A DNA stretch of 64,000 nt. Origin: Comamonas sp. (lineage in GTDB: Bacteria; Pseudomonadota; Gammaproteobacteria; Burkholderiales; Burkholderiaceae_C). The stretch spans positions 1 through 64,000 of the forward strand of contig JAJPEQ010000013.1 of assembly GCA_021166775.1 (NCBI GenBank), written 5' to 3'. The position numbers and the translations under genes are program-made. A model generated the notes under the pieces. That model was given only the letters and a program-made list of their open reading frames with translations, searched no databases and had not been told where the DNA came from. This document shows positions 1 through 64,000 of the stretch, piece by piece. The first letter of the stretch is position 1. Every line of letters begins with the position of its first letter.

Positions 1-24
1 TGATCCCGAGGCGACTTGGGGTTA

Positions 25-2910
<2,886 letters not shown>

Positions 2911-3033
2911 CCTTGAGGCCCGCGCCAACGAGCGCGCCATGCCTTCAAGGCTCATGCCACAGCCGCAATCAAATTCACCTCGACTCTATGAATCCCGCTG
3001 CCCGCACCAAACCCGCGCGCAGCAACCCTTTAC

Positions 3034-3147
3034 GCCTGATGACAATAGCAAGCTGGCACCACCCCTTCCCTTCCCGAACAGGACCGTGAAACAGCTTCGC
3101 GCCAATGATAGTGCGGACTCCCGTGTGAAAGTAGGTCATCGTCAGGC
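3034..3147 (+). rRNA. rrf: 5S ribosomal RNA
   Basis: gcctgatgacaatagcaagctggcaccacc...cccgaacaggaccgtgaaac...gtgtgaaagtaggtcatcgtcaggc, with complementary ends; directly downstream of 23S. Confidence 0.95.
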
Positions 3148-3162
3148 ACCATCACCCCCCAA

Positions 3163-3205
3163 CCCCCCCCTGAGCCTCACAAGACTCAGGGGGGTCGGTT
3201 TTTTT
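3163..3205 (+). terminator. Rho-independent terminator of the rRNA operon
   Basis: CCCCCCCTGAG-cctcacaaga-CTCAGGGGGG stem followed by a T-rich tract (tcggttttttt). Confidence 0.9.
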
Positions 3206-3334
3206 GGGGGGGGAGGAGCATGATGGCGGGTGAAAAGGTCTGGTCCCGCACCATTCAACGTTCTGGCTATCGTCGTGGCGAATTTGCCCTGCCCTTTCTA
3301 TGTCAGAATGTGCGTGTAACCAAACATTAGCATC

Positions 3335-5347
3335 GTGAACGCACGTAGATTTCTTGCAGGAACCATCATTGCTGCTGCGGCCACGTCTGCTGGCGCGCTG
3401 ACGCTGGGCGCGGGTCACGGGCGGGTGGTTTTGGGTTCTCCCTTGGACTTGTCGTTCAATCTGCAAGCGCAGAGCGGTTCGGACCTCCTGGACTCCTGCA
3501 TGTCTGCTCGTGTGGACATGGGCGGAACTCCAGTTCCGGGAAACCGCGTCAGCGTCCATCTCGTATCGGGGGGTCTTGCGACGCCACGTCTGCGGGTGAG
3601 GACCGATGTTCCCGTGAATGAGCCTATCGTGGAGATCAGGCTCGAGGCGACTTGCAGCGGGCGCGTCTCTCGCGCCTATACGTTCCTGAGCGACTTGCCA
3701 AGCGGGGCCGAAGGGCAGGCGCTCGCCGGCGTGGCGCCTGGCACGCCACGGCGCGAGGCCTCTGGGAGTGGGGATGATGGCCGGGCGACGATCCGCGCGT
3801 CCGGCAGCAAGCGCGCGAGGGGGGCAGAACCCAGGGCCGCTGCCAGCAGGCGGCGCACGAACTCGGTTTCACCGGCACGCGGCCCCGCCAGGGCGGTGGT
3901 CGCGGACGCACGCCGCACCGACCCGGTCGGTAGCAACGCGGCGCCGCCTGTGGGCACGGTGGGAGCACCGAGCCCTGTGCCCAAACTGGTCATGGAGCCC
4001 CTGGACCTTGGGCCGAAGAACCCTCTTGATCTGCGCTTGTCCATTGATCCGCCTCACTTTGGTGAACCTGGGACGGCACAGGCGCAAAAGAACGCGGCTG
4101 AGGTCTGGCAGATGCTCAACACGGCGCCGCAGGAGTTGGCGAATCTGGGCGAGCGTGTGAGCGAGGTGCAGCGGGAAGTGCAGGCGTTGAAGGAGCAGCT
4201 GCGCAAGGAGCAGGCGGCGGGGAACGTGGCTCGCGAGGCGTTGAAGCAGGCGGTTTCAGAACGGTTTTCCCCGCTGGTGGTGTATGGGCTCGCCGGTGCG
4301 CTTGCCCTTGCGCTGTTGGGTCTGATCGGGTTGGCGTGGAAGCAACGTCGGCAGGAGCGTGAGGCGTGGCATCGAAGCGTGGCGCTCAACGGTGAGCCGC
4401 AGGAACCGGACACCTTCAGTGAGGTGGTTGGGCCGACCGTCTGGCCTCAGACCGAGGAGCCTGTCCAGACTGCGACGGTGCCTGTTGGGCAGGCCCCCGC
4501 AACCCATGCCGCAGCATCCCGGCGAGTGGGCGCAGGGGATGAGGCGGTGTCCGTGCCCGAGCCGCAGGCGCCTGCGGCGGTGGTAAGTGCTGTGCCCGTG
4601 GTCTCGCGTGTGCAGGACATCGAACATCCGGAAGATTTGTTCGACGTGTTGCAGCAGGCCGAATTTTTCATCTCGATCGGAGAGCACGAACAGGCGGTCG
4701 ATGGCTTGCGCAGGCATATTGCTCATCACGCTGCGTCGTCCCCGTTGGCGTATTTTGAGTTGTTGAGGCTCTATCACACCTTGGGACGTGTTGCGGCGTT
4801 TGATGAGCTGCGCACGAGCTTCGAAGATAGGTTCAATGCCGAAGTCCCTCCGTTTGCGGCCTTTCAGCGAGGCGGAAGGTCTCTGGAAGACTATGGCGCG
4901 GAGCTGCGGCGCATCGAATCGCTGTGGGGGTCGGCCGATGTCGTCGATGAGCTGGAGCGGCTCATGTTCCGGCGCGGTGGAGGGCAGGATGTTGCCCGGT
5001 TTGATTTGCCGGCTTTCGAAGATCTGTTGCTGCTGCGGGCGATTGCTCAGCCGCCGGCCGGAAAGGGGCCCGGCGCCAGTGTGGCGCCGCAACGGGTGAC
5101 CACGGCCGCGGTCACGGGCGATGGCGCGAAACCCGTATCCCCCTCGGTGGACACGCTGGCGGGTGACCTGATGCTCGAACCGTCGCGGCAAATGTCGGTT
5201 CAGGGACACGGGCCAGCCGACAAAGGGCCATCGGGCAGTGGATTGCCCCCGGAGATCGTGGCCCCGGATGAGATGCTTGCCCCTGATCACGATGGAGCCC
5301 GGTTCAACTTGGAGCCCCGGGACAACGGCAGACGGTTCGTCAAATGA
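3335..5347 (+). CDS. FimV/HubP-like polar landmark protein
   Basis: N-terminal FimV-like domain (LTLGAGHGRVVLGSPLDLSFNLQAQSG), coiled coil, one TM (VVYGLAGALALALLGLIGLAW) and C-terminal TPR-like region (FDVLQQAEFFISIGEHEQAVDGLRRHI). Confidence 0.75.
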   Translation: MNARRFLAGTIIAAAATSAGALTLGAGHGRVVLGSPLDLSFNLQAQSGSDLLDSCMSARVDMGGTPVPGNRVSVHLVSGGLATPRLRVRTDVPVNEPIVEIRLEATCSGRVSRAYTFLSDLPSGAEGQALAGVAPGTPRREASGSGDDGRATIRASGSKRARGAEPRAAASRRRTNSVSPARGPARAVVADARRTDPVGSNAAPPVGTVGAPSPVPKLVMEPLDLGPKNPLDLRLSIDPPHFGEPGTAQAQKNAAEVWQMLNTAPQELANLGERVSEVQREVQALKEQLRKEQAAGNVAREALKQAVSERFSPLVVYGLAGALALALLGLIGLAWKQRRQEREAWHRSVALNGEPQEPDTFSEVVGPTVWPQTEEPVQTATVPVGQAPATHAAASRRVGAGDEAVSVPEPQAPAAVVSAVPVVSRVQDIEHPEDLFDVLQQAEFFISIGEHEQAVDGLRRHIAHHAASSPLAYFELLRLYHTLGRVAAFDELRTSFEDRFNAEVPPFAAFQRGGRSLEDYGAELRRIESLWGSADVVDELERLMFRRGGGQDVARFDLPAFEDLLLLRAIAQPPAGKGPGASVAPQRVTTAAVTGDGAKPVSPSVDTLAGDLMLEPSRQMSVQGHGPADKGPSGSGLPPEIVAPDEMLAPDHDGARFNLEPRDNGRRFVK

Positions 5348-5373
5348 TGGCTCGGGCAGATGGCGTCCGAGTC

Positions 5374-5538
5374 TAGGGCAATGCTGAACAAGTCCCGCGC
5401 GCGTCGCATCTCCGGCTTGGGCGGTCTGCCGCGTTGCAAATGCTCGCCATGGTTGCGGCCATGTCTGCGCTTTGCGCCTCGCAGCCCATCCCAATCCAGG
5501 GCGCGCCACATCGCGGGGACTTATTCAGCTTCGCCCCA
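5374..5538. mobile_element. Putative MITE / IS remnant (about 165 bp) with imperfect terminal inverted repeats
   Basis: Left TAGGGCAATGCTGAACAAGTCCCGCG; reverse complement of right end TGGGGCGAAGCTGAATAAGTCCCCGCG; no transposase inside. Confidence 0.6.
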
Positions 5539-6432
5539 GGTGCTGCCCATGAGATGCAGGAGCCGACGCACGGCCGCTTGCGGCTCGGACGCCTGCACGA
5601 TGGCTCGTACCATGGCGGCCGAGCCCACGCCGGCCGCCTGGATGGCCGCAAGGTGTTCTGGTGTGATGCCGCCAATGGCGACCAGCGGATACGCGTGCAT
5701 GAGGCGGGCATAGTCGGCCAGTCTTTCCAGGCCTTGAGGCGCGGTCGGCATGGCTTTCAGCGTGGTGGGGAACACCGCGCCCATGGCGATGTAGCTCGGG
5801 CTGAGGCGATCGGCGCGCAGCATTTCGGCGTAACCGTGGGTGCTCAGGCCCAGGCGGGTGCCGCTGCGCCGCACCAGGGCGATGTCGGCGGCACACAGCT
5901 GGTCGAGGTCTTCCTGACCCAGATGCACGCCATAGGCACCTTCGTCCAGGGCGATGCGCCAGTGATCGTTGATGAACAAACGCGCAGGGGTTCCCTTCAC
6001 GCCCTGAATGGCGGCGCGCACTTCGCGTGCGATGGCCTGTGCGTCGTTGCCTTTGAATCGCAACTGGAGCGTGGGCACGCCAGCATGCGCCATGCGGCTG
6101 ACCCATTGCGCGTCGGGGAGCACGGCGTAAAGCCCAAGATTCTTGGGACAGGGCGCAAAGGGCGCGGCGTGCGGGCGTGGCTGCAGGCCGAAGTCGGCGG
6201 GCGCGTCGGGCCAGCGGGCCGGATCAAAAGCGCCCAGGCGCAGAGTTTGCGCTGTCCAGGCGCGGGCCAGGCACAGTGCATCGGCGGCGATGTACCCCAA
6301 CTGGCTGCAGGCGGCCAGTGCCGAGAGGAACACGGGGTCGGTCTCCCGCGTGGGGGGCACGGGCTGCGGTTCGAAGCCCGCCAGGCGCTCGCGGTGCGCC
6401 TCGACGATGGCCTGCTGCATGGGCAGCGTCAC
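5521..6432 (-). CDS. thiE: Thiamine phosphate synthase with N-terminal extension
   Basis: Core motifs LGLYAVLPDAQWVSRMAHAGVPTLQLRFKG, LFINDHWRIALDEGAYGVHLGQEDL, YIAMGAVFPT, LVAIGGITPEHL; follows thiG. Confidence 0.88.
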   Translation of the reverse strand: MTLPMQQAIVEAHRERLAGFEPQPVPPTRETDPVFLSALAACSQLGYIAADALCLARAWTAQTLRLGAFDPARWPDAPADFGLQPRPHAAPFAPCPKNLGLYAVLPDAQWVSRMAHAGVPTLQLRFKGNDAQAIAREVRAAIQGVKGTPARLFINDHWRIALDEGAYGVHLGQEDLDQLCAADIALVRRSGTRLGLSTHGYAEMLRADRLSPSYIAMGAVFPTTLKAMPTAPQGLERLADYARLMHAYPLVAIGGITPEHLAAIQAAGVGSAAMVRAIVQASEPQAAVRRLLHLMGSTWGEAE

Positions 6433-7241
6433 GCGCTGGGTCCTTCGCTTTGGTGCCAGAAGGGCGTGCCCAGGACCGGCGTGCTCGGCTGGGCCGATGT
6501 CTGCGCCTGCATCGCGCCGGCCAGCCGGGCAGCCCGCCCGGCCGCAACCGCGTTGGCAAATGCGCCGGCCATCTGAACCGGGTCGGTGGCGAGGGCGACG
6601 GCGGTGTTGAGCAGCACGCCGTCAAACCCCCACTCCATGACCTGGCAGGCATGCGACGGCAGGCCCAGGCCCGCGTCCACCAGCATGGGGAGGGACAGGC
6701 GCTCGCGCAGCGTCTGCAGTCCGTGTGGATTGACCGGGCCGCGGCCGGTGCCGATGGGAGCGGCCCAGGGCATGACGGCCTGGCAACCCACGTCGGCGAG
6801 CCGCTGGCAGACGACGAGGTCTTCGGTGCAGTAGGGCAGCACCTTGAAGCCTTCCTTGATCAGGCGCTCGGCCGCGGGCACGAGTTGCAGGGTGTCGGGT
6901 TGCAGGGTGTAGTCGTCGCCGATGACTTCGAGCTTGATCCAGTCGGTGCCGAACACCTCGCGTGCCATCAGCGCGGTGGTGATGGCTTCCTGCGTGCTGT
7001 GGCAGCCCGCGGTGTTGGGCAGCACGGTGGTGTCGAGGCGTTGCAGCAAGGGCCAGAAGCCGCTGCCGGACGCGGCTCCCTGGCGGCGCAGCGCGGCGGT
7101 CACCATGGCGGGTCTGGCGCGCGCCACAGCGGCCTGGAGCGTGGCCGGTGACGGGTAGCGGGCGCTGCCGAGCAGCAGGCGGCTGGTGAAGGTGTGGCCG
7201 TAGAGGATGAGCGGGTCGCCCGCGGGCTGGACAGTGGACAT
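6429..7241 (-). CDS. thiG: Thiazole synthase
   Basis: LILYGHTFTSRLLLGSARYPS, PNTAGCHSTQEAITTALMARE, VLPYCTEDLVVCQRLADVGCQAVMPWAAPIGTGRG, VLLNTAVALATDPVQMAGAF. Confidence 0.96.
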   Translation of the reverse strand: MSTVQPAGDPLILYGHTFTSRLLLGSARYPSPATLQAAVARARPAMVTAALRRQGAASGSGFWPLLQRLDTTVLPNTAGCHSTQEAITTALMAREVFGTDWIKLEVIGDDYTLQPDTLQLVPAAERLIKEGFKVLPYCTEDLVVCQRLADVGCQAVMPWAAPIGTGRGPVNPHGLQTLRERLSLPMLVDAGLGLPSHACQVMEWGFDGVLLNTAVALATDPVQMAGAFANAVAAGRAARLAGAMQAQTSAQPSTPVLGTPFWHQSEGPSA

Positions 7242-7244
7242 GGT

Positions 7245-7442
7245 TTAACCGCCCGTGACGGGCGCGATGATTTCGATCTGGTCGCCCTCGTGCAGCCGCT
7301 CGCTGGCGTAACGCGATGGGGGAACGAAGTGGAGGTTCACCGCCACCGCGAACGGCGGCACGGGCGCGAGCTGGGTGATGGCGTGGGCCACGGTGGCTTC
7401 GTCCGGCAGTTCGGTGGCGGTGCCGTTGATGCAGATTTTCAT
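7245..7442 (-). CDS. thiS: Sulfur carrier protein ThiS
   Basis: 65 aa MKICINGTATELPDE...EGDQIEIIAPVTGG with terminal GG; start codon overlaps the thiO stop. Confidence 0.93.
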   Translation of the reverse strand: MKICINGTATELPDEATVAHAITQLAPVPPFAVAVNLHFVPPSRYASERLHEGDQIEIIAPVTGG

Positions 7443-8560
7443 GAGAGCCCCAAGTCGCGCGTCGTGATGGCGAGGTCGAATTGCCGGGCCAGCGGCGAGT
7501 CGCCTTCGCGCAGCAGCTGCAGGGTGACGTCCAGGAGCGCCGGCGCGATCAGGAAGCCGTGCCGGTACAGGCCGTTGATCTGCAGGATGCGCTGGCCCAC
7601 CTGGCGGATGCACGGGCTGTTGTCCGGCAATGCGGGGCGGCATTGCGTGGCGATCTCCAGGATGCGGGCCTCGGCAAAACCCGAATGCAGGGCGTAGGCG
7701 GCGCTGAGCAGTTCCAGCGTGGAGCGCACGCTGGCCGGGGAGAGATCGTCTGATTCAATGGCGGTCGCGCCGACCACGAAGACGTAATCTTCCTTGGGCA
7801 CGATGTAGGCCGGGTAGCGCGGGTGCACCAGCCGGGTGGGGCGCTGCAGCGTGACCTCGGGGGCATGCACGCGGATGACTTCGCCGCGCACGCCGCGCAG
7901 TTCGGGCCAGTCGCCGCGTGCGCCCAGCCCGCGGCAGTCGAGGATGAGGTCTGGCCCGCCCGGCGCGCCGGGGGAAAAATCACCCAGCGCCTGGCGGCTG
8001 TGCCAGTGCATCGCCACACCCAGCGTTTGCATGCGTTCGTGCAGCGCGGCGAGCAGCTGGCGGTTGTCCAGCTGTCCCTCGCCCGGCAGGTACAAGCCTT
8101 CATGAAAGCGCCCGGCGAGCATGGGTTCGCGCTGCGCCAGCAGGGTTTCGTCCAGGGCCTGGGCGGCCGGGAGATCGGGCAGCAGGGCGTGGGTGTGCCT
8201 GAGCTTGTCGTGCAGGCGCGCGGCATCGGCGGCGTCCTGCCGGTGCCAGACGATGAGCGTGCCGTTTTGCTGGAAGAAAACGGGTCGCGCCAGCATGGCC
8301 AGCAGCTCGGGCCAGCGCCGCATGGCGTACTGGCCCATGCGCACGATGCCCGGCTCGCTGACGGCGGACTCGGCCAGCGGAGCCAGCATCGCGGCAGCCA
8401 CGCGCGCGGCGGATAGCTCGGCGTCGGGCCCTGCGGCGTCGTGAATGTCGATGTGGCAGCCTTGCTGCGCCAGGGCGACGGCTAGCAGCCGTCCCATGAG
8501 ACCGGCGCCCAGAATGGTGATGCGGGAGGAAGGGGCGGCAAGTGCGTGCATCGTTTTCAT
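7439..8560 (-). CDS. thiO: Glycine oxidase ThiO (FAD-dependent)
   Basis: FAD-binding motif ITILGAGLMGRLLAVALAQQGCHIDI; C-terminal GLYRHGFLIAPAL. Start trimmed to MKTMHAL, downstream of the TPP riboswitch. Confidence 0.9.
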   Translation of the reverse strand: MKTMHALAAPSSRITILGAGLMGRLLAVALAQQGCHIDIHDAAGPDAELSAARVAAAMLAPLAESAVSEPGIVRMGQYAMRRWPELLAMLARPVFFQQNGTLIVWHRQDAADAARLHDKLRHTHALLPDLPAAQALDETLLAQREPMLAGRFHEGLYLPGEGQLDNRQLLAALHERMQTLGVAMHWHSRQALGDFSPGAPGGPDLILDCRGLGARGDWPELRGVRGEVIRVHAPEVTLQRPTRLVHPRYPAYIVPKEDYVFVVGATAIESDDLSPASVRSTLELLSAAYALHSGFAEARILEIATQCRPALPDNSPCIRQVGQRILQINGLYRHGFLIAPALLDVTLQLLREGDSPLARQFDLAITTRDLGLS

Positions 8561-8597
8561 CGATTGAGTGAACAAGGACAAAACGGTGCGCCGCGAA

Positions 8598-8700
8598 AAC
8601 TCCCCACGCCAGCATGATCTGGATCGGGTAACGGGGCGCATGGGCCCCAGGGTATTTCTCAGCCCTGCGCGATCTGCTCGCCAGGACACCCCTGTTTCGT
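8598..8700 (-). promoter_or_regulatory. TPP riboswitch (THI element) in the thiOSGE leader
   Basis: Minus strand: GGGGTGTCC...GGGCTGAGAAATACCC...TACCCGATCCAGATCATGCTGGCGTGGGGA, matching the THI-box core. Confidence 0.9.
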
Positions 8701-8776
8701 CCGAAGCCGTGAATTACATCACAAGCGGGACGGGCCCGGTGAAGAACGTCGTGTGCGTGTTCGATAATTCCTGGCC

Positions 8777-9631
8777 ATGACCGAAGCAACGCCATCGACC
8801 CGTCATCCACGCTACGTGCGCGTGCTCTCCATCGCGGGCTCCGACAGCGGCGGCGGCGCGGGCATCCAGGCCGATCTCAAGACCTTCAGCGCGCTGGGGT
8901 GCTTCGGCATGACGGCGATCACCGCCATCACGGCGCAGAACACCCAGGGCGTGCGCGCCATCCACGGCGTGCCGCCCGAGGTGCTGCGTGCGCAGATCGA
9001 TGCGGTGGTCGAGGACATCGGGGTCGATGCGGTCAAGATCGGCATGCTGGCCACGCCCGACATCGTGCGGGTGGTGGCCGATGCCATTGCGCGCCACGCG
9101 CTGCCGCATGTGGTGCTCGATCCCGTGATGGTCGCCACGAGCGGTGACGCCCTGATCGAGCACGAGACCATCGCCGCGCTGGTGCGGGAGTTGTTCCCGC
9201 TGGCGCAGGTGATCACGCCCAACCTCGATGAGGCGGCGCTGCTGCTCGGGCGCCCGATCGACACCGTTGATGCGCTGGAGCGCGCCGCCGATGAGCTGCT
9301 GGCGCTGGGCGCCAGGGCGGTGCTGCTCAAGGGCGGGCATCTGAGCGGCGACTGGGTGGTCGATCTGCTGGCGCTGCCCGGCGGCGAGCACCATCGGCTG
9401 GAATCGGCGCGCATCGTGACGAACAACGGCCATGGCACGGGCTGCACGCTGTCGTCGGCGATCGCGGCGCACCTGGCGCTGGGCGAGCCGCTGGTGCAGG
9501 CGGTGCGCGGTGCGCGCTCCTACATCCTCGGAGCGATCGAGGCAGGCGCCGCGGTGGTGACGGGCCACGGCCACGGACCCCTGAACCACGGCTATGCGCC
9601 GATCGCGCAACGCGTGATCGATGCTCCTTGA
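8777..9631 (+). CDS. thiD: Bifunctional hydroxymethylpyrimidine kinase/phosphomethylpyrimidine kinase
   Basis: VLSIAGSDSGGGAGIQADLKTFSALGCFGMTAITAITAQNT...VTNNGHGTGCTLSSAIAAHLALG. Confidence 0.97.
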   Translation: MTEATPSTRHPRYVRVLSIAGSDSGGGAGIQADLKTFSALGCFGMTAITAITAQNTQGVRAIHGVPPEVLRAQIDAVVEDIGVDAVKIGMLATPDIVRVVADAIARHALPHVVLDPVMVATSGDALIEHETIAALVRELFPLAQVITPNLDEAALLLGRPIDTVDALERAADELLALGARAVLLKGGHLSGDWVVDLLALPGGEHHRLESARIVTNNGHGTGCTLSSAIAAHLALGEPLVQAVRGARSYILGAIEAGAAVVTGHGHGPLNHGYAPIAQRVIDAP

Positions 9632-9633
9632 TC

Positions 9634-9720
9634 AATAGCTGATTGCGCTTGACGACATTTTATTTCGAATACATTTGTATTCGAAACCGTTATATTTAAA
9701 GCGCGAACAGCTATCATTTG
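9634..9720. repeat. Inverted pair of dispersed-repeat half-sites flanking a palindrome (thiD / permease convergent junction)
   Basis: AATAGCTGATTGCGCTT ... TTTCGAATAC-ATTT-GTATTCGAAA ... AAGCGCGAACAGCTAT; outer arms are inverted copies of one motif. Confidence 0.85.
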
Positions 9721-10991
9721 AATGAGCCCCGACTCAGCCACGCGAGTCCGAAACAGAGCACGAGCGTGGGCAGCGCCGATCCACCCAGCGCAGGAGCCAG
9801 GCGCGGCAGCAGGTGATAGAAGGCGATGCCGGCGAGCCAGATCAGCGTGGCGCCCCAGTGGATGCTGCCGGCCTCGCGCAGCAGTTGCCGCGTGGGCGCG
9901 CCGAAGGCCAGACGCCCGAGGATGACGCCAAAAAGTGGCACGAACACCGAGCTGAGCAGCAGCAGGAAGGGCTCCAGGCTGTGCATGGGCAGGACCAGCG
10001 CAAACGCGGTGCAGGCCAGCACCATCAGCACGCCCCAGCGGCGGATGCTCCAGCGCGGCAGCAGGCTGTGCATGCAGACCGAGCCCGAGTAGGCGTCGCC
10101 GTAGGTGTTGTCGATCTCGTCGATCAGGATCAGCGAGAGCGCGATCAACCCGCCCTGGGCCAGCAGCAGCGCGGTGACGAGGTCTTCGCTGGGCAGCACG
10201 AGCGCGACGAGCACGCCCAGGCCGTAGCACCAGATGTTGGCCACCGCGTAGCCGAGCCAGGTGCCGTGCAGGGCCGAGCGACCGTCCTTGCCGTGGCGCG
10301 CGTAGTCGGCCACCAGCGGCAGCCACGACACGGGCATGGCGATCACGAGATCGATGGCCGACAGCGTGCTCATGCTGCCGTCGCCGCCGCGGCCCCACAG
10401 TGGCGCCAGTCCCTGCGTCTGCGCCAGCGTGGCAAATTGCCAGCTCAGCCACAGCAGCGACAGCACCACCAGGGGCAGTGCGATGCGCGCGATCAGCCGG
10501 CGCACGAGTTGCACCATGGAGCCGCTGATGAGCAGCAGCACCACGGCGCCCCACATGAGCGTGGCGAGCACGGGCCAGTACCCGGCGGTCAACCCGCCCG
10601 ACTGCCGGCCGATGGCGACGGTGGCGTCGCGCATGATGACCAGCTCGAACGCCCCCCAGCCCAGCAGCTGGAGAACATTGAGCACGATGGGCAGTCCGGC
10701 GAACCGGCGCCCGTAGACCGCGTGCATGAGCCCGGCGCTGGCCAGGCCGCTGTCGCACCCGAGCTTGCCGACCCAGCCGAGCAGCCCCGAGCCGACGATG
10801 GAGCCGATGGCGATGGCCACCAGCGCTTCGCCCGGACTCAGCCCCGGCAGGAGGTAAGCGCCCATCTGCATCACAAGCAGGCCTACGCCCAGGCTGAACC
10901 ACAGCGAGGTGTGGTCGCGCCAGCCGAAGGCGCGCTGACCTTCGTGCAGCGGCGTCAGGGCTTCGTTGGTGGCGGGTTGATTGGTGCTCAC
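9714..10991 (-). CDS. cytX: NCS1-family permease, CytX-like putative hydroxymethylpyrimidine transporter
   Basis: Multi-TM protein (WFSLGVGLLVMQMGAYLLPGLSPGEALVAIAIGSIVG); TPP riboswitch in leader. GTG start at 10991 with an AAGGAG-type RBS. Confidence 0.82.
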   Translation of the reverse strand: MSTNQPATNEALTPLHEGQRAFGWRDHTSLWFSLGVGLLVMQMGAYLLPGLSPGEALVAIAIGSIVGSGLLGWVGKLGCDSGLASAGLMHAVYGRRFAGLPIVLNVLQLLGWGAFELVIMRDATVAIGRQSGGLTAGYWPVLATLMWGAVVLLLISGSMVQLVRRLIARIALPLVVLSLLWLSWQFATLAQTQGLAPLWGRGGDGSMSTLSAIDLVIAMPVSWLPLVADYARHGKDGRSALHGTWLGYAVANIWCYGLGVLVALVLPSEDLVTALLLAQGGLIALSLILIDEIDNTYGDAYSGSVCMHSLLPRWSIRRWGVLMVLACTAFALVLPMHSLEPFLLLLSSVFVPLFGVILGRLAFGAPTRQLLREAGSIHWGATLIWLAGIAFYHLLPRLAPALGGSALPTLVLCFGLAWLSRGSFK

Positions 10992-11064
10992 GGCGTGTGC
11001 TCCTTGTACGTGCTCGTGGGTCGCAGCGTCAGGGAAGGTTGGCCAGGCGCCAACCAAAACGTGA

Positions 11065-11150
11065 GCGTGCTTCCCTGCGCGAGGATGATCTCAATCAGGT
11101 TCAGAGGGTTTTTCTCAGCCGGACGCACCGGCACCCCTAGCAGGCGGCAA
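11065..11150 (-). promoter_or_regulatory. TPP riboswitch (THI element) upstream of the CytX-like permease
   Basis: Minus strand: CTAGGGGTGCCGGTGCGTCCGGCTGAGAAAAACCCTCTGAACCTGATTGAGATCATCCTCGCGCAGGGAAGC. Confidence 0.95.
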
Positions 11151-11346
11151 TTGTAGGTGGGAGTTCGCAGCAGGGTGATTGGCGTTATCGGCGCAGGCCG
11201 GTCAGGCTTATCCGAAAACGGCAGCGGGAGGCGGCCATGCGTGCATCAATGGATCGGGCAGGGTCGGGCGGGCGCGCCGGCATGACGCAAGCGGGCGCCT
11301 GCGGGGCACGCCGGCTGCAGGGCGATTGCGGGGATGGTGGGCGCTC

Positions 11347-11676
11347 TCAGCGCTCGAGGTACTTGAGCTTGTCCCTCACGCCGTTCCATTCGTCGGCGTC
11401 GGGGAAGGCTTCGTGGCGTTTGGCGAGCGTCTTCCAGCCGGGGGCGTGGGTGAGTTCGGCGTTCAGGGCAATGAAATGCTGTTCATCGGCGGGCACGTCT
11501 TCTTCGGCGAAGATGGCATTAGCCGGGCACTCGGGCACGCAGACCGCGCAATCGATGCATTCATCCGGGTTGATCACCAGCATGTTGGGCCCTTCGACGA
11601 AGCAGTCGACGGGGCAGACATCCACACAGTCGGTGTATTTGCACTTGATGCAATTGTCGGAAACGACGTGGGTCAT
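11347..11676 (-). CDS. fdxA: 7Fe ferredoxin FdxA
   Basis: [26 protein letters not shown]...[21 protein letters not shown]. Confidence 0.96.
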
Positions 11677-11785
11677 GGCAGTACCAGCTACGAAAAACGA
11701 ATCAACCGGCTTATTTTAGGTGGCCCCCCGCGCGCATCGTGGCGCAGGCCATTTCAGCGCAATGGACAAAAGGGGCAATGCGGAT

Positions 11786-13066
11786 TCACCCCTGCGCCGC
11801 GCGCTTCCACGCGGCGCTCGCGGCCTCCTTGTCGCCGCGTTGTTCCGCAAGCTCGGCCAGGTGGAACCAGGCGCGGGCACGCAGCGTGGGCTCGGTCAGG
11901 CCCTGGCGGGCTTCGGCAAACGACTGCTCCGCCTTGCCCCACAGGGACAGGCGCATGCAGGCCACGCCCGCGAGGTAGTGCAGGCAGGGGTCACGCGGGT
12001 GCAGGCGTTGCTGCGCCTCGATCAGCCCAAGCCAGTGGTGATCCTGCTCGCCCAGGGTGGCTTCCAGCGCCAGGACCAGCTTGCGCGTCTGATGGCTCTG
12101 GAGTTCGCCGTACTGCTCCCACACGGGTTGCAGCCACAGCCGCGCCTGGTTGCTTGCGCCGCCCAGCTCGATCTGGTGGCTGGCCGCGCGGATGGCGACG
12201 TCGGGCATCCTGCGCTCGGCGGTTTCCAAGGCCTGCCAGGCAGCGCCCAGCTGGGCATCGTCGCGCGCTTCGTCCAGCAGCGCGATGGCGAGCGTGCGCA
12301 CCAGGGTGGTGGCGACCTCGGGTGAGAACGCGCGGTGTTTGGCCAGCAGGCGCGTGGTCTCCAGCGCGTCGCGCGTGCGTCCGGCCAGGCGCGCCGCCTT
12401 CAGGCGCGTGCGCAGGGCCAGCGTGCGCCGGCTGGCGCCTTGCGGCAGCGCGGCCAGGCGTTCCAGCGCGGCCTCTGCATCGCGATCATCGAGCAGCCAG
12501 CGGGCCGAGCGCAGCTGCACGCCCTCGCGCAGTTCCTGGCCGCTGCTGTCCGGGTGTTCGCCCAGCGCCTCCAGTGCCAGCGCGAGGTGCTCGGAGCGGC
12601 CGCTGCGGTCCTGCAGCGCGTGCGAGCTTTCCGCCGCGGCCACGTGGGCGAGGGTGCGCAGTTGCTGGCGGTGGGCAATGGCGGCATCGGTAAGGGCCAG
12701 GGCTTCTTCCTGCGCGAGGGCCTTGAGGGCCGATTTGCGTGCCCGCACGAAGCGCCCGGCCAGCAGCTGGGCCATGGCGTCGAGCATGGCGCCATGCATG
12801 GCGCGCTCTTTTTGCTGCAGGCGCCAGCGCCGTGCCTGACGTGGCAGCGCGCGCAAGGTGGACAGGCCGCGCAGCGCCGCATAGAACAGCGTGGTGCCGA
12901 TGAATATCAGCATCAGCACCATGTTCAGCGAGAGATCGACGCGCCAAGGTGGCCAGAAGATGGTGACCGTGCCCTGGTTGTTGCCGGCAAAAAGGGCAAT
13001 GGCCACGGCGATGCCGAACAGAGCCAGGAACCAGAGGGCAGCGCGCATGAACGTGTAGCCCCTCAA
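11786..13066 (-). CDS. hemY: Heme biosynthesis protein HemY (TPR)
   Basis: N-terminal TM plus ARRWRLQQKERAMHGAMLDAMAQLLAGRFVRARKSALKAL; follows hemX with ATGA overlap. Confidence 0.85.
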   Translation of the reverse strand: MRGYTFMRAALWFLALFGIAVAIALFAGNNQGTVTIFWPPWRVDLSLNMVLMLIFIGTTLFYAALRGLSTLRALPRQARRWRLQQKERAMHGAMLDAMAQLLAGRFVRARKSALKALAQEEALALTDAAIAHRQQLRTLAHVAAAESSHALQDRSGRSEHLALALEALGEHPDSSGQELREGVQLRSARWLLDDRDAEAALERLAALPQGASRRTLALRTRLKAARLAGRTRDALETTRLLAKHRAFSPEVATTLVRTLAIALLDEARDDAQLGAAWQALETAERRMPDVAIRAASHQIELGGASNQARLWLQPVWEQYGELQSHQTRKLVLALEATLGEQDHHWLGLIEAQQRLHPRDPCLHYLAGVACMRLSLWGKAEQSFAEARQGLTEPTLRARAWFHLAELAEQRGDKEAASAAWKRAAQG

Positions 13067-14163
13067 CGGCCGGCCGCGGCGGTGGCCAGCGCGGAGAGCG
13101 TGGCCGTGGGCTGAGGAATTTCGGTGGCGCGCATGTTGCTCTGCAGTTGCTGCAGCGCCGCCAGAAAATTCTGCGTGCGCCGCGCGTTGGCGTCGAAGTA
13201 TTTGGTGAAGCCGCGCTGCGCCGCGGCCAGCTCGGAGCGCGCCGTGTCCATGCGGCGCGCCAGGATGCTCAGGCGGGCATCGGCCAGTTGCAGCTTCAGG
13301 TTCTGGCGCAGGAAGTAGGCCTGATCGGGCGCCAGGAGCACGGCGTCTGGTCGGTCGATGCGACTGATGCGCACCAGGCCGAGAGCCTGGTCGCGCACTC
13401 CGTGCCAGACGGCGCGCAGCGCGGCCTGCCAGGCCGGTTCGCTCGCCGGGGTATCCGCGGACGCCGTGCGGGCCGCGGACGACGGCGGCCGCATGTCCGA
13501 GGGGTGCGCGACGGCGTTGGCCAGCGGCAGCTCGTCGATCTGGCGAGCCAAGTCATCGAGCCGACCCAGCAGACCGGCCGTGTCGGTGACGCTGGCACGC
13601 TCCAGCCTTTCGCTGTCCTGCTCCATGGCGCGCAGCACGGGCGCAAGCCGGGGCTGCGCGGCGCGCTCGATGCGCTGATGGGCGTTTTTTAGGGCCACCG
13701 TCAGGGGCTGCAGGCTGCCGGTGAGTTCGGCCTGCTGCTGGGCCAGGCGAATGCTCGCGTCCACATCGGCCACCAGACTTTCGTCACGGCTGCGCGAGAG
13801 GCTTTGGGTGAGCTCTTCGAGCTGGCTGCGTTGCAGCGCGACTTCGGCCACGCGTGACTCCATCACGCTCATGCGCGCGCTCGCATCGCGCGCCAGATCC
13901 TGTGCCTCGCGTGCCAGGGTGCGTGCCTCGGTGGCCTGTGTGCCCGAGTCGGCGCTCTGGCGCGCCAGCTGTTCCTGGATGTTGGACAGGCGCTGCCAGA
14001 GCATGGCCGAGGAGCCCAGCGCCGCCAGCGCGACGAAGGCGAGCACTCCAAGCAGCAGGTGATTGGCACCGCTGGTGACCACCGCGGGCGCCGTCGGCGC
14101 CGCGGGAGCCGGCGCCGGTGGCGCGGCCTCGCCGACGGTGGAAGAGAGGGGCTCAGTGCTCAT
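13063..14163 (-). CDS. hemX: HemX-family uroporphyrinogen-III C-methyltransferase-like protein
   Basis: Pro/Ala-rich N-terminus, single TM, coiled coil and YFLRQNLKLQLADARLSILARR; between hemD and hemY. Confidence 0.85.
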   Translation of the reverse strand: MSTEPLSSTVGEAAPPAPAPAAPTAPAVVTSGANHLLLGVLAFVALAALGSSAMLWQRLSNIQEQLARQSADSGTQATEARTLAREAQDLARDASARMSVMESRVAEVALQRSQLEELTQSLSRSRDESLVADVDASIRLAQQQAELTGSLQPLTVALKNAHQRIERAAQPRLAPVLRAMEQDSERLERASVTDTAGLLGRLDDLARQIDELPLANAVAHPSDMRPPSSAARTASADTPASEPAWQAALRAVWHGVRDQALGLVRISRIDRPDAVLLAPDQAYFLRQNLKLQLADARLSILARRMDTARSELAAAQRGFTKYFDANARRTQNFLAALQQLQSNMRATEIPQPTATLSALATAAAGR

Positions 14164-14965
14164 GCAGCGATTTTATAGACGAGACCACGTCCGTCAGCGC
14201 GGGACGGGCGCTGTGTACCTGCCCGAAGCCCGCATCCCGCGCGGCCTGGGCGATGCGCGGGTGGGTGGCGAGCGCATGGGCGCCGGACCAATCGTGCCCG
14301 GGCAGCCAGGCCAGAAGGTGCCCGATGGCCTCCTTGCTGCTGAAAAGCCACAGAAAGGCTCCCCCCGAGGCCGCGCGCGCCAACCGGGCCTGCTGTTCAT
14401 CCAGGACAGGTGCGCCGCGCTCGTAGCTGGCCACGAAGTCGACCTGCGCGCCCGCGCTTCGCAACTGCGTGGCCAGCCAGTCGCGCCCTTGCCCGCCCGG
14501 GCGGGCAGGCTCGTCGGTACCGCGCACGATGAGCACGCGGTCGCCGGGGCGCACCTGGGACGCCACCTGATGCCAGAGGGCTTCGGAATCGAATTGCCCG
14601 GCGTCCGGGGCGGGACCGTCGATCACCGCCGAGGCGACGCCGCTCGCCTGCAGCGCGCGCACCGTCCCCGGTCCTGGCGCCCAGCATCTCGTTTTGATAG
14701 CTTCCAGCGGTTGACTGGCAAGCGTTTGAGCCTTATTTTCCTCAAAGAAGTGACGCGCGGCATTGCCGCTGACAAACATCACGGCGCGGTAGTCTGCGCA
14801 TTGCATTCGGGCGTGTTGCAGCGCGGCTTGCAGCGCCGGATGGCTCAGGGGCCGGATGGCGATGAGTGGCAGGGCCTGGGCCGGGATGCCCTGCTGTTCG
14901 AGCAGGCTTACCCAGCGCGCGGCGTCCTGCGCGGCCCGTGTCACCAGCACCCGTGGCAAGGCCAT
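14153..14965 (-). CDS. hemD: Uroporphyrinogen-III synthase (contains an in-frame dispersed repeat)
   Basis: MALPRVLVTRAAQDAARWVSLLEQQG, AVMFVSGNAARHFF, RCWAPGPGTVRALQASGV, VLIVRGTD; adjacent to hemC. Confidence 0.92.
   Translation of the reverse strand: MALPRVLVTRAAQDAARWVSLLEQQGIPAQALPLIAIRPLSHPALQAALQHARMQCADYRAVMFVSGNAARHFFEENKAQTLASQPLEAIKTRCWAPGPGTVRALQASGVASAVIDGPAPDAGQFDSEALWHQVASQVRPGDRVLIVRGTDEPARPGGQGRDWLATQLRSAGAQVDFVASYERGAPVLDEQQARLARAASGGAFLWLFSSKEAIGHLLAWLPGHDWSGAHALATHPRIAQAARDAGFGQVHSARPALTDVVSSIKSLHEH
14692..14746 (+). repeat. Dispersed imperfect-palindromic repeat copy inside hemD
   Basis: TTTTGATAGCTTCCAGCGGTTGACTGGCAAGCGTTTGAGCCTTATTTTCCTCAAA; matches the copy at 45791 and the others. 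Confidence 0.85.
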
Positions 14966-14966
14966 G

Positions 14967-15905
14967 TCAGGCCCCGGGCTCCGCCACGGCGCCGTGGGTC
15001 TGCAACTGGGCTGCCACGCGCAAGCCCAGCGCATCGGCCTCCTGCAGCGTCGTGACCGTGGCTTCGCCGGCCGCGCGCACCAGCGGCGAGCGCCCCGAGA
15101 GGTCGCCCCAGGCGGCGGCCAGGCGCAAGGTCTGGCCCTGCCACTGCCCGTGTGCGGCCAGCGGCATGGAGCAGCTGCCGCCCATGGCGCGGCTCACCGC
15201 GCGCTCGGCCGTCACCGTGAGCCAGGTGCTCTGGTCGGCCAGCGGCGCAAGCCCTTGCAGCAGGTCCTGCCGGTCGGCGCGCACCTCGATGGCCAGCGCG
15301 CCTTGTCCAGCGGCGGGCAGCATCTGCTCGGGCTCGAAGGTGCTGCGAATGCGCTCGCCCAGGCCCAGGCGCTTGAGGCCCGCGGCCGCGAGCACGATGG
15401 CCGCGTACTGGCCTTCGTCGAGCTTGCGCAGCCGGGTGTTGACGTTGCCGCGCAGCGGCTCGATGCGCAGGTCGGGGCGCAGCGCATGCAGCAGCACCTG
15501 CCGGCGCAGGCTGGAGGTGCCCACCACCGCGCCTTGCGGCAGATCTTCCAGCCGGGCGTGGTGGGGCGAGACGAAGGCGTCGCGCGGGTCTTCACGCTGC
15601 ATCACGCACGCGAGCGCAAAGCCCTCGGGCAGCACCATGGGCACGTCCTTGAGCGAGTGCACCGCGATGTCGGCGCGGCCCTCTTGCAGCGCCACTTCCA
15701 GCTCCTTGATGAACAGGCCCTTGCCGCCGACCTTGGACAGCGTGCGGTCCAGAATCTGATCGCCGCGCGTGGTCATGCCCAGCAGCTCGATGCGGTGGCC
15801 GCGCTCCTGAAGCAGGGCCTGGACATGTCTGGCCTGCCAGAGGGCGAGCTGGCTTTCGCGGGTGGCGATGACGAGGGGTCGTTGGGCGGGATGCTGTGCG
15901 GTCAT
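14967..15905 (-). CDS. hemC: Hydroxymethylbilane synthase (porphobilinogen deaminase)
   Basis: [87 protein letters not shown]. Confidence 0.98.
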
Positions 15906-16024
15906 GACGCCATTGTGTCGCAGTGTGAAGGGCCCGCGCTGCTGTCACCCCAGAGACAGCCGTGGACTACACTGTGTGCATATTGCAATGCAGCATCTGC
16001 ATAACCCGCCCGCAACGTCAACCC

Positions 16025-18865
16025 ATGACCGCTTCTGCCGAACCCCGTCTTCGCACTTCTCCGACACGTCGCAACGACAAGGATGCACCGCTGATTCGTG
16101 ACATCCGCCTGCTGGGGCGGATTCTGGGGGATGTGATCCGGGAGCAGGAAGGCGCGCCCGCGTTCGAGCTGGTCGAGCAGATTCGCCAGCTCTCGGTGGC
16201 GTTTCGACGCAATGCCGACCCGCAGGCCGACCGCGCGCTCAAGCGTCTGCTCAAGTCGCTGACCGGGGACGAAACGGTAAAGGTGATCCGTGCGTTCACC
16301 TATTTCAGCCACCTGGCCAATCTGGCCGAGGATCGCCACCACATTCGCCGCCGTGAAATGCATGAGCGCAGCGGCAGCAGCCAGGAGGGCAGCATCGACG
16401 TGGCACTGGCGCGTCTGCGCTGGGCGGGCATTGCAGCGCAGACGGTGGCGCAAACCCTGGCCCAAAGCTACGTGGTTCCGGTGCTCACCGCCCACCCGAC
16501 CGAGGTGCAGCGCAAAAGCATTCTGGATTCCGAGCGCGAAATCGCTCAGCTGCTGGCCGCGCGCGAGGACATCCAGGCACGCGCCCAGCTGTACAACAGC
16601 GCCCGTGACATCCTCACGCCGCGTGAGCTCGCCGCCAACGAGGCGCGCTTGCGGGCCCGTGTGGCGCAGCTGTGGCAGACACGGCTGCTGCGCGTGTCGC
16701 GCCTGACGGTGGCCGACGAAATTGAAAACGCGCTCTCTTATTACGAGTCCACCTTCGTGGATGAGATCCCCAAGATCTACGCCGACCTGGAGCGCACGCT
16801 GGGCGCTGATGCGCCCGTGGCCAGCTTTCTGCGCATGGGGCAGTGGATTGGTGGCGACCGCGATGGCAACCCCAACGTGGGGGCGCAGACCTTGCGCCTG
16901 GCGCTGCGCCGCCAGGCACAGGTGGCGCTGCAGCATTATCTGGCCGAGGTGCACGCGCTGGGGCGCGAGCTCTCGCTTTCGGCGCGGCTGGTCCAGGTCT
17001 CGCCCGCGCTGCAGACACTGGCCGATGCATCGCCGGACCTGAGTGAGCATCGCAGCGATGAACCTTACCGCAAGGCGCTCAGCGGCATCTATGCACGCCT
17101 GGCCGCGACGTGTACCGTCCTGACCGGCGTGAATCCGGCGCTGGCCGCCGTGGCGCCACAGCCGCCCTATGCCGAAGCGGCCGAGTTTCTGGCGGATTTG
17201 TCGGTGATCGAGCAATCGCTGCAGGCGCACAAGGGCGCGGCGCAGGCGGCGGAGCGCCTGCATGCGCTGGTGCGTGCGGTCCAGGTGTTTGGTTTTCATC
17301 TGGCGACCGTCGATCTGCGACAAAGCTCGGACCAGCATGAACGCGTGCTCACCGAGCTGCTGGCCGTGGCCCGGCTGGAGGCCGATTACTCGCGGCTGGC
17401 CGAGCAGGAGCGCCAGGCCCTTTTGCTGCGCCTGCTGTGCGACGCGCGCCCGCTGCGCGTGGTGGGCGCACGCTACAGCGAGCACACACGCGGTGAACTC
17501 GCCATCTTCGAGGCGGCACGCGAGTTGCGTGAACGCTATGGGCACGAGGCGATTCGCCACTACATCATCAGCCACACCGAAACCGTGAGCGACCTGCTGG
17601 AGGTGCTGCTGCTGCAGAAGGAAACCGGCCTGATGCACGGCACACTGGATGAAGCGTGCCGCGCCGAGCTCATCGTCTCGCCGCTCTTTGAGACCATCGC
17701 CGATCTGCGCAACGCCGCGCCGATCATGCGCGCCTGGTATGCGCTCGCGGGCATCGTCCCCCTGGTGCGCGCCAGCGGGGGCGAGCAGGACATCATGCTC
17801 GGCTACAGCGACAGCAACAAGGACGGCGGCATCTTCACGAGCAACTGGGAGCTGTACCGGGCGGAGATCGCGCTGGTGGAGTTCTTCGACGAGCTCAATG
17901 CCGCCGCGCCCGGGCAGCCCATCCGCATGCGCATGTTCCACGGCCGCGGCGGTACCGTGGGGCGCGGCGGCGGGCCCAGCTACCAGGCCATCCTGGCGCA
18001 GCCGCCGGGCACGGTGCGCGGGCAGATCCGCCTGACCGAGCAGGGCGAGGTCATCGCCTCCAAGTACGCCAATCCCGAGATCGGCCGGCGCAATCTTGAA
18101 ACCCTCGTGGCGGCCACGCTCGAAGCCACCCTGCTGCAGCCCACCAAGCCGGCGACCCAGGCCTTCTTGCAGGCGGCGGCGCACCTGTCCGAGGCGAGCA
18201 TGGCGGCCTACCGCGCGCTGGTGTACGAGACGCCGGGCTTCACCGACTATTTCTTCAGCGCCACGCCGATCCGCGAGATTGCCGAACTCAACATCGGCTC
18301 GCGCCCGGCGTCGCGCAAGGCGGGTCAGCGCATCGAGGATCTGCGCGCCATTCCCTGGGGCTTCAGCTGGGGGCAGTGCCGCCTGACGCTGCCCGGCTGG
18401 TACGGCTTTGGTTCGGCGGTGCAGGCCTTCGTGACGATGCAGGGCAAGAGCGAAAAGGCCCAGTGGGCGCTGCTGCGCAAGATGGTGCGTCAATGGCCGT
18501 TCTTCAGCGCACTGCTGTCCAACATGGACATGGTGCTGGCCAAGAGCGACCTGGCGCTGGCCAAGCGCTACAGCGAACTCGTGACGGATACGCGTTTGCG
18601 CAAGCAGGTCTTTGCCGCGATCGAGCAGGAATGGCACCGCACCATGCAGGCGCTGGGGCAGATCACGGGAGACAAGGAGCGCCTGGCGCACAACAGCGCG
18701 CTGGCGCGCTCGATCAAGCACCGCTTCCCCTACATCGACCCGCTGCACCACCTGCAGGTCGAGCTGATCCGTCGCTGGCGCGCCGAACCAGGCGACGACC
18801 GGGTGCGCACCGGCATTCAGCTGTGCATCAACGGCATTGCGGCGGGGCTGCGCAATACAGGTTGA
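16025..18865 (+). CDS. ppc: Phosphoenolpyruvate carboxylase
   Basis: [79 protein letters not shown]-terminus. Confidence 0.98.
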
Positions 18866-19009
18866 GCCGCATTCGACACCCTCGGTGTGCGCGGGGCTTG
18901 CCTGTACTGCGCTGCATGCGCCTGAATCGGTCCACGAAGCGGGGGACAGGCAGGCAAAGAGGCTGGTATTGGATCGATTGCCGATGGCGCGGCTTTTTAT
19001 CATCTGGCC

Positions 19010-19579
19010 ATGCCTTTCACCACCTGCCGCGCTCCCCTGGCTTGCTTGTTGCTGGCGGCTGCGGGGTGGCTGGCTGGCTGCGCCGCGCTGGACGCGCCCC
19101 GCGTGGACAGCTACCCCGTGACCGGTCAGAAAAAGGTGCATGCGATTCACCACTGGGACGTGATCGCGCAGGATGTCGCGACGCGCGTCGCCGAAAGGAT
19201 CGCTTCATGGCCTCAAGGCGAGCACCCCATCCATGTCTCGGCCGCTGAGCCATCGGAGTTCAACGAGGGGTTCGTCAAGCTGCTTCGCGTGCACCTGCTC
19301 GACCGTGGCGTGGCGCTGTCGGTGACACCGTCCGCCGTGGAACTGCGGGTGCAGACGCAGCTTGTCGACCCGGCCGGGCGCGGCGCCCGTGGCGATGCCG
19401 CCGGCGGCCCGACGCGCACCGAAGTGCTGGTCACGACCACGCTCACGAACGAGGATCTCTACCTGACTGGCACGGCGGACATGTACTACATCGAGCGTGC
19501 CGATGCGGCGCTGTACGTGCCGCCGCCGCCCCCGCCGCCGGCACCTGTGGTGAAGACCTGGAAAGTGGTGACGCCGTGA
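19010..19579 (+). CDS. Putative lipoprotein with polyproline C-terminal tail
   Basis: Lipobox-like LLLAAAGWLAGCAAL; PPPPPPPAP near C-terminus; overlaps the next gene. Confidence 0.6.
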   Translation: MPFTTCRAPLACLLLAAAGWLAGCAALDAPRVDSYPVTGQKKVHAIHHWDVIAQDVATRVAERIASWPQGEHPIHVSAAEPSEFNEGFVKLLRVHLLDRGVALSVTPSAVELRVQTQLVDPAGRGARGDAAGGPTRTEVLVTTTLTNEDLYLTGTADMYYIERADAALYVPPPPPPPAPVVKTWKVVTP

Positions 19580-20130
19580 TGCGCCGTGGTGTACTGGTCG
19601 CTGGTGCCGCCGCGCTGCTCTCGGCGTCGGGCTGCGCCTCGTACTACTACGGCGATGCCGCGGGTCCCGACACAGTGACGCCGCAGGCAACGGCCGCGCT
19701 GCTCAAGGCCAACCAACAGGCGGTGGACAAGCTGCTGGAGGCGGCACCGCTGGAGCCGGGCGCGCGGTTTCTGGTGGCCACGCTGGTCAACGTGGATCGA
19801 CTCGGCGCCTCCTCGCGTTTCGGCCGGATCTCTTCCGAGCAGATCGCGGGGCGGCTGGTGCAGCGCGGCGTGCCGGTTGTCGAGGTGCGGCTGCGTGACG
19901 CGCTTGTGCTGCAACCTGGCGAAGGCGAGCTGCTGCTGTCGCGCCAGTTGAGCGAAGTGAGCCGGACGCACCAGGCGAGCACAGCCTTGGTGGGCACCTA
20001 CGCGGCTTCCTCGCGGCAGGTGTATGTGAGTCTCAAGCTCGTGCGGCCGCAGGGCAATGTGGTGGTGGCTGCGCAGGACTACGTGGTGCCGATGACCGCG
20101 GAACTGCGCGGCATGCTGGCCGGGCATTGA
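19576..20130 (+). CDS. FlgO-family outer-membrane lipoprotein
   Basis: Lipobox ALLSASGCASYYYG; FLVATLVNVDRLGASSRFGRISSEQIAGRLVQRGVPVVEVRL is FlgO-domain-like. Confidence 0.72.
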   Translation: MMRRGVLVAGAAALLSASGCASYYYGDAAGPDTVTPQATAALLKANQQAVDKLLEAAPLEPGARFLVATLVNVDRLGASSRFGRISSEQIAGRLVQRGVPVVEVRLRDALVLQPGEGELLLSRQLSEVSRTHQASTALVGTYAASSRQVYVSLKLVRPQGNVVVAAQDYVVPMTAELRGMLAGH

Positions 20131-20143
20131 AGCCCGGCCGCGC

Positions 20144-20683
20144 TCAATGCAGTTTGAGTGCGGCTTTGGCCTTGCTCTTGCCGGCGCGCGCGGGCGGGTT
20201 GCACAGGCCGCAGGTGTAGTGCCGGTTCTCGTACAGCTCGGTGACGAACTGACCCTTGCATTTGCTGCATTGGGTGCGCGTGAGCATGCCCGCGTCGACG
20301 AATTTCACCAGCCGCCAGGCGCGGGTGAACGAGAGCAGCGGCTCGATCTCGGCGGCCTGCACTTGTTCGTTGTACAGACGGTAGGCCTTGGTCAGCAGTT
20401 CCACCGCGTCCAGATCCACACCCTTGGAGAGGTATTCGTAGATGTTCAGGAACAGCGAGCTGTGGATGTTTTCCTGCCAGGTGAGAAACCAGTCGGTGGA
20501 AAACGGCAGCTGTCCCTTGGAGGGAGAGCGTCCCGCCACTTCCTTGTACAGGCGGATCAGGCGCTCGTAGGAGAGCGTGGTCTCCGATTCCAGCACCTGC
20601 ATGCGCGCACCCATCTCGATGAGCATGGCGGCGCGTTCGATCTGCCGGGATTCATTCAGGACGCTTTTGACGGTGGCGGGCAT
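20144..20683 (-). CDS. flhC: Flagellar transcriptional regulator FlhC
   Basis: ARMQVLESETTLSYERLIRLYKEVAGRSPSKGQLPFSTDWF; Cys cluster CSKCKGQF...YTCGLC. Confidence 0.95.
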   Translation of the reverse strand: MPATVKSVLNESRQIERAAMLIEMGARMQVLESETTLSYERLIRLYKEVAGRSPSKGQLPFSTDWFLTWQENIHSSLFLNIYEYLSKGVDLDAVELLTKAYRLYNEQVQAAEIEPLLSFTRAWRLVKFVDAGMLTRTQCSKCKGQFVTELYENRHYTCGLCNPPARAGKSKAKAALKLH

Positions 20684-20710
20684 GGTGTGCTTCTCCCCGG
20701 GTTGCCTGTC

Positions 20711-21040
20711 TCAGATGACTTCGGCCACGCGGCTGGCCATCAGGATGTTGGCGTGCAGCGTGTTGGTGGCTTCGTTGCCGACCTTGTTGGGTGTGTTGTG
20801 GCTGGTGAGCAGGCTCCAGACCAGCTCATCGTCCACGCGGAAGCTGCACAGCAGCGTGTTGCGCGATGCCAGTTTGAGCACCTGGCCCGTGGACAGTGCG
20901 GCGAGAATATCGGCGGCCTCTTCGCCCAGCCCCAGGCGGAACACCGCTTCGGCCTTGTCCTGGCGGATCAGGTTCTGCGCCAGCATCAGGTAGGTCAGGT
21001 TGGCTTCGCGAATTTCGGCGAGCAACTGTTCGTTGGTCAT
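20711..21040 (-). CDS. flhD: Flagellar transcriptional regulator FlhD
   Basis: LLAEIREANLTYLMLAQNLIRQDKAEAVFRLGLGEEAADILAALSTGQVLKLA. Confidence 0.95.
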   Translation of the reverse strand: MTNEQLLAEIREANLTYLMLAQNLIRQDKAEAVFRLGLGEEAADILAALSTGQVLKLASRNTLLCSFRVDDELVWSLLTSHNTPNKVGNEATNTLHANILMASRVAEVI

Positions 21041-21294
21041 GGTGCATTCCTTTCAGGGCCGGATCTGCGTGATCCGTTGAAATGCATTGTCAAAGTCGCT
21101 TAATAGAAACATAAGTCGGCGGTCGCCGCGACGTGGTGTCATCCGGCCGAGCTCGTGCGTGTAGGAAGTTGTCCGACAAGCGCGTCGGCGCAAGCGTGAA
21201 AAGCGGGCGAAATCGGGGTGATTTCGGGATCAAGACCGGCGCCGGCGTGCGGCTTGTCGTGGCGCCATGTCAAACGCGTGTAAATTCGCGCGTG

Positions 21295-22422
21295 ATGACC
21301 ACTGAAAACGCCAAGCAAGAACCGCCTGTGACCCAGGCATTGAACCCCTTGAACCGTATCCGCCGCGATGTACAGGGCATGCATGCCTATGCCGTGCAGG
21401 AATCGGGCGGCATGATCAAGCTCGATGCGATGGAAAATCCCCACCGCCTGCCTGCAGCCTTGCAGGCCGAGCTGGGCAGGCGCCTGGGGCAGGTGGCGGT
21501 CAATCGCTATCCGGGTGCGCGCCTGGCGGATCTGCGTGCGGCCCTCACGCGCTACGCGAACCTCCCGCAGGGCTGGTCCTTGATGCTCGGCAATGGTTCG
21601 GACGAGCTCATCAGCCTGCTCGCGCTCGCCTGCGACGTGCCAGGGGCCGGCATCGTCGCGCCCGAGCCGGGTTTCGTGATGTATGCGATGAGCGCCAAGC
21701 TGCAGGGGCTGGCCTACCATGGCGTACCGCTCGAGGCCGATTTTTCGCTGGACGAGGCCGCGATGCTCCAGGCGATCGAGCGCCATCGCCCGAGCATCGT
21801 CTATCTGGCGTACCCGAACAACCCCACGGGCACCTTGTGGAGCGAGGCGGCGATGCAGCGTCTCATCGAAGCGCAGGGCGCGCAAGGGGGGCTCGTGGTG
21901 GTCGATGAGGCCTATCAACCCTTTGCCGCGCGCAGCTGGATGGATTCGGTGCGCGCCGCGCCTGCGCGCCATGGTCACGTGCTGGTGCTGCGCACGCTCA
22001 GCAAGTTCGGCCTTGCGGGGGTGCGGCTCGGTTACCTGATGGGCGACGACGCCCTGATCCGCGAAATCGACAAGGTGCGCCCGCCCTACAACGTGAGCGT
22101 GCTCAACGCCGAATGCGCCCTGTTCGCGCTGGAGCATGAGGAGGTCTTCGCCGCGCAGGCGCGCGACATCCGCGGGCAGCGGGCGCGGGTGCTGGGCGAA
22201 CTCGCGCGCATGCCGGGCGTGCAGGCGTTTGCCAGCGAGGCGAACATGATCCTCGTGCGTGTGCCCGATGCGGCGCGCGCCTTTGCCGGATTGCACGAGC
22301 GCAAGGTGCTCGTCAAGAACGTTTCTAAAATGCACTCACTCTTGACCAACTGCCTGCGGCTGACGGTGGGTACGGCCGACGAAAACACCGCCCTGCTGCA
22401 GGCGCTTCGCGCTTCGCTATGA
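21295..22422 (+). CDS. hisC: Histidinol-phosphate aminotransferase
   Basis: [56 protein letters not shown]. Confidence 0.95.
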
Positions 22423-23042
22423 CCTCATCTGCACTTGTGGCCTCCGCCCATACCGACCGTACCGCGGAAGTCAGCCGCGACACCGCCGAGACGCGCGTGC
22501 GCGTGCGCGTGAATCTGGACGGCAGCGGCCAGGCGCGCCTGAACACCGGCATCGGCTTTTTCGATCACATGCTCGACCAGATCGCGCGCCACGGTCTCAT
22601 CGACCTGGAGGTGCAATGCGACGGCGACCTGCACATCGACGGCCACCACAGCGTGGAAGATGTGGGCATCACGCTCGGACAGGCGGTGGCGCGTGCGGTG
22701 GGCGACAAGAAGGGCCTGCGCCGCTACGGCCATGCCTATGTGCCGCTCGATGAGGCGCTCTCGCGCGTGGTGGTCGATTTTTCGGGGCGGCCCGGCCTGC
22801 ATCTGGATATGGCGTTCACCGCCGCCATGATCGGAGGCTTCGACACGCAACTGGTGCATGAATTTTTCCAGGGCTTCGTCAACCACGCCGGGGTGACGCT
22901 GCACATCGACAACCTCAAGGGCACGAACGCGCACCACCAGTGCGAGACGGCGTTCAAGGCGTTTGCCCGTGCCATGCGCGCGGCCTTGGAGATTGATCCG
23001 CGTGCCAGTGGCGTGATTCCATCCACCAAGGGCACTCTGTAA
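22419..23042 (+). CDS. hisB: Imidazoleglycerol-phosphate dehydratase
   Basis: [54 protein letters not shown]. Confidence 0.97.
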
Positions 23043-23045
23043 GCA

Positions 23046-23098
23046 AAATTGGTCTCCAACGCTTGCTGGGCAAGCGTGAGCAGCTATGCAATCAAAAG
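23046..23098 (-). repeat. Dispersed repeat copy spanning the hisB-hisH junction and hisH start
   Basis: Minus strand: TTTTGATTGCATAGCTGCTCACGCTTGCCCAGCAAGCGTTGGAGACCAATTTT. Confidence 0.85.
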
Positions 23099-23754
23099 CG
23101 AAGACAGTCGCCGTCGTCGACTATGGCATGGGCAATCTGCGCTCCGTCTCGCAGGCGGTGAGCGCCGCAGCGCAAGGCGAAGGCTGGAACGTGGTTGTCA
23201 CCCATGAGGCGGCCGTGGTGCGCGATGCGGCCCGCGTGGTGCTGCCGGGGCAGGGCGCGATGCCGGACTGCATGCGTGAGCTTGAGCAATCCGGGCTGCG
23301 CGAGGCGGTGCTGGAAGCGGCGGCTGCCAAGCCACTCTTCGGCGTGTGCGTCGGCATGCAGATGCTGCTCACCCACAGCACCGAAGGCGAGGTCGATGGC
23401 CTGAACCTGATCCCCGGCCGGGTGCAGCGCTTTGATCTGGCCGGTCGCAGGCAGCCCGACGGCAGTCGCTACAAGGTGCCGCACATGGGCTGGAACCGCG
23501 TGCGCCAGGTGTCGCACGAGGGCCGCGCGCACGCGCTGTGGCAAGGCGTGCCCGACGAGAGTTTTTTCTACTTCGTGCACAGCTATTACGCACAGCCGCT
23601 TGACCCAACGCATGGCGTGGGTGAGACGGATTACGGCGGCCCCTTTGCATCGGCCGTTGCACGTGGTAACCTTTTCGCTACCCAGTTTCACCCTGAAAAA
23701 AGCGCGACCCAGGGGCTGCGCCTTTACCGTAATTTCCTGCACTGGAATCCCTGA
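23086..23754 (+). CDS. hisH: Imidazole glycerol phosphate synthase subunit HisH
   Basis: [65 protein letters not shown]. Confidence 0.96.
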
Positions 23755-23802
23755 CGTTCAACCTGGTCGGTCCACCCCGGACCCTGCCGTCATTCCTCGA
23801 CC

Positions 23803-24543
23803 ATGCTGCTCATCCCTGCCATCGACCTCAAGGACGGTCACTGCGTACGCCTCAAGCAAGGCGACATGAAACAAGCCACCACCTTTGGCGAAGACCCTGC
23901 TGCCATGGCGCGGCAATGGCTCGATGCCGGGGCCCGGCGTCTGCATCTGGTGGATCTGAATGGCGCATTTGCCGGTCAGCCGAAGAATCGCACGGCCATC
24001 AAGTCCATCCTCAAGGCCGTCGGCAGCGAGATCCCGGTGCAGCTCGGTGGCGGCATCCGCGATCTGGACACGATCGAGTTGTACCTGGACGCGGGGCTGG
24101 AGTACGTCATCATCGGCACCGCAGCGGTCAAGAACCCGGGCTTCCTGCAGGATGCCTGCAGCGCGTTCGGCGGACACATCATCGTCGGGCTCGACGCCAA
24201 GGACGGGAAGGTCGCGACCGATGGCTGGAGCAAGCTCACGGGTCACGAGGTCGTCGACCTGGCACGCAAGTTCGAGGATTGGGGCGTGGAGTCCGTCGTC
24301 TACACCGACATCGGCCGCGATGGCATGCTGACCGGCATCAACGTGGACGCCACCGTCAAGCTGGCCCAGGCCCTGAGCATTCCGGTGATCGCCTCGGGCG
24401 GTCTGGCGGGCATGGCGGACATCGAGCAGCTGTGCGCCGTCGAGGGCGAAGGCATCGAGGGCGTGATTTGCGGGCGCGCGATCTACTCCGGCGAGCTGGA
24501 TTTTGCGGCGGCGCAAAGCCGTGCCGATGAATTGACCGCCTAG
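23803..24543 (+). CDS. hisA: 1-(5-phosphoribosyl)-5-[(5-phosphoribosylamino)methylideneamino]imidazole-4-carboxamide isomerase
   Basis: [62 protein letters not shown]. Confidence 0.97.
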
Positions 24544-24557
24544 GAGCAGCGCCCCCT

Positions 24558-25901
24558 TCAATCCCCGTCGGGCGCAACGAGCGCGTCGCGCCATTGGCAG
24601 ACGGCGATGTCGCTCGCGTCGCTGCTGCTCGCGATCCGCGGCCAGCGCGTGGTCACCGTGTTGGCAATCGACTGCAGCTGCCACATCGCCTCGCGCACCA
24701 GAAACAGCATTTCCTTGAGCCCTTGCGTGTCGTCTTGCAGCAGGGGGATCAGCTCACCCTGTTGCTCGGGATGACAACCGGCATCGAACAGGCTGCGTTG
24801 CAGGGCCTGGATGCGCTGCGTGATGAAGACCGATGCCTGCCCCGAGTCGCCTTGCGCATCGGGAGGGGCTTGCGGTTCCGGCTGGAGCTGGCTCCAGTGG
24901 GCCAGCGCCCTCTCGATCTGTGCGCTGATGTGCTGCACCTGCTGCAGATCGTTGGCATTGCCGGTCTGGATGTTGTTGGCCGGCAGGATGGGTAGCAGCA
25001 ACTGCGCCAGATCGGCGGGAAATTTGTGGTGACCCAGACGCAAGGTGAGCGAGAGGCGCACGGCCGCGCCGTCATTGGCGTATTTTTCGAAGAAGGCCGC
25101 CACCACTTCCGCCAGCAGCAGCACCTGCCCCAGGGGTGAGATCTGCGTGGCGCGAGTGCCGCGCGGATAACCGCTGCCGTCCATGCGCTCGTGGTGTTCG
25201 AGGATGGCGACCGCCACCGAGCGCGGATAGACCTCGCAGGCGTTGACCAATTGCGCCGCGATGATCGGGTGCTTGGCCAGCTGTTCGCGCTCGGGCCCCG
25301 TGAGCTTTCTGGTGCTGTCCAGCCAGACGGGATCAATGTGCAGTGTGCCGATGTCGTGCAGCAGGCCAGCCGCCGCCAGGCTCGTGCATTCGCCCTTGCT
25401 CCAGTTGGCCCGAGCTCCGAGATAGATCGCCACCAGCGCCACGTGCATGGCGTGGGTGTACTGTTCGGGAAATTGTTCGCGCATGACGCTGAGCATGAAC
25501 GCCAGCGGCCTGGGCAGGCTCATGGCCTGCAGTGGTGCCACCAGTGCTGAGGTGGGAATGGCATTCCTGCCGTCTTGCGCCAACAGGTGCAGCAGCGGCT
25601 CGTGCTGGCACTGCTCGCGTGCCAGCTCGACCAGCGAGGAGGTGCTCACGAGGTCTTCGATCGTCAGCAGCTCCTCCAGGGGGGCGCGCAAGTCGTGGCG
25701 GGCCAGCCGCCAGTACATGTCCTGGTTCAGGCGCACGCCGCCTTCCACCAACTTGATGCCCGTGTTCGTGAAGACGGCCTTTGCCGTCGACACTGCCCGG
25801 CGTTCGCACACCGCGAGGATGGCGCGCTGGTAGTGTGTCGGCGCCCACGTGTTCTCGGGATCTGGTGCGTCAGGAATTTCAGGTGCGGCGCTGGTAACCA
25901 T
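24558..25901 (-). CDS. HD-GYP-type domain protein
   Basis: LLHDIGTLHIDP and ILEHHERMDGSGYPRGTRATQISPLGQVLLLAEVVAAFFE. Confidence 0.8.
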   Translation of the reverse strand: MVTSAAPEIPDAPDPENTWAPTHYQRAILAVCERRAVSTAKAVFTNTGIKLVEGGVRLNQDMYWRLARHDLRAPLEELLTIEDLVSTSSLVELAREQCQHEPLLHLLAQDGRNAIPTSALVAPLQAMSLPRPLAFMLSVMREQFPEQYTHAMHVALVAIYLGARANWSKGECTSLAAAGLLHDIGTLHIDPVWLDSTRKLTGPEREQLAKHPIIAAQLVNACEVYPRSVAVAILEHHERMDGSGYPRGTRATQISPLGQVLLLAEVVAAFFEKYANDGAAVRLSLTLRLGHHKFPADLAQLLLPILPANNIQTGNANDLQQVQHISAQIERALAHWSQLQPEPQAPPDAQGDSGQASVFITQRIQALQRSLFDAGCHPEQQGELIPLLQDDTQGLKEMLFLVREAMWQLQSIANTVTTRWPRIASSSDASDIAVCQWRDALVAPDGD

Positions 25902-26017
25902 GGGGCAGGGCGGGGGCGGAAAAATAACTCCTCGAATATACCGAGTGCAGGCCCGTGGTTGCCCGAGACACGGCGGCGCGTGGTATCTTTTGCACCCGGT
26001 TCCTATCGTGCTTATTC

Positions 26018-26797
26018 ATGCTTGCCAAACGCATCATTCCATGCCTTGACGTGACGGGCGGTCGCGTGGTCAAGGGCGTCAATTTCGTCGAACTGCGCGA
26101 TGCGGGCGATCCGGTCGAAATCGCGGCGCGCTACAACGAGCAGGGCGCCGATGAACTCACCTTCCTGGACATCACGGCCACGAGCGACGAGCGCGACCTC
26201 ATTTTGCCCATCATCGAGGCCGTGGCCAGCCAGGTCTTCATCCCGCTGACCGTGGGCGGCGGCGTGCGCAGCGTGGCGGATGTGCGCCGCCTGCTCAATG
26301 CCGGAGCGGACAAGACGAGCTTCAACTCGGCCGCCATTTCCAATCCGGACGTGATCAGCGATGCCTCGGCCAGATACGGCGCGCAATGCATCGTCGTGGC
26401 GATCGACGCCAAGCGCCGGCAGGGTGCCGATGCGACTGCGCGTGGCGAGGGCTGGGACGTGTACAGCCATGGCGGGCGCAAGAACACCGGGCTGGATGCC
26501 GTGGCGTGGGCCATCGAGATGACGCGGCGCGGCGCGGGGGAGATTTTGCTCACCAGCATGGATCGCGACGGGACCAGATCCGGTTTTGATCTGGCGCTGA
26601 CGCGGGCGGTCAGCGATGCGGTCGAAGTGCCCGTGATTGCCTCAGGTGGCGTGGGCACCCTCGACCATCTGGCCGACGGCGTGACCATAGGCGGTGCGGA
26701 TGCCGTGCTGGCGGCGAGCATCTTCCACTACGGTGAGTTCACGGTCAGGCAGGCCAAGGAGCACCTGCAATCGCGCGGGATCCCCGTGCGCCTGTGA
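26018..26797 (+). CDS. hisF: Imidazole glycerol phosphate synthase subunit HisF
   Basis: [72 protein letters not shown]. Confidence 0.98.
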
Positions 26798-26863
26798 ATT
26801 TGAATGAAATACTGGCTTGACGCCCGCCAAACATGCGCAGCCAGCTCCTGAATGAATAGTAAC
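26797..26863 (-). repeat. Dispersed repeat copy between hisF and hisI
   Basis: Minus strand: ATTCAGGAGCTGGCTGCGCATGTTTGGCGGGCGTCAAGCCAGTATTTCATTCAAAT; closest to the copy at 49640. Confidence 0.8.
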
Positions 26864-26864
26864 C

Positions 26865-27269
26865 ATGCCTGAACTCGATGCCGACTGGCTTGCCCAAGTA
26901 CGCTGGGACGCCCAGGGCTTGATCCCCGCGATCGCCCAAGAGCAGACCACGGGCGACGTGCTCATGCTCGCCTGGATGAACCGCGAGGCCCTGGCGCAGA
27001 CGGCGGCGCTCGGGCGCGCGGTCTACTTCAGCCGCTCGCGCGGCAGGCTCTGGTACAAGGGCGAAGAATCGGGCCATGTGCAGCAGGTGCACGAAATCCG
27101 TGTCGATTGCGACAGGGACGTGGTGCTGCTCAAGGTCACCCAGACCGGCCACAGCCCCGGCATCGCCTGCCACACGGGCCGCCACAGCTGCTTCTTCAGC
27201 GTGCTCAAGGGGGGCGCGTGGCAGGCCGTGGACCCGGTCTTGAAAGACCCGTCAAAGATCTACACATGA
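26865..27269 (+). CDS. hisI: Phosphoribosyl-AMP cyclohydrolase
   Basis: [50 protein letters not shown]. Confidence 0.97.
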
Positions 27270-27652
27270 ACATCATGACATCGAACGACGCACTGGCGCG
27301 TCTGGCCGCCGTGATCGAAAGCCGCAAGCCGTCACGCGGCGGCGATCCTGCCACCAGCTACGTGGCGCGTCTGCTGGCCAAGGGGCCGGACGGCTTTCTC
27401 AAAAAAGTCGGCGAAGAGGCCACCGAGGTCGTCATGGCCGCCAAGGACGTGGAGCACGGTGGCGATCCCGCCAAGATCGTCTATGAAGTTGCCGATCTGT
27501 GGTTTCACTGCATGGTGGCGCTGGCGCATTTCGGTCTCACGCCCGCGGACGTGATTCATGAGCTGGAGCGCCGTGAAGGCATGAGCGGTCTGGAAGAAAA
27601 GGCACTGCGCAAGCTCACCGAGCGGACCGCGGCCGAGGAGGGTGGAAAGTGA
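27266..27652 (+). CDS. hisE: Phosphoribosyl-ATP diphosphatase
   Basis: [31 protein letters not shown]...[15 protein letters not shown]. Confidence 0.95.
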
Positions 27653-28035
27653 ATGACGACATCATCGATGTGGGGCCCGATGAACGAGCCGAGTCGCTCA
27701 AGACCTTCGGCTGGATCAGCTACCTGCTGCACCTGATCGTCGCCATCGCGGCAGTGGTGCCGGGCGCGCAGCCCAGCGCGGCGCTGCTGATCGTGGCGCT
27801 GATCATCGATCTCGTGAAAAAGGGCGATGCGGTCGGCACCTGGCAGGCCAGCCACTTTTCCTGGCGCATCCGCAGCGTGATCTGGGCGGGTGTGCTCTAC
27901 ATCGTGACGGCGCCGCTGTGGTTCTTCTTTCTGTTGCCGGGTTGGATTGCGTGGGGCCTGATTTCGATCTGGTTTCTCTACCGTATCGTGCGCGGCATGG
28001 TCAGCATGAACGAGGGAAGGGCCATCGATGCCTGA
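27649..28035 (+). CDS. DUF4870-like membrane protein
   Basis: [23 protein letters not shown] plus hydrophobic segments; overlaps hisE stop and patatin start. Confidence 0.7.
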
Positions 28036-29053
28036 TCCCGGTCCACGGCGTGCTTTGAACATCGCGCTGCAAGGCGGCGGCTCGCACGGCGCGTTCACCT
28101 GGGGCGTGCTCGATGCGTTGCTGGAAGACGGCCAGTTCGAGTTCGTTGGTATCAGTGGCACCAGTGCCGGCGCGATGAACGCGGTGGCGCTGGTCCACGG
28201 CTTTGCGCAGGCCGCCAAAAAAAGCAAGGACAGGCAGGAAATTCACGCCAATGGGTGTGCGCTGGCGCGCGAGACGCTCAAGGCGCTCTGGGAAGGCGTG
28301 GGTGCGCTGGGTTCGCTCATGTGGGGCGTGCCCCTGCAAGGCAATCCCTTCATGAGCCTGATGACGCAGTGGCTCTCGCCCTACCAGACGAATCCGCTGG
28401 ACATCAATCCTCTGCGTGCCCTGCTGGGGCGCACGGTGGACTTCGAACTGCTGGGCGCCGAGCACGCATTGGTCCCCAAGGTCTTTGTCTGCGCCACGAA
28501 TGTACGCACGGGGCGTGGCGAGATTTTCACCGGCAAGCGCCTGTGCATGGAGGCGGTCATGGCGTCCGCCTGTCTGCCGATGATGTTTCAGGCGGTGGAG
28601 ATCGAGGGCGAGCATTACTGGGACGGCGGCTACTCCGGCAACCCGGCCCTGCATCCGCTGATCTACCACACCCAATGCAGCGATGTGCTGCTGGTGCAGA
28701 TCAACCCGGTGCAGCACAAGGCACTGCCCGAGAACGCCAGCGACATCATCGACCGCATGAACGAAGTCACGTTCAACGCCAGCCTGCTGGCCGAGCTGCG
28801 CGCCATCGAATTCGTTCGCCGTCTGCTGGCCGAAGGCAAACTCGACCCCGGGCGCTACAGGGATGTGCGCGTGCATCGCATCGATGGCGGCGCGGCGCTG
28901 GCGGATTTCGGCGCGTCCAGCAAGATGCGCGCCGATCTGGCGTTCCTGCGCCAGTTGTTCGAGCTTGGGCGTGAAGAGGGTCAGCGCTGGCTGCATGCTC
29001 ATCGCCACGATGTCGGCGTGCGCTGCACCTTCAAGTCGGTCGACGACGCCTGA
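28028..29053 (+). CDS. Patatin-like phospholipase family protein
   Basis: LNIALQGGGSHGAFTWGVLDALL, GISGTSAGAMNAVAL (GxSxG), YWDGGYSGNPAL (DGG). Confidence 0.9.
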   Translation: MPDPGPRRALNIALQGGGSHGAFTWGVLDALLEDGQFEFVGISGTSAGAMNAVALVHGFAQAAKKSKDRQEIHANGCALARETLKALWEGVGALGSLMWGVPLQGNPFMSLMTQWLSPYQTNPLDINPLRALLGRTVDFELLGAEHALVPKVFVCATNVRTGRGEIFTGKRLCMEAVMASACLPMMFQAVEIEGEHYWDGGYSGNPALHPLIYHTQCSDVLLVQINPVQHKALPENASDIIDRMNEVTFNASLLAELRAIEFVRRLLAEGKLDPGRYRDVRVHRIDGGAALADFGASSKMRADLAFLRQLFELGREEGQRWLHAHRHDVGVRCTFKSVDDA

Positions 29054-29075
29054 AAGCGCTTTTCCGGAGAAACCC

Positions 29076-29435
29076 ATGCATCACGATCCAGATTGCCTGT
29101 TCTGCAAGATCATTGAGGGCAAAATTCCCTCGCAGAAGGTCCATGAAGACGATCTCGTCTACGCCTTCAAGGATATCCACCCCTGGGCTCCCATCCATTT
29201 CCTCATTGTGCCCAAGGAGCACATCGCCTCGATGGAGCAGGCGGGGCCGGAACACGAGATGCTTCTGTCGCACATGCTGCTGCTGGGGCCCAGGCTCGCA
29301 CGAGCGCAGGGCAGCAATCCCTACCCCGAGGGCGGTTATCGGCTGCAGATCAATACCGGCACGGAGGGCGGTCAGGAGGTCTATCACCTGCACATGCACG
29401 TGGTCGCCGGCGCGAGGCCCTGGCTCAAGAAATAG
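29076..29435 (+). CDS. HIT (histidine triad) family protein
   Basis: CLFCKIIEGKIPSQKVHEDDLVYAFKDIHPWAPIHFLIVPKEHI; triad YHLHMHVVAG. Confidence 0.95.
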   Translation: MHHDPDCLFCKIIEGKIPSQKVHEDDLVYAFKDIHPWAPIHFLIVPKEHIASMEQAGPEHEMLLSHMLLLGPRLARAQGSNPYPEGGYRLQINTGTEGGQEVYHLHMHVVAGARPWLKK

Positions 29436-29511
29436 CGTGGTGTGCACGATGCCGGCGAGCGCGGCGTTTGCCTTGTCCTAGAATCACCAATCCCACCTCA
29501 GGAGGTATGCA

Positions 29512-29760
29512 ATGGGTTCGTTTTCGATCTGGCACTGGCTCATCGTGCTGCTCATCGTGGTCATGGTGTTCGGTACCAAGAAGCTCAAGAACATGGGCTC
29601 GGATCTGGGTAGTGCCGTCAAAGGTTTCAAGGACGGCATGAAGGACGGCACGACAGGCGAAGACGCCGCTGCTCCCGGTTCCGCGCCTGCAGGTCAGGTG
29701 ACCAACGCCGCGTCGGCGGAGAAAACCACCATCGACGTCGAAGCCAAACAAAAAAGCTGA
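29512..29760 (+). CDS. tatA: Sec-independent translocase TatA
   Basis: [44 protein letters not shown]. Confidence 0.96.
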
Positions 29761-29780
29761 CAGTGGATTGACTGCCGGCA

Positions 29781-30266
29781 ATGCTTGACATTGGCTTGTC
29801 CAAGATGGCCCTGATCGGGGTGGTGGCGCTCGTCGTCATCGGCCCCGAGAAGTTGCCGCGCGTGGCCCGCACGGTGGGCACCTTGCTGGGCAAGGCGCAG
29901 CGTTACGTCTCCGACGTGAAGGCCGAGGTCAACCGGTCCATGGAGCTGGACGAACTGCGCAAGATGAAGGACACCGTGGAGAGTGCGGCGCGCGATGTCG
30001 AAAAGGGTGTGCAGAGCACGGCCAGCGATTTCGAGAAGGACTGGAAGGACGCGGTGGGCGAGCTGGCGGATACGTCGAGCGATCCGCTGCCCGATGATCC
30101 GGCGCTGCTGGCGCTCTACGTTCCCCCGTACAAGCGCCCCGACAAGCACTGGAGGGCCAAGCGCGGGGCCGTGCCTCAGTGGTTCAAGGCGCGCAACGGC
30201 GTGCGGGCGCATGTTCAGTCCGGCGCCGCGCGCGTGGCTCGCTACAGACCGAAGAAATCCATCTGA
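29781..30266 (+). CDS. tatB: Sec-independent translocase TatB
   Basis: [52 protein letters not shown]. Confidence 0.96.
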
Positions 30267-30340
30267 GCCACTTTTGTCAGCCTGCGGCCGCATGCATGGC
30301 CGCCGATCGGGGCTTGCCCTGACCCAGCTCACTCCCACCT

Positions 30341-31141
30341 ATGGCCCCAACCCCTGAATCTGAAGACGAACTCGCCGGTACCGAGCAGCCTTTTGTCGAG
30401 CACCTGATGGAGCTGCGCGATCGGCTGCTCAAGGCCATCATCGCCGTGGGCGTGGCCGCGGGGGTGCTTTTCCTTTATCCCGGGCCGGGCGAGCTCTACG
30501 ATTTCCTCGCCGCGCCACTGGTGGCCCACCTGCCCCAGGGTGCGACGATGATCGCCACCTCGGTCATCTCGCCGTTCATGGTGCCGCTCAAGATTCTGTT
30601 GATGGCGGCATTTCTCGTCGCCTTGCCCGTTGTGCTCTATCAGGTGTGGGCCTTTATCGCGCCGGGCCTGTATTCGCACGAAAAGAGGATGGTGCTGCCG
30701 CTGGTGATCTCCAGCACCATCCTGTTTTTTCTCGGGGTGGCGTTTTGCTACTACTTCGTCTTCGGACGGGTGTTCACCTTCATTCAGAGTTTTGCGCCCA
30801 AGAGCATCACGGCCGCGCCGGACATCGAGGCCTACCTGAGTTTCGTGCTCACCATGTTCCTGGCGTTCGGCGTCACATTCGAGGTTCCCATCGCCGTGGT
30901 CGTCCTGGTGCGCCTGGGGCTGATCAGCGTCGAAAAGCTCAAGCACGTGCGTGGCTATTTCGTCGTGGGTTCGTTCATTGTGGCGGCCATCATCACGCCA
31001 CCGGACGTCGTCTCACAGCTCGCGCTGGCCATCCCTATGTGCCTGCTCTACGAGGTTGGTATCTGGTCCGCGCAGCTGCTGGTGCGCAAGACGACGCCGG
31101 CCGATGAGAAGACCGAAAGCGAAACCAGCACGCCCACCTGA
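30341..31141 (+). CDS. tatC: Sec-independent translocase TatC
   Basis: EQPFVEHLMELRDRLLKAIIAVGV, six TMs, FGVTFEVPIAVVVLVRLGLISVEKLKHVRGYFVVG. Confidence 0.97.
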   Translation: MAPTPESEDELAGTEQPFVEHLMELRDRLLKAIIAVGVAAGVLFLYPGPGELYDFLAAPLVAHLPQGATMIATSVISPFMVPLKILLMAAFLVALPVVLYQVWAFIAPGLYSHEKRMVLPLVISSTILFFLGVAFCYYFVFGRVFTFIQSFAPKSITAAPDIEAYLSFVLTMFLAFGVTFEVPIAVVVLVRLGLISVEKLKHVRGYFVVGSFIVAAIITPPDVVSQLALAIPMCLLYEVGIWSAQLLVRKTTPADEKTESETSTPT

Positions 31142-31146
31142 GTCCG

Positions 31147-32292
31147 TCAGCGGCGTGGGGCCTGACGGGGCCGGGCGGCCGGGGCAATGGACAGTTGCAG
31201 TTCTTGGGCACCACGCTGCACCTGGAACTGCACCGCAACACCCGGCGTGAGCGCGGCCACAGCGGACAGCAACTGCGGCACCGTGCGCACCGATTTGCCG
31301 GCCACCTGCTTGACCACGTCTCCCGGCAGCATGCCGCCCGCGGCCGCAGGGCCGTCGTGCAGCACGCCGGTGATGATCACGCCCGCGTTCGTTTGCACAC
31401 CGAACGTCTGGGCCAGCTCGGGCGAGAGCTCGCTGGGCTCCACGCCGATCCAGCCGCGCGTCACGCGTCCGTCGCGCACGATGCTTTCCAGCACCTGTTT
31501 TGCCGTGGCGACGGGGATGGCGAAGCCTATGCCCATGCTGCCGCCCGAGCGTGAGTAGATCGCGGTGTTCACGCCCACCAGATTGCCGTGAATGTCCACC
31601 AGCGCGCCCCCCGAATTGCCGGGGTTGATCGCGGCATCGGTCTGGATGAAATTCTCGAACGTGTTGATGCCCAGTTCGTTGCGCCCCAGCGCCGAGACGA
31701 TCCCGCTCGTGACCGTCTGCCCGACGCCGAACGGGTTGCCAATGGCCAGGACGCGATCGCCCACCGCCAGCGTGTCCGAGCTGCCCAGCACGATCACGGG
31801 CAGCGCATCGAGCTTGATCTTCAGGATGGCGAGATCGGTCTCGGGATCGGTGCCGATCACGCGCGCCTCGGCGCGGCGGCTATCCGCCAGCGCCACTTCG
31901 ATCTCGTCGGCGCCTTCCACCACGTGGTTGTTGGTGAGGATGTAGCCGTCGGGACTGACGATGACGCCACTGCCCAAGGCCGTCTGCGACTGCGTGCCCT
32001 GGTCGCCGAAGAAGAAGCGAAACCACGGATCGTTGCTGCGTGGATCGCGCACTTCCTTGCTGGTCGTGATGCTCACCACGGCCGGCGATGCCTTGCGTGC
32101 CGCCGGGCTGAAACTCCCGGGCTCTGCTTCCCGGTCGGAGCCGGGTTGTTCGGGCGCTTCGTACAGCGTGATGCCCGCGGCAGTGCGCGTGGCAGTGCGC
32201 CCCAGCCAGCTCGGCTGCAGCGTTGCCACCACGAACCACGCCGCGACGCACACGGTGACGGCCTGGGAAAAGAGAAGCCACAAACGTTTCAT
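31147..32292 (-). CDS. HtrA-family trypsin-like serine protease with one PDZ domain (DegS/AlgW-like)
   Basis: N-terminal TM, ILTNNHVVEGADEIEV, NPGNSGGALVDIHGNLVGVNTAI (GNSGG), C-terminal PDZ. Start taken at MKRLWLLFSQAV. Confidence 0.9.
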   Translation of the reverse strand: MKRLWLLFSQAVTVCVAAWFVVATLQPSWLGRTATRTAAGITLYEAPEQPGSDREAEPGSFSPAARKASPAVVSITTSKEVRDPRSNDPWFRFFFGDQGTQSQTALGSGVIVSPDGYILTNNHVVEGADEIEVALADSRRAEARVIGTDPETDLAILKIKLDALPVIVLGSSDTLAVGDRVLAIGNPFGVGQTVTSGIVSALGRNELGINTFENFIQTDAAINPGNSGGALVDIHGNLVGVNTAIYSRSGGSMGIGFAIPVATAKQVLESIVRDGRVTRGWIGVEPSELSPELAQTFGVQTNAGVIITGVLHDGPAAAGGMLPGDVVKQVAGKSVRTVPQLLSAVAALTPGVAVQFQVQRGAQELQLSIAPAARPRQAPRR

Positions 32293-32350
32293 GAACCAAT
32301 CCGGGGAAGAGGGTGCCATTGTCGCGTGTTTACGCAGGCAAAATGCGGGC

Positions 32351-33103
32351 ATGGCGATCGATCGACATGAACTGCTGGCGCATCTGGATGCGCTGCTGCA
32401 GCCTGAACGCTTCAGGGACTACGGCCCCAACGGCCTGCAGGTGGAGGGCAAGCCCGGCGTGCAGCGCATCGTCAGCGGCGTGACGGCGAGCCGGGCGCTG
32501 ATCGATGCAGCGATCGAGGCGGGTGCGGATGCCGTCTTCGTGCACCATGGGTTGTTCTGGCGAGGTCAGGATGGCCGCATCGTTGGCTGGCTGAAACAGC
32601 GTGTGCAGCGCCTGCTGGCACACGACATCAATCTGTTTGCCTATCACTTGCCGCTCGATGCGCATCCGACACTGGGCAACAATGCGCAGCTGGCCCGCAG
32701 GTTTGGCTGGGAGGTGGATGCCCATTTCGGCGAGCAGGATCTGGGGTGCGTGGGCGCGGCGGACTATGCCGGTGCGCAGGCACTCGCCGCCGATGTGCAG
32801 GCGGTGCTCGGTCGTGCCGTGACGCTGGCGGCGCCGGATGCGCCACGCCCCATACGCCGGGTGGCGTGGTGCAGTGGCGGGGCGCAGAGTTATTTCGAAT
32901 CGGCGATCGCTGCGGGCGCCGATGCCTTCGTGACCGGTGAAATTTCCGAGCCCCAGGCGCATCTGGCGCGCGAGATGGGGGTGGCTTTCATCGCCGCCGG
33001 GCACCACGCGACCGAGCGCTATGGCGCTCCCGCCGTGGCCGCGCATGTGGCCGATGCGCTGGGTCTGGAGCATCAGTTCATCGATATCGACAACCCGGCT
33101 TGA
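32351..33103 (+). CDS. Nif3-like dinuclear metal center hexameric protein
   Basis: FRDYGPNGLQVEGKPGVQRIVSGVTAS, ADAVFVHHGLFW, FAYHLPLDAHPTLGNNAQLAR, AAGHHATERYG. Confidence 0.93.
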   Translation: MAIDRHELLAHLDALLQPERFRDYGPNGLQVEGKPGVQRIVSGVTASRALIDAAIEAGADAVFVHHGLFWRGQDGRIVGWLKQRVQRLLAHDINLFAYHLPLDAHPTLGNNAQLARRFGWEVDAHFGEQDLGCVGAADYAGAQALAADVQAVLGRAVTLAAPDAPRPIRRVAWCSGGAQSYFESAIAAGADAFVTGEISEPQAHLAREMGVAFIAAGHHATERYGAPAVAAHVADALGLEHQFIDIDNPA

Positions 33104-33122
33104 ATGGACCAGAGGTCATTGC

Positions 33123-34157
33123 GTGCTTCCCATTGCCATTACCCAGGGGGATCCGGCCGGCATCGGCCCGGAAATCGTCGCGAAGGCCTTTCGTGATGCA
33201 CCCGATCTGCTGCGGGGCTGTTTTGCAGTCGGGGATCTGGCGACCCTGCGCCGCGCTGCGCGCTGCGTCGTGGAGCCTGGAGAGCCGATATTGCCTGTGG
33301 CGCAGCTGACGTCGCTTGACGAGGTGCAGCGGCTGCCTTTGCGCTGCCTGCCCGTCTGGCCGCTGGCGGGGCTGAACGGGCCGGCCCCTTATGGCGTGGT
33401 CAGCGGCAAGGCCGGGCAGGATGCGGCAGCCTGCGTCGTATGGGCTGCGCGGTCGGCCTTGCGCGGCGAGGTTGCGGCGCTGGTCACCGCTCCGCTGCAC
33501 AAGGAAGCCCTGTCGATGGCGGGCGTGCCGTTTCCCGGTCATACCGAACTGTTGCAGGCGGAGGCCGCGCGCCATGGCGGCGTCGATGTCCGGCGAATGC
33601 CGGTGCGCATGATGCTCGCCAACGATGAATTGCGCACCGTGCTGGTCAGCATCCATGTGGCCCTGCGCGAGGCCATCGACGCGGTAACGCACGAGAACGT
33701 CCTGCAGACCCTGCTGACCACCCACGAGGCGCTGGGCAGGATGCTGGGGCGCGCGCCGCGCATCGCGGTGGCGGGGCTCAATCCGCACGCAGGGGAAGGA
33801 GGGCTGTTCGGCCGCGAAGAAATCGATGTCATCGCCCCCGCCATCGCCCAGGCGCGCGCGCAGGGTGTCGATGCCCATGGCCCTTTCGCGCCCGACACGG
33901 TCTTCATGCGTGCGCGCTCCAGCGCCCTGCGCCAGGGCGAGTTCGACGTCGTGGTGGCCATGTACCACGACCAGGGGCTGATTCCCGTGAAGTACCTGGG
34001 GGTGGACCAAGGCGTGAACGTGACGCTGGGTCTGCCGCTGGTGCGCACCAGTCCCGATCACGGCACGGCCTTCGACATCGCAGGCCGCGGCATGGCCGAC
34101 GCCAGCAGCCTGATCCGTGCCGTGCGGATGGCCAAGGCGCTGAGCGGCGGTCGCTGA
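33123..34157 (+). CDS. pdxA: 4-hydroxythreonine-4-phosphate dehydrogenase
   Basis: LPIAITQGDPAGIGPEIVAKAF, VTAPLHKEALSMAGVPFPGHTELL, YHDQGLIPVKYLG, GTAFDIAGRGMAD. GTG start is a best guess. Confidence 0.94.
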   Translation: MLPIAITQGDPAGIGPEIVAKAFRDAPDLLRGCFAVGDLATLRRAARCVVEPGEPILPVAQLTSLDEVQRLPLRCLPVWPLAGLNGPAPYGVVSGKAGQDAAACVVWAARSALRGEVAALVTAPLHKEALSMAGVPFPGHTELLQAEAARHGGVDVRRMPVRMMLANDELRTVLVSIHVALREAIDAVTHENVLQTLLTTHEALGRMLGRAPRIAVAGLNPHAGEGGLFGREEIDVIAPAIAQARAQGVDAHGPFAPDTVFMRARSSALRQGEFDVVVAMYHDQGLIPVKYLGVDQGVNVTLGLPLVRTSPDHGTAFDIAGRGMADASSLIRAVRMAKALSGGR

Positions 34158-34168
34158 GCGCGAGCGGG

Positions 34169-34591
34169 TCAGCCCTTCCTGAGACTGTCCCTGATCTCAC
34201 GCAGCAGCACGACGTCTTCCGGTGTGGGCGCGGGCTCCGCGGGCGCCGCAGGGGCGTCCTTCTTCAAGCGGTTGATCTGCTTGACCATCATGAAGATGAT
34301 GAAGGCCAGGATGATGAAGTTCACGAGAATCGTGATGAAGTTGCCGTAAGCGAAAACGGCGCCGGTTTTTTTTGCTTCTGCCAGCGTCAACCCCGCCGCC
34401 TGCCCGGCCAGCGGGATGTAGTAGCTGGAAAAATCCAGCCCGCCGATGAGCTTGCCGACGAGCGGCATCACGAGGTCGCCAACGATCGAGTCGACGATCT
34501 TGCCGAATGCGGCGCCTATGATCACGCCCACCGCCAGATCGATGGCGTTGCCCTTGACGGCGAATTCCTTGAATTCCTGCATCATTGCCAT
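34169..34591 (-). CDS. mscL: Large-conductance mechanosensitive channel
   Basis: [43 protein letters not shown]...[11 protein letters not shown]-type region. Confidence 0.98.
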
Positions 34592-34730
34592 GGTGTGTTT
34601 CCCTTGTGGTCGATCAACAGGTGACAGTATCGCGCGTGTCGGGGCGGCTGCATATGCGCCGCAGGCGCATGTGCGTCCGCTACAATTTGCGGTTGACCGT
34701 CTCGCTGACTGACGCATAGCAAGGATCCCC

Positions 34731-35333
34731 ATGAGTGATACACCGATCGACTCCAGCAAGCGCAACTGGCTGATCGCGACCAGTTGTGCCGGCGCGGTGG
34801 GTGGCGTGGCCACAGCCGTACCTTTCGTGAGTAGTTTTGAACCCTCCGAGAAGGCCAAGGCTGCGGGTGCGCCGGTTGAGGTGGACATTTCCAGTATCAA
34901 GGAAGGTGAGCAGGTCACCGTTGAATGGCGCGGCAAACCAGTGTGGATCGTTCGGCGCACCAAGGAGGAAGTGGCTGCGCTGGCCAAGCACGACAGCGAG
35001 CTGGCAGACCCGCAATCCAAGCGCCACCCGGATGAATTCACGCCCGCCTATGCGCGCAACGAATGGCGTTCGATCAAACCCGAGATTCTGGTGGTCATCG
35101 GCATCTGCCCGCACCTGGGGTGCTCGCCCACGCAGAAATTCACCACCGGCGCGCAGCCCTCGCTGCCCAATGATTGGCCGGGTGGTTGGCTGTGCCCCTG
35201 CCACGGCTCGACCTTCGACCTTGCGGGCCGTGTCTTCAAGAACAAGCCGTCGCCCGACAATCTGCCGGTGCCCCCACACATGTACCTGTCCGACACCAAG
35301 CTGCTGATTGGCGACGACACGAAGAAGGCTTGA
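34731..35333 (+). CDS. petA: Ubiquinol-cytochrome c reductase Rieske iron-sulfur subunit
   Basis: [12 protein letters not shown] and [29 protein letters not shown]. Confidence 0.98.
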
Positions 35334-35343
35334 AGGAAATCAC

Positions 35344-36765
35344 ATGGCTGCCTACCGCGAATTCAAGCAGATATCACCCAATGCTTCGGCCACGGCCAAG
35401 CTCACCAATTGGCTGGAGAACCGCTTTCCGACGGCGTTTGACGCCTACCGGGTCCACATGTCGGAGTACTACGCTCCGAAGAACTTCAACTTCTGGTACA
35501 TCTTCGGCTCGTTGGCCCTCTTGGTGCTGGTGATCCAGATCGTCACCGGCATCTTCCTCGTGATGCACTACAAGCCCGACGCCGCCAAGGCCTTCGAGTC
35601 GGTCGAGTACATCATGCGCGACGTGCCCTGGGGCTGGCTGGTTCGTTACATGCACTCGACGGGCGCTTCCGCCTTCTTCGTGGTGGTGTATCTGCACATG
35701 TTCCGCGGGCTGCTGTATGGCAGCTACCGCAAGCCGCGCGAGCTGGTCTGGCTGTTTGGCTGCGCCATTTTCCTGGCGTTGATGGCCGAGGCCTTCATGG
35801 GCTACCTGCTGCCCTGGGGTCAGATGTCGTACTGGGGCGCGCAGGTGATCGTGAACCTGTTCTCCGCGATTCCGTTCATCGGGCCCGATCTGTCCATCTT
35901 CATTCGCGGCGACTACGTGGTGAGCGATGCCACGCTCAACCGCTTCTTCAGCTTTCACGTGATTGCCGTGCCGCTGGTGCTGCTGGGCCTCGTGGTGGCG
36001 CACCTGCTGGCACTGCATGACGTCGGCTCCAACAACCCCGATGGCATCGAGATCAAGGGCCCGGGCAAACCCGTGGACGAGAAGGGCCATCCACTCGATG
36101 GCGTGCCTTTCCACCCGTACTACACGGTGCACGACATCTTTGGCGTGTCGGTCTTCCTGTTCGTGTTCTCGGCCATCGTGTTCCTGGCGCCCGAGATGGG
36201 CGGCTACTTCCTGGAAGCCAACAACTTCATCCCGGCAGATCAGCTCAAGACGCCGACGCATATCGCGCCGGTGTGGTATTTCACGCCGTTTTACTCCATG
36301 CTGCGCGCGGTCACCAGCGAGATGATGTACGCGCTCATCGCCTGCGTGGTGCTGGGCACGGGGTATGGCGTGTTCAAGGCGAAGCTGGCCGGGCTCGTCA
36401 AGGGCGTGATTCTGGTGGCGGGCATCATCGTGGTGGCGCTCATGCTCTCCATCGACGCCAAGTTCTGGGGCGTGGTCGCCATGGGTGGCGCGGTCATCAT
36501 CCTGTTCTTCCTGCCCTGGCTCGACTGCAGCCCGGCGCGTTCCATCCGCTACCGCCCGAGCTGGCACAAGTGGTTGTACGCGCTGTTCGTGGTGGTGTTT
36601 TTCGTGCTGGGATACCTTGGCATGCTGGCGCCGTTCCCGCTCGGCGAGCGCGTGTCGCAAGTCGGGACGCTCTTTTACTTTGGCTTCTTCCTGCTCATGC
36701 CGTGGTGGAGCCGACTGGGTGAGCCCAAGCCGGTACCCGATCGCGTGAATTTTGTAGCGCACTGA
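35344..36765 (+). CDS. petB: Cytochrome b
   Basis: NFWYIFGSLALLVLVIQIVTGIFLVMHYKPD, MHSTGASAFFVVVYLHMFRGLLYGSY, LPWGQMSYWGAQVI. Confidence 0.98.
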   Translation: MAAYREFKQISPNASATAKLTNWLENRFPTAFDAYRVHMSEYYAPKNFNFWYIFGSLALLVLVIQIVTGIFLVMHYKPDAAKAFESVEYIMRDVPWGWLVRYMHSTGASAFFVVVYLHMFRGLLYGSYRKPRELVWLFGCAIFLALMAEAFMGYLLPWGQMSYWGAQVIVNLFSAIPFIGPDLSIFIRGDYVVSDATLNRFFSFHVIAVPLVLLGLVVAHLLALHDVGSNNPDGIEIKGPGKPVDEKGHPLDGVPFHPYYTVHDIFGVSVFLFVFSAIVFLAPEMGGYFLEANNFIPADQLKTPTHIAPVWYFTPFYSMLRAVTSEMMYALIACVVLGTGYGVFKAKLAGLVKGVILVAGIIVVALMLSIDAKFWGVVAMGGAVIILFFLPWLDCSPARSIRYRPSWHKWLYALFVVVFFVLGYLGMLAPFPLGERVSQVGTLFYFGFFLLMPWWSRLGEPKPVPDRVNFVAH

Positions 36766-36774
36766 GCCGGAGTC

Positions 36775-37536
36775 ATGACAATGAAAAAAATTCTTCTTGC
36801 CCTGATGATGGGTCTTGGGTTGGTGGCGGGTGTTCAAGCCGCCGGCGGCGGCTTTCCGTTGGACAAGGCGCCCGTCAACGTGACGGACAACGTCTCGCTG
36901 CAGCGCGGTGCGCGCACTTTTGTCAATTACTGCCTGAGCTGCCATTCGGCCGCATATATGCGCTACAACCGGCTCACCGACATCGGTCTCACCGAAAAGC
37001 AGATCAAGGACAACCTCCTGATCACGACCGACAAGGTGGGTGAAACCATGAAGGCAGCGATCAACCCCAAGGAAGCCAAGGCCTGGTTTGGTGGCGTTCC
37101 GCCCGATCTGACCGTGATTGCGCGTTCTCGCGCAGGAAACGGTGGCAGTGGCGCCGACTACCTCTATACCTTCCTGCGCACTTTCTATGTGGACGATACC
37201 AAGGCCACAGGCTGGAACAACCTGGTGTTCCCCAGCGTGGCCATGCCGCACGTGCTTTGGCAGCTGCAGGGCGAGCGCAAGGCCGTGTTCGAGGAAGTCG
37301 AGAGCCATGGCGAGAAGGTGCAGAAGTTCAAGGGCTGGGAGCAGATTTCGCCTGGAACGCAGAGCGCCGCCGAGTTTGATCGGACGGTGGGTGACCTCGT
37401 CAATTACCTGCAGTGGATGGGTGAACCCGCACAGAAGACCCGTGTGCGCGTTGGCGTCTGGGTGCTGATGTTCATCTCGATCTTCATGTTGATCGCGTGG
37501 CGCCTGAATGCTTCGTATTGGAAAGACGTGAAATAA
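36775..37536 (+). CDS. petC: Cytochrome c1
   Basis: RGARTFVNYCLSCHSAAYMRYNRL, PPDLTVIARSR, C-terminal TM. Confidence 0.97.
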   Translation: MTMKKILLALMMGLGLVAGVQAAGGGFPLDKAPVNVTDNVSLQRGARTFVNYCLSCHSAAYMRYNRLTDIGLTEKQIKDNLLITTDKVGETMKAAINPKEAKAWFGGVPPDLTVIARSRAGNGGSGADYLYTFLRTFYVDDTKATGWNNLVFPSVAMPHVLWQLQGERKAVFEEVESHGEKVQKFKGWEQISPGTQSAAEFDRTVGDLVNYLQWMGEPAQKTRVRVGVWVLMFISIFMLIAWRLNASYWKDVK

Positions 37537-37579
37537 GACGTGCGGTGGCACCCTTGCCGGGGTGCATCGTTTGCATACG

Positions 37580-37612
37580 GAGTGGGTGCCGGTTGCGTGC
37601 CCACTCTTTTGA
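37580..37612 (+). terminator. Putative intrinsic terminator after petC
   Basis: GAGTGGG...CCCACTC stem followed by TTTT. Confidence 0.65.
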
Positions 37613-37631
37613 TTTTTGAGGAGCTGCCCGC

Positions 37632-38243
37632 ATGATGGTGCTTTATTCGGGAACGACGTGCCCGTTCTCACATCGTTGCCGTTTCGTCCTGTTTGAAAAG
37701 GGCATGGATTTCGAGATTCGTGATGTGGATCTCTACAACAAGCCGGAAGACATCAGCGTCATGAATCCGTACGGCCAGGTGCCCATCCTGGTCGAGCGCG
37801 ATCTCATCTTGTACGAGTCGAACATCATCAACGAGTACATCGATGAGCGTTTTCCGCACCCGCAGCTGATGCCCGGTGACCCGGTGGACCGCGCGCGCGT
37901 GCGTCTGTTCCTGCTCAACTTCGAGAAGGAGCTGTTCGTTCACGTGAACACGCTCGAATCGCGTGCCGCCAAGGGCAACGAGAAGGCGCTGGAAAAGGCG
38001 CGTGGCCACATTCGCGACCGGCTCACCCAGCTTGCCCCCGTGTTCCTCAAGAACAAGTACATGCTGGGCGACGGCTTTTCCATGCTGGACGTGGCGATCG
38101 CTCCGCTGCTCTGGCGGCTGGATTACTACGGCATCGAGTTGTCACGCAATGCGGCGCCTCTGCTCAAGTATGCGGAACGCGTATTTTCACGCCCAGCCTA
38201 CATCGAGGCTCTGACACCTTCCGAAAAGGTCATGCGCAAATAG
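37632..38243 (+). CDS. sspA: Glutathione S-transferase-fold stringent starvation protein A
   Basis: LYSGTTCPFSHRCRFVLFEKGMDFEIRDVDLYNKPEDISVMNPYGQVPILVERDLILYESNIINEYIDERFPHP; precedes sspB. Confidence 0.93.
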   Translation: MMVLYSGTTCPFSHRCRFVLFEKGMDFEIRDVDLYNKPEDISVMNPYGQVPILVERDLILYESNIINEYIDERFPHPQLMPGDPVDRARVRLFLLNFEKELFVHVNTLESRAAKGNEKALEKARGHIRDRLTQLAPVFLKNKYMLGDGFSMLDVAIAPLLWRLDYYGIELSRNAAPLLKYAERVFSRPAYIEALTPSEKVMRK

Positions 38244-38271
38244 GCGTGGCCAGGTTTTGGCGAGCAATGGC

Positions 38272-38772
38272 ATGGATGCGCAACCGACAGGAATTTCCAC
38301 TCGTCCATATCTGCTTCGTGCGCTGCATGAGTGGTGCTCGGACAGCGGGCTGACGCCTTATATCGTGGTGCGCGTGGACGACACAGTTCACGTGCCGCGC
38401 GAATACGTGAGCAATGGCGAGATCGTGCTCAATGTGAGCGACGAAGCCACCAGCGCGCTGCAGATTTCCAACGAATTCATCCTCTTCCAAGCGCGCTTTG
38501 GTGGGCGGTCGCGGGATATTTCGATACCCATCGGCCGTGTGGTTGCGATCTACGCGCGCGAAAATGGCCAAGGCATGGCGTTTCCGGTGGAGGAAGCGCA
38601 GCCACCGCTCGCGGCGATGCCGCAGGCACAATCCCAGACCTCCGGGGAGGGGGGAGGCATCGGTTTGAAGTCGGTCAAGGACTCCGCCAAACCCGTGGAC
38701 TCTGCCCGTCGGACACCTCCTGAGGGGTCGGGCCCCAAAGGGCGCAAGCCGACGCTCAAACGAATCAAATAG
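38272..38772 (+). CDS. sspB: ClpXP protease specificity-enhancing factor SspB
   Basis: STRPYLLRALHEWCSDSGLTPYIVVRVDDTVHVPREYV...EIVLNVSDEATSALQISNEFILFQARFGG. Confidence 0.93.
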   Translation: MDAQPTGISTRPYLLRALHEWCSDSGLTPYIVVRVDDTVHVPREYVSNGEIVLNVSDEATSALQISNEFILFQARFGGRSRDISIPIGRVVAIYARENGQGMAFPVEEAQPPLAAMPQAQSQTSGEGGGIGLKSVKDSAKPVDSARRTPPEGSGPKGRKPTLKRIK

Positions 38773-38826
38773 CGTGTTTCGTGGTGAGTTCCGCACCGGC
38801 ATGGGCTGGGTAGAATTGCGCCCCTT

Positions 38827-38902
38827 GCCGGTTTAGCTCAGTTGGTAGAGCACCCGCCTTGTAAGCGGAAGGTCGTCAGTTCAAATCCGACAACCGGCAC
38901 CA
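38827..38902 (+). tRNA. tRNA-Thr (anticodon TGT)
   Basis: GCCGGTTTAGCTCAGTTGGTAGAGCACCCGCCTTGTAAGCGGAAGGTCGTCAGTTCAAATCCGACAACCGGCACCA folds as a full cloverleaf with encoded CCA. Confidence 0.98.
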
Positions 38903-38988
38903 TCACCGTCCTGGGCACGTGGCTTGACGCCCAGCCTCTGTCGAGCCCAGGGTTGGGTGCGCGACCGGTAGCCCGTTTGCGGCAAGGG

Positions 38989-39291
38989 TCAGCAGGTTTG
39001 AATTTTGAGTCGAATCGCGTTAACCTCCCACCCTCGGTTTTTCAGGTGAGTAATGAACGCGGGGGTGAGCTGGCGCAGCTTGTTGGCGGCCGCGTTGCTG
39101 CGCACCAGCAGGCACCACGTGTCGCCCTGAATGGGGCCCGCCTGGACTTGCGAGTGCAGCGCCGCAGGCATGAGAGTCTGCAGTGCCTGCAGTCGCGCGT
39201 TGGATTCCTGGACCAGAGTCACCAGCCGTGCAAGTGCCGGAGCTTCCTGGCTTGCCTGTTCCAGGGAAATGGCATGGTGGCGGCGTTGCAC
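38989..39291 (-). CDS. DciA/DUF721-like protein
   Basis: LARLVTLVQESNARLQALQTLMPAALHSQVQAGPIQGDTWCLLVRSNAAANKLRQLTPAFITHLKNRGWEVNAIRLKIQ; close to secA. Confidence 0.7.
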   Translation of the reverse strand: MQRRHHAISLEQASQEAPALARLVTLVQESNARLQALQTLMPAALHSQVQAGPIQGDTWCLLVRSNAAANKLRQLTPAFITHLKNRGWEVNAIRLKIQTC

Positions 39292-39326
39292 GGTACAGAA
39301 CGGTTGCTGTAGGGAGGTTGTGCATT

Positions 39327-40283
39327 GTGCACCTGATCATTACGGACATCCGCATGGCGCACAGCCGCGTGCTGCGGCTGGGATGGTGGCACGGGCTGGC
39401 AGCGGTGGTCGCGTGCGTCCTGCTGGGTGCCGGCCTGATGTGGCTGGGGCTGCAGGCCGTGGGCACACCCGGGGACAGCGGCGCTCGCGTGCTGGTGTCA
39501 TGGCCGACCCCCGATCGCCTGCTGGAGCGCCAAGAGCGGGCCGCCCGTGCGAGCATCGATGCCATGGCTCGCAAGGTGGGCGCGTTGCAAGCCCGGCTGA
39601 TGCAGCTTGAATCGCTCGATGAACGGGTGCGCGGCCTCGCCGGGCTGCCCGTCATGAAGTGGGAGTCGCGCCCGGGGCAAGGCGGTGTCCTGCTGGACGA
39701 ACGGCCGCTGTCCATGCAGGAGTTCGAAGGCATCCTCAATGATCTGGGGGCGCAGCTCGATGCCCGGCATGACCGGATGGTGGCCATCGAGTCCCGTCTG
39801 GTGGATCAGCAGGCGCGCACGCGCCTGGTGCCGTCGAACTTGCCCGTGATGGGCCACCCGGTCGGCTCGTCGTACGGCACGCGCATCGACCCGATCAACG
39901 GGCACGCGGCGCGGCACACGGGACTGGATTTTCCCGCGCCCACGGGAACGACCATCGCGGCGGCGGCGGGGGGCGTGGTCGTGACGCAGGAATTTCACAA
40001 GGAATACGGCAACATGATCGAGATCTCCCACGGCGACGGCTTGATCACGCGTTATGCCCACGCTTCCAAGGTTTTCGTCAAGAAGGGAGATCTGGTGCGG
40101 CAGGGGCAGAAAATCGCCGCGGTGGGTTCCAGCGGGCGCGTCACCGGGCCCCATCTGCACTTTGAGGTGCTCAAGGATGGCATGTGGCAAAACCCCGGCG
40201 ATTTTCTCTTTGCCGGACGGGGCAAGGCGCCTGTGCGGATGGTTGCGGCGCGCGAACACAAGGTCGAGCCTTCGCAACAGTAA
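39327..40283 (+). CDS. M23-family peptidoglycan peptidase, membrane-anchored
   Basis: PVGSSYGTRIDPINGHAARHTGLDFPAPTGTTIAAAAGGVV...HGDGLITRYAHASKVFVKKGDLV...GPHLHFEVLKDG. Confidence 0.93.
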   Translation: MHLIITDIRMAHSRVLRLGWWHGLAAVVACVLLGAGLMWLGLQAVGTPGDSGARVLVSWPTPDRLLERQERAARASIDAMARKVGALQARLMQLESLDERVRGLAGLPVMKWESRPGQGGVLLDERPLSMQEFEGILNDLGAQLDARHDRMVAIESRLVDQQARTRLVPSNLPVMGHPVGSSYGTRIDPINGHAARHTGLDFPAPTGTTIAAAAGGVVVTQEFHKEYGNMIEISHGDGLITRYAHASKVFVKKGDLVRQGQKIAAVGSSGRVTGPHLHFEVLKDGMWQNPGDFLFAGRGKAPVRMVAAREHKVEPSQQ

Positions 40284-40432
40284 AATGCTTCGTTTCGCGC
40301 GTTGACCGGACAGCGGGCACTCGATTGCAGACCCTTGCAATTGGCGCCAACAGCCTGCAACTGCGCCTGTTTCTTCTTTAAGGTCAAAGACCGCCTCGTG
40401 GCTTCTCCGGCCGTCGTTGCGGTTGCATCCGC

Positions 40433-43198
<2,766 letters not shown>

Positions 43199-43213
43199 CA
43201 GGAGGAGCACCCC

Positions 43214-44443
<1,230 letters not shown>

Positions 44444-44497
44444 ATAAGTAGCGGCTTGCGCTTGTCCAGTGCGGGCTGCAAGCCGAAATGACTGATA
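44444..44497 (+). repeat. Degenerate dispersed repeat copy between argJ and the DUF815 gene
   Basis: AATAAGTAGCGGCTTGCGCTTGTCCAGTGCGGGCTGCAAGCCGAAATGACTG partly matches the repeat consensus. Confidence 0.6.
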
Positions 44498-45360
44498 AAC
44501 TGGATCTTCTCATAGCGCGTGCCGACAACCTGATCGCACGCATCGAAGCCATCCTTCCCAAACCCCTGGGCGCCCCCGATTGGGCGGCTTCGATCGCCTG
44601 GCGCTACCGGCGGCGTGCCAGCGGCGGCAGCCTGCTTGCGCCAGTGCGCCACGTGGCGAACCTGAAGCTGGCCGATCTCAAGGAGATCGAGCCGCAGAAG
44701 GAGAAGATCCGCCGCAACACCGAGCAGTTCGTCGCGGGCAAGCCCGCCAACAACGTGCTGCTCACCGGCGCGCGCGGCACGGGCAAGTCCTCGCTCATCA
44801 AGGCCTGCCTGAACGCCTATGCGCCGCAGGGTCTGCGCCTGATCGAGGTGGACAAGAGCGACCTCACCGATCTGCCCGATATCGTGGATGTGGTGGCGCA
44901 GCGCCCCGAGAAGTTCATCGTCTTCTGCGACGACCTGAGCTTTGACGAGGGCGAGCCGGGCTACAAGGCGCTCAAATCCATCCTCGATGGTTCGGTGGCG
45001 GCCGCCACGCCGAACGTGCTGATCTACGCGACGAGCAATCGGCGTCACCTGCTGCCCGAATACATGAAGGAAAACCTCAGCTACACGCACACCGACGATG
45101 GCGAGGTGCATCCGGGCGAGGTGGTCGAGGAAAAAATTTCGCTCTCCGAGCGTTTCGGCCTGTGGGTGAGTTTTTATCCCTTCAATCAGGACGAATACCT
45201 TGCGATCACCGCACAGTGGCTTGCGCACTTCAACGTGGCGCCTGCCGCCATCGAAGCGGCGCGGCCCGAGGCGCTGCTGTGGGCGCTGGAGCGCGGCTCG
45301 CGCAGCGGGCGCGTGGCCTACCAGTTCGCCCGCGACTACGCGGGGCGTGCCGCCTCATGA
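44488..45360 (+). CDS. DUF815-family AAA ATP-binding protein
   Basis: NVLLTGARGTGKSSLIKACL (Walker A), FIVFCDDLSFDEGEPGYKALKSILDG, VLIYATSNRRHLLPEYM. Confidence 0.92.
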   Translation: MTDKLDLLIARADNLIARIEAILPKPLGAPDWAASIAWRYRRRASGGSLLAPVRHVANLKLADLKEIEPQKEKIRRNTEQFVAGKPANNVLLTGARGTGKSSLIKACLNAYAPQGLRLIEVDKSDLTDLPDIVDVVAQRPEKFIVFCDDLSFDEGEPGYKALKSILDGSVAAATPNVLIYATSNRRHLLPEYMKENLSYTHTDDGEVHPGEVVEEKISLSERFGLWVSFYPFNQDEYLAITAQWLAHFNVAPAAIEAARPEALLWALERGSRSGRVAYQFARDYAGRAAS

Positions 45361-45785
45361 CGCGGCCCTGGACCGAAGTCGCGGCGGGCATCCTGCTGCG
45401 TGCCGATGGCCGCATGCTGCTGTCCTCGCGCCCGCCCGGCAAGCCCTATGAGGGCTATTGGGAGTTTCCCGGCGGCAAGATCGAGGCGGGCGAAAGCGTG
45501 GAGCAGGCGCTGCGGCGCGAGTTGCAGGAGGAACTCGGCATCACGATCGCCGCCGCGCAGCGCTGGAAGGTGACGGAGCACGACTATCCGCATGCGCTCG
45601 TACGCCTGCACTGGTGCAAGGTATTCGAGTGGCGGGGCGAATTCGAGATGCGCGAAGGCCAGAGCATGGCCTGGCAGACCTGGCCGCCCACGGTACGCCC
45701 GCTGTTGCCCGGCGCCTTTCCAGTGCTCAAGATGCTGGCGCAGGAGTGGGGCCTGCCCTTTGACGCGGCTGCGTTGGGCGGCTGA
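45357..45785 (+). CDS. mutT: NUDIX hydrolase, MutT-like 8-oxo-dGTP diphosphatase
   Basis: GKPYEGYWEFPGGKIEAGESVEQALRRELQEELGI contains the Nudix box. Confidence 0.93.
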   Translation: MTRPWTEVAAGILLRADGRMLLSSRPPGKPYEGYWEFPGGKIEAGESVEQALRRELQEELGITIAAAQRWKVTEHDYPHALVRLHWCKVFEWRGEFEMREGQSMAWQTWPPTVRPLLPGAFPVLKMLAQEWGLPFDAAALGG

Positions 45786-45790
45786 CACTC

Positions 45791-45849
45791 ATTTTTAAAT
45801 AGCTTCCAGCGCTTTCTGGTATTGTGCTTGAGGCCGATTTCTTTTGAAT
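45791..45849 (+). repeat. Dispersed repeat copy between mutT and yacG
   Basis: ATTTTTAAATAGCTTCCAGCGCTTTCTGGTATTGTGCTTGAGGCCGATTTCTTTTGAAT. Confidence 0.8.
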
Positions 45850-46071
45850 TCAGGGCTGCTGCTTCGGGTCGCCGAAAGGTGCATCTTCTGGCGGGATGTC
45901 GCTAGGCACGCGAAAATCCTCGGCCGCCCAGGCCCCCAGGTCGATCTGCTTGCAACGTTCGCTGCAAAACGGTCGGTAACGGTTGCCGGGGGCGAACAGG
46001 CTGGGCTGGCCGCAGGTGGGACAGGGCACGGTGATGGGCGCAGCGGGAGCGCCTTCGGGCGATTCAGTCAT
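45850..46071 (-). CDS. yacG: DNA gyrase inhibitor YacG (zinc-binding)
   Basis: [42 protein letters not shown]. Confidence 0.93.
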
Positions 46072-46148
46072 AAGCAAAGCAGAAAAAAGTCGTTGGCTAC
46101 CTGGATTGTCGGCAAGACAATACCCGGTTCGGCCGGGTCGATGAAAAC

Positions 46149-47084
46149 ATGAAGTATTGGGTGGTTGCCATTTTGCTGTGGTGCGGTGCGGCGCTTGCCG
46201 GTGAGCCGGTGCTCACGTCCGAAGGGCTGCAGCCGCTGCTTTCCTCGCCGCAGGTGCGCATTGTCGACATCCGCGATGCCCAGAGCTTTGCCGGTGGGCA
46301 TATCCAGGGGGCGCAGAACGCCCCGTACAACGAATGGCTGGGCCCCCCCGAGAATTTCGGTATTCTGCCGCCCGCGCAGGACATGGTGGCGCTGGTGCAG
46401 CGCCTGGGCCTCACGCCCGAGAGCCACGTCGTCGTCGTCTCGGCCGGCAGCGATGGCACGGATTTTGGCGCTGCGGCGCGCGTGTACTGGATGCTCAAGT
46501 CGCTGGGGATGAAGTCGCTGTCCATCCTCGATGGCGGCATGCAGGCCTGGGATTTCGACGGCATGGGCACGACGAAATCACTGACTCCGGTCGCCAGGAC
46601 CGATTGGACGCCCGCGTTCAACCCACGCTGGACGGCCACGCGCGAGCAGGTGCTGGAGCATGTGCGCAAGCACGATGCGACCCTGCTGGACGTGCGGCCG
46701 CAAAATTTCTACCTGGGCCAGTTCAAAGCGCCGATGGCGCGCATGGCAGGCACCATCCCCGGCGCGCTCCATCAAGATTTCATGCGCTGGGTGCAAAACG
46801 GTTCGGCCAATGCGGTGCCGGCGGATGAGGCACGCACGCTCGCCGCCGAGGTCAAGCGCCCTGCGGGCCAGGATCTGGTGCTGTTTTGCAATACCGGCGT
46901 GTGGTCGGCGCTGGTGTGGTTCGAGATGCACGAGATCGTCGGCCTCGAGGACGTGAAAATCTACCCCGGATCCATGGTCGACTGGGTGCAGGCGCCCACG
47001 CCGCTGCCCATGCTCAATGCCCCGAGCCGTGGCACGCAGATCACGCAGGCCTTTGAGCAGGCGTGGAAAAATCTGAAGAAATGA
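46149..47084 (+). CDS. Two-domain periplasmic sulfurtransferase (rhodanese)
   Basis: Signal peptide [45 protein letters not shown]; second-domain loop [21 protein letters not shown]. Confidence 0.9.
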
Positions 47085-48181
47085 AGACGCGTCTGCCCAT
47101 TGCCGCCATGATGGCGGTCTTCTTTGCCTGGTTGCTCTGGAGCGTTTCGATGCGCCAGGCGCTGCTGTTCCTGGTCGGTATCGGCCTGGGTGTGGCGCTG
47201 GCGGGCCAGCGCTTCGGCTTCACCACGGCGTGGCGCATTCTGGTGGAGGACAAGAACCCGAGCGGGGTGTTCGGCCAGCTGATCGCGTTCGGCCTGGCGG
47301 CCATCCTGTGCATGCCCTTGCTCGGGCACTATTCCGAGCTGACGGCAGCGCTCGGCCCGCCCAGCGTGAGCCTGCTCGTCGGCGCCTTCACCTTCGGCCT
47401 GTGCATGCAGGTGGCCGATGGCTGCGGCAGCGGCGTGTTTTACAAGGCGGGCATGGGCATACCGCTGAATGTGGCCATCCTGCCGCTTTTTGCCATTGGC
47501 AGTTTCTTCGGCAGCTGGCATCTGGGCTGGTGGTTGAGCCTGGGCAGCACCGAACCCCTGGGTTTCGTCACCGAATGGGGCTGGCCGAAGGCGCTGGCGG
47601 GCACCCTGGTGGCCCTGGTGGCGATTGGCGCGGGGGTGGCCTGGTACACACGCGCGTGGCATCGGTCGCACGGCAGCGCCGCGCCCGCGCTGTTCGCGCG
47701 CAAGTGGGTCGTGGGCGCCCTCCTGATCGCGGTCTTCGCCACGCTGGCGCTCTTGATCTCGGGCAACCCCTGGGGCATCGTCTACGGCCCGGCGTTGTGG
47801 GTGGCCAAGATCGGGCAGTCGGCTGGCGTGATCGACCCCACGCACAACTGGTTCTGGAGCATGCCGGGCAATGCGGCGCTGCTGCAACAGACGGTGCTGC
47901 TGGACGTGACGACCATCACCAACATCGGCATCCTGGCGGGCGCGCTCTGGGTGAGCGCGGACAAGCCGCCCGCGCACAAGTCGCTCACCGGCAGACAATG
48001 GGCTGTGGCCCTGAGCGCGGGGCTGCTGCTTGGCTACAGCTCACGGCTGGCGTTTGGCTGCAATATCGGCGCCATGTTTTCCGGTATTTCGACCGGGTCG
48101 ATCCACGGCTGGATCTGGGCGCCGATGGCGTTTGCCGGCACCCTTTTCGGCCTGCGCATCCGCAGGCGGCTGGGCTATTGA
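47081..48181 (+). CDS. YeeE/YedE (TsuA-like) sulfur-compound permease
   Basis: Multi-TM; conserved-type Cys motifs CMQVADGCGSGVFYKAG and LAFGCNIGAMFSGISTGSIHGWIW; ATGA-coupled to the rhodanese. Confidence 0.88.
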   Translation: MKTRLPIAAMMAVFFAWLLWSVSMRQALLFLVGIGLGVALAGQRFGFTTAWRILVEDKNPSGVFGQLIAFGLAAILCMPLLGHYSELTAALGPPSVSLLVGAFTFGLCMQVADGCGSGVFYKAGMGIPLNVAILPLFAIGSFFGSWHLGWWLSLGSTEPLGFVTEWGWPKALAGTLVALVAIGAGVAWYTRAWHRSHGSAAPALFARKWVVGALLIAVFATLALLISGNPWGIVYGPALWVAKIGQSAGVIDPTHNWFWSMPGNAALLQQTVLLDVTTITNIGILAGALWVSADKPPAHKSLTGRQWAVALSAGLLLGYSSRLAFGCNIGAMFSGISTGSIHGWIWAPMAFAGTLFGLRIRRRLGY

Positions 48182-48198
48182 GAAAGGGTGGGCACGCG

Positions 48199-48363
48199 AT
48201 GAAATCAGGTCTGCTGCGCACCGTCTTCTGGGTGCTGTTCGCCGCTTTCCTCGCGTGGGACTATGCGGCTTCGCCTGCGGTGGATCTGCGCTGGGAACTG
48301 GCGCCGATCTCGGCCGGGTCGGGCCAGGCCACCCGGGGCGGGCACTGCTCCATGCCCGACTGA
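48199..48363 (+). CDS. 54-aa putative membrane microprotein
   Basis: MKSGLLRTVFWVLFAAFLAWDYAASPAVDLRWELAPISAGSGQATRGGHCSMPD; starts 18 nt after the permease stop with a plausible RBS (agaaagggtg). Confidence 0.55.
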   Translation: MKSGLLRTVFWVLFAAFLAWDYAASPAVDLRWELAPISAGSGQATRGGHCSMPD

Positions 48364-48373
48364 GACAGCGCAA

Positions 48374-48398
48374 CGAGGTCGGTCGAGGGCCGACCTCG
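48374..48398. terminator. Putative bidirectional hairpin between convergent genes (no U tract)
   Basis: CGAGGTCGG-tcgaggg-CCGACCTCG perfect 9-bp stem. Confidence 0.45.
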
Positions 48399-48404
48399 CA
48401 AGGC

Positions 48405-48731
48405 TCAGGCCTGGATGGTTTCCAGCAGCGTCTTGAGCTCGCCCGACTCGTACATTTCCATCATGATGTCGGCGCCGCCGACCAGCTCGCCCTTGACGTA
48501 GAGCTGCGGGATCGTCGGCCAGTTGCTGTATTCCTTCACACCCTGGCGGATCTCGTCGTCATCGAGCACATTGACCGTGGCCAGCTGGTCCAGATCCACG
48601 TTCAGTGCCTTGAGGATCTGCACCGCGCGGCCGGAGAAACCGCACATGGGGAAATGGGCGTCGCCCTTCATGAAAAGAAGGATGTCGTTGTTCTTGACCA
48701 GTTGGTCGATGCGTTGCTGGACGTCGCTCAT
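48405..48731 (-). CDS. grxD: Monothiol glutaredoxin, Grx4 family
   Basis: MSDVQQRIDQLVKNNDILLFMKGDAHFPMCGFSGRAVQILKA...YSNWPTIPQLYVKGELVGGADI. Confidence 0.97.
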   Translation of the reverse strand: MSDVQQRIDQLVKNNDILLFMKGDAHFPMCGFSGRAVQILKALNVDLDQLATVNVLDDDEIRQGVKEYSNWPTIPQLYVKGELVGGADIMMEMYESGELKTLLETIQA

Positions 48732-48778
48732 CGGGATACTCCTGAAATCAGTGCCGCCCATGCCGGGCGGGGTGTGGA

Positions 48779-49639
48779 TTATTTCACCATCGGCCCGCCA
48801 TCGGTGGGGTTTCGGGGTATTGCCCCGCCGCTGCATCGGACAATACCCGCGAGGTCCTTGCGGCTTTGTACCTGTGTGAACCCTTGGGCCGACAGCAGGG
48901 CACGTACTGTGGCAGCCTGATCATGCCCGTGCTCCAGCAGTAGCCAGCCGCCGGGCGGCAGGTGCGCAGGGGCCTGCGCAATGATGCTGCGGATCGCCTC
49001 CAGCCCGTCGGCGCCGCTGGTGAGCGCCATGCGCGGCTCGTGGCCGAGCGCCGTCAGGTGTGGGTCGCCTTCGGCGATGTAGGGCGGGTTGCTCACGATC
49101 AGGTCAAAGCGCCCGCCGCCCAGCCCCTGCAGCCAGTCGCCCTGCTGCAGCCGGATGGGCAGGCCCAGGCGTGCGGCATTGTGGCGCGCCACCTCCAGTG
49201 CCTCCGGGCTCTTGTCGACGGCGGTCACGAGAGCGTCCGGGCGCTGCGCCTGCAGGGCCAGCGCGATCGCGCCGCTGCCCGTGCCCAGGTCGGCGATGCG
49301 GGGCGCGGTCAGCGGCGCCGCGATTTCAAGCGCCCAATCCACCAGTGTCTCGGTGTCGGGGCGGGGATCGAGCACGCTGGCGTTGATGTCCAGATCCAGC
49401 CCGTAAAACGCCTTGCGTCCCACGAGATAGGCGATGGGCTCGCCCGCCAGGCGCCGTTCGCAACAGGCATTGAAGCTGTCCAGGGCCTCGGGTGGCAGCG
49501 GTTCATCGTCGTGCGCGAGCAGCCAGGCCCGGTCATGCGGCACGCGGCCCAAGGCGTGCAACAGCAGCATCTGCGCGTCGATGCGCGCGAGGCCTTTGTC
49601 TTGCGCCCCGGCCAGCGCCTGCCTCAGGGTGATGTTCAT
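48779..49639 (-). CDS. prmC: Peptide chain release factor N(5)-glutamine methyltransferase
   Basis: GRKAFYGLDLDINASVLDPRPDTETLVDWAL, IADLGTGSGAIALAL, DLIVSNPPYIAEGDPHL. Start taken at MNITLRQAL. Confidence 0.95.
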   Translation of the reverse strand: MNITLRQALAGAQDKGLARIDAQMLLLHALGRVPHDRAWLLAHDDEPLPPEALDSFNACCERRLAGEPIAYLVGRKAFYGLDLDINASVLDPRPDTETLVDWALEIAAPLTAPRIADLGTGSGAIALALQAQRPDALVTAVDKSPEALEVARHNAARLGLPIRLQQGDWLQGLGGGRFDLIVSNPPYIAEGDPHLTALGHEPRMALTSGADGLEAIRSIIAQAPAHLPPGGWLLLEHGHDQAATVRALLSAQGFTQVQSRKDLAGIVRCSGGAIPRNPTDGGPMVK

Positions 49640-49696
49640 CAATTCAGGAGCTGCTTGCGCTTGATGGGCAAGCGATTGAGCCAAATTTCATTCATA
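49640..49696 (+). repeat. Dispersed repeat copy upstream of prmC
   Basis: TCAATTCAGGAGCTGCTTGCGCTTGATGGGCAAGCGATTGAGCCAAATTTCATTCAT. Confidence 0.85.
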
Positions 49697-49764
49697 TCTT
49701 CCAGACCACGGGCACCCACCCCCAACCCTCCCGGCGGGAGGGGGGCGGATACCGCCGACACCAC

Positions 49765-50844
49765 TCAAACCTCCTCCAGCTGCGCCAGCAGCTCCGCCTC
49801 GTGTGCGTGCTGCAGCGCGTCGAGCACCTCGCCGAGGTCGCCGTCCATCACCATCTGCAGCTTGTAGAGCGTGAGGTTGATGCGGTGATCCGTCAGGCGC
49901 CCCTGCGGGAAGTTGTAGGTGCGGATGCGGTCTGAACGATCGCCGCTGCCCACCAGGCCTTTCCTGAGGGTGGCTTCCCTGGCGGCGCGCTCGCTGCGCT
50001 CCTTTTCCTGAAGCCGCGCCTGCAGCACGCGCAGCGCCTGCGCCTTGTTGGCGTGCTGGCTGCGTCCGTCCTGACATTCGGCCACGATGCCGGTGGGCAG
50101 GTGCACCACGCGCACCGCCGAATCGGTCTTGTTGATGTGCTGCCCGCCCGCGCCGCTGGCGCGAAAGGTGTCGATGCGCAGCTCGGCCGGGTTGAGCGTG
50201 ATGGCCTCGTGCTCGTCGGGTTCGGGCATCACCGCCACCGTGCAGGCGCTGGTGTGGATGCGCCCCTGTGTTTCGGTGACCGGCACGCGCTGCACGCGAT
50301 GCCCGCCCGATTCAAAGCGCAGGCGGCCGAAGACCTGCTCGCCCTCGACGCGCAGTACCACCTCCTTGTAGCCGCCCAGCTCGCTTTCGTGCGCGCTCAT
50401 CACCTCCACGCGCCAGCCCACGTTGGCGGCGTAGCGCGTGTACATGCGGGCGAGGTCGGCGGCGAACAGCGCGGATTCATCACCGCCCGTGCCCGCGCGG
50501 ATTTCGACGAAGGCGTTGCGCGCATCCTGGGGGTCCTTGGGCAGCAGCAGACGCTGCAGCTCGCCCTCCAAGTGGACCAGTTCGGCCTGCGCGCTGCTGA
50601 TCTCCTCCTGCGCCATCCCGGCCATGTCGGGGTCGGCGAGCAGCTCTTGCGCGGCGGCCAGATCGCGCTCGCGCTGCTGCCAGCGCGCCCAGCGCTGGGC
50701 CACTGCCGCCACCTCGGTGTGCTCGCGCGACAGCGCCATGAACTTGGCCATGTCGGCCATCACGTCGGGCTGGGCGAGAAGGAAGTCGAGTTCGGACAAC
50801 CGTTCAGCATGGCGAGCCAGACGCTCGCGGAGAAATTGTTGCAT
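49765..50844 (-). CDS. prfA: Peptide chain release factor 1
   Basis: [68 protein letters not shown] (GGQ). Start taken at [12 protein letters not shown]. Confidence 0.97.
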
Positions 50845-51091
50845 CACGGCCCAATTGTCGCTGTCTTTCTTGAGGGAGTTGACCCGTCCTGACCAGTGTT
50901 GGCACCTGGAATCGCCCCGCGTTTCCGGGAGGCTGGCTGCTTTGAGTTGAGCCGGCGGTCTCGGTCTGCAAAGCGAGCTGGCGCCAGTCGTTTGTCTCAG
51001 TCTCGGCCGACGGGATGCGCCCAATGGGTTCGAGCAGTTGGGCGGGATGGACATGGCTGTCTCCCTTGCTGCCCCCGAAGGTTGATGCCGG

Positions 51092-51265
51092 ATGTCCTAT
51101 CCCGACGTGGTGCGCGAGCTGCTGCAGTTGCCGCGCGGCGAGCTCGTGGTGTGCGGCATGGCCCTGGCGTGGCCCGATCCGCAGGCGCCGGTCAACGGCG
51201 CCCGCACGCCACGCCTGCCCTGGCCGACTATCTCACGGTACTTGAGTGACGAGCGTTGGCTCATC
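51092..51265 (+). pseudogene. Nitroreductase C-terminal remnant
   Basis: [50 protein letters not shown] resembles nitroreductase C-termini; an in-frame TGA lies 9 nt upstream and no N-terminal domain is visible. Confidence 0.65.
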
Positions 51266-51949
51266 GGTGGTGGCGGCACCTGCCGGATGAGTCCACTGCC
51301 AGAGCAGGTGCGCCACCTCGGTCACCCCCTGTTTCTTCAGCGCGGAGAACAGCCGCACCTCGCCCCCGCCGGCCTGTAGCCGTACGATGGAAAGGGCCTT
51401 GGCCTGCTCCGCGCGGGCGAGCTTGTCCGCCTTGGTCAGCAGCACCAGGAACCGCAGCCCCGCCTGGACACGCGGGCGCAGCGCATCGAGCAGGGCTTCG
51501 TCGAGTTCCGTCAGGCCCAGGCGCGGATCGCACAGCAGCACGAAGGCCGAGAGGCTTTCCCGTTGCACCAGGTAGTTGAGCATCACCCGCTGCCAGCGCA
51601 GCTTGTCTTCGCGCGACACCGCCGCGTAGCCGTAGCCCGGCAGGTCGGCGAGCACCGCGTCCGTCACGCCTTGCTTGCCCAGCGCAAACAGGTTGATGTG
51701 CTGCGTGCGGCCGGGCTTCTTGGAAGCGAAGGCGAGCTGACGCTGTTGGGTGAGCGTGTTGATCGCCGTGGATTTGCCCGCGTTGGAACGCCCGACGAAA
51801 GCGATTTCGGGCACGGTGACCGTGGGCAGCTGGTTCAGGGTCGACGCCGTCGTCAAAAAGCGCGCCGTATGCATCCAGGCCAGGGCCGCGCGGTCTTCGG
51901 AGGTCGGCGATGAGGGCGCTGCGGAGGCTGGTGCGGGGGTCTGGGACAT
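51233..51949 (-). CDS. engB: Ribosome biogenesis GTP-binding protein YihA/YsxC (EngB)
   Basis: EIAFVGRSNAGKSTAINTLTQQRQLAFASKKPGRTQHINLF, ADLPGYGYAAVSRE, LLTKADKL. Confidence 0.96.
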   Translation of the reverse strand: MSQTPAPASAAPSSPTSEDRAALAWMHTARFLTTASTLNQLPTVTVPEIAFVGRSNAGKSTAINTLTQQRQLAFASKKPGRTQHINLFALGKQGVTDAVLADLPGYGYAAVSREDKLRWQRVMLNYLVQRESLSAFVLLCDPRLGLTELDEALLDALRPRVQAGLRFLVLLTKADKLARAEQAKALSIVRLQAGGGEVRLFSALKKQGVTEVAHLLWQWTHPAGAATTDEPTLVTQVP

Positions 51950-52024
51950 GAGGCGCGTCGTTTGGGGATGATCGACATTGTAGAATCCGAGGGTTTTTGC
52001 GCCCATAACTTCAAATTCGTCGCC

Positions 52025-52645
52025 ATGAAGCTGATCGCCTCCCTGATGATGCCTGCCGCGCTGGCGGTTGTCGCTGTTACTGCATTTGCGGCCGATGCGC
52101 CTGCCAAACCGGATCTGGCCAAGGGCGAGGCGACCTACTCCGGCGTGTGCGCGGCATGCCATGGCGCCGGTGGCAATTCGGAGGTACCCAACTATCCGGT
52201 GCTGGCGCAGCAATTCCCGGGGTATCTGGTCAAGCAGCTGCAGGAATTCAAGAGCGGCAAGCGTGAAGACGCGGTGATGCAGGGCATGGCCGCCACGCTT
52301 GATGATGAAGGCGTGCGCGATGTGTCGGCCTGGTTGGGCACACAAAAAGCGAAAAATGGTGTCGCCCAGAGCAAGGATCTGGCGGCGGTGGGCGAATCCA
52401 TCTACCGCGGCGGTGCGCAAGACCGCGGGATTGCCGCATGCGCTGGCTGCCACAGCCCCAATGGGGCGGGCGTGCCCGTGCAGTTCCCGCGTCTGGCGGG
52501 CCAGCATCAGGAATACACGGTCAAGCAGCTGTCCGATTTCAGGGGTGGCAAGCGCACGAACAGTACGGTCATGCATGACGAGGTCAAGTACCTGACCGAC
52601 CACGAAATCCAGGGCCTGGCCGATTACATCGCCGGTTTGCGCTGA
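52025..52645 (+). CDS. Diheme cytochrome c4
   Basis: Signal peptide plus two CxxCH motifs ([10 protein letters not shown] and [10 protein letters not shown]). Confidence 0.93.
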
Positions 52646-52766
52646 AATCGGGGCGCGTGCGGAACACGCGCAGACGAATCGTCATCCAATTCGGGCGGGC
52701 TGCTTGTTCAGGCACCCGCCCGTACTCTTGTGCGCCTCGCGGCGCATGCATGCTGGAGAGCGCACC

Positions 52767-53762
52767 ATGTCTGCATTGCGTGACACGAATCGCTTCGACC
52801 ATCCTGTTCCTAGCGAGATCACCCCAGCCGGCGTCTACGCGCGTCGACGCGAATACCTGCGGATCATGGCCGCAGGCGCCGGGGGAGCCCTGCTTGCGGC
52901 CTGGGCCCAGCGCTCGGCTCATGGGCAAGGGGCGTCATCAGGCTCGCTCGCTCGGCTGGCAGGGCAGCCGTCGAAGGTGGAAGCCGCCATGACCATGGAG
53001 CAGCCCACCAGCTACCAGGATGCGACGCATTACAACAATTTCTACGAATTCGGTTCCGACAAGGCCGATCCGGCAGCGCATGCCTCCGCGCTCAAGACGA
53101 GTCCGTGGAAGCTGGAGGTGAGTGGTCTCGTCAGCAAGCCTCAGACCTTCGACATCGATGATCTGCTCAAACTTAGCCCACTCGAGGACCGAATCTACCG
53201 GCTGCGCTGTGTGGAGGGCTGGTCCATGGTGATTCCTTGGGTGGGCTACTCGCTGTCGGCGCTGATCGAGCGCGTTCAGCCCCAGGGCAGTGCCAAGTAC
53301 GTGCAGTTCGAGTCGCTGGCCGACAAGGCGACCATGCCTGGTGTGCGCTCCAGCATCCTGCAATGGCCCTATACCGAGGGTCTGCGGCTGGATGAAGCCA
53401 TGCATCCGCTGACCTTGCTGACTTTCGGCATGTATGGCCGGGTGTTGCCCAACCAGAACGGAGCGCCGGTGCGCGTGGTGGTGCCGTGGAAATATGGCTT
53501 CAAGAGCGCCAAGAGCATCGTGCGCATGCGCCTGGTGGAGAAAGAGCCGAGCACGGCCTGGAATATCGCGGCGCAGCATGAATACGGCTTCTACTCCAAT
53601 GTGAACCCCGATGTGCCGCATCCGCGCTGGAGCCAGGCGACCGAGCGGCGCATCGGAGAGGATGGCCTCTTTGCCAGACGCCGCAAGACGTTGCTCTTCA
53701 ACGGGTACGGCAACGAGGTGGCCCAGCTTTACGCCGGCATGGATCTGAAGAAGTATTTCTGA
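52767..53762 (+). CDS. msrP: Periplasmic methionine sulfoxide reductase, molybdopterin subunit
   Basis: Tat-type [54 protein letters not shown]. Confidence 0.96.
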
Positions 53763-54412
53763 TGCCCAAGCCGCGGCCGATGCGCGCGGGCTGGCTGCTG
53801 CACCCGTCTGCCAAGGTGCTGTTGTTCACCCTGTGCCTGCTGCCTTTGGCGTGGCTGGTCTTTGGTGCGGCCACGGGCGGCCTGGGCGCCAATCCGGCGG
53901 AGAAATTGATCCGCTCGACGGGCGACTGGACGCTGCGCCTGTTGTGCTTCACGCTGGCCATCACGCCACTGCGCAAACTGCTGGGTGTGCAGCAGCTCGC
54001 GCGGTTTCGCCGCATGCTGGGTCTGTTCACTTTCAGCTACGCCCTGCTGCATTTGCTGTGCTATGCGGGATTTGACATGGGGCTGGATGCGCGCGCCATC
54101 GTGCTGGATATCGCTCAGCGGCCGTTCATCCTCGTGGGCGCAAGCACCTTTGCCTTGTTGCTGGCGCTCGCCATCACGTCTTTCCAGCCCTTCCTGCGCT
54201 GGCTCGGTGGTCGCCGCTGGCAGGCGCTGCATCGGCTGGTGTATCTGTGCGCCGTGCTCGCCCTGCTGCATTTTTTCTGGATGCGTGCGGGCAAGCGCGA
54301 TTTCGCGGAGGTGTTCGTTTACACCACCATCATCGCCATCCTGCTGATGGCGCGGGTCATGCTGCGTTGGCGTCTCGCCGGCCCCGGAAAAGCGCCTGCG
54401 CACATGTTATGA
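53762..54412 (+). CDS. msrQ: Heme-binding membrane subunit MsrQ
   Basis: NPAEKLIRSTGDWTLRLLCFTLAITPLRKL, RMLGLFTFSYALLHLLCY, LHRLVYLCAVLALLHFFWM; overlaps msrP. Confidence 0.95.
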   Translation: MPKPRPMRAGWLLHPSAKVLLFTLCLLPLAWLVFGAATGGLGANPAEKLIRSTGDWTLRLLCFTLAITPLRKLLGVQQLARFRRMLGLFTFSYALLHLLCYAGFDMGLDARAIVLDIAQRPFILVGASTFALLLALAITSFQPFLRWLGGRRWQALHRLVYLCAVLALLHFFWMRAGKRDFAEVFVYTTIIAILLMARVMLRWRLAGPGKAPAHML

Positions 54413-54470
54413 AAACGATAGTGGCTAACGCTTGATGGCAAAGCGCCATAGCCATTTTTGTTCAAATTCT
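54412..54470 (+). repeat. Dispersed repeat copy between msrQ and lysA
   Basis: AAAACGATAGTGGCTAACGCTTGATGGCAAAGCGCCATAGCCATTTTTGTTCAAATTCT. Confidence 0.8.
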
Positions 54471-55759
54471 CAGGGGCCTGCCGGTACCAGCCGTTCCGTG
54501 CGGAAGATGTCGCTGATGGCTTCGCGTTCGCGAATGAGGTGTGCCGTATGGCCATCGACCAGCACCTCCGCGGGTCGCGCGCGCGTGTTGTAGGTGCTGC
54601 CCATGGCACTGCAGTACGCCCCGGCCGAAAGCACGGCCAGATATTCGTCGGGCCGTACCGCCAGTTCGCGTTCGCGCCCCAGCCAATCGCCACTCTCGCA
54701 GATTGGGCCGACAACGTCGTAGACCCGTGGCGGCGCGCTGGCGGAATCATCGAGCGGCACGATGCCATGGTAGGCCTCGTACATCATCGGCCGCGGCAAG
54801 TCGTTCATCGCCGCGTCGACGATGCAGAAATTCTTCTGTTCGCCCGGTTTCAGATAGAGCACTTGCGTCAGGCACACGCCGGCATTGCCCACGAGCGAGC
54901 GGCCGGGTTCGATCATGAACTGCCGCTCTCCCTGCCCGCGTGCGTCCAGCCTGGCCAGCAGCTTGGTCCAGAGGGCATCGGCGGCGGGCGGTGTCTCCCC
55001 ATCGTAGTTGATACCGAGCCCACCGCCGAAATCAATATGCTCCAGGCGGATGCCCTGGGCCTCTACGGCATCCACCAGGTCCAGAATGCGCTCCATGGCG
55101 TCGAGGTAGGGGGCTTCCTCGGTGATCTGCGAGCCGATGTGGCAATCGATCCCCTTGACGTGCAGGCCCGGCAGCTTCGCCGCGCGCTGGTAGGTGGCGA
55201 GCACGCGTTCGTGCGCTATGCCGAACTTGTTGCCTTTCAGACCCGTGGAGATGTAGGGATGGGTCTTGGCATCCACGTTCGGATTGACGCGGATGCTCAC
55301 GGGCGCCCGCATGCCCATGCTTTCAGCCACGCCGCTGAGGACTTCGAGCTCGGCTTCGCTCTCCACATTGAAGCAGCCTATGCCGGCACGCAGGGCCTCA
55401 CGCATTTCCGCGCGCGTCTTGCCGACACCGGAGAAGACCACGGTGGCCGGGTCGCCGCCAGCGGCCAGCACACGAGCGAGCTCGCCGCCGGAGACGATGT
55501 CAAACCCGCACCCGGCCTGCGCGAACAGCTGCAGCACCGCCAGCGACGAGTTGGCTTTCATGGCGTAACAGATGCGCGCCTTGCGACCGGCGAACCCGCG
55601 CTGGTACGCGGCCAGCGCCTCCAGCATCGCCGCGCGTGAATATACATACAGGGGGGTGCCGTACCGCCGCGCCAGATCAAGCAGGCGCACACCTTCGAGA
55701 TGCAGGGCCTTGTTTTCGTAACGCAGGAACGGATGGCCAGGCAGGAGTGTCGTGGTCAT
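54470..55759 (-). CDS. lysA: Diaminopimelate decarboxylase
   Basis: YGTPLYVYSRAAMLEALAAYQ, ICYAMKANSSLAVLQLFAQAGCGFDIVSGGELARV, HIGSQITEEAPY, CESGDWLGRER. Confidence 0.97.
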   Translation of the reverse strand: MTTTLLPGHPFLRYENKALHLEGVRLLDLARRYGTPLYVYSRAAMLEALAAYQRGFAGRKARICYAMKANSSLAVLQLFAQAGCGFDIVSGGELARVLAAGGDPATVVFSGVGKTRAEMREALRAGIGCFNVESEAELEVLSGVAESMGMRAPVSIRVNPNVDAKTHPYISTGLKGNKFGIAHERVLATYQRAAKLPGLHVKGIDCHIGSQITEEAPYLDAMERILDLVDAVEAQGIRLEHIDFGGGLGINYDGETPPAADALWTKLLARLDARGQGERQFMIEPGRSLVGNAGVCLTQVLYLKPGEQKNFCIVDAAMNDLPRPMMYEAYHGIVPLDDSASAPPRVYDVVGPICESGDWLGRERELAVRPDEYLAVLSAGAYCSAMGSTYNTRARPAEVLVDGHTAHLIREREAISDIFRTERLVPAGP

Positions 55760-55941
55760 GATGGGTTTGCCGCCGAGGAAGGGGGCGTTTTCTGGGGCGT
55801 GGTGCTGCTCGTATTGGCTGGTGGCGCGCTGGGTGTTGCCGTTGCGGGATGCGGCAAATACAGCGGCCCGCGCTGCCCGCAAGCGCCAAGTACCAGGCAG
55901 CAGCTCAGGATGGACAGGGCTCGCAACAAGAGGGTGGACAT
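55756..55941 (-). CDS. lptM: LPS translocon maturation chaperone LptM-like lipoprotein
   Basis: MSTLLLRALSILSCCLVLGACGQRGPLYLP: lipobox plus GQxGPLYLP motif; overlaps the lysA start. Confidence 0.88.
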   Translation of the reverse strand: MSTLLLRALSILSCCLVLGACGQRGPLYLPHPATATPSAPPANTSSTTPQKTPPSSAANPS

Positions 55942-55957
55942 GGGGGCGGCGGCGCTG

Positions 55958-58339
55958 TCAGCGCCGGAACAGATCGAGGATGTGGCTGCGCTCCTCGGCG
56001 GACGGGCGCTCCGGCGTGTCGTCCCCGACGGCCGCGCTGCCAGGCGCCGTATTGTCCGCCAGGCTCGTGACGCCGGCGCCGCGCGCGTATTCATCGTAGT
56101 ACCACTCGCCACTGACATTGGTCACGCCGGGCGGCACCGTGGGTTGCGCCACGGGAACGCCCTTGAGCGCGTATTGCATGAAATCGATCCAGATCGGCAG
56201 CGCCAGTCCCCCCCCGGTTTCTCTGCTGCCGAGGTTGCGCGGTGTGTCGTAGCCTATCCACGTGATCGCCGTCAGCGTGGGTTGAAAACCCGCAAACCAC
56301 GCGTCCACGGCGTCGTTGGTGGTTCCGGTCTTGCCGTACAGGTCGGGCCGCTTGAGTGTCGCTTGCGCGCGCGCGGCCGTGCCCGCGCGCGTGACCTCCT
56401 GCAGCAGGCTGTCCATCACGAAGACGTTGCGCGGGCTGATCGTCTGCGGCAAGGTATCCAATGCCGGTGGTTGATATTCGTTCAGGACATGGCCCTGCTG
56501 ATCGGTGATGCGGGCGACGAGATAGGGGCTGACCAGATGCCCGCCGTTGGCGAAGACCGAATAGGCCCGCGCCATCTGCATGGGCGTGACGGAGCCCGCG
56601 CCCAGCGCCAGCGTGAGGAAGGGCGGCTGCTTGTCCGCGTCGAAGCCGAAGTGGGTGGCCCAGTTTTGCGCCGTCTTGGGGCCTATGGCCTGCAGCACGC
56701 GGATCGCCACCATGTTCTTGGATTTGGCAAGCCCGGTGCGCAGCGTCATCGGCCCATCGTACTTGCCATCGTAATTCTTGGGTTCCCAGGGCTTGCCCCC
56801 GGTTTGCTCGGCGCTGAAAAACAGGGGGGCGTCATCGATCACGGTGGACGGTGTGAAGCCCTTCTCCAGGGCCGCTGAGTAAATGACGGGCTTGAAACTC
56901 GAGCCCGGCTGGCGCCATGCCTGGGTCACGTGGTTGAATTTGCTCTTCTCAAAGTCAAAGCCCCCCACGAGGGCATGGATGGCGCCCGAACGTGGATCCA
57001 GAGCGACGAAGGCGCCTTCCACTTCTGGCAGTTGTGTGATTTCCCAGGTCTGCTTGGGTGTCTGCACGATGCGCACCACGGCACCCCGACGCAGCTTGAT
57101 CTTGGCCGGGGCCTTGTCGGCCAGTCCGGACTGAACCGGCTTGAGTCCGTCGCCCGTCACTTCGATGGTCTGGCCATCGGAGCGCGAAACGACCACCTTC
57201 TTCGGGCCGGCCTCCAGCACCACGGCGGCGAGCACTTCCCCGTTGTCGGGGTGGTTTGCCAGCGTTTCGTCAATCATGTCTTCCGCGCCGTCGGCATCGG
57301 CGGGCAAGGTGACGAAAGCCTCCGGGCCGCGGTAATGCTGGCGCCGCTCGTAATTCATGATGCCTTGGCGCAGCGCCTTGTAGGCGGCATCCTGCTCTCC
57401 AGCCTGCAAGGTCGTGTAGACGTTCAGCCCGCGCGTGTATGTGTCCGCGCCGTACTGCGCGTAGATCAACTGGCGCACCATCTCCGCGACGTACTCCGCA
57501 TGCACGCGGGTGCTTTCGCCCTGTGCGCGCAGTTTGATGGGTTCGGCCTTGGCGGCCTTGGCTTCGTCAGCGGTGATGAAACCGTTCTCCAGCATGCGAT
57601 CGATGATGTAGAGCTGACGTGTGCGCGCACGCTTGGGGTTGCTGATCGGGTTGTAGGCCGACGGCGCCTTGGGCAGGCCCGCCAGCATGGCTGCCTCGGC
57701 AATCGAAATCGATTTGAGCGGCTTGCCGAAATAGGTTTCCGCCGCGGCCGCGAACCCGTAGGCCCTGTTGCCCAGATAAATCTGGTTCATATAGATCTCG
57801 AGAATCTGGTTTTTGGTCAGAAGGTGCTCGAGCTTGAACGTGAGCAGCAGCTCGTAGATCTTGCGGGTGAACGTTTTTTCGGAAGACAGATAGACATTGC
57901 GCGCGACCTGCATCGTGATCGTCGAGGCCCCCTGACTCTTGATGCGCCCGAGGTTGGCCAGCGCCGCGCGCAACACCCCCCTGTAGTCCACGCCGCCGTG
58001 TTCGAAGAAACGTGCATCCTCCACGGCCAGGACAGCGTGGGTCATGACCTCGGGGATGTCCTTGATCGGGGTCAGGTTGCGCCGCTCTTCACCGAATTCG
58101 CCCAGCAGCGCGCCTTCGACGGAAAACACCCGCAGCGGCAGTTTCGGGCGGTAGTTGGCGAGGTCCGAGACATCCGGCAGATTCGGATAGGCCAGGGCCA
58201 GACCGATGCCCACCAGCAGCGCGCCAGCGGCGACTCCTGCGGCAACAAGGCCGGCAAACCAGCCCAGCGCGCGAACCGCCCAGTGGGCGCGACGGGGCTT
58301 GGTTGCTTTGGGGGTGGAACGTTCTGAGTCCGTAGGCAT
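55958..58339 (-). CDS. mrcA: Penicillin-binding protein 1A
   Basis: VEDARFFEHGGVDYRGVLRAALANL, QGASTITMQVARNVYLS (transglycosylase), RQPGSSFKPVIYSAALEKG, YGKTGTTNDAVDAWFAGF (KTGT). Confidence 0.97.
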   Translation of the reverse strand: MPTDSERSTPKATKPRRAHWAVRALGWFAGLVAAGVAAGALLVGIGLALAYPNLPDVSDLANYRPKLPLRVFSVEGALLGEFGEERRNLTPIKDIPEVMTHAVLAVEDARFFEHGGVDYRGVLRAALANLGRIKSQGASTITMQVARNVYLSSEKTFTRKIYELLLTFKLEHLLTKNQILEIYMNQIYLGNRAYGFAAAAETYFGKPLKSISIAEAAMLAGLPKAPSAYNPISNPKRARTRQLYIIDRMLENGFITADEAKAAKAEPIKLRAQGESTRVHAEYVAEMVRQLIYAQYGADTYTRGLNVYTTLQAGEQDAAYKALRQGIMNYERRQHYRGPEAFVTLPADADGAEDMIDETLANHPDNGEVLAAVVLEAGPKKVVVSRSDGQTIEVTGDGLKPVQSGLADKAPAKIKLRRGAVVRIVQTPKQTWEITQLPEVEGAFVALDPRSGAIHALVGGFDFEKSKFNHVTQAWRQPGSSFKPVIYSAALEKGFTPSTVIDDAPLFFSAEQTGGKPWEPKNYDGKYDGPMTLRTGLAKSKNMVAIRVLQAIGPKTAQNWATHFGFDADKQPPFLTLALGAGSVTPMQMARAYSVFANGGHLVSPYLVARITDQQGHVLNEYQPPALDTLPQTISPRNVFVMDSLLQEVTRAGTAARAQATLKRPDLYGKTGTTNDAVDAWFAGFQPTLTAITWIGYDTPRNLGSRETGGGLALPIWIDFMQYALKGVPVAQPTVPPGVTNVSGEWYYDEYARGAGVTSLADNTAPGSAAVGDDTPERPSAEERSHILDLFRR

Positions 58340-58571
58340 AAGGGGCCTGTCGTAGGGAACCGGTAATTATAGAAAGGGCGTTTGGCGGCACTTGCGCCGG
58401 CGCCGGTGCCCGATGGCGGGACGGTTCGCGGGGCGCTCTTCACGAGGTGGATTCGTCAGCTTTTGACAACGTTTGCGCGGTGAAAGCGCCGTAAAAGTCT
58501 TTCCTGCAGAACAACTTTGCTGCTAGCATGCAAGTGACGTGTCAACTTTTGTTGCGCCGTTTCAAATAGAT

Positions 58572-59663
58572 ATGGGGGATATCTTGATTTCACTGGGGTC
58601 GTTGTTCAGTCGCCAGCCGGCCCCTTTGTTGGGGATAGACGTCAGTTCGTCCAGCGCCAAGCTGGTGGAGTTGGGTCGGGACAAGGCCGGTGCTTGGGTA
58701 TTGGAGCGGTGTGCCATCGAGCCATTGGAACAAGGGTGGATTTCCGACGGCAACATTGAAAAATTCGACGAAGTGGCCGATGCCGTCAGGCGTCTGGTCA
58801 AGAAAAGCGGCTCGCGCACGAAGTACGTGGCGCTGGCCCTGCCGTCTTCCGCGGTGATCTCCAAGCGCATCACCCTCCCTGCGGATTTGACCGACCAGGA
58901 GATGGAAGTTCAGGTTGAATCCGAAGCCAATCAATACATTCCCTTCTCGCTCGATGAAGTGAGCCTCGATTTTTGCGTGATCGGGCCCAGCAAGAACTCT
59001 CCGGGCGACGTGGACGTGCTGATCGCGGCGTCGCGCCGTGAGAAGGTTCAGGACCGCGAGGGCCTTGCTGAAGCGGCGGGCTTGAAGCCCATGGTCGTGG
59101 ATGTGGAGTCCCACGCGGCGCGCCTGGCGGCGGGGCGCCTGGTCGAGGCCATGCCCAACAAGGGGCAGGATGCGGTGGTTGCCCTGTTTGAAGTGGGGTC
59201 CATGACGACCAGCATGCAGATCATGCGTAACGAAGAGGTGCTTTACGAGCGTGATCAGGGCTTTGGCGGCGCGCAGCTGACGCAGCACATCGTACGTCAG
59301 TACGGCTTCTCGCTGGAAGAGGCGGAGGCCAAAAAACGCAACGACGATCTCCCCGACGATTACCGCAGCACCGTCCTGCAGCCCTTCGTCGAGGGGATGG
59401 CGCAGGAAATCGGCCGGGCCCTGCAGTTTTTCTTCACGAGCACGCCGTACAACCGGGTGGACCGCATCCTGATTGCAGGCGGGTCTGCCGCCTTGCAGGG
59501 CCTCACGGACGCCGTGACATCGGGCACCGGTTTTGCGGCGAGCATCGTCAACCCGTTCGAGGGAATGGAGATCAGCGGTACGGTGCGCGTCAAGAAGATG
59601 GCGCGTGAGGCGCCGGGGTATCTCACGGCGTGTGGTCTCGCGATGCGGAGGTTCCTGCAGTGA
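58572..59663 (+). CDS. pilM: Type IV pilus assembly protein PilM
   Basis: LLGIDVSSSSAKLVELGRDKAGAWVLERCAIEPL...LPADLTDQEMEVQVESEANQYIPFSLDEVSLDF. Confidence 0.97.
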   Translation: MGDILISLGSLFSRQPAPLLGIDVSSSSAKLVELGRDKAGAWVLERCAIEPLEQGWISDGNIEKFDEVADAVRRLVKKSGSRTKYVALALPSSAVISKRITLPADLTDQEMEVQVESEANQYIPFSLDEVSLDFCVIGPSKNSPGDVDVLIAASRREKVQDREGLAEAAGLKPMVVDVESHAARLAAGRLVEAMPNKGQDAVVALFEVGSMTTSMQIMRNEEVLYERDQGFGGAQLTQHIVRQYGFSLEEAEAKKRNDDLPDDYRSTVLQPFVEGMAQEIGRALQFFFTSTPYNRVDRILIAGGSAALQGLTDAVTSGTGFAASIVNPFEGMEISGTVRVKKMAREAPGYLTACGLAMRRFLQ

Positions 59664-60268
59664 TCCTGATCAACCTCCTCCCGCACCGCGAAGTGGCGCG
59701 CAAGCGCCGCCGCGAGTCGTTTCAGGCGGTCATGCTGCTGTCGGCGATTGTCGGCCTGTTGATTGCCGGAGCCATCTATCTGTGGTTCCAGGCCATGATA
59801 GAAAACCAGCAGGCACGCAATGGTTTCATCGCCAGCGAAACGGCGATTCTGGACAAGCAAATCAAGGAAATTGCGAATATCGAGGAAGAAATCACGGCAT
59901 TGCGCGCGCGCCAAAAGGCGGTGGAAGATTTGCAGGCCGATCGCAATCTGCCCGTGCACATGCTGAACGAGCTCGTGCTGCAGGTGCCGGATGGGGTCTA
60001 TCTCACGAGTCTGGCTCAAACGGATCAGGTGGTGACACTCAAGGGAATGGCGCAGTCCAACGAGCGGGTGTCCGAACTGCTGCGCAATCTGTCGGACAAC
60101 ACGCCCTGGTTCTCCAAGCCACAGCTGGGAGAAATCGTGACGGCGAATGTCTCGCTCTCCGCGCGTGACCAGCGACGTGTCCCGTCGTTTACCCTGAGCT
60201 TCCATCTGGCGCGCAGCGCCGACGCCAAGAAGGCCGCGGACGCCGCTGGCTCAGCCCGGAAGAAGTGA
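59660..60268 (+). CDS. pilN: Type IV pilus assembly protein PilN
   Basis: INLLPHREVARKRRRESFQ plus TM; order pilM-N-O-P-Q. Confidence 0.95.
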   Translation: MILINLLPHREVARKRRRESFQAVMLLSAIVGLLIAGAIYLWFQAMIENQQARNGFIASETAILDKQIKEIANIEEEITALRARQKAVEDLQADRNLPVHMLNELVLQVPDGVYLTSLAQTDQVVTLKGMAQSNERVSELLRNLSDNTPWFSKPQLGEIVTANVSLSARDQRRVPSFTLSFHLARSADAKKAADAAGSARKK

Positions 60269-60963
60269 ACATGGCCACCAAAACCAAAAAATCCGGGATT
60301 GATTTCGGCAAACTGCAGGCCGAACTGCAAGGCCAATTCAGGAATCTTGATCCCAAAGATCCGTCGTTGTGGCCCATTCTGCCCAAGGTCTTGTTGTGCG
60401 TATTCATCGCGGCTGCGGTCGCGGCGGTGTTGTGGTTTGTCAAACTCAACGAATACCAGGATGAACTGCACACCGAAGAGGCCAAGGAGCAGACGCTCAA
60501 GAATGATTATCAGAAAAAACTGGTCAAGGCCGTCAGCCTTGACGCCTTGAAGAAGCAGCGCGAACAAATCCAGCAGTACGTGCTGCAGTTGGAAAAACAG
60601 TTGCCCAGCAAGGCGGAAATGTCGGCGTTGCTGTCCGATATCAATCAGGCCGGTCTCGGGCGCAGTCTGCAATTCGAGTTGTTTCGGCCCGGGCAGGTGA
60701 TTACACGCGATTACTACGCGGAATTACCCATTGCAATCAAGGTCACGGGTCGATACCACGACATGGGAGAGTTCGCCGCGGATGTTGCAAAACTGTCGCG
60801 CATCGTCACGCTCAATGACCTGAAAATCGCGCCGGCCGATGCCAAGGACGGCGGCGGGGGGCTCAGGATGGATGCGACCGCGCGCACCTTCCGTTATCTC
60901 GATGCAAGCGAGATCGAGGCGCAGAAACAGGCAACCGCCGCAAGCAAGGGTAAAAAGAAATGA
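60265..60963 (+). CDS. pilO: Type IV pilus inner-membrane component PilO
   Basis: Single TM, coiled coil, QLPSKAEMSALLSDINQAGLGRSLQFELFRPG. GTG 60265 or ATG 60271 start. Confidence 0.95.
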   Translation: MNMATKTKKSGIDFGKLQAELQGQFRNLDPKDPSLWPILPKVLLCVFIAAAVAAVLWFVKLNEYQDELHTEEAKEQTLKNDYQKKLVKAVSLDALKKQREQIQQYVLQLEKQLPSKAEMSALLSDINQAGLGRSLQFELFRPGQVITRDYYAELPIAIKVTGRYHDMGEFAADVAKLSRIVTLNDLKIAPADAKDGGGGLRMDATARTFRYLDASEIEAQKQATAASKGKKK

Positions 60964-61514
60964 TCCGCAGCGCCCTTATCTTCAGTGTGATGGCGGGCTT
61001 GCTGGCTCTGGCGGGGTGTCAACCTTCCGGGCAGGATGACCTGCGCCAGTGGATGAATGACTTGCGCGCCAATACCAAGCCGCACGTCACGCCGATCAAG
61101 GAGCCGCTGCAATTCGTGCCGCAGGCCTATGTGGCCGGTAATGGCGTGGATCCGTTCAATTCGCAAAAGCTGACACAGGCATTGCGACGTGACTCGCAGG
61201 AAAGCGCGGGGAATGCATCGTTGATCGCACCTGAACTGGCCCGGCGCAAGGAGCCTCTGGAAGCTTATCCGCTGGATGCCGTCAAGATGGTGGGGAGCAT
61301 GGTCAAGAACGGCAAGCCCGCTGCCTTGGTTACCGTGGACAAACTGCTTTACCAAGTGAGTGTGGGTAATTATCTCGGGCAGAACTACGGCAAGATCATC
61401 GCCATTGCCGAAACCAATATGAAAATCAGAGAGATTGTCCAGGATCAGACTGGAGATTGGGTGGAGCGCATGACGACGCTTGAATTGCAAGAGGGAACAG
61501 GGGCAAAGAAATGA
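60960..61514 (+). CDS. pilP: Type IV pilus lipoprotein PilP
   Basis: Lipobox LLALAGCQPSGQDDLRQWM; VDPFNSQKL; YQVSVGNYLGQNYGKIIAIAETNMKIREIVQDQTGDWVER. Confidence 0.95.
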   Translation: MIRSALIFSVMAGLLALAGCQPSGQDDLRQWMNDLRANTKPHVTPIKEPLQFVPQAYVAGNGVDPFNSQKLTQALRRDSQESAGNASLIAPELARRKEPLEAYPLDAVKMVGSMVKNGKPAALVTVDKLLYQVSVGNYLGQNYGKIIAIAETNMKIREIVQDQTGDWVERMTTLELQEGTGAKK

Positions 61515-63661
61515 CAAAGCGCACAACTACCCATTATTCGCCTGCCTCGTGGCTGGCGGGTGTCGCTCTGGGCCTTGGGTTCTTTGCCACGGCGGCCCAT
61601 GCGGGCGGGGCCATAGAATCGGTGACGGGCTACGTTCAAGGTGGCGCCGAGGTCTTGCGCATCGAGCTGTCCGAGCCGCTGGCTCAATTGCCTGCGGGGT
61701 TCGCCATCCAGAGTCCCGCACGCATTGCGCTGGATTTCCCGAATGTGACCAATGCCCTCGGGCGTTCGCTGGTCGAAATCAACCAAGGCAATTTGCGTAC
61801 GGCCAACGTCGTCCAGGTCGGGGATCGCACGCGGGTGGTACTCAACCTCAAGCAGGCCACGTCCTACAAGTCGGAATTGCAGGGCAACAGCGTCGTCGTT
61901 TCCCTGGACCCTGCTGGTAGTGCATCGGCGTCGTCGGTCACGCCGTTCGCGTTGCCGACGGCAGCGGCGTCAGCCGACGTCACCGCGTTGAAAGACCTGG
62001 ATTTCCGGCGCACGACCGATGGCGCGGGACGGGTCGTGCTGCAACTGGGCAGCAGCGACGTGGGCGTGGATATCCAGCAGCAGGGCAAGGACCTCGTGCT
62101 CGACATCCCCCGTACTTCGCTGCCTGAAGGCTTGCGCCGGCGCTTGGATGTGACGGATTTCGGCACGCCGGTGCAAACCATCACCGCCGAGCAGCGCGGC
62201 GAGCGCGTGCGCGTGACGATCAAGGCGGTGGGCGACTGGGAGCACAGCGCCTATCAGAGCGATCAGCAGTTCGTGGTGGAAGTGCGCGCGAAGAAGGTGG
62301 ACGTCAACAAGCTGGCGCAGGGCCCAACCTACACCGGTGAAAAGCTCTCACTGAACTTCCAGAACATCGACGTGCGCTCCTTGCTGCAGGTCATTGCCGA
62401 TTTCACCAATTTCAACATCGTGACGTCCGACACGGTGACCGGGGCGCTCACCCTGCGCTTGAAGGATGTTCCCTGGGATCAGGCGCTGCAGATCATCATG
62501 GACGCCAAGGGTCTGGGCATGCGCAAGACCGGCACGGTGCTGTGGATCGCGCCCAAGGATGAAATCGATGCGCGCACCAAGAAAGACCTGGAATCCGCCG
62601 ACGCGATCAAGAAACTGGAGCCGCTGCGCTCGCAGGCGTTCCAGCTCAACTATGCCAAGGCGACAGACCTCGTGGCGCAGCTGACGGGCGGCGGCTTGCC
62701 CGGGGCGTCCGCGGGGGGAGGGCAGACGAACAAGTTCCTTTCCGAGCGTGGCAGCGTGATGGCCGAGCCGCGCACCAATCAGTTGTTCGTCACCGACATC
62801 GCGAGCAAGCTTGAGGAAGTGGCCAAGCTGATCCAGTCGCTCGATGTGCCGGTGCGCCAGGTGATGATCGAAGCACGCATCGTCGAGGCCAGCGATACCT
62901 TCGGCCGCTCTCTCGGGGTGCGCCTGGGTGGCGGCGATCTGCGCGCACAAAAGGGCGGCGACGGCGGTTACGGCCTCTTTGGCGGCAATCGCGTGGCCAT
63001 TGGCACCGATTACACCAACGCCACCAATTCCTCCGGTTTCGGCGGTCCGGTGAATGTGGGCGGGAATTTCGTCAACATGCCGGCGGCGCTTTCCGGTGTG
63101 ACGGGTACGGGCTCTTTCGCCCTTTCGATCTTCAATTCGGCGGCCAACCGTTTCCTGACGCTGGAACTCTCGGCGATGGAGGCGGACGGCCAGGGCAAGA
63201 TCATTTCCAGTCCGAGGCTGGTTACGGCCGACCAGACCAAGGCGCTGATCGAGCAGGGCACGGAAATCCCCTACAACGTGACGGCGCCGAACGGGGCCAC
63301 CACCATCGCGTTCAAGAAGGCGGTGCTCAAGCTGGAGGTGTCACCGCAGATCACCCCCGAGGGCAACATCATCCTGAACCTCGACGTCAACAAGGACAGC
63401 GTCGGGCAGGTGACGGATCAGGGCGTCGCGATCGACACCAAGCACGTCACGACGCAGGTGCTCGTCGAAAATGGCGGCACTGTCGTGATCGGCGGCATCT
63501 TCGAGCTGGAAGAAACCAGTCAGGTGAACAAGGTGCCGTTGCTGGGCGACGTGCCCATCGTGGGCAATCTGTTCAAGAACACCACGAAGACGGCCAACAA
63601 GCGCGAAATGATGGTCTTTATCACGCCCAAGGTCATTTCGGACCGCGGGCCGGTACGTTGA
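61511..63661 (+). CDS. pilQ: Type IV pilus secretin PilQ
   Basis: AMIN-type N-terminus, YTGEKLSLNFQNIDVRSLLQVIADFTNFNIV, secretin domain, VPLLGDVPIVGNLFKNT. Confidence 0.97.
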   Translation: MTKRTTTHYSPASWLAGVALGLGFFATAAHAGGAIESVTGYVQGGAEVLRIELSEPLAQLPAGFAIQSPARIALDFPNVTNALGRSLVEINQGNLRTANVVQVGDRTRVVLNLKQATSYKSELQGNSVVVSLDPAGSASASSVTPFALPTAAASADVTALKDLDFRRTTDGAGRVVLQLGSSDVGVDIQQQGKDLVLDIPRTSLPEGLRRRLDVTDFGTPVQTITAEQRGERVRVTIKAVGDWEHSAYQSDQQFVVEVRAKKVDVNKLAQGPTYTGEKLSLNFQNIDVRSLLQVIADFTNFNIVTSDTVTGALTLRLKDVPWDQALQIIMDAKGLGMRKTGTVLWIAPKDEIDARTKKDLESADAIKKLEPLRSQAFQLNYAKATDLVAQLTGGGLPGASAGGGQTNKFLSERGSVMAEPRTNQLFVTDIASKLEEVAKLIQSLDVPVRQVMIEARIVEASDTFGRSLGVRLGGGDLRAQKGGDGGYGLFGGNRVAIGTDYTNATNSSGFGGPVNVGGNFVNMPAALSGVTGTGSFALSIFNSAANRFLTLELSAMEADGQGKIISSPRLVTADQTKALIEQGTEIPYNVTAPNGATTIAFKKAVLKLEVSPQITPEGNIILNLDVNKDSVGQVTDQGVAIDTKHVTTQVLVENGGTVVIGGIFELEETSQVNKVPLLGDVPIVGNLFKNTTKTANKREMMVFITPKVISDRGPVR

Positions 63662-63683
63662 ATTTCGAAGGTAGAGAATTTTT

Positions 63684-64000
63684 ATGAAGATACTGAAAAA
63701 TCTGGCACTTTCCGCGGCGGCCGCCGTGTTGGCTGTGGCTTGTGGCGGCGGCGGTGGCAGTCCCGGGGAGACGCACACTGGCTATCAGATCACTCTGCGT
63801 GCCGAGCGCACGCAGTTGCCGGTGAATCTCGGCAACGTCGGGCCAGGTATCGGTGTTTCCTCGCCCTATACGACCACGATTTACGTGAATGCCACCGAAG
63901 GAGGCAACCCGATTCCGGGTGGCGAGGACATCTTCGGTTGCAATACTGCCTATGGTCTGTCTTCGGGCCCGCTGTACTACTTGGATGGCAAGGATGAGCA
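63684..64000 (+). CDS. Putative lipoprotein downstream of pilQ (truncated by window end)
   Basis: MKILKNLALSAAAAVLAVACGGGGGSPGETHTGYQITLRAERTQLPVNLGN...; lipobox, then beta-rich Ig-like sequence; no stop in window. Confidence 0.65.
   Translation, partial: MKILKNLALSAAAAVLAVACGGGGGSPGETHTGYQITLRAERTQLPVNLGNVGPGIGVSSPYTTTIYVNATEGGNPIPGGEDIFGCNTAYGLSSGPLYYLDGKDE

What the first reader, a model, noticed from the sequence alone, without database searches (positions are those of the whole stretch)
9634..54470. Dispersed family of ~55-60 bp imperfect-palindromic repeats at gene boundaries (at least 8 loci)
Reoriented to one strand, these align by eye: 14692 TTTTGATAGCTTCCAGCGGTTGACTGGCAAGCGTTTGAGCC; 23098(-) TGCATAGCTGCTCACGCTTGCCCAGCAAGCGTTGGAGACCAATTTT; 45791 TTAAATAGCTTCCAGCGCTTTCTGGTATTGTGCTTGAGGCCGATTT; 49640 TCAGGAGCTGCTTGCGCTTGATGGGCAAGCGATTGAGCCAAATTTCATTC; 54412 CGATAGTGGCTAACGCTTGATGGCAAAGCGCCATAGCCATTTTTG; 26863(-) TCAGGAGCTGGCTGCGCATGTTTGGCGGGCGTCAAGCCAGTATTTCATTC; plus 44444 and the 9634-9720 pair. 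The shared core is AGCTxSxxxCGCTTGxxxxGCAAGCGxTxGAGCC, with CGCTTG/CAAGCG able to form a small hairpin. Copies sit in short intergenic spaces in both orientations. I recall similar elements in Comamonadaceae genomes, but not a described function or name.
Basis: partly seen in the sequence, partly recalled or inferred. Interest (0 to 1): 0.7.

Follow-up and report, generated by a model that had tools for sequence, protein, structure and literature searches.

The report
Ancient hairpin repeats between Comamonadaceae genes
Hundreds of copies of a 64-base hairpin-forming DNA element sit in the tiny gaps between genes of this Comamonas-like bacterium and its relatives; unlike ordinary jumping repeats they have hardly moved since these species split, which suggests that the cell keeps them for a purpose still unknown.

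Summary
In detail: all eight sites carry one element family. It is about 64 bp: CTMY, an A/T tract, RTAGCT, a stem-loop (GCGCTTG-N5-CAAGCG), GAGSC, ATTT..AAAT. A matrix scan finds about one copy per 6.5-9.5 kb (none in a reversed-sequence control), an extrapolated 300-450 per genome. It occurs in 45 of 126 sampled genera of this family and in none of 16 other families of the order. Copies are single, in both orientations, and often fill the whole stop-to-start gap. At argJ/zapE a 4-bp gene overlap in element-free relatives corresponds to a 44-63 bp element-bearing gap in carriers. In same-genus comparisons 250 of 271 sites keep the element in the same orientation; core bases stay conserved, other positions drift, stem pairs covary. 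No two copies in a genome sample exceed 78% identity. Complete element-rich genomes lack a Y1/RAYT transposase. A few copies lie in frame in hemD, aroE, mutS and selO without lengthening the protein. Best reading: an ancient REP-like element, now vertically inherited and functionally retained, probably as DNA-level hairpin sites. It resembles GTAG-REPs but differs in tag, arms, singleton state, missing transposase and very low turnover. The function is inferred, not shown.

The parts
9624..9722 (+). Variant copy between thiD (+) and a permease gene (-): left half ATAGCTGATTGCGCTTGA and an inverted left half, with a second palindrome (TTTCGAATACATTTGTATTCGAAA) in the loop
   Evidence: PWM 20.6, CM 15.1/12.4 bits; fold -32.5 kcal/mol
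14686..14749 (+). Copy inside hemD (gene on - strand, element antisense, in frame)
   Evidence: PWM 67.5, CM 61.7 bits; hemD by Pfam HEM4; same site in most relatives tested
23035..23098 (-). Copy filling the hisB/hisH gap; its end contributes to the hisH start codon region (AGCTATG)
   Evidence: PWM 59.6; same place and orientation in the genus
26796..26859 (-). Diverged copy filling the hisF/hisI gap
   Evidence: PWM 39.6, CM 20.9 bits; orthologous copies in the genus, 2-bp gap in G003
44437..44500 (+). Diverged copy filling the 44-bp argJ/zapE gap
   Evidence: PWM 40.5; orthologous copies across several genera, ATGA overlap in element-free relatives
45788..45851 (+). Copy at the NUDIX/yacG convergent junction
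   Evidence: PWM 59.6; orthologous copies across genera
49636..49699 (+). Copy in the prfA/prmC gap (genes on - strand)
   Evidence: CM 62 bits, PWM 68.9; also in L062 and L065
54407..54470 (+). Copy filling the gap between the ferric-reductase-like gene (+) and the lysA-like decarboxylase gene (-)
   Evidence: CM 42.9 bits, PWM 49.6; flanking genes by Pfam

Best explanation
A clade-specific, REP-like family of about 64-bp single elements: CT(A/C)Y 5' end, A/T tract, RTAG tag, imperfect hairpin, ATTT..AAAT tail. It spread into gene junctions, and into a few variable protein loops, in an ancestor of part of the Comamonadaceae (inferred from shared positions). The mobilising enzyme was probably an HUH/Y1-type single-strand transposase (inferred by analogy with RTAG-hairpin substrates); none is detectable in the complete element-rich genomes examined. 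The copies are now inherited vertically and kept under purifying selection (positional retention, core conservation and stem covariation are shown; selection is the inference from them). The same unpaired bases (RTAGCT, ATTT) are conserved whichever way the neighbouring genes run, copies are commoner in convergent and co-directional than divergent gaps, and some lie inside genes. I therefore infer action mainly at DNA level, as hairpin/cruciform binding sites near transcription-unit ends, working like BIME/REP sites, rather than as terminators. The binding partner is unknown.
For: Family reality and copy number. Hairpin: covariation at 17-39, 18-38, 23-33, 24-32 and stronger folding than column-permuted copies. 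Insertion into tight junctions. Retention 250/271 and 25/26, core 0.82 against 0.50 at variable positions; core 0.72-0.76 against 0.28-0.39 in ortholog groups across genera. No recent copies: closest pair 0.78. G-T over A-C mismatches 2:1 in the element's own orientation, also in antisense copies (31:17). Low GC3 kept in coding copies. Density 0.86/0.79/0.41 per kb in convergent, co-directional and divergent gaps. Clade limit. REP analogy: tag plus hairpin, CT cleavage site, placement, intragenic copies (PMC8266576, PMC3733652).
Against: No binding partner or functional assay. First tag base is mostly A (82%), not G. Coding copies show no length increase, which a plain insertion mechanism does not explain. 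Gene conversion among copies could mimic core conservation. Some coding copies have decayed in several species, so constraint is weak there. The sense/antisense sample for the wobble test is small (18 and 26 copies).
Confidence: 0.5

Rival explanations
1. RNA-level element: the hairpin acts in the transcript as an intercistronic or 3'-end stabiliser or processing site, as proposed for many REPs.
For: Preference for co-directional and convergent gaps; stem covariation with G-T wobble; placement inside operons (hisB/hisH, argJ/zapE, prfA/prmC).
Against: Copies occur about equally in both orientations (18 sense, 26 antisense) while asymmetric unpaired bases stay conserved, and the G-T excess follows the element rather than the transcript; copies in divergent gaps and inside genes.
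Confidence: 0.25
2. Neutral fossil: a dead MITE/REP family that simply has not yet been lost; conservation reflects slow decay.
For: No recent copies, no transposase; graded decay at some sites.
Against: Core positions change far more slowly than variable positions at the same orthologous sites, and 93% of positions are retained at about 82% flank identity.
Confidence: 0.15
3. Actively transposing REP/REPIN mobilised by a resident RAYT.
For: RTAG-tagged hairpin resembles GTAG-REPs; Y1_Tnp genes exist in many genomes of the family.
Against: Complete element-rich genomes G007 and G008 have no Y1_Tnp hit, element-free genomes do; RAYT loci show no excess of nearby elements; no paired copies; no near-identical copies; near-zero turnover.
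Confidence: 0.04
4. DNA-uptake-like sequence maintained by transformation and molecular drive.
For: Length-neutral copies in coding loops and presence in both coding and intergenic DNA.
Against: Half-sites are not enriched outside full elements and no short over-represented word corresponds to it; density is low and the unit is 64 bp.
Confidence: 0.02
5. Intrinsic transcription terminators.
For: Hairpin with AT-rich ends, present in convergent gaps.
Against: No T-run after the stem (mean 0.94 T in 8 nt on +, 2.62 on -); copies inside operons and inside genes; of four copies in 44.3-55.0 kb only the 54.4 kb one was flagged terminator-like.
Confidence: 0.04

Closest known systems
GTAG-tagged REPs and the TnpA-REP/RAYT system (PMC3733652, PMC8266576, PMC2817692)
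   Same: Tetranucleotide tag next to an imperfect hairpin, a CT dinucleotide upstream, hundreds of copies, mostly extragenic, uni-directional and convergent gaps preferred, occasional copies inside genes.
   Different: Tag is RTAG with A in 82% (published GTAG families vary at positions 2 and 3), unit about 64 bp with AT-rich arms, always single, no cognate transposase in element-rich complete genomes, positions conserved over species and genera, length-neutral coding copies.
REPINs/BIMEs
   Same: Dispersed hairpin repeats; possible DNA-level role (from general knowledge BIMEs bind gyrase and IHF).
   Different: No paired or inverted doublets: no neighbours within 300 bp in any sample.
Rickettsia palindromic elements (RPE)
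   Same: Palindromic repeats found in frame inside protein genes (summarised in PMC3733652).
   Different: Coding copies here do not lengthen the protein and most copies are extragenic.
Beta-proteobacterial repeat element, BRE (PMC3110155)
   Same: Intergenic repeat reported from Bordetella and Comamonadaceae.
   Different: BRE is 75-91 bp, 69% GC, often tandem, with a few to 29 copies; this element is about 64 bp, AT-rich at both ends, single, hundreds of copies and not found in other families. BRE's sequence itself was not available here.

Membership tests
REP (GTAG superfamily) | palindromic stem-loop with conserved pairing | tested here: met
   in-register covariation and folding
REP (GTAG superfamily) | GTAG tag beside the hairpin | tested here: not met
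   pos 9-12: A82/G15, T81/G17, A99, G100, i.e. mostly ATAG
REP (GTAG superfamily) | more than 100 copies, mainly extragenic | tested here: met
   at least 148 genome-wide; about 1 per 6.5-9.5 kb; intergenic excess
REP (GTAG superfamily) | associated RAYT/TnpA-REP gene | tested here: not met
   none in complete G007/G008; RAYT loci not enriched
REPIN/BIME | two or more REPs in inverted or alternating arrangement | tested here: not met
   no neighbouring copies within 300 bp
MITE | terminal inverted repeats | tested here: not met
   ends differ (CTMY..RTAG against ATTT..AAATT) and the left box does not pair
MITE | target-site duplication | tested here: inconclusive
   filled/empty sites do not fix the boundaries
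DNA uptake sequence (DUS/USS) | short core over-represented on its own | tested here: not met
BRE | 75-91 bp GC-rich unit, often tandem | tested here: not met
   size, AT-rich ends and singleton state; no direct sequence comparison possible
Intrinsic terminator | GC-rich hairpin directly followed by a T-run | tested here: not met
Any Rfam family | match above the curated threshold | tested here: not met

The most novel reading that the evidence does not exclude
A chromosome-wide set of several hundred 64-bp hairpin sites kept by selection at fixed positions over many genera and recognised by an unknown clade-specific factor; it entered coding loops by length-neutral replacement (for example single-strand annealing or template switching) rather than by ordinary insertion.
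Probability: 0.3. Interest if true: 0.82.

Novelty: new variant of a known kind. Interest (0 to 1): 0.6.

Why it matters
REP-like repeats are usually seen as mobile genomic parasites with marginal functions. Here is a family with hundreds of copies, a clear boundary in the family tree, empty-site alleles, and very low turnover with core-specific constraint. That makes the question 'is a repeat family domesticated, and for what?' directly testable by comparing filled and empty orthologous junctions. The length-neutral in-frame copies in aroE, mutS, selO and hemD are not explained by known insertion mechanisms. In practice the element affects annotation: it supplies start or stop codons of neighbouring genes and lies inside the DUF1010 integron cassettes.

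Tried and rejected
Uptake-motif idea: half-sites are not enriched outside full elements. RAYT-driven REP: Y1 transposases absent from complete rich genomes, and RAYT loci not enriched in elements. Left box CTA..TAG as a second stem: no covariation, it is an A- or T-tract (whose script stopped with an index error after that test; the rest was rerun). Replication-strand or spacing pattern on the G008 chromosome: none. Carriage by phages or plasmids: no phage match, four weak plasmid matches, two viral contigs with the exact core. Rfam: nothing. Literature: no paper found that names the element in the open library. Third-base identity in coding copies was not raised except in hemD; only the low GC3 stands out. 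The count of copies 'inside genes' (32 of 102) is inflated by antisense shadow reading frames (seen), so only hemD, aroE, mutS and selO are claimed.
Full report
What was checked. A covariance model from 21 copies finds 148 matches in the window's own 2.9-Mb genome although only 150 candidates were scored. A 64-column position matrix gives 49 copies in 464 kb of the same contig, 22 in 200 kb of G008 and 31 in 200 kb of G007: one per 6.5-9.5 kb, roughly 300-450 per genome by extrapolation. The reversed sequences give none above 10 bits. Mean pairwise identity within a genome is about 0.5 and the closest pair reaches 0.78, so this is not a recently amplified repeat.

Anatomy. From 85 copies the conserved block runs from position -2 to 61. 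On 305 non-redundant copies it reads CTMY, an A- or T-tract, RTAGCT (A99 G100 C100), a stem GCGCTTG-N5-CAAGCG with outer pairs, GAGSC, ATTT, then ..AAATT. The variable stem pairs covary in register (17-39 z 3.3, 18-38 z 4.5, 23-33 z 3.7, 24-32 z 4.9); slid registers do not, apart from two neighbours explained by TT/AA runs. Predicted folding is stronger than with columns permuted across copies (-14.6 against -12.9 kcal/mol). G-T mismatches outnumber A-C two to one in the element's own orientation, including copies antisense to transcription (31:17). The left box does not pair.

Placement. With a simple home-made gene finder (88-89% coding), most copies in the own contig sample lie in gaps, often gaps of 39-75 bp that the element alone fills. 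Density per kb of intergenic DNA is 0.86 convergent, 0.79 co-directional, 0.41 divergent. Orientation is mixed, no two copies lie within 300 bp, and on the complete G008 chromosome there is no strand or spacing pattern. In the window, copies fill the hisB/hisH, hisF/hisI, argJ/zapE, prfA/prmC and ferric-reductase/lysA junctions; the copy at 14686-14749 is inside hemD.

Distribution. The element is abundant in most of the window's genus and in several other genera, patchy elsewhere in the family (50 of 150 genomes, 45 of 126 genera), and absent from the 16 sampled genomes of other families of the order. The genus includes Comamonas badia and Comamonas sp. SCN 67-35, judged from matching contig lengths. 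Among named genomes copies were seen in Comamonas, Acidovorax, Diaphorobacter, Giesbergeria, Simplicispira and Ottowia, and at times in Polaromonas, Rhodoferax and Hydrogenophaga; none was found in the named Ramlibacter, Variovorax, Caenimonas and Xenophilus loci examined.

Empty and filled sites. At argJ/zapE about 20 relatives have a 4-bp ATGA stop/start overlap, while carriers have TGA, then a 44-63 bp gap with the element, then ATG, always in one orientation. The NUDIX/yacG junction and a third syntenic junction behave alike. At hisF/hisI genome G003 has 2 bp where its relatives have about 60-85 bp with an element. So intergenic copies add DNA. A target duplication was not established.

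Retention. In same-genus comparisons 250 of 271 orthologous positions hold the element in the same orientation, and at least one apparent absence (own 49636 against G008) looks like an alignment offset, since an element-like sequence lies next to it. Own versus G007/G008: 25 of 26 retained at 82% flank identity, with core identity 0.82 against 0.50 at variable positions. In ortholog groups that span genera, interior core positions stay at 0.72-0.76 and variable positions fall to 0.28-0.39. A neutral relic would lose both equally. Sequences scoring below 8 bits were left out of that test; at argJ/zapE this removed four of 26.

Coding copies. hemD, aroE, mutS and selO carry the element in frame. 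Carriers and non-carriers have the same number of residues there: aroE 44 codons in almost every genome aligned, with or without the element; mutS and selO 75 in carriers and in several non-carriers; hemD within about three residues. Alignment with solved homologues from other lineages shows differences of only a few residues. A 20-residue insertion is therefore excluded at these sites. Third-codon GC falls to 0.43-0.64 in these stretches against 0.89-0.93 outside. Scores at one site range from near-consensus to decayed among relatives, so these copies are old. How a 60-bp element entered without changing length is unexplained; strand annealing or template switching is a guess.

Mechanism. REPs are palindromes preceded by a tetranucleotide, most often GTAG, cleaved by TnpA-REP at CT (PMC8266576), located mainly between uni-directional and convergent genes and sometimes inside genes, many of them for DNA repair (PMC3733652). 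Here the RTAG tag, upstream CT, mismatched hairpin, strand-specific wobble and placement match that plan. The membership tests for GTAG, for pairing into dimers and for a cognate transposase fail. I therefore file it as REP-like, not as a member of a described REP family. For the present role I favour DNA-level recognition, because asymmetric unpaired bases are conserved irrespective of transcription direction; this is inference.

Limits. Infernal calibration was short, gene calls are home-made, copy counts in genome searches are capped, part of the genomes are anonymous, and most of the comparison rests on one genus and one syntenic 20-kb region.

Noticed in passing
L414:1352-1690 and L416:1352-1740 (class 1 integrons on plasmids NZ_KY913898.1 and NZ_CP067036.1): The cassette ORF annotated DUF1010 (Pfam PF06231) overlaps a copy of this element: the cassettes carry a piece of Comamonadaceae-type DNA and the Pfam family may rest partly on a non-coding repeat.
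   Followed up: partly
L080, L088, L119, L140 (Variovorax), argJ/zapE junction: A different, GC-rich repeat (CCCCCGAGGGGGCGC...GGGCGGCCGGGCGG) sits in the very junction that holds the hairpin element in other genera, so this junction accepts unrelated repeats.
   Followed up: no
window 11055-11148 (-) and 9714-11057 (-): TPP riboswitch upstream of a cytosine/purine/thiamine-type permease gene next to thiD: probably a thiamine-precursor transporter.
   Followed up: no
window 9624-9722: The element here is expanded to a long hairpin whose loop contains a second, AT-rich palindrome; possibly another element nested in it.
   Followed up: partly
window 25138-25196 and 25346-25379: Short stretches of the - strand gene 24558-25793 recur at several other places in genomes of the genus; cause not examined.
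   Followed up: no
L031:1387-1890 (G000:C7:4955-5269): The genome's only Y1_Tnp-like gene (26.7 bits); its 3-kb surroundings hold no copy of this element, and its flanks look by eye like a different REP type.
   Followed up: partly
G003 (labelled same genus): Only 19 element hits and element-free his junctions, unlike the other eight genus genomes: a mis-assigned genome, a mixed bin or a lineage that lost the elements.
   Followed up: no
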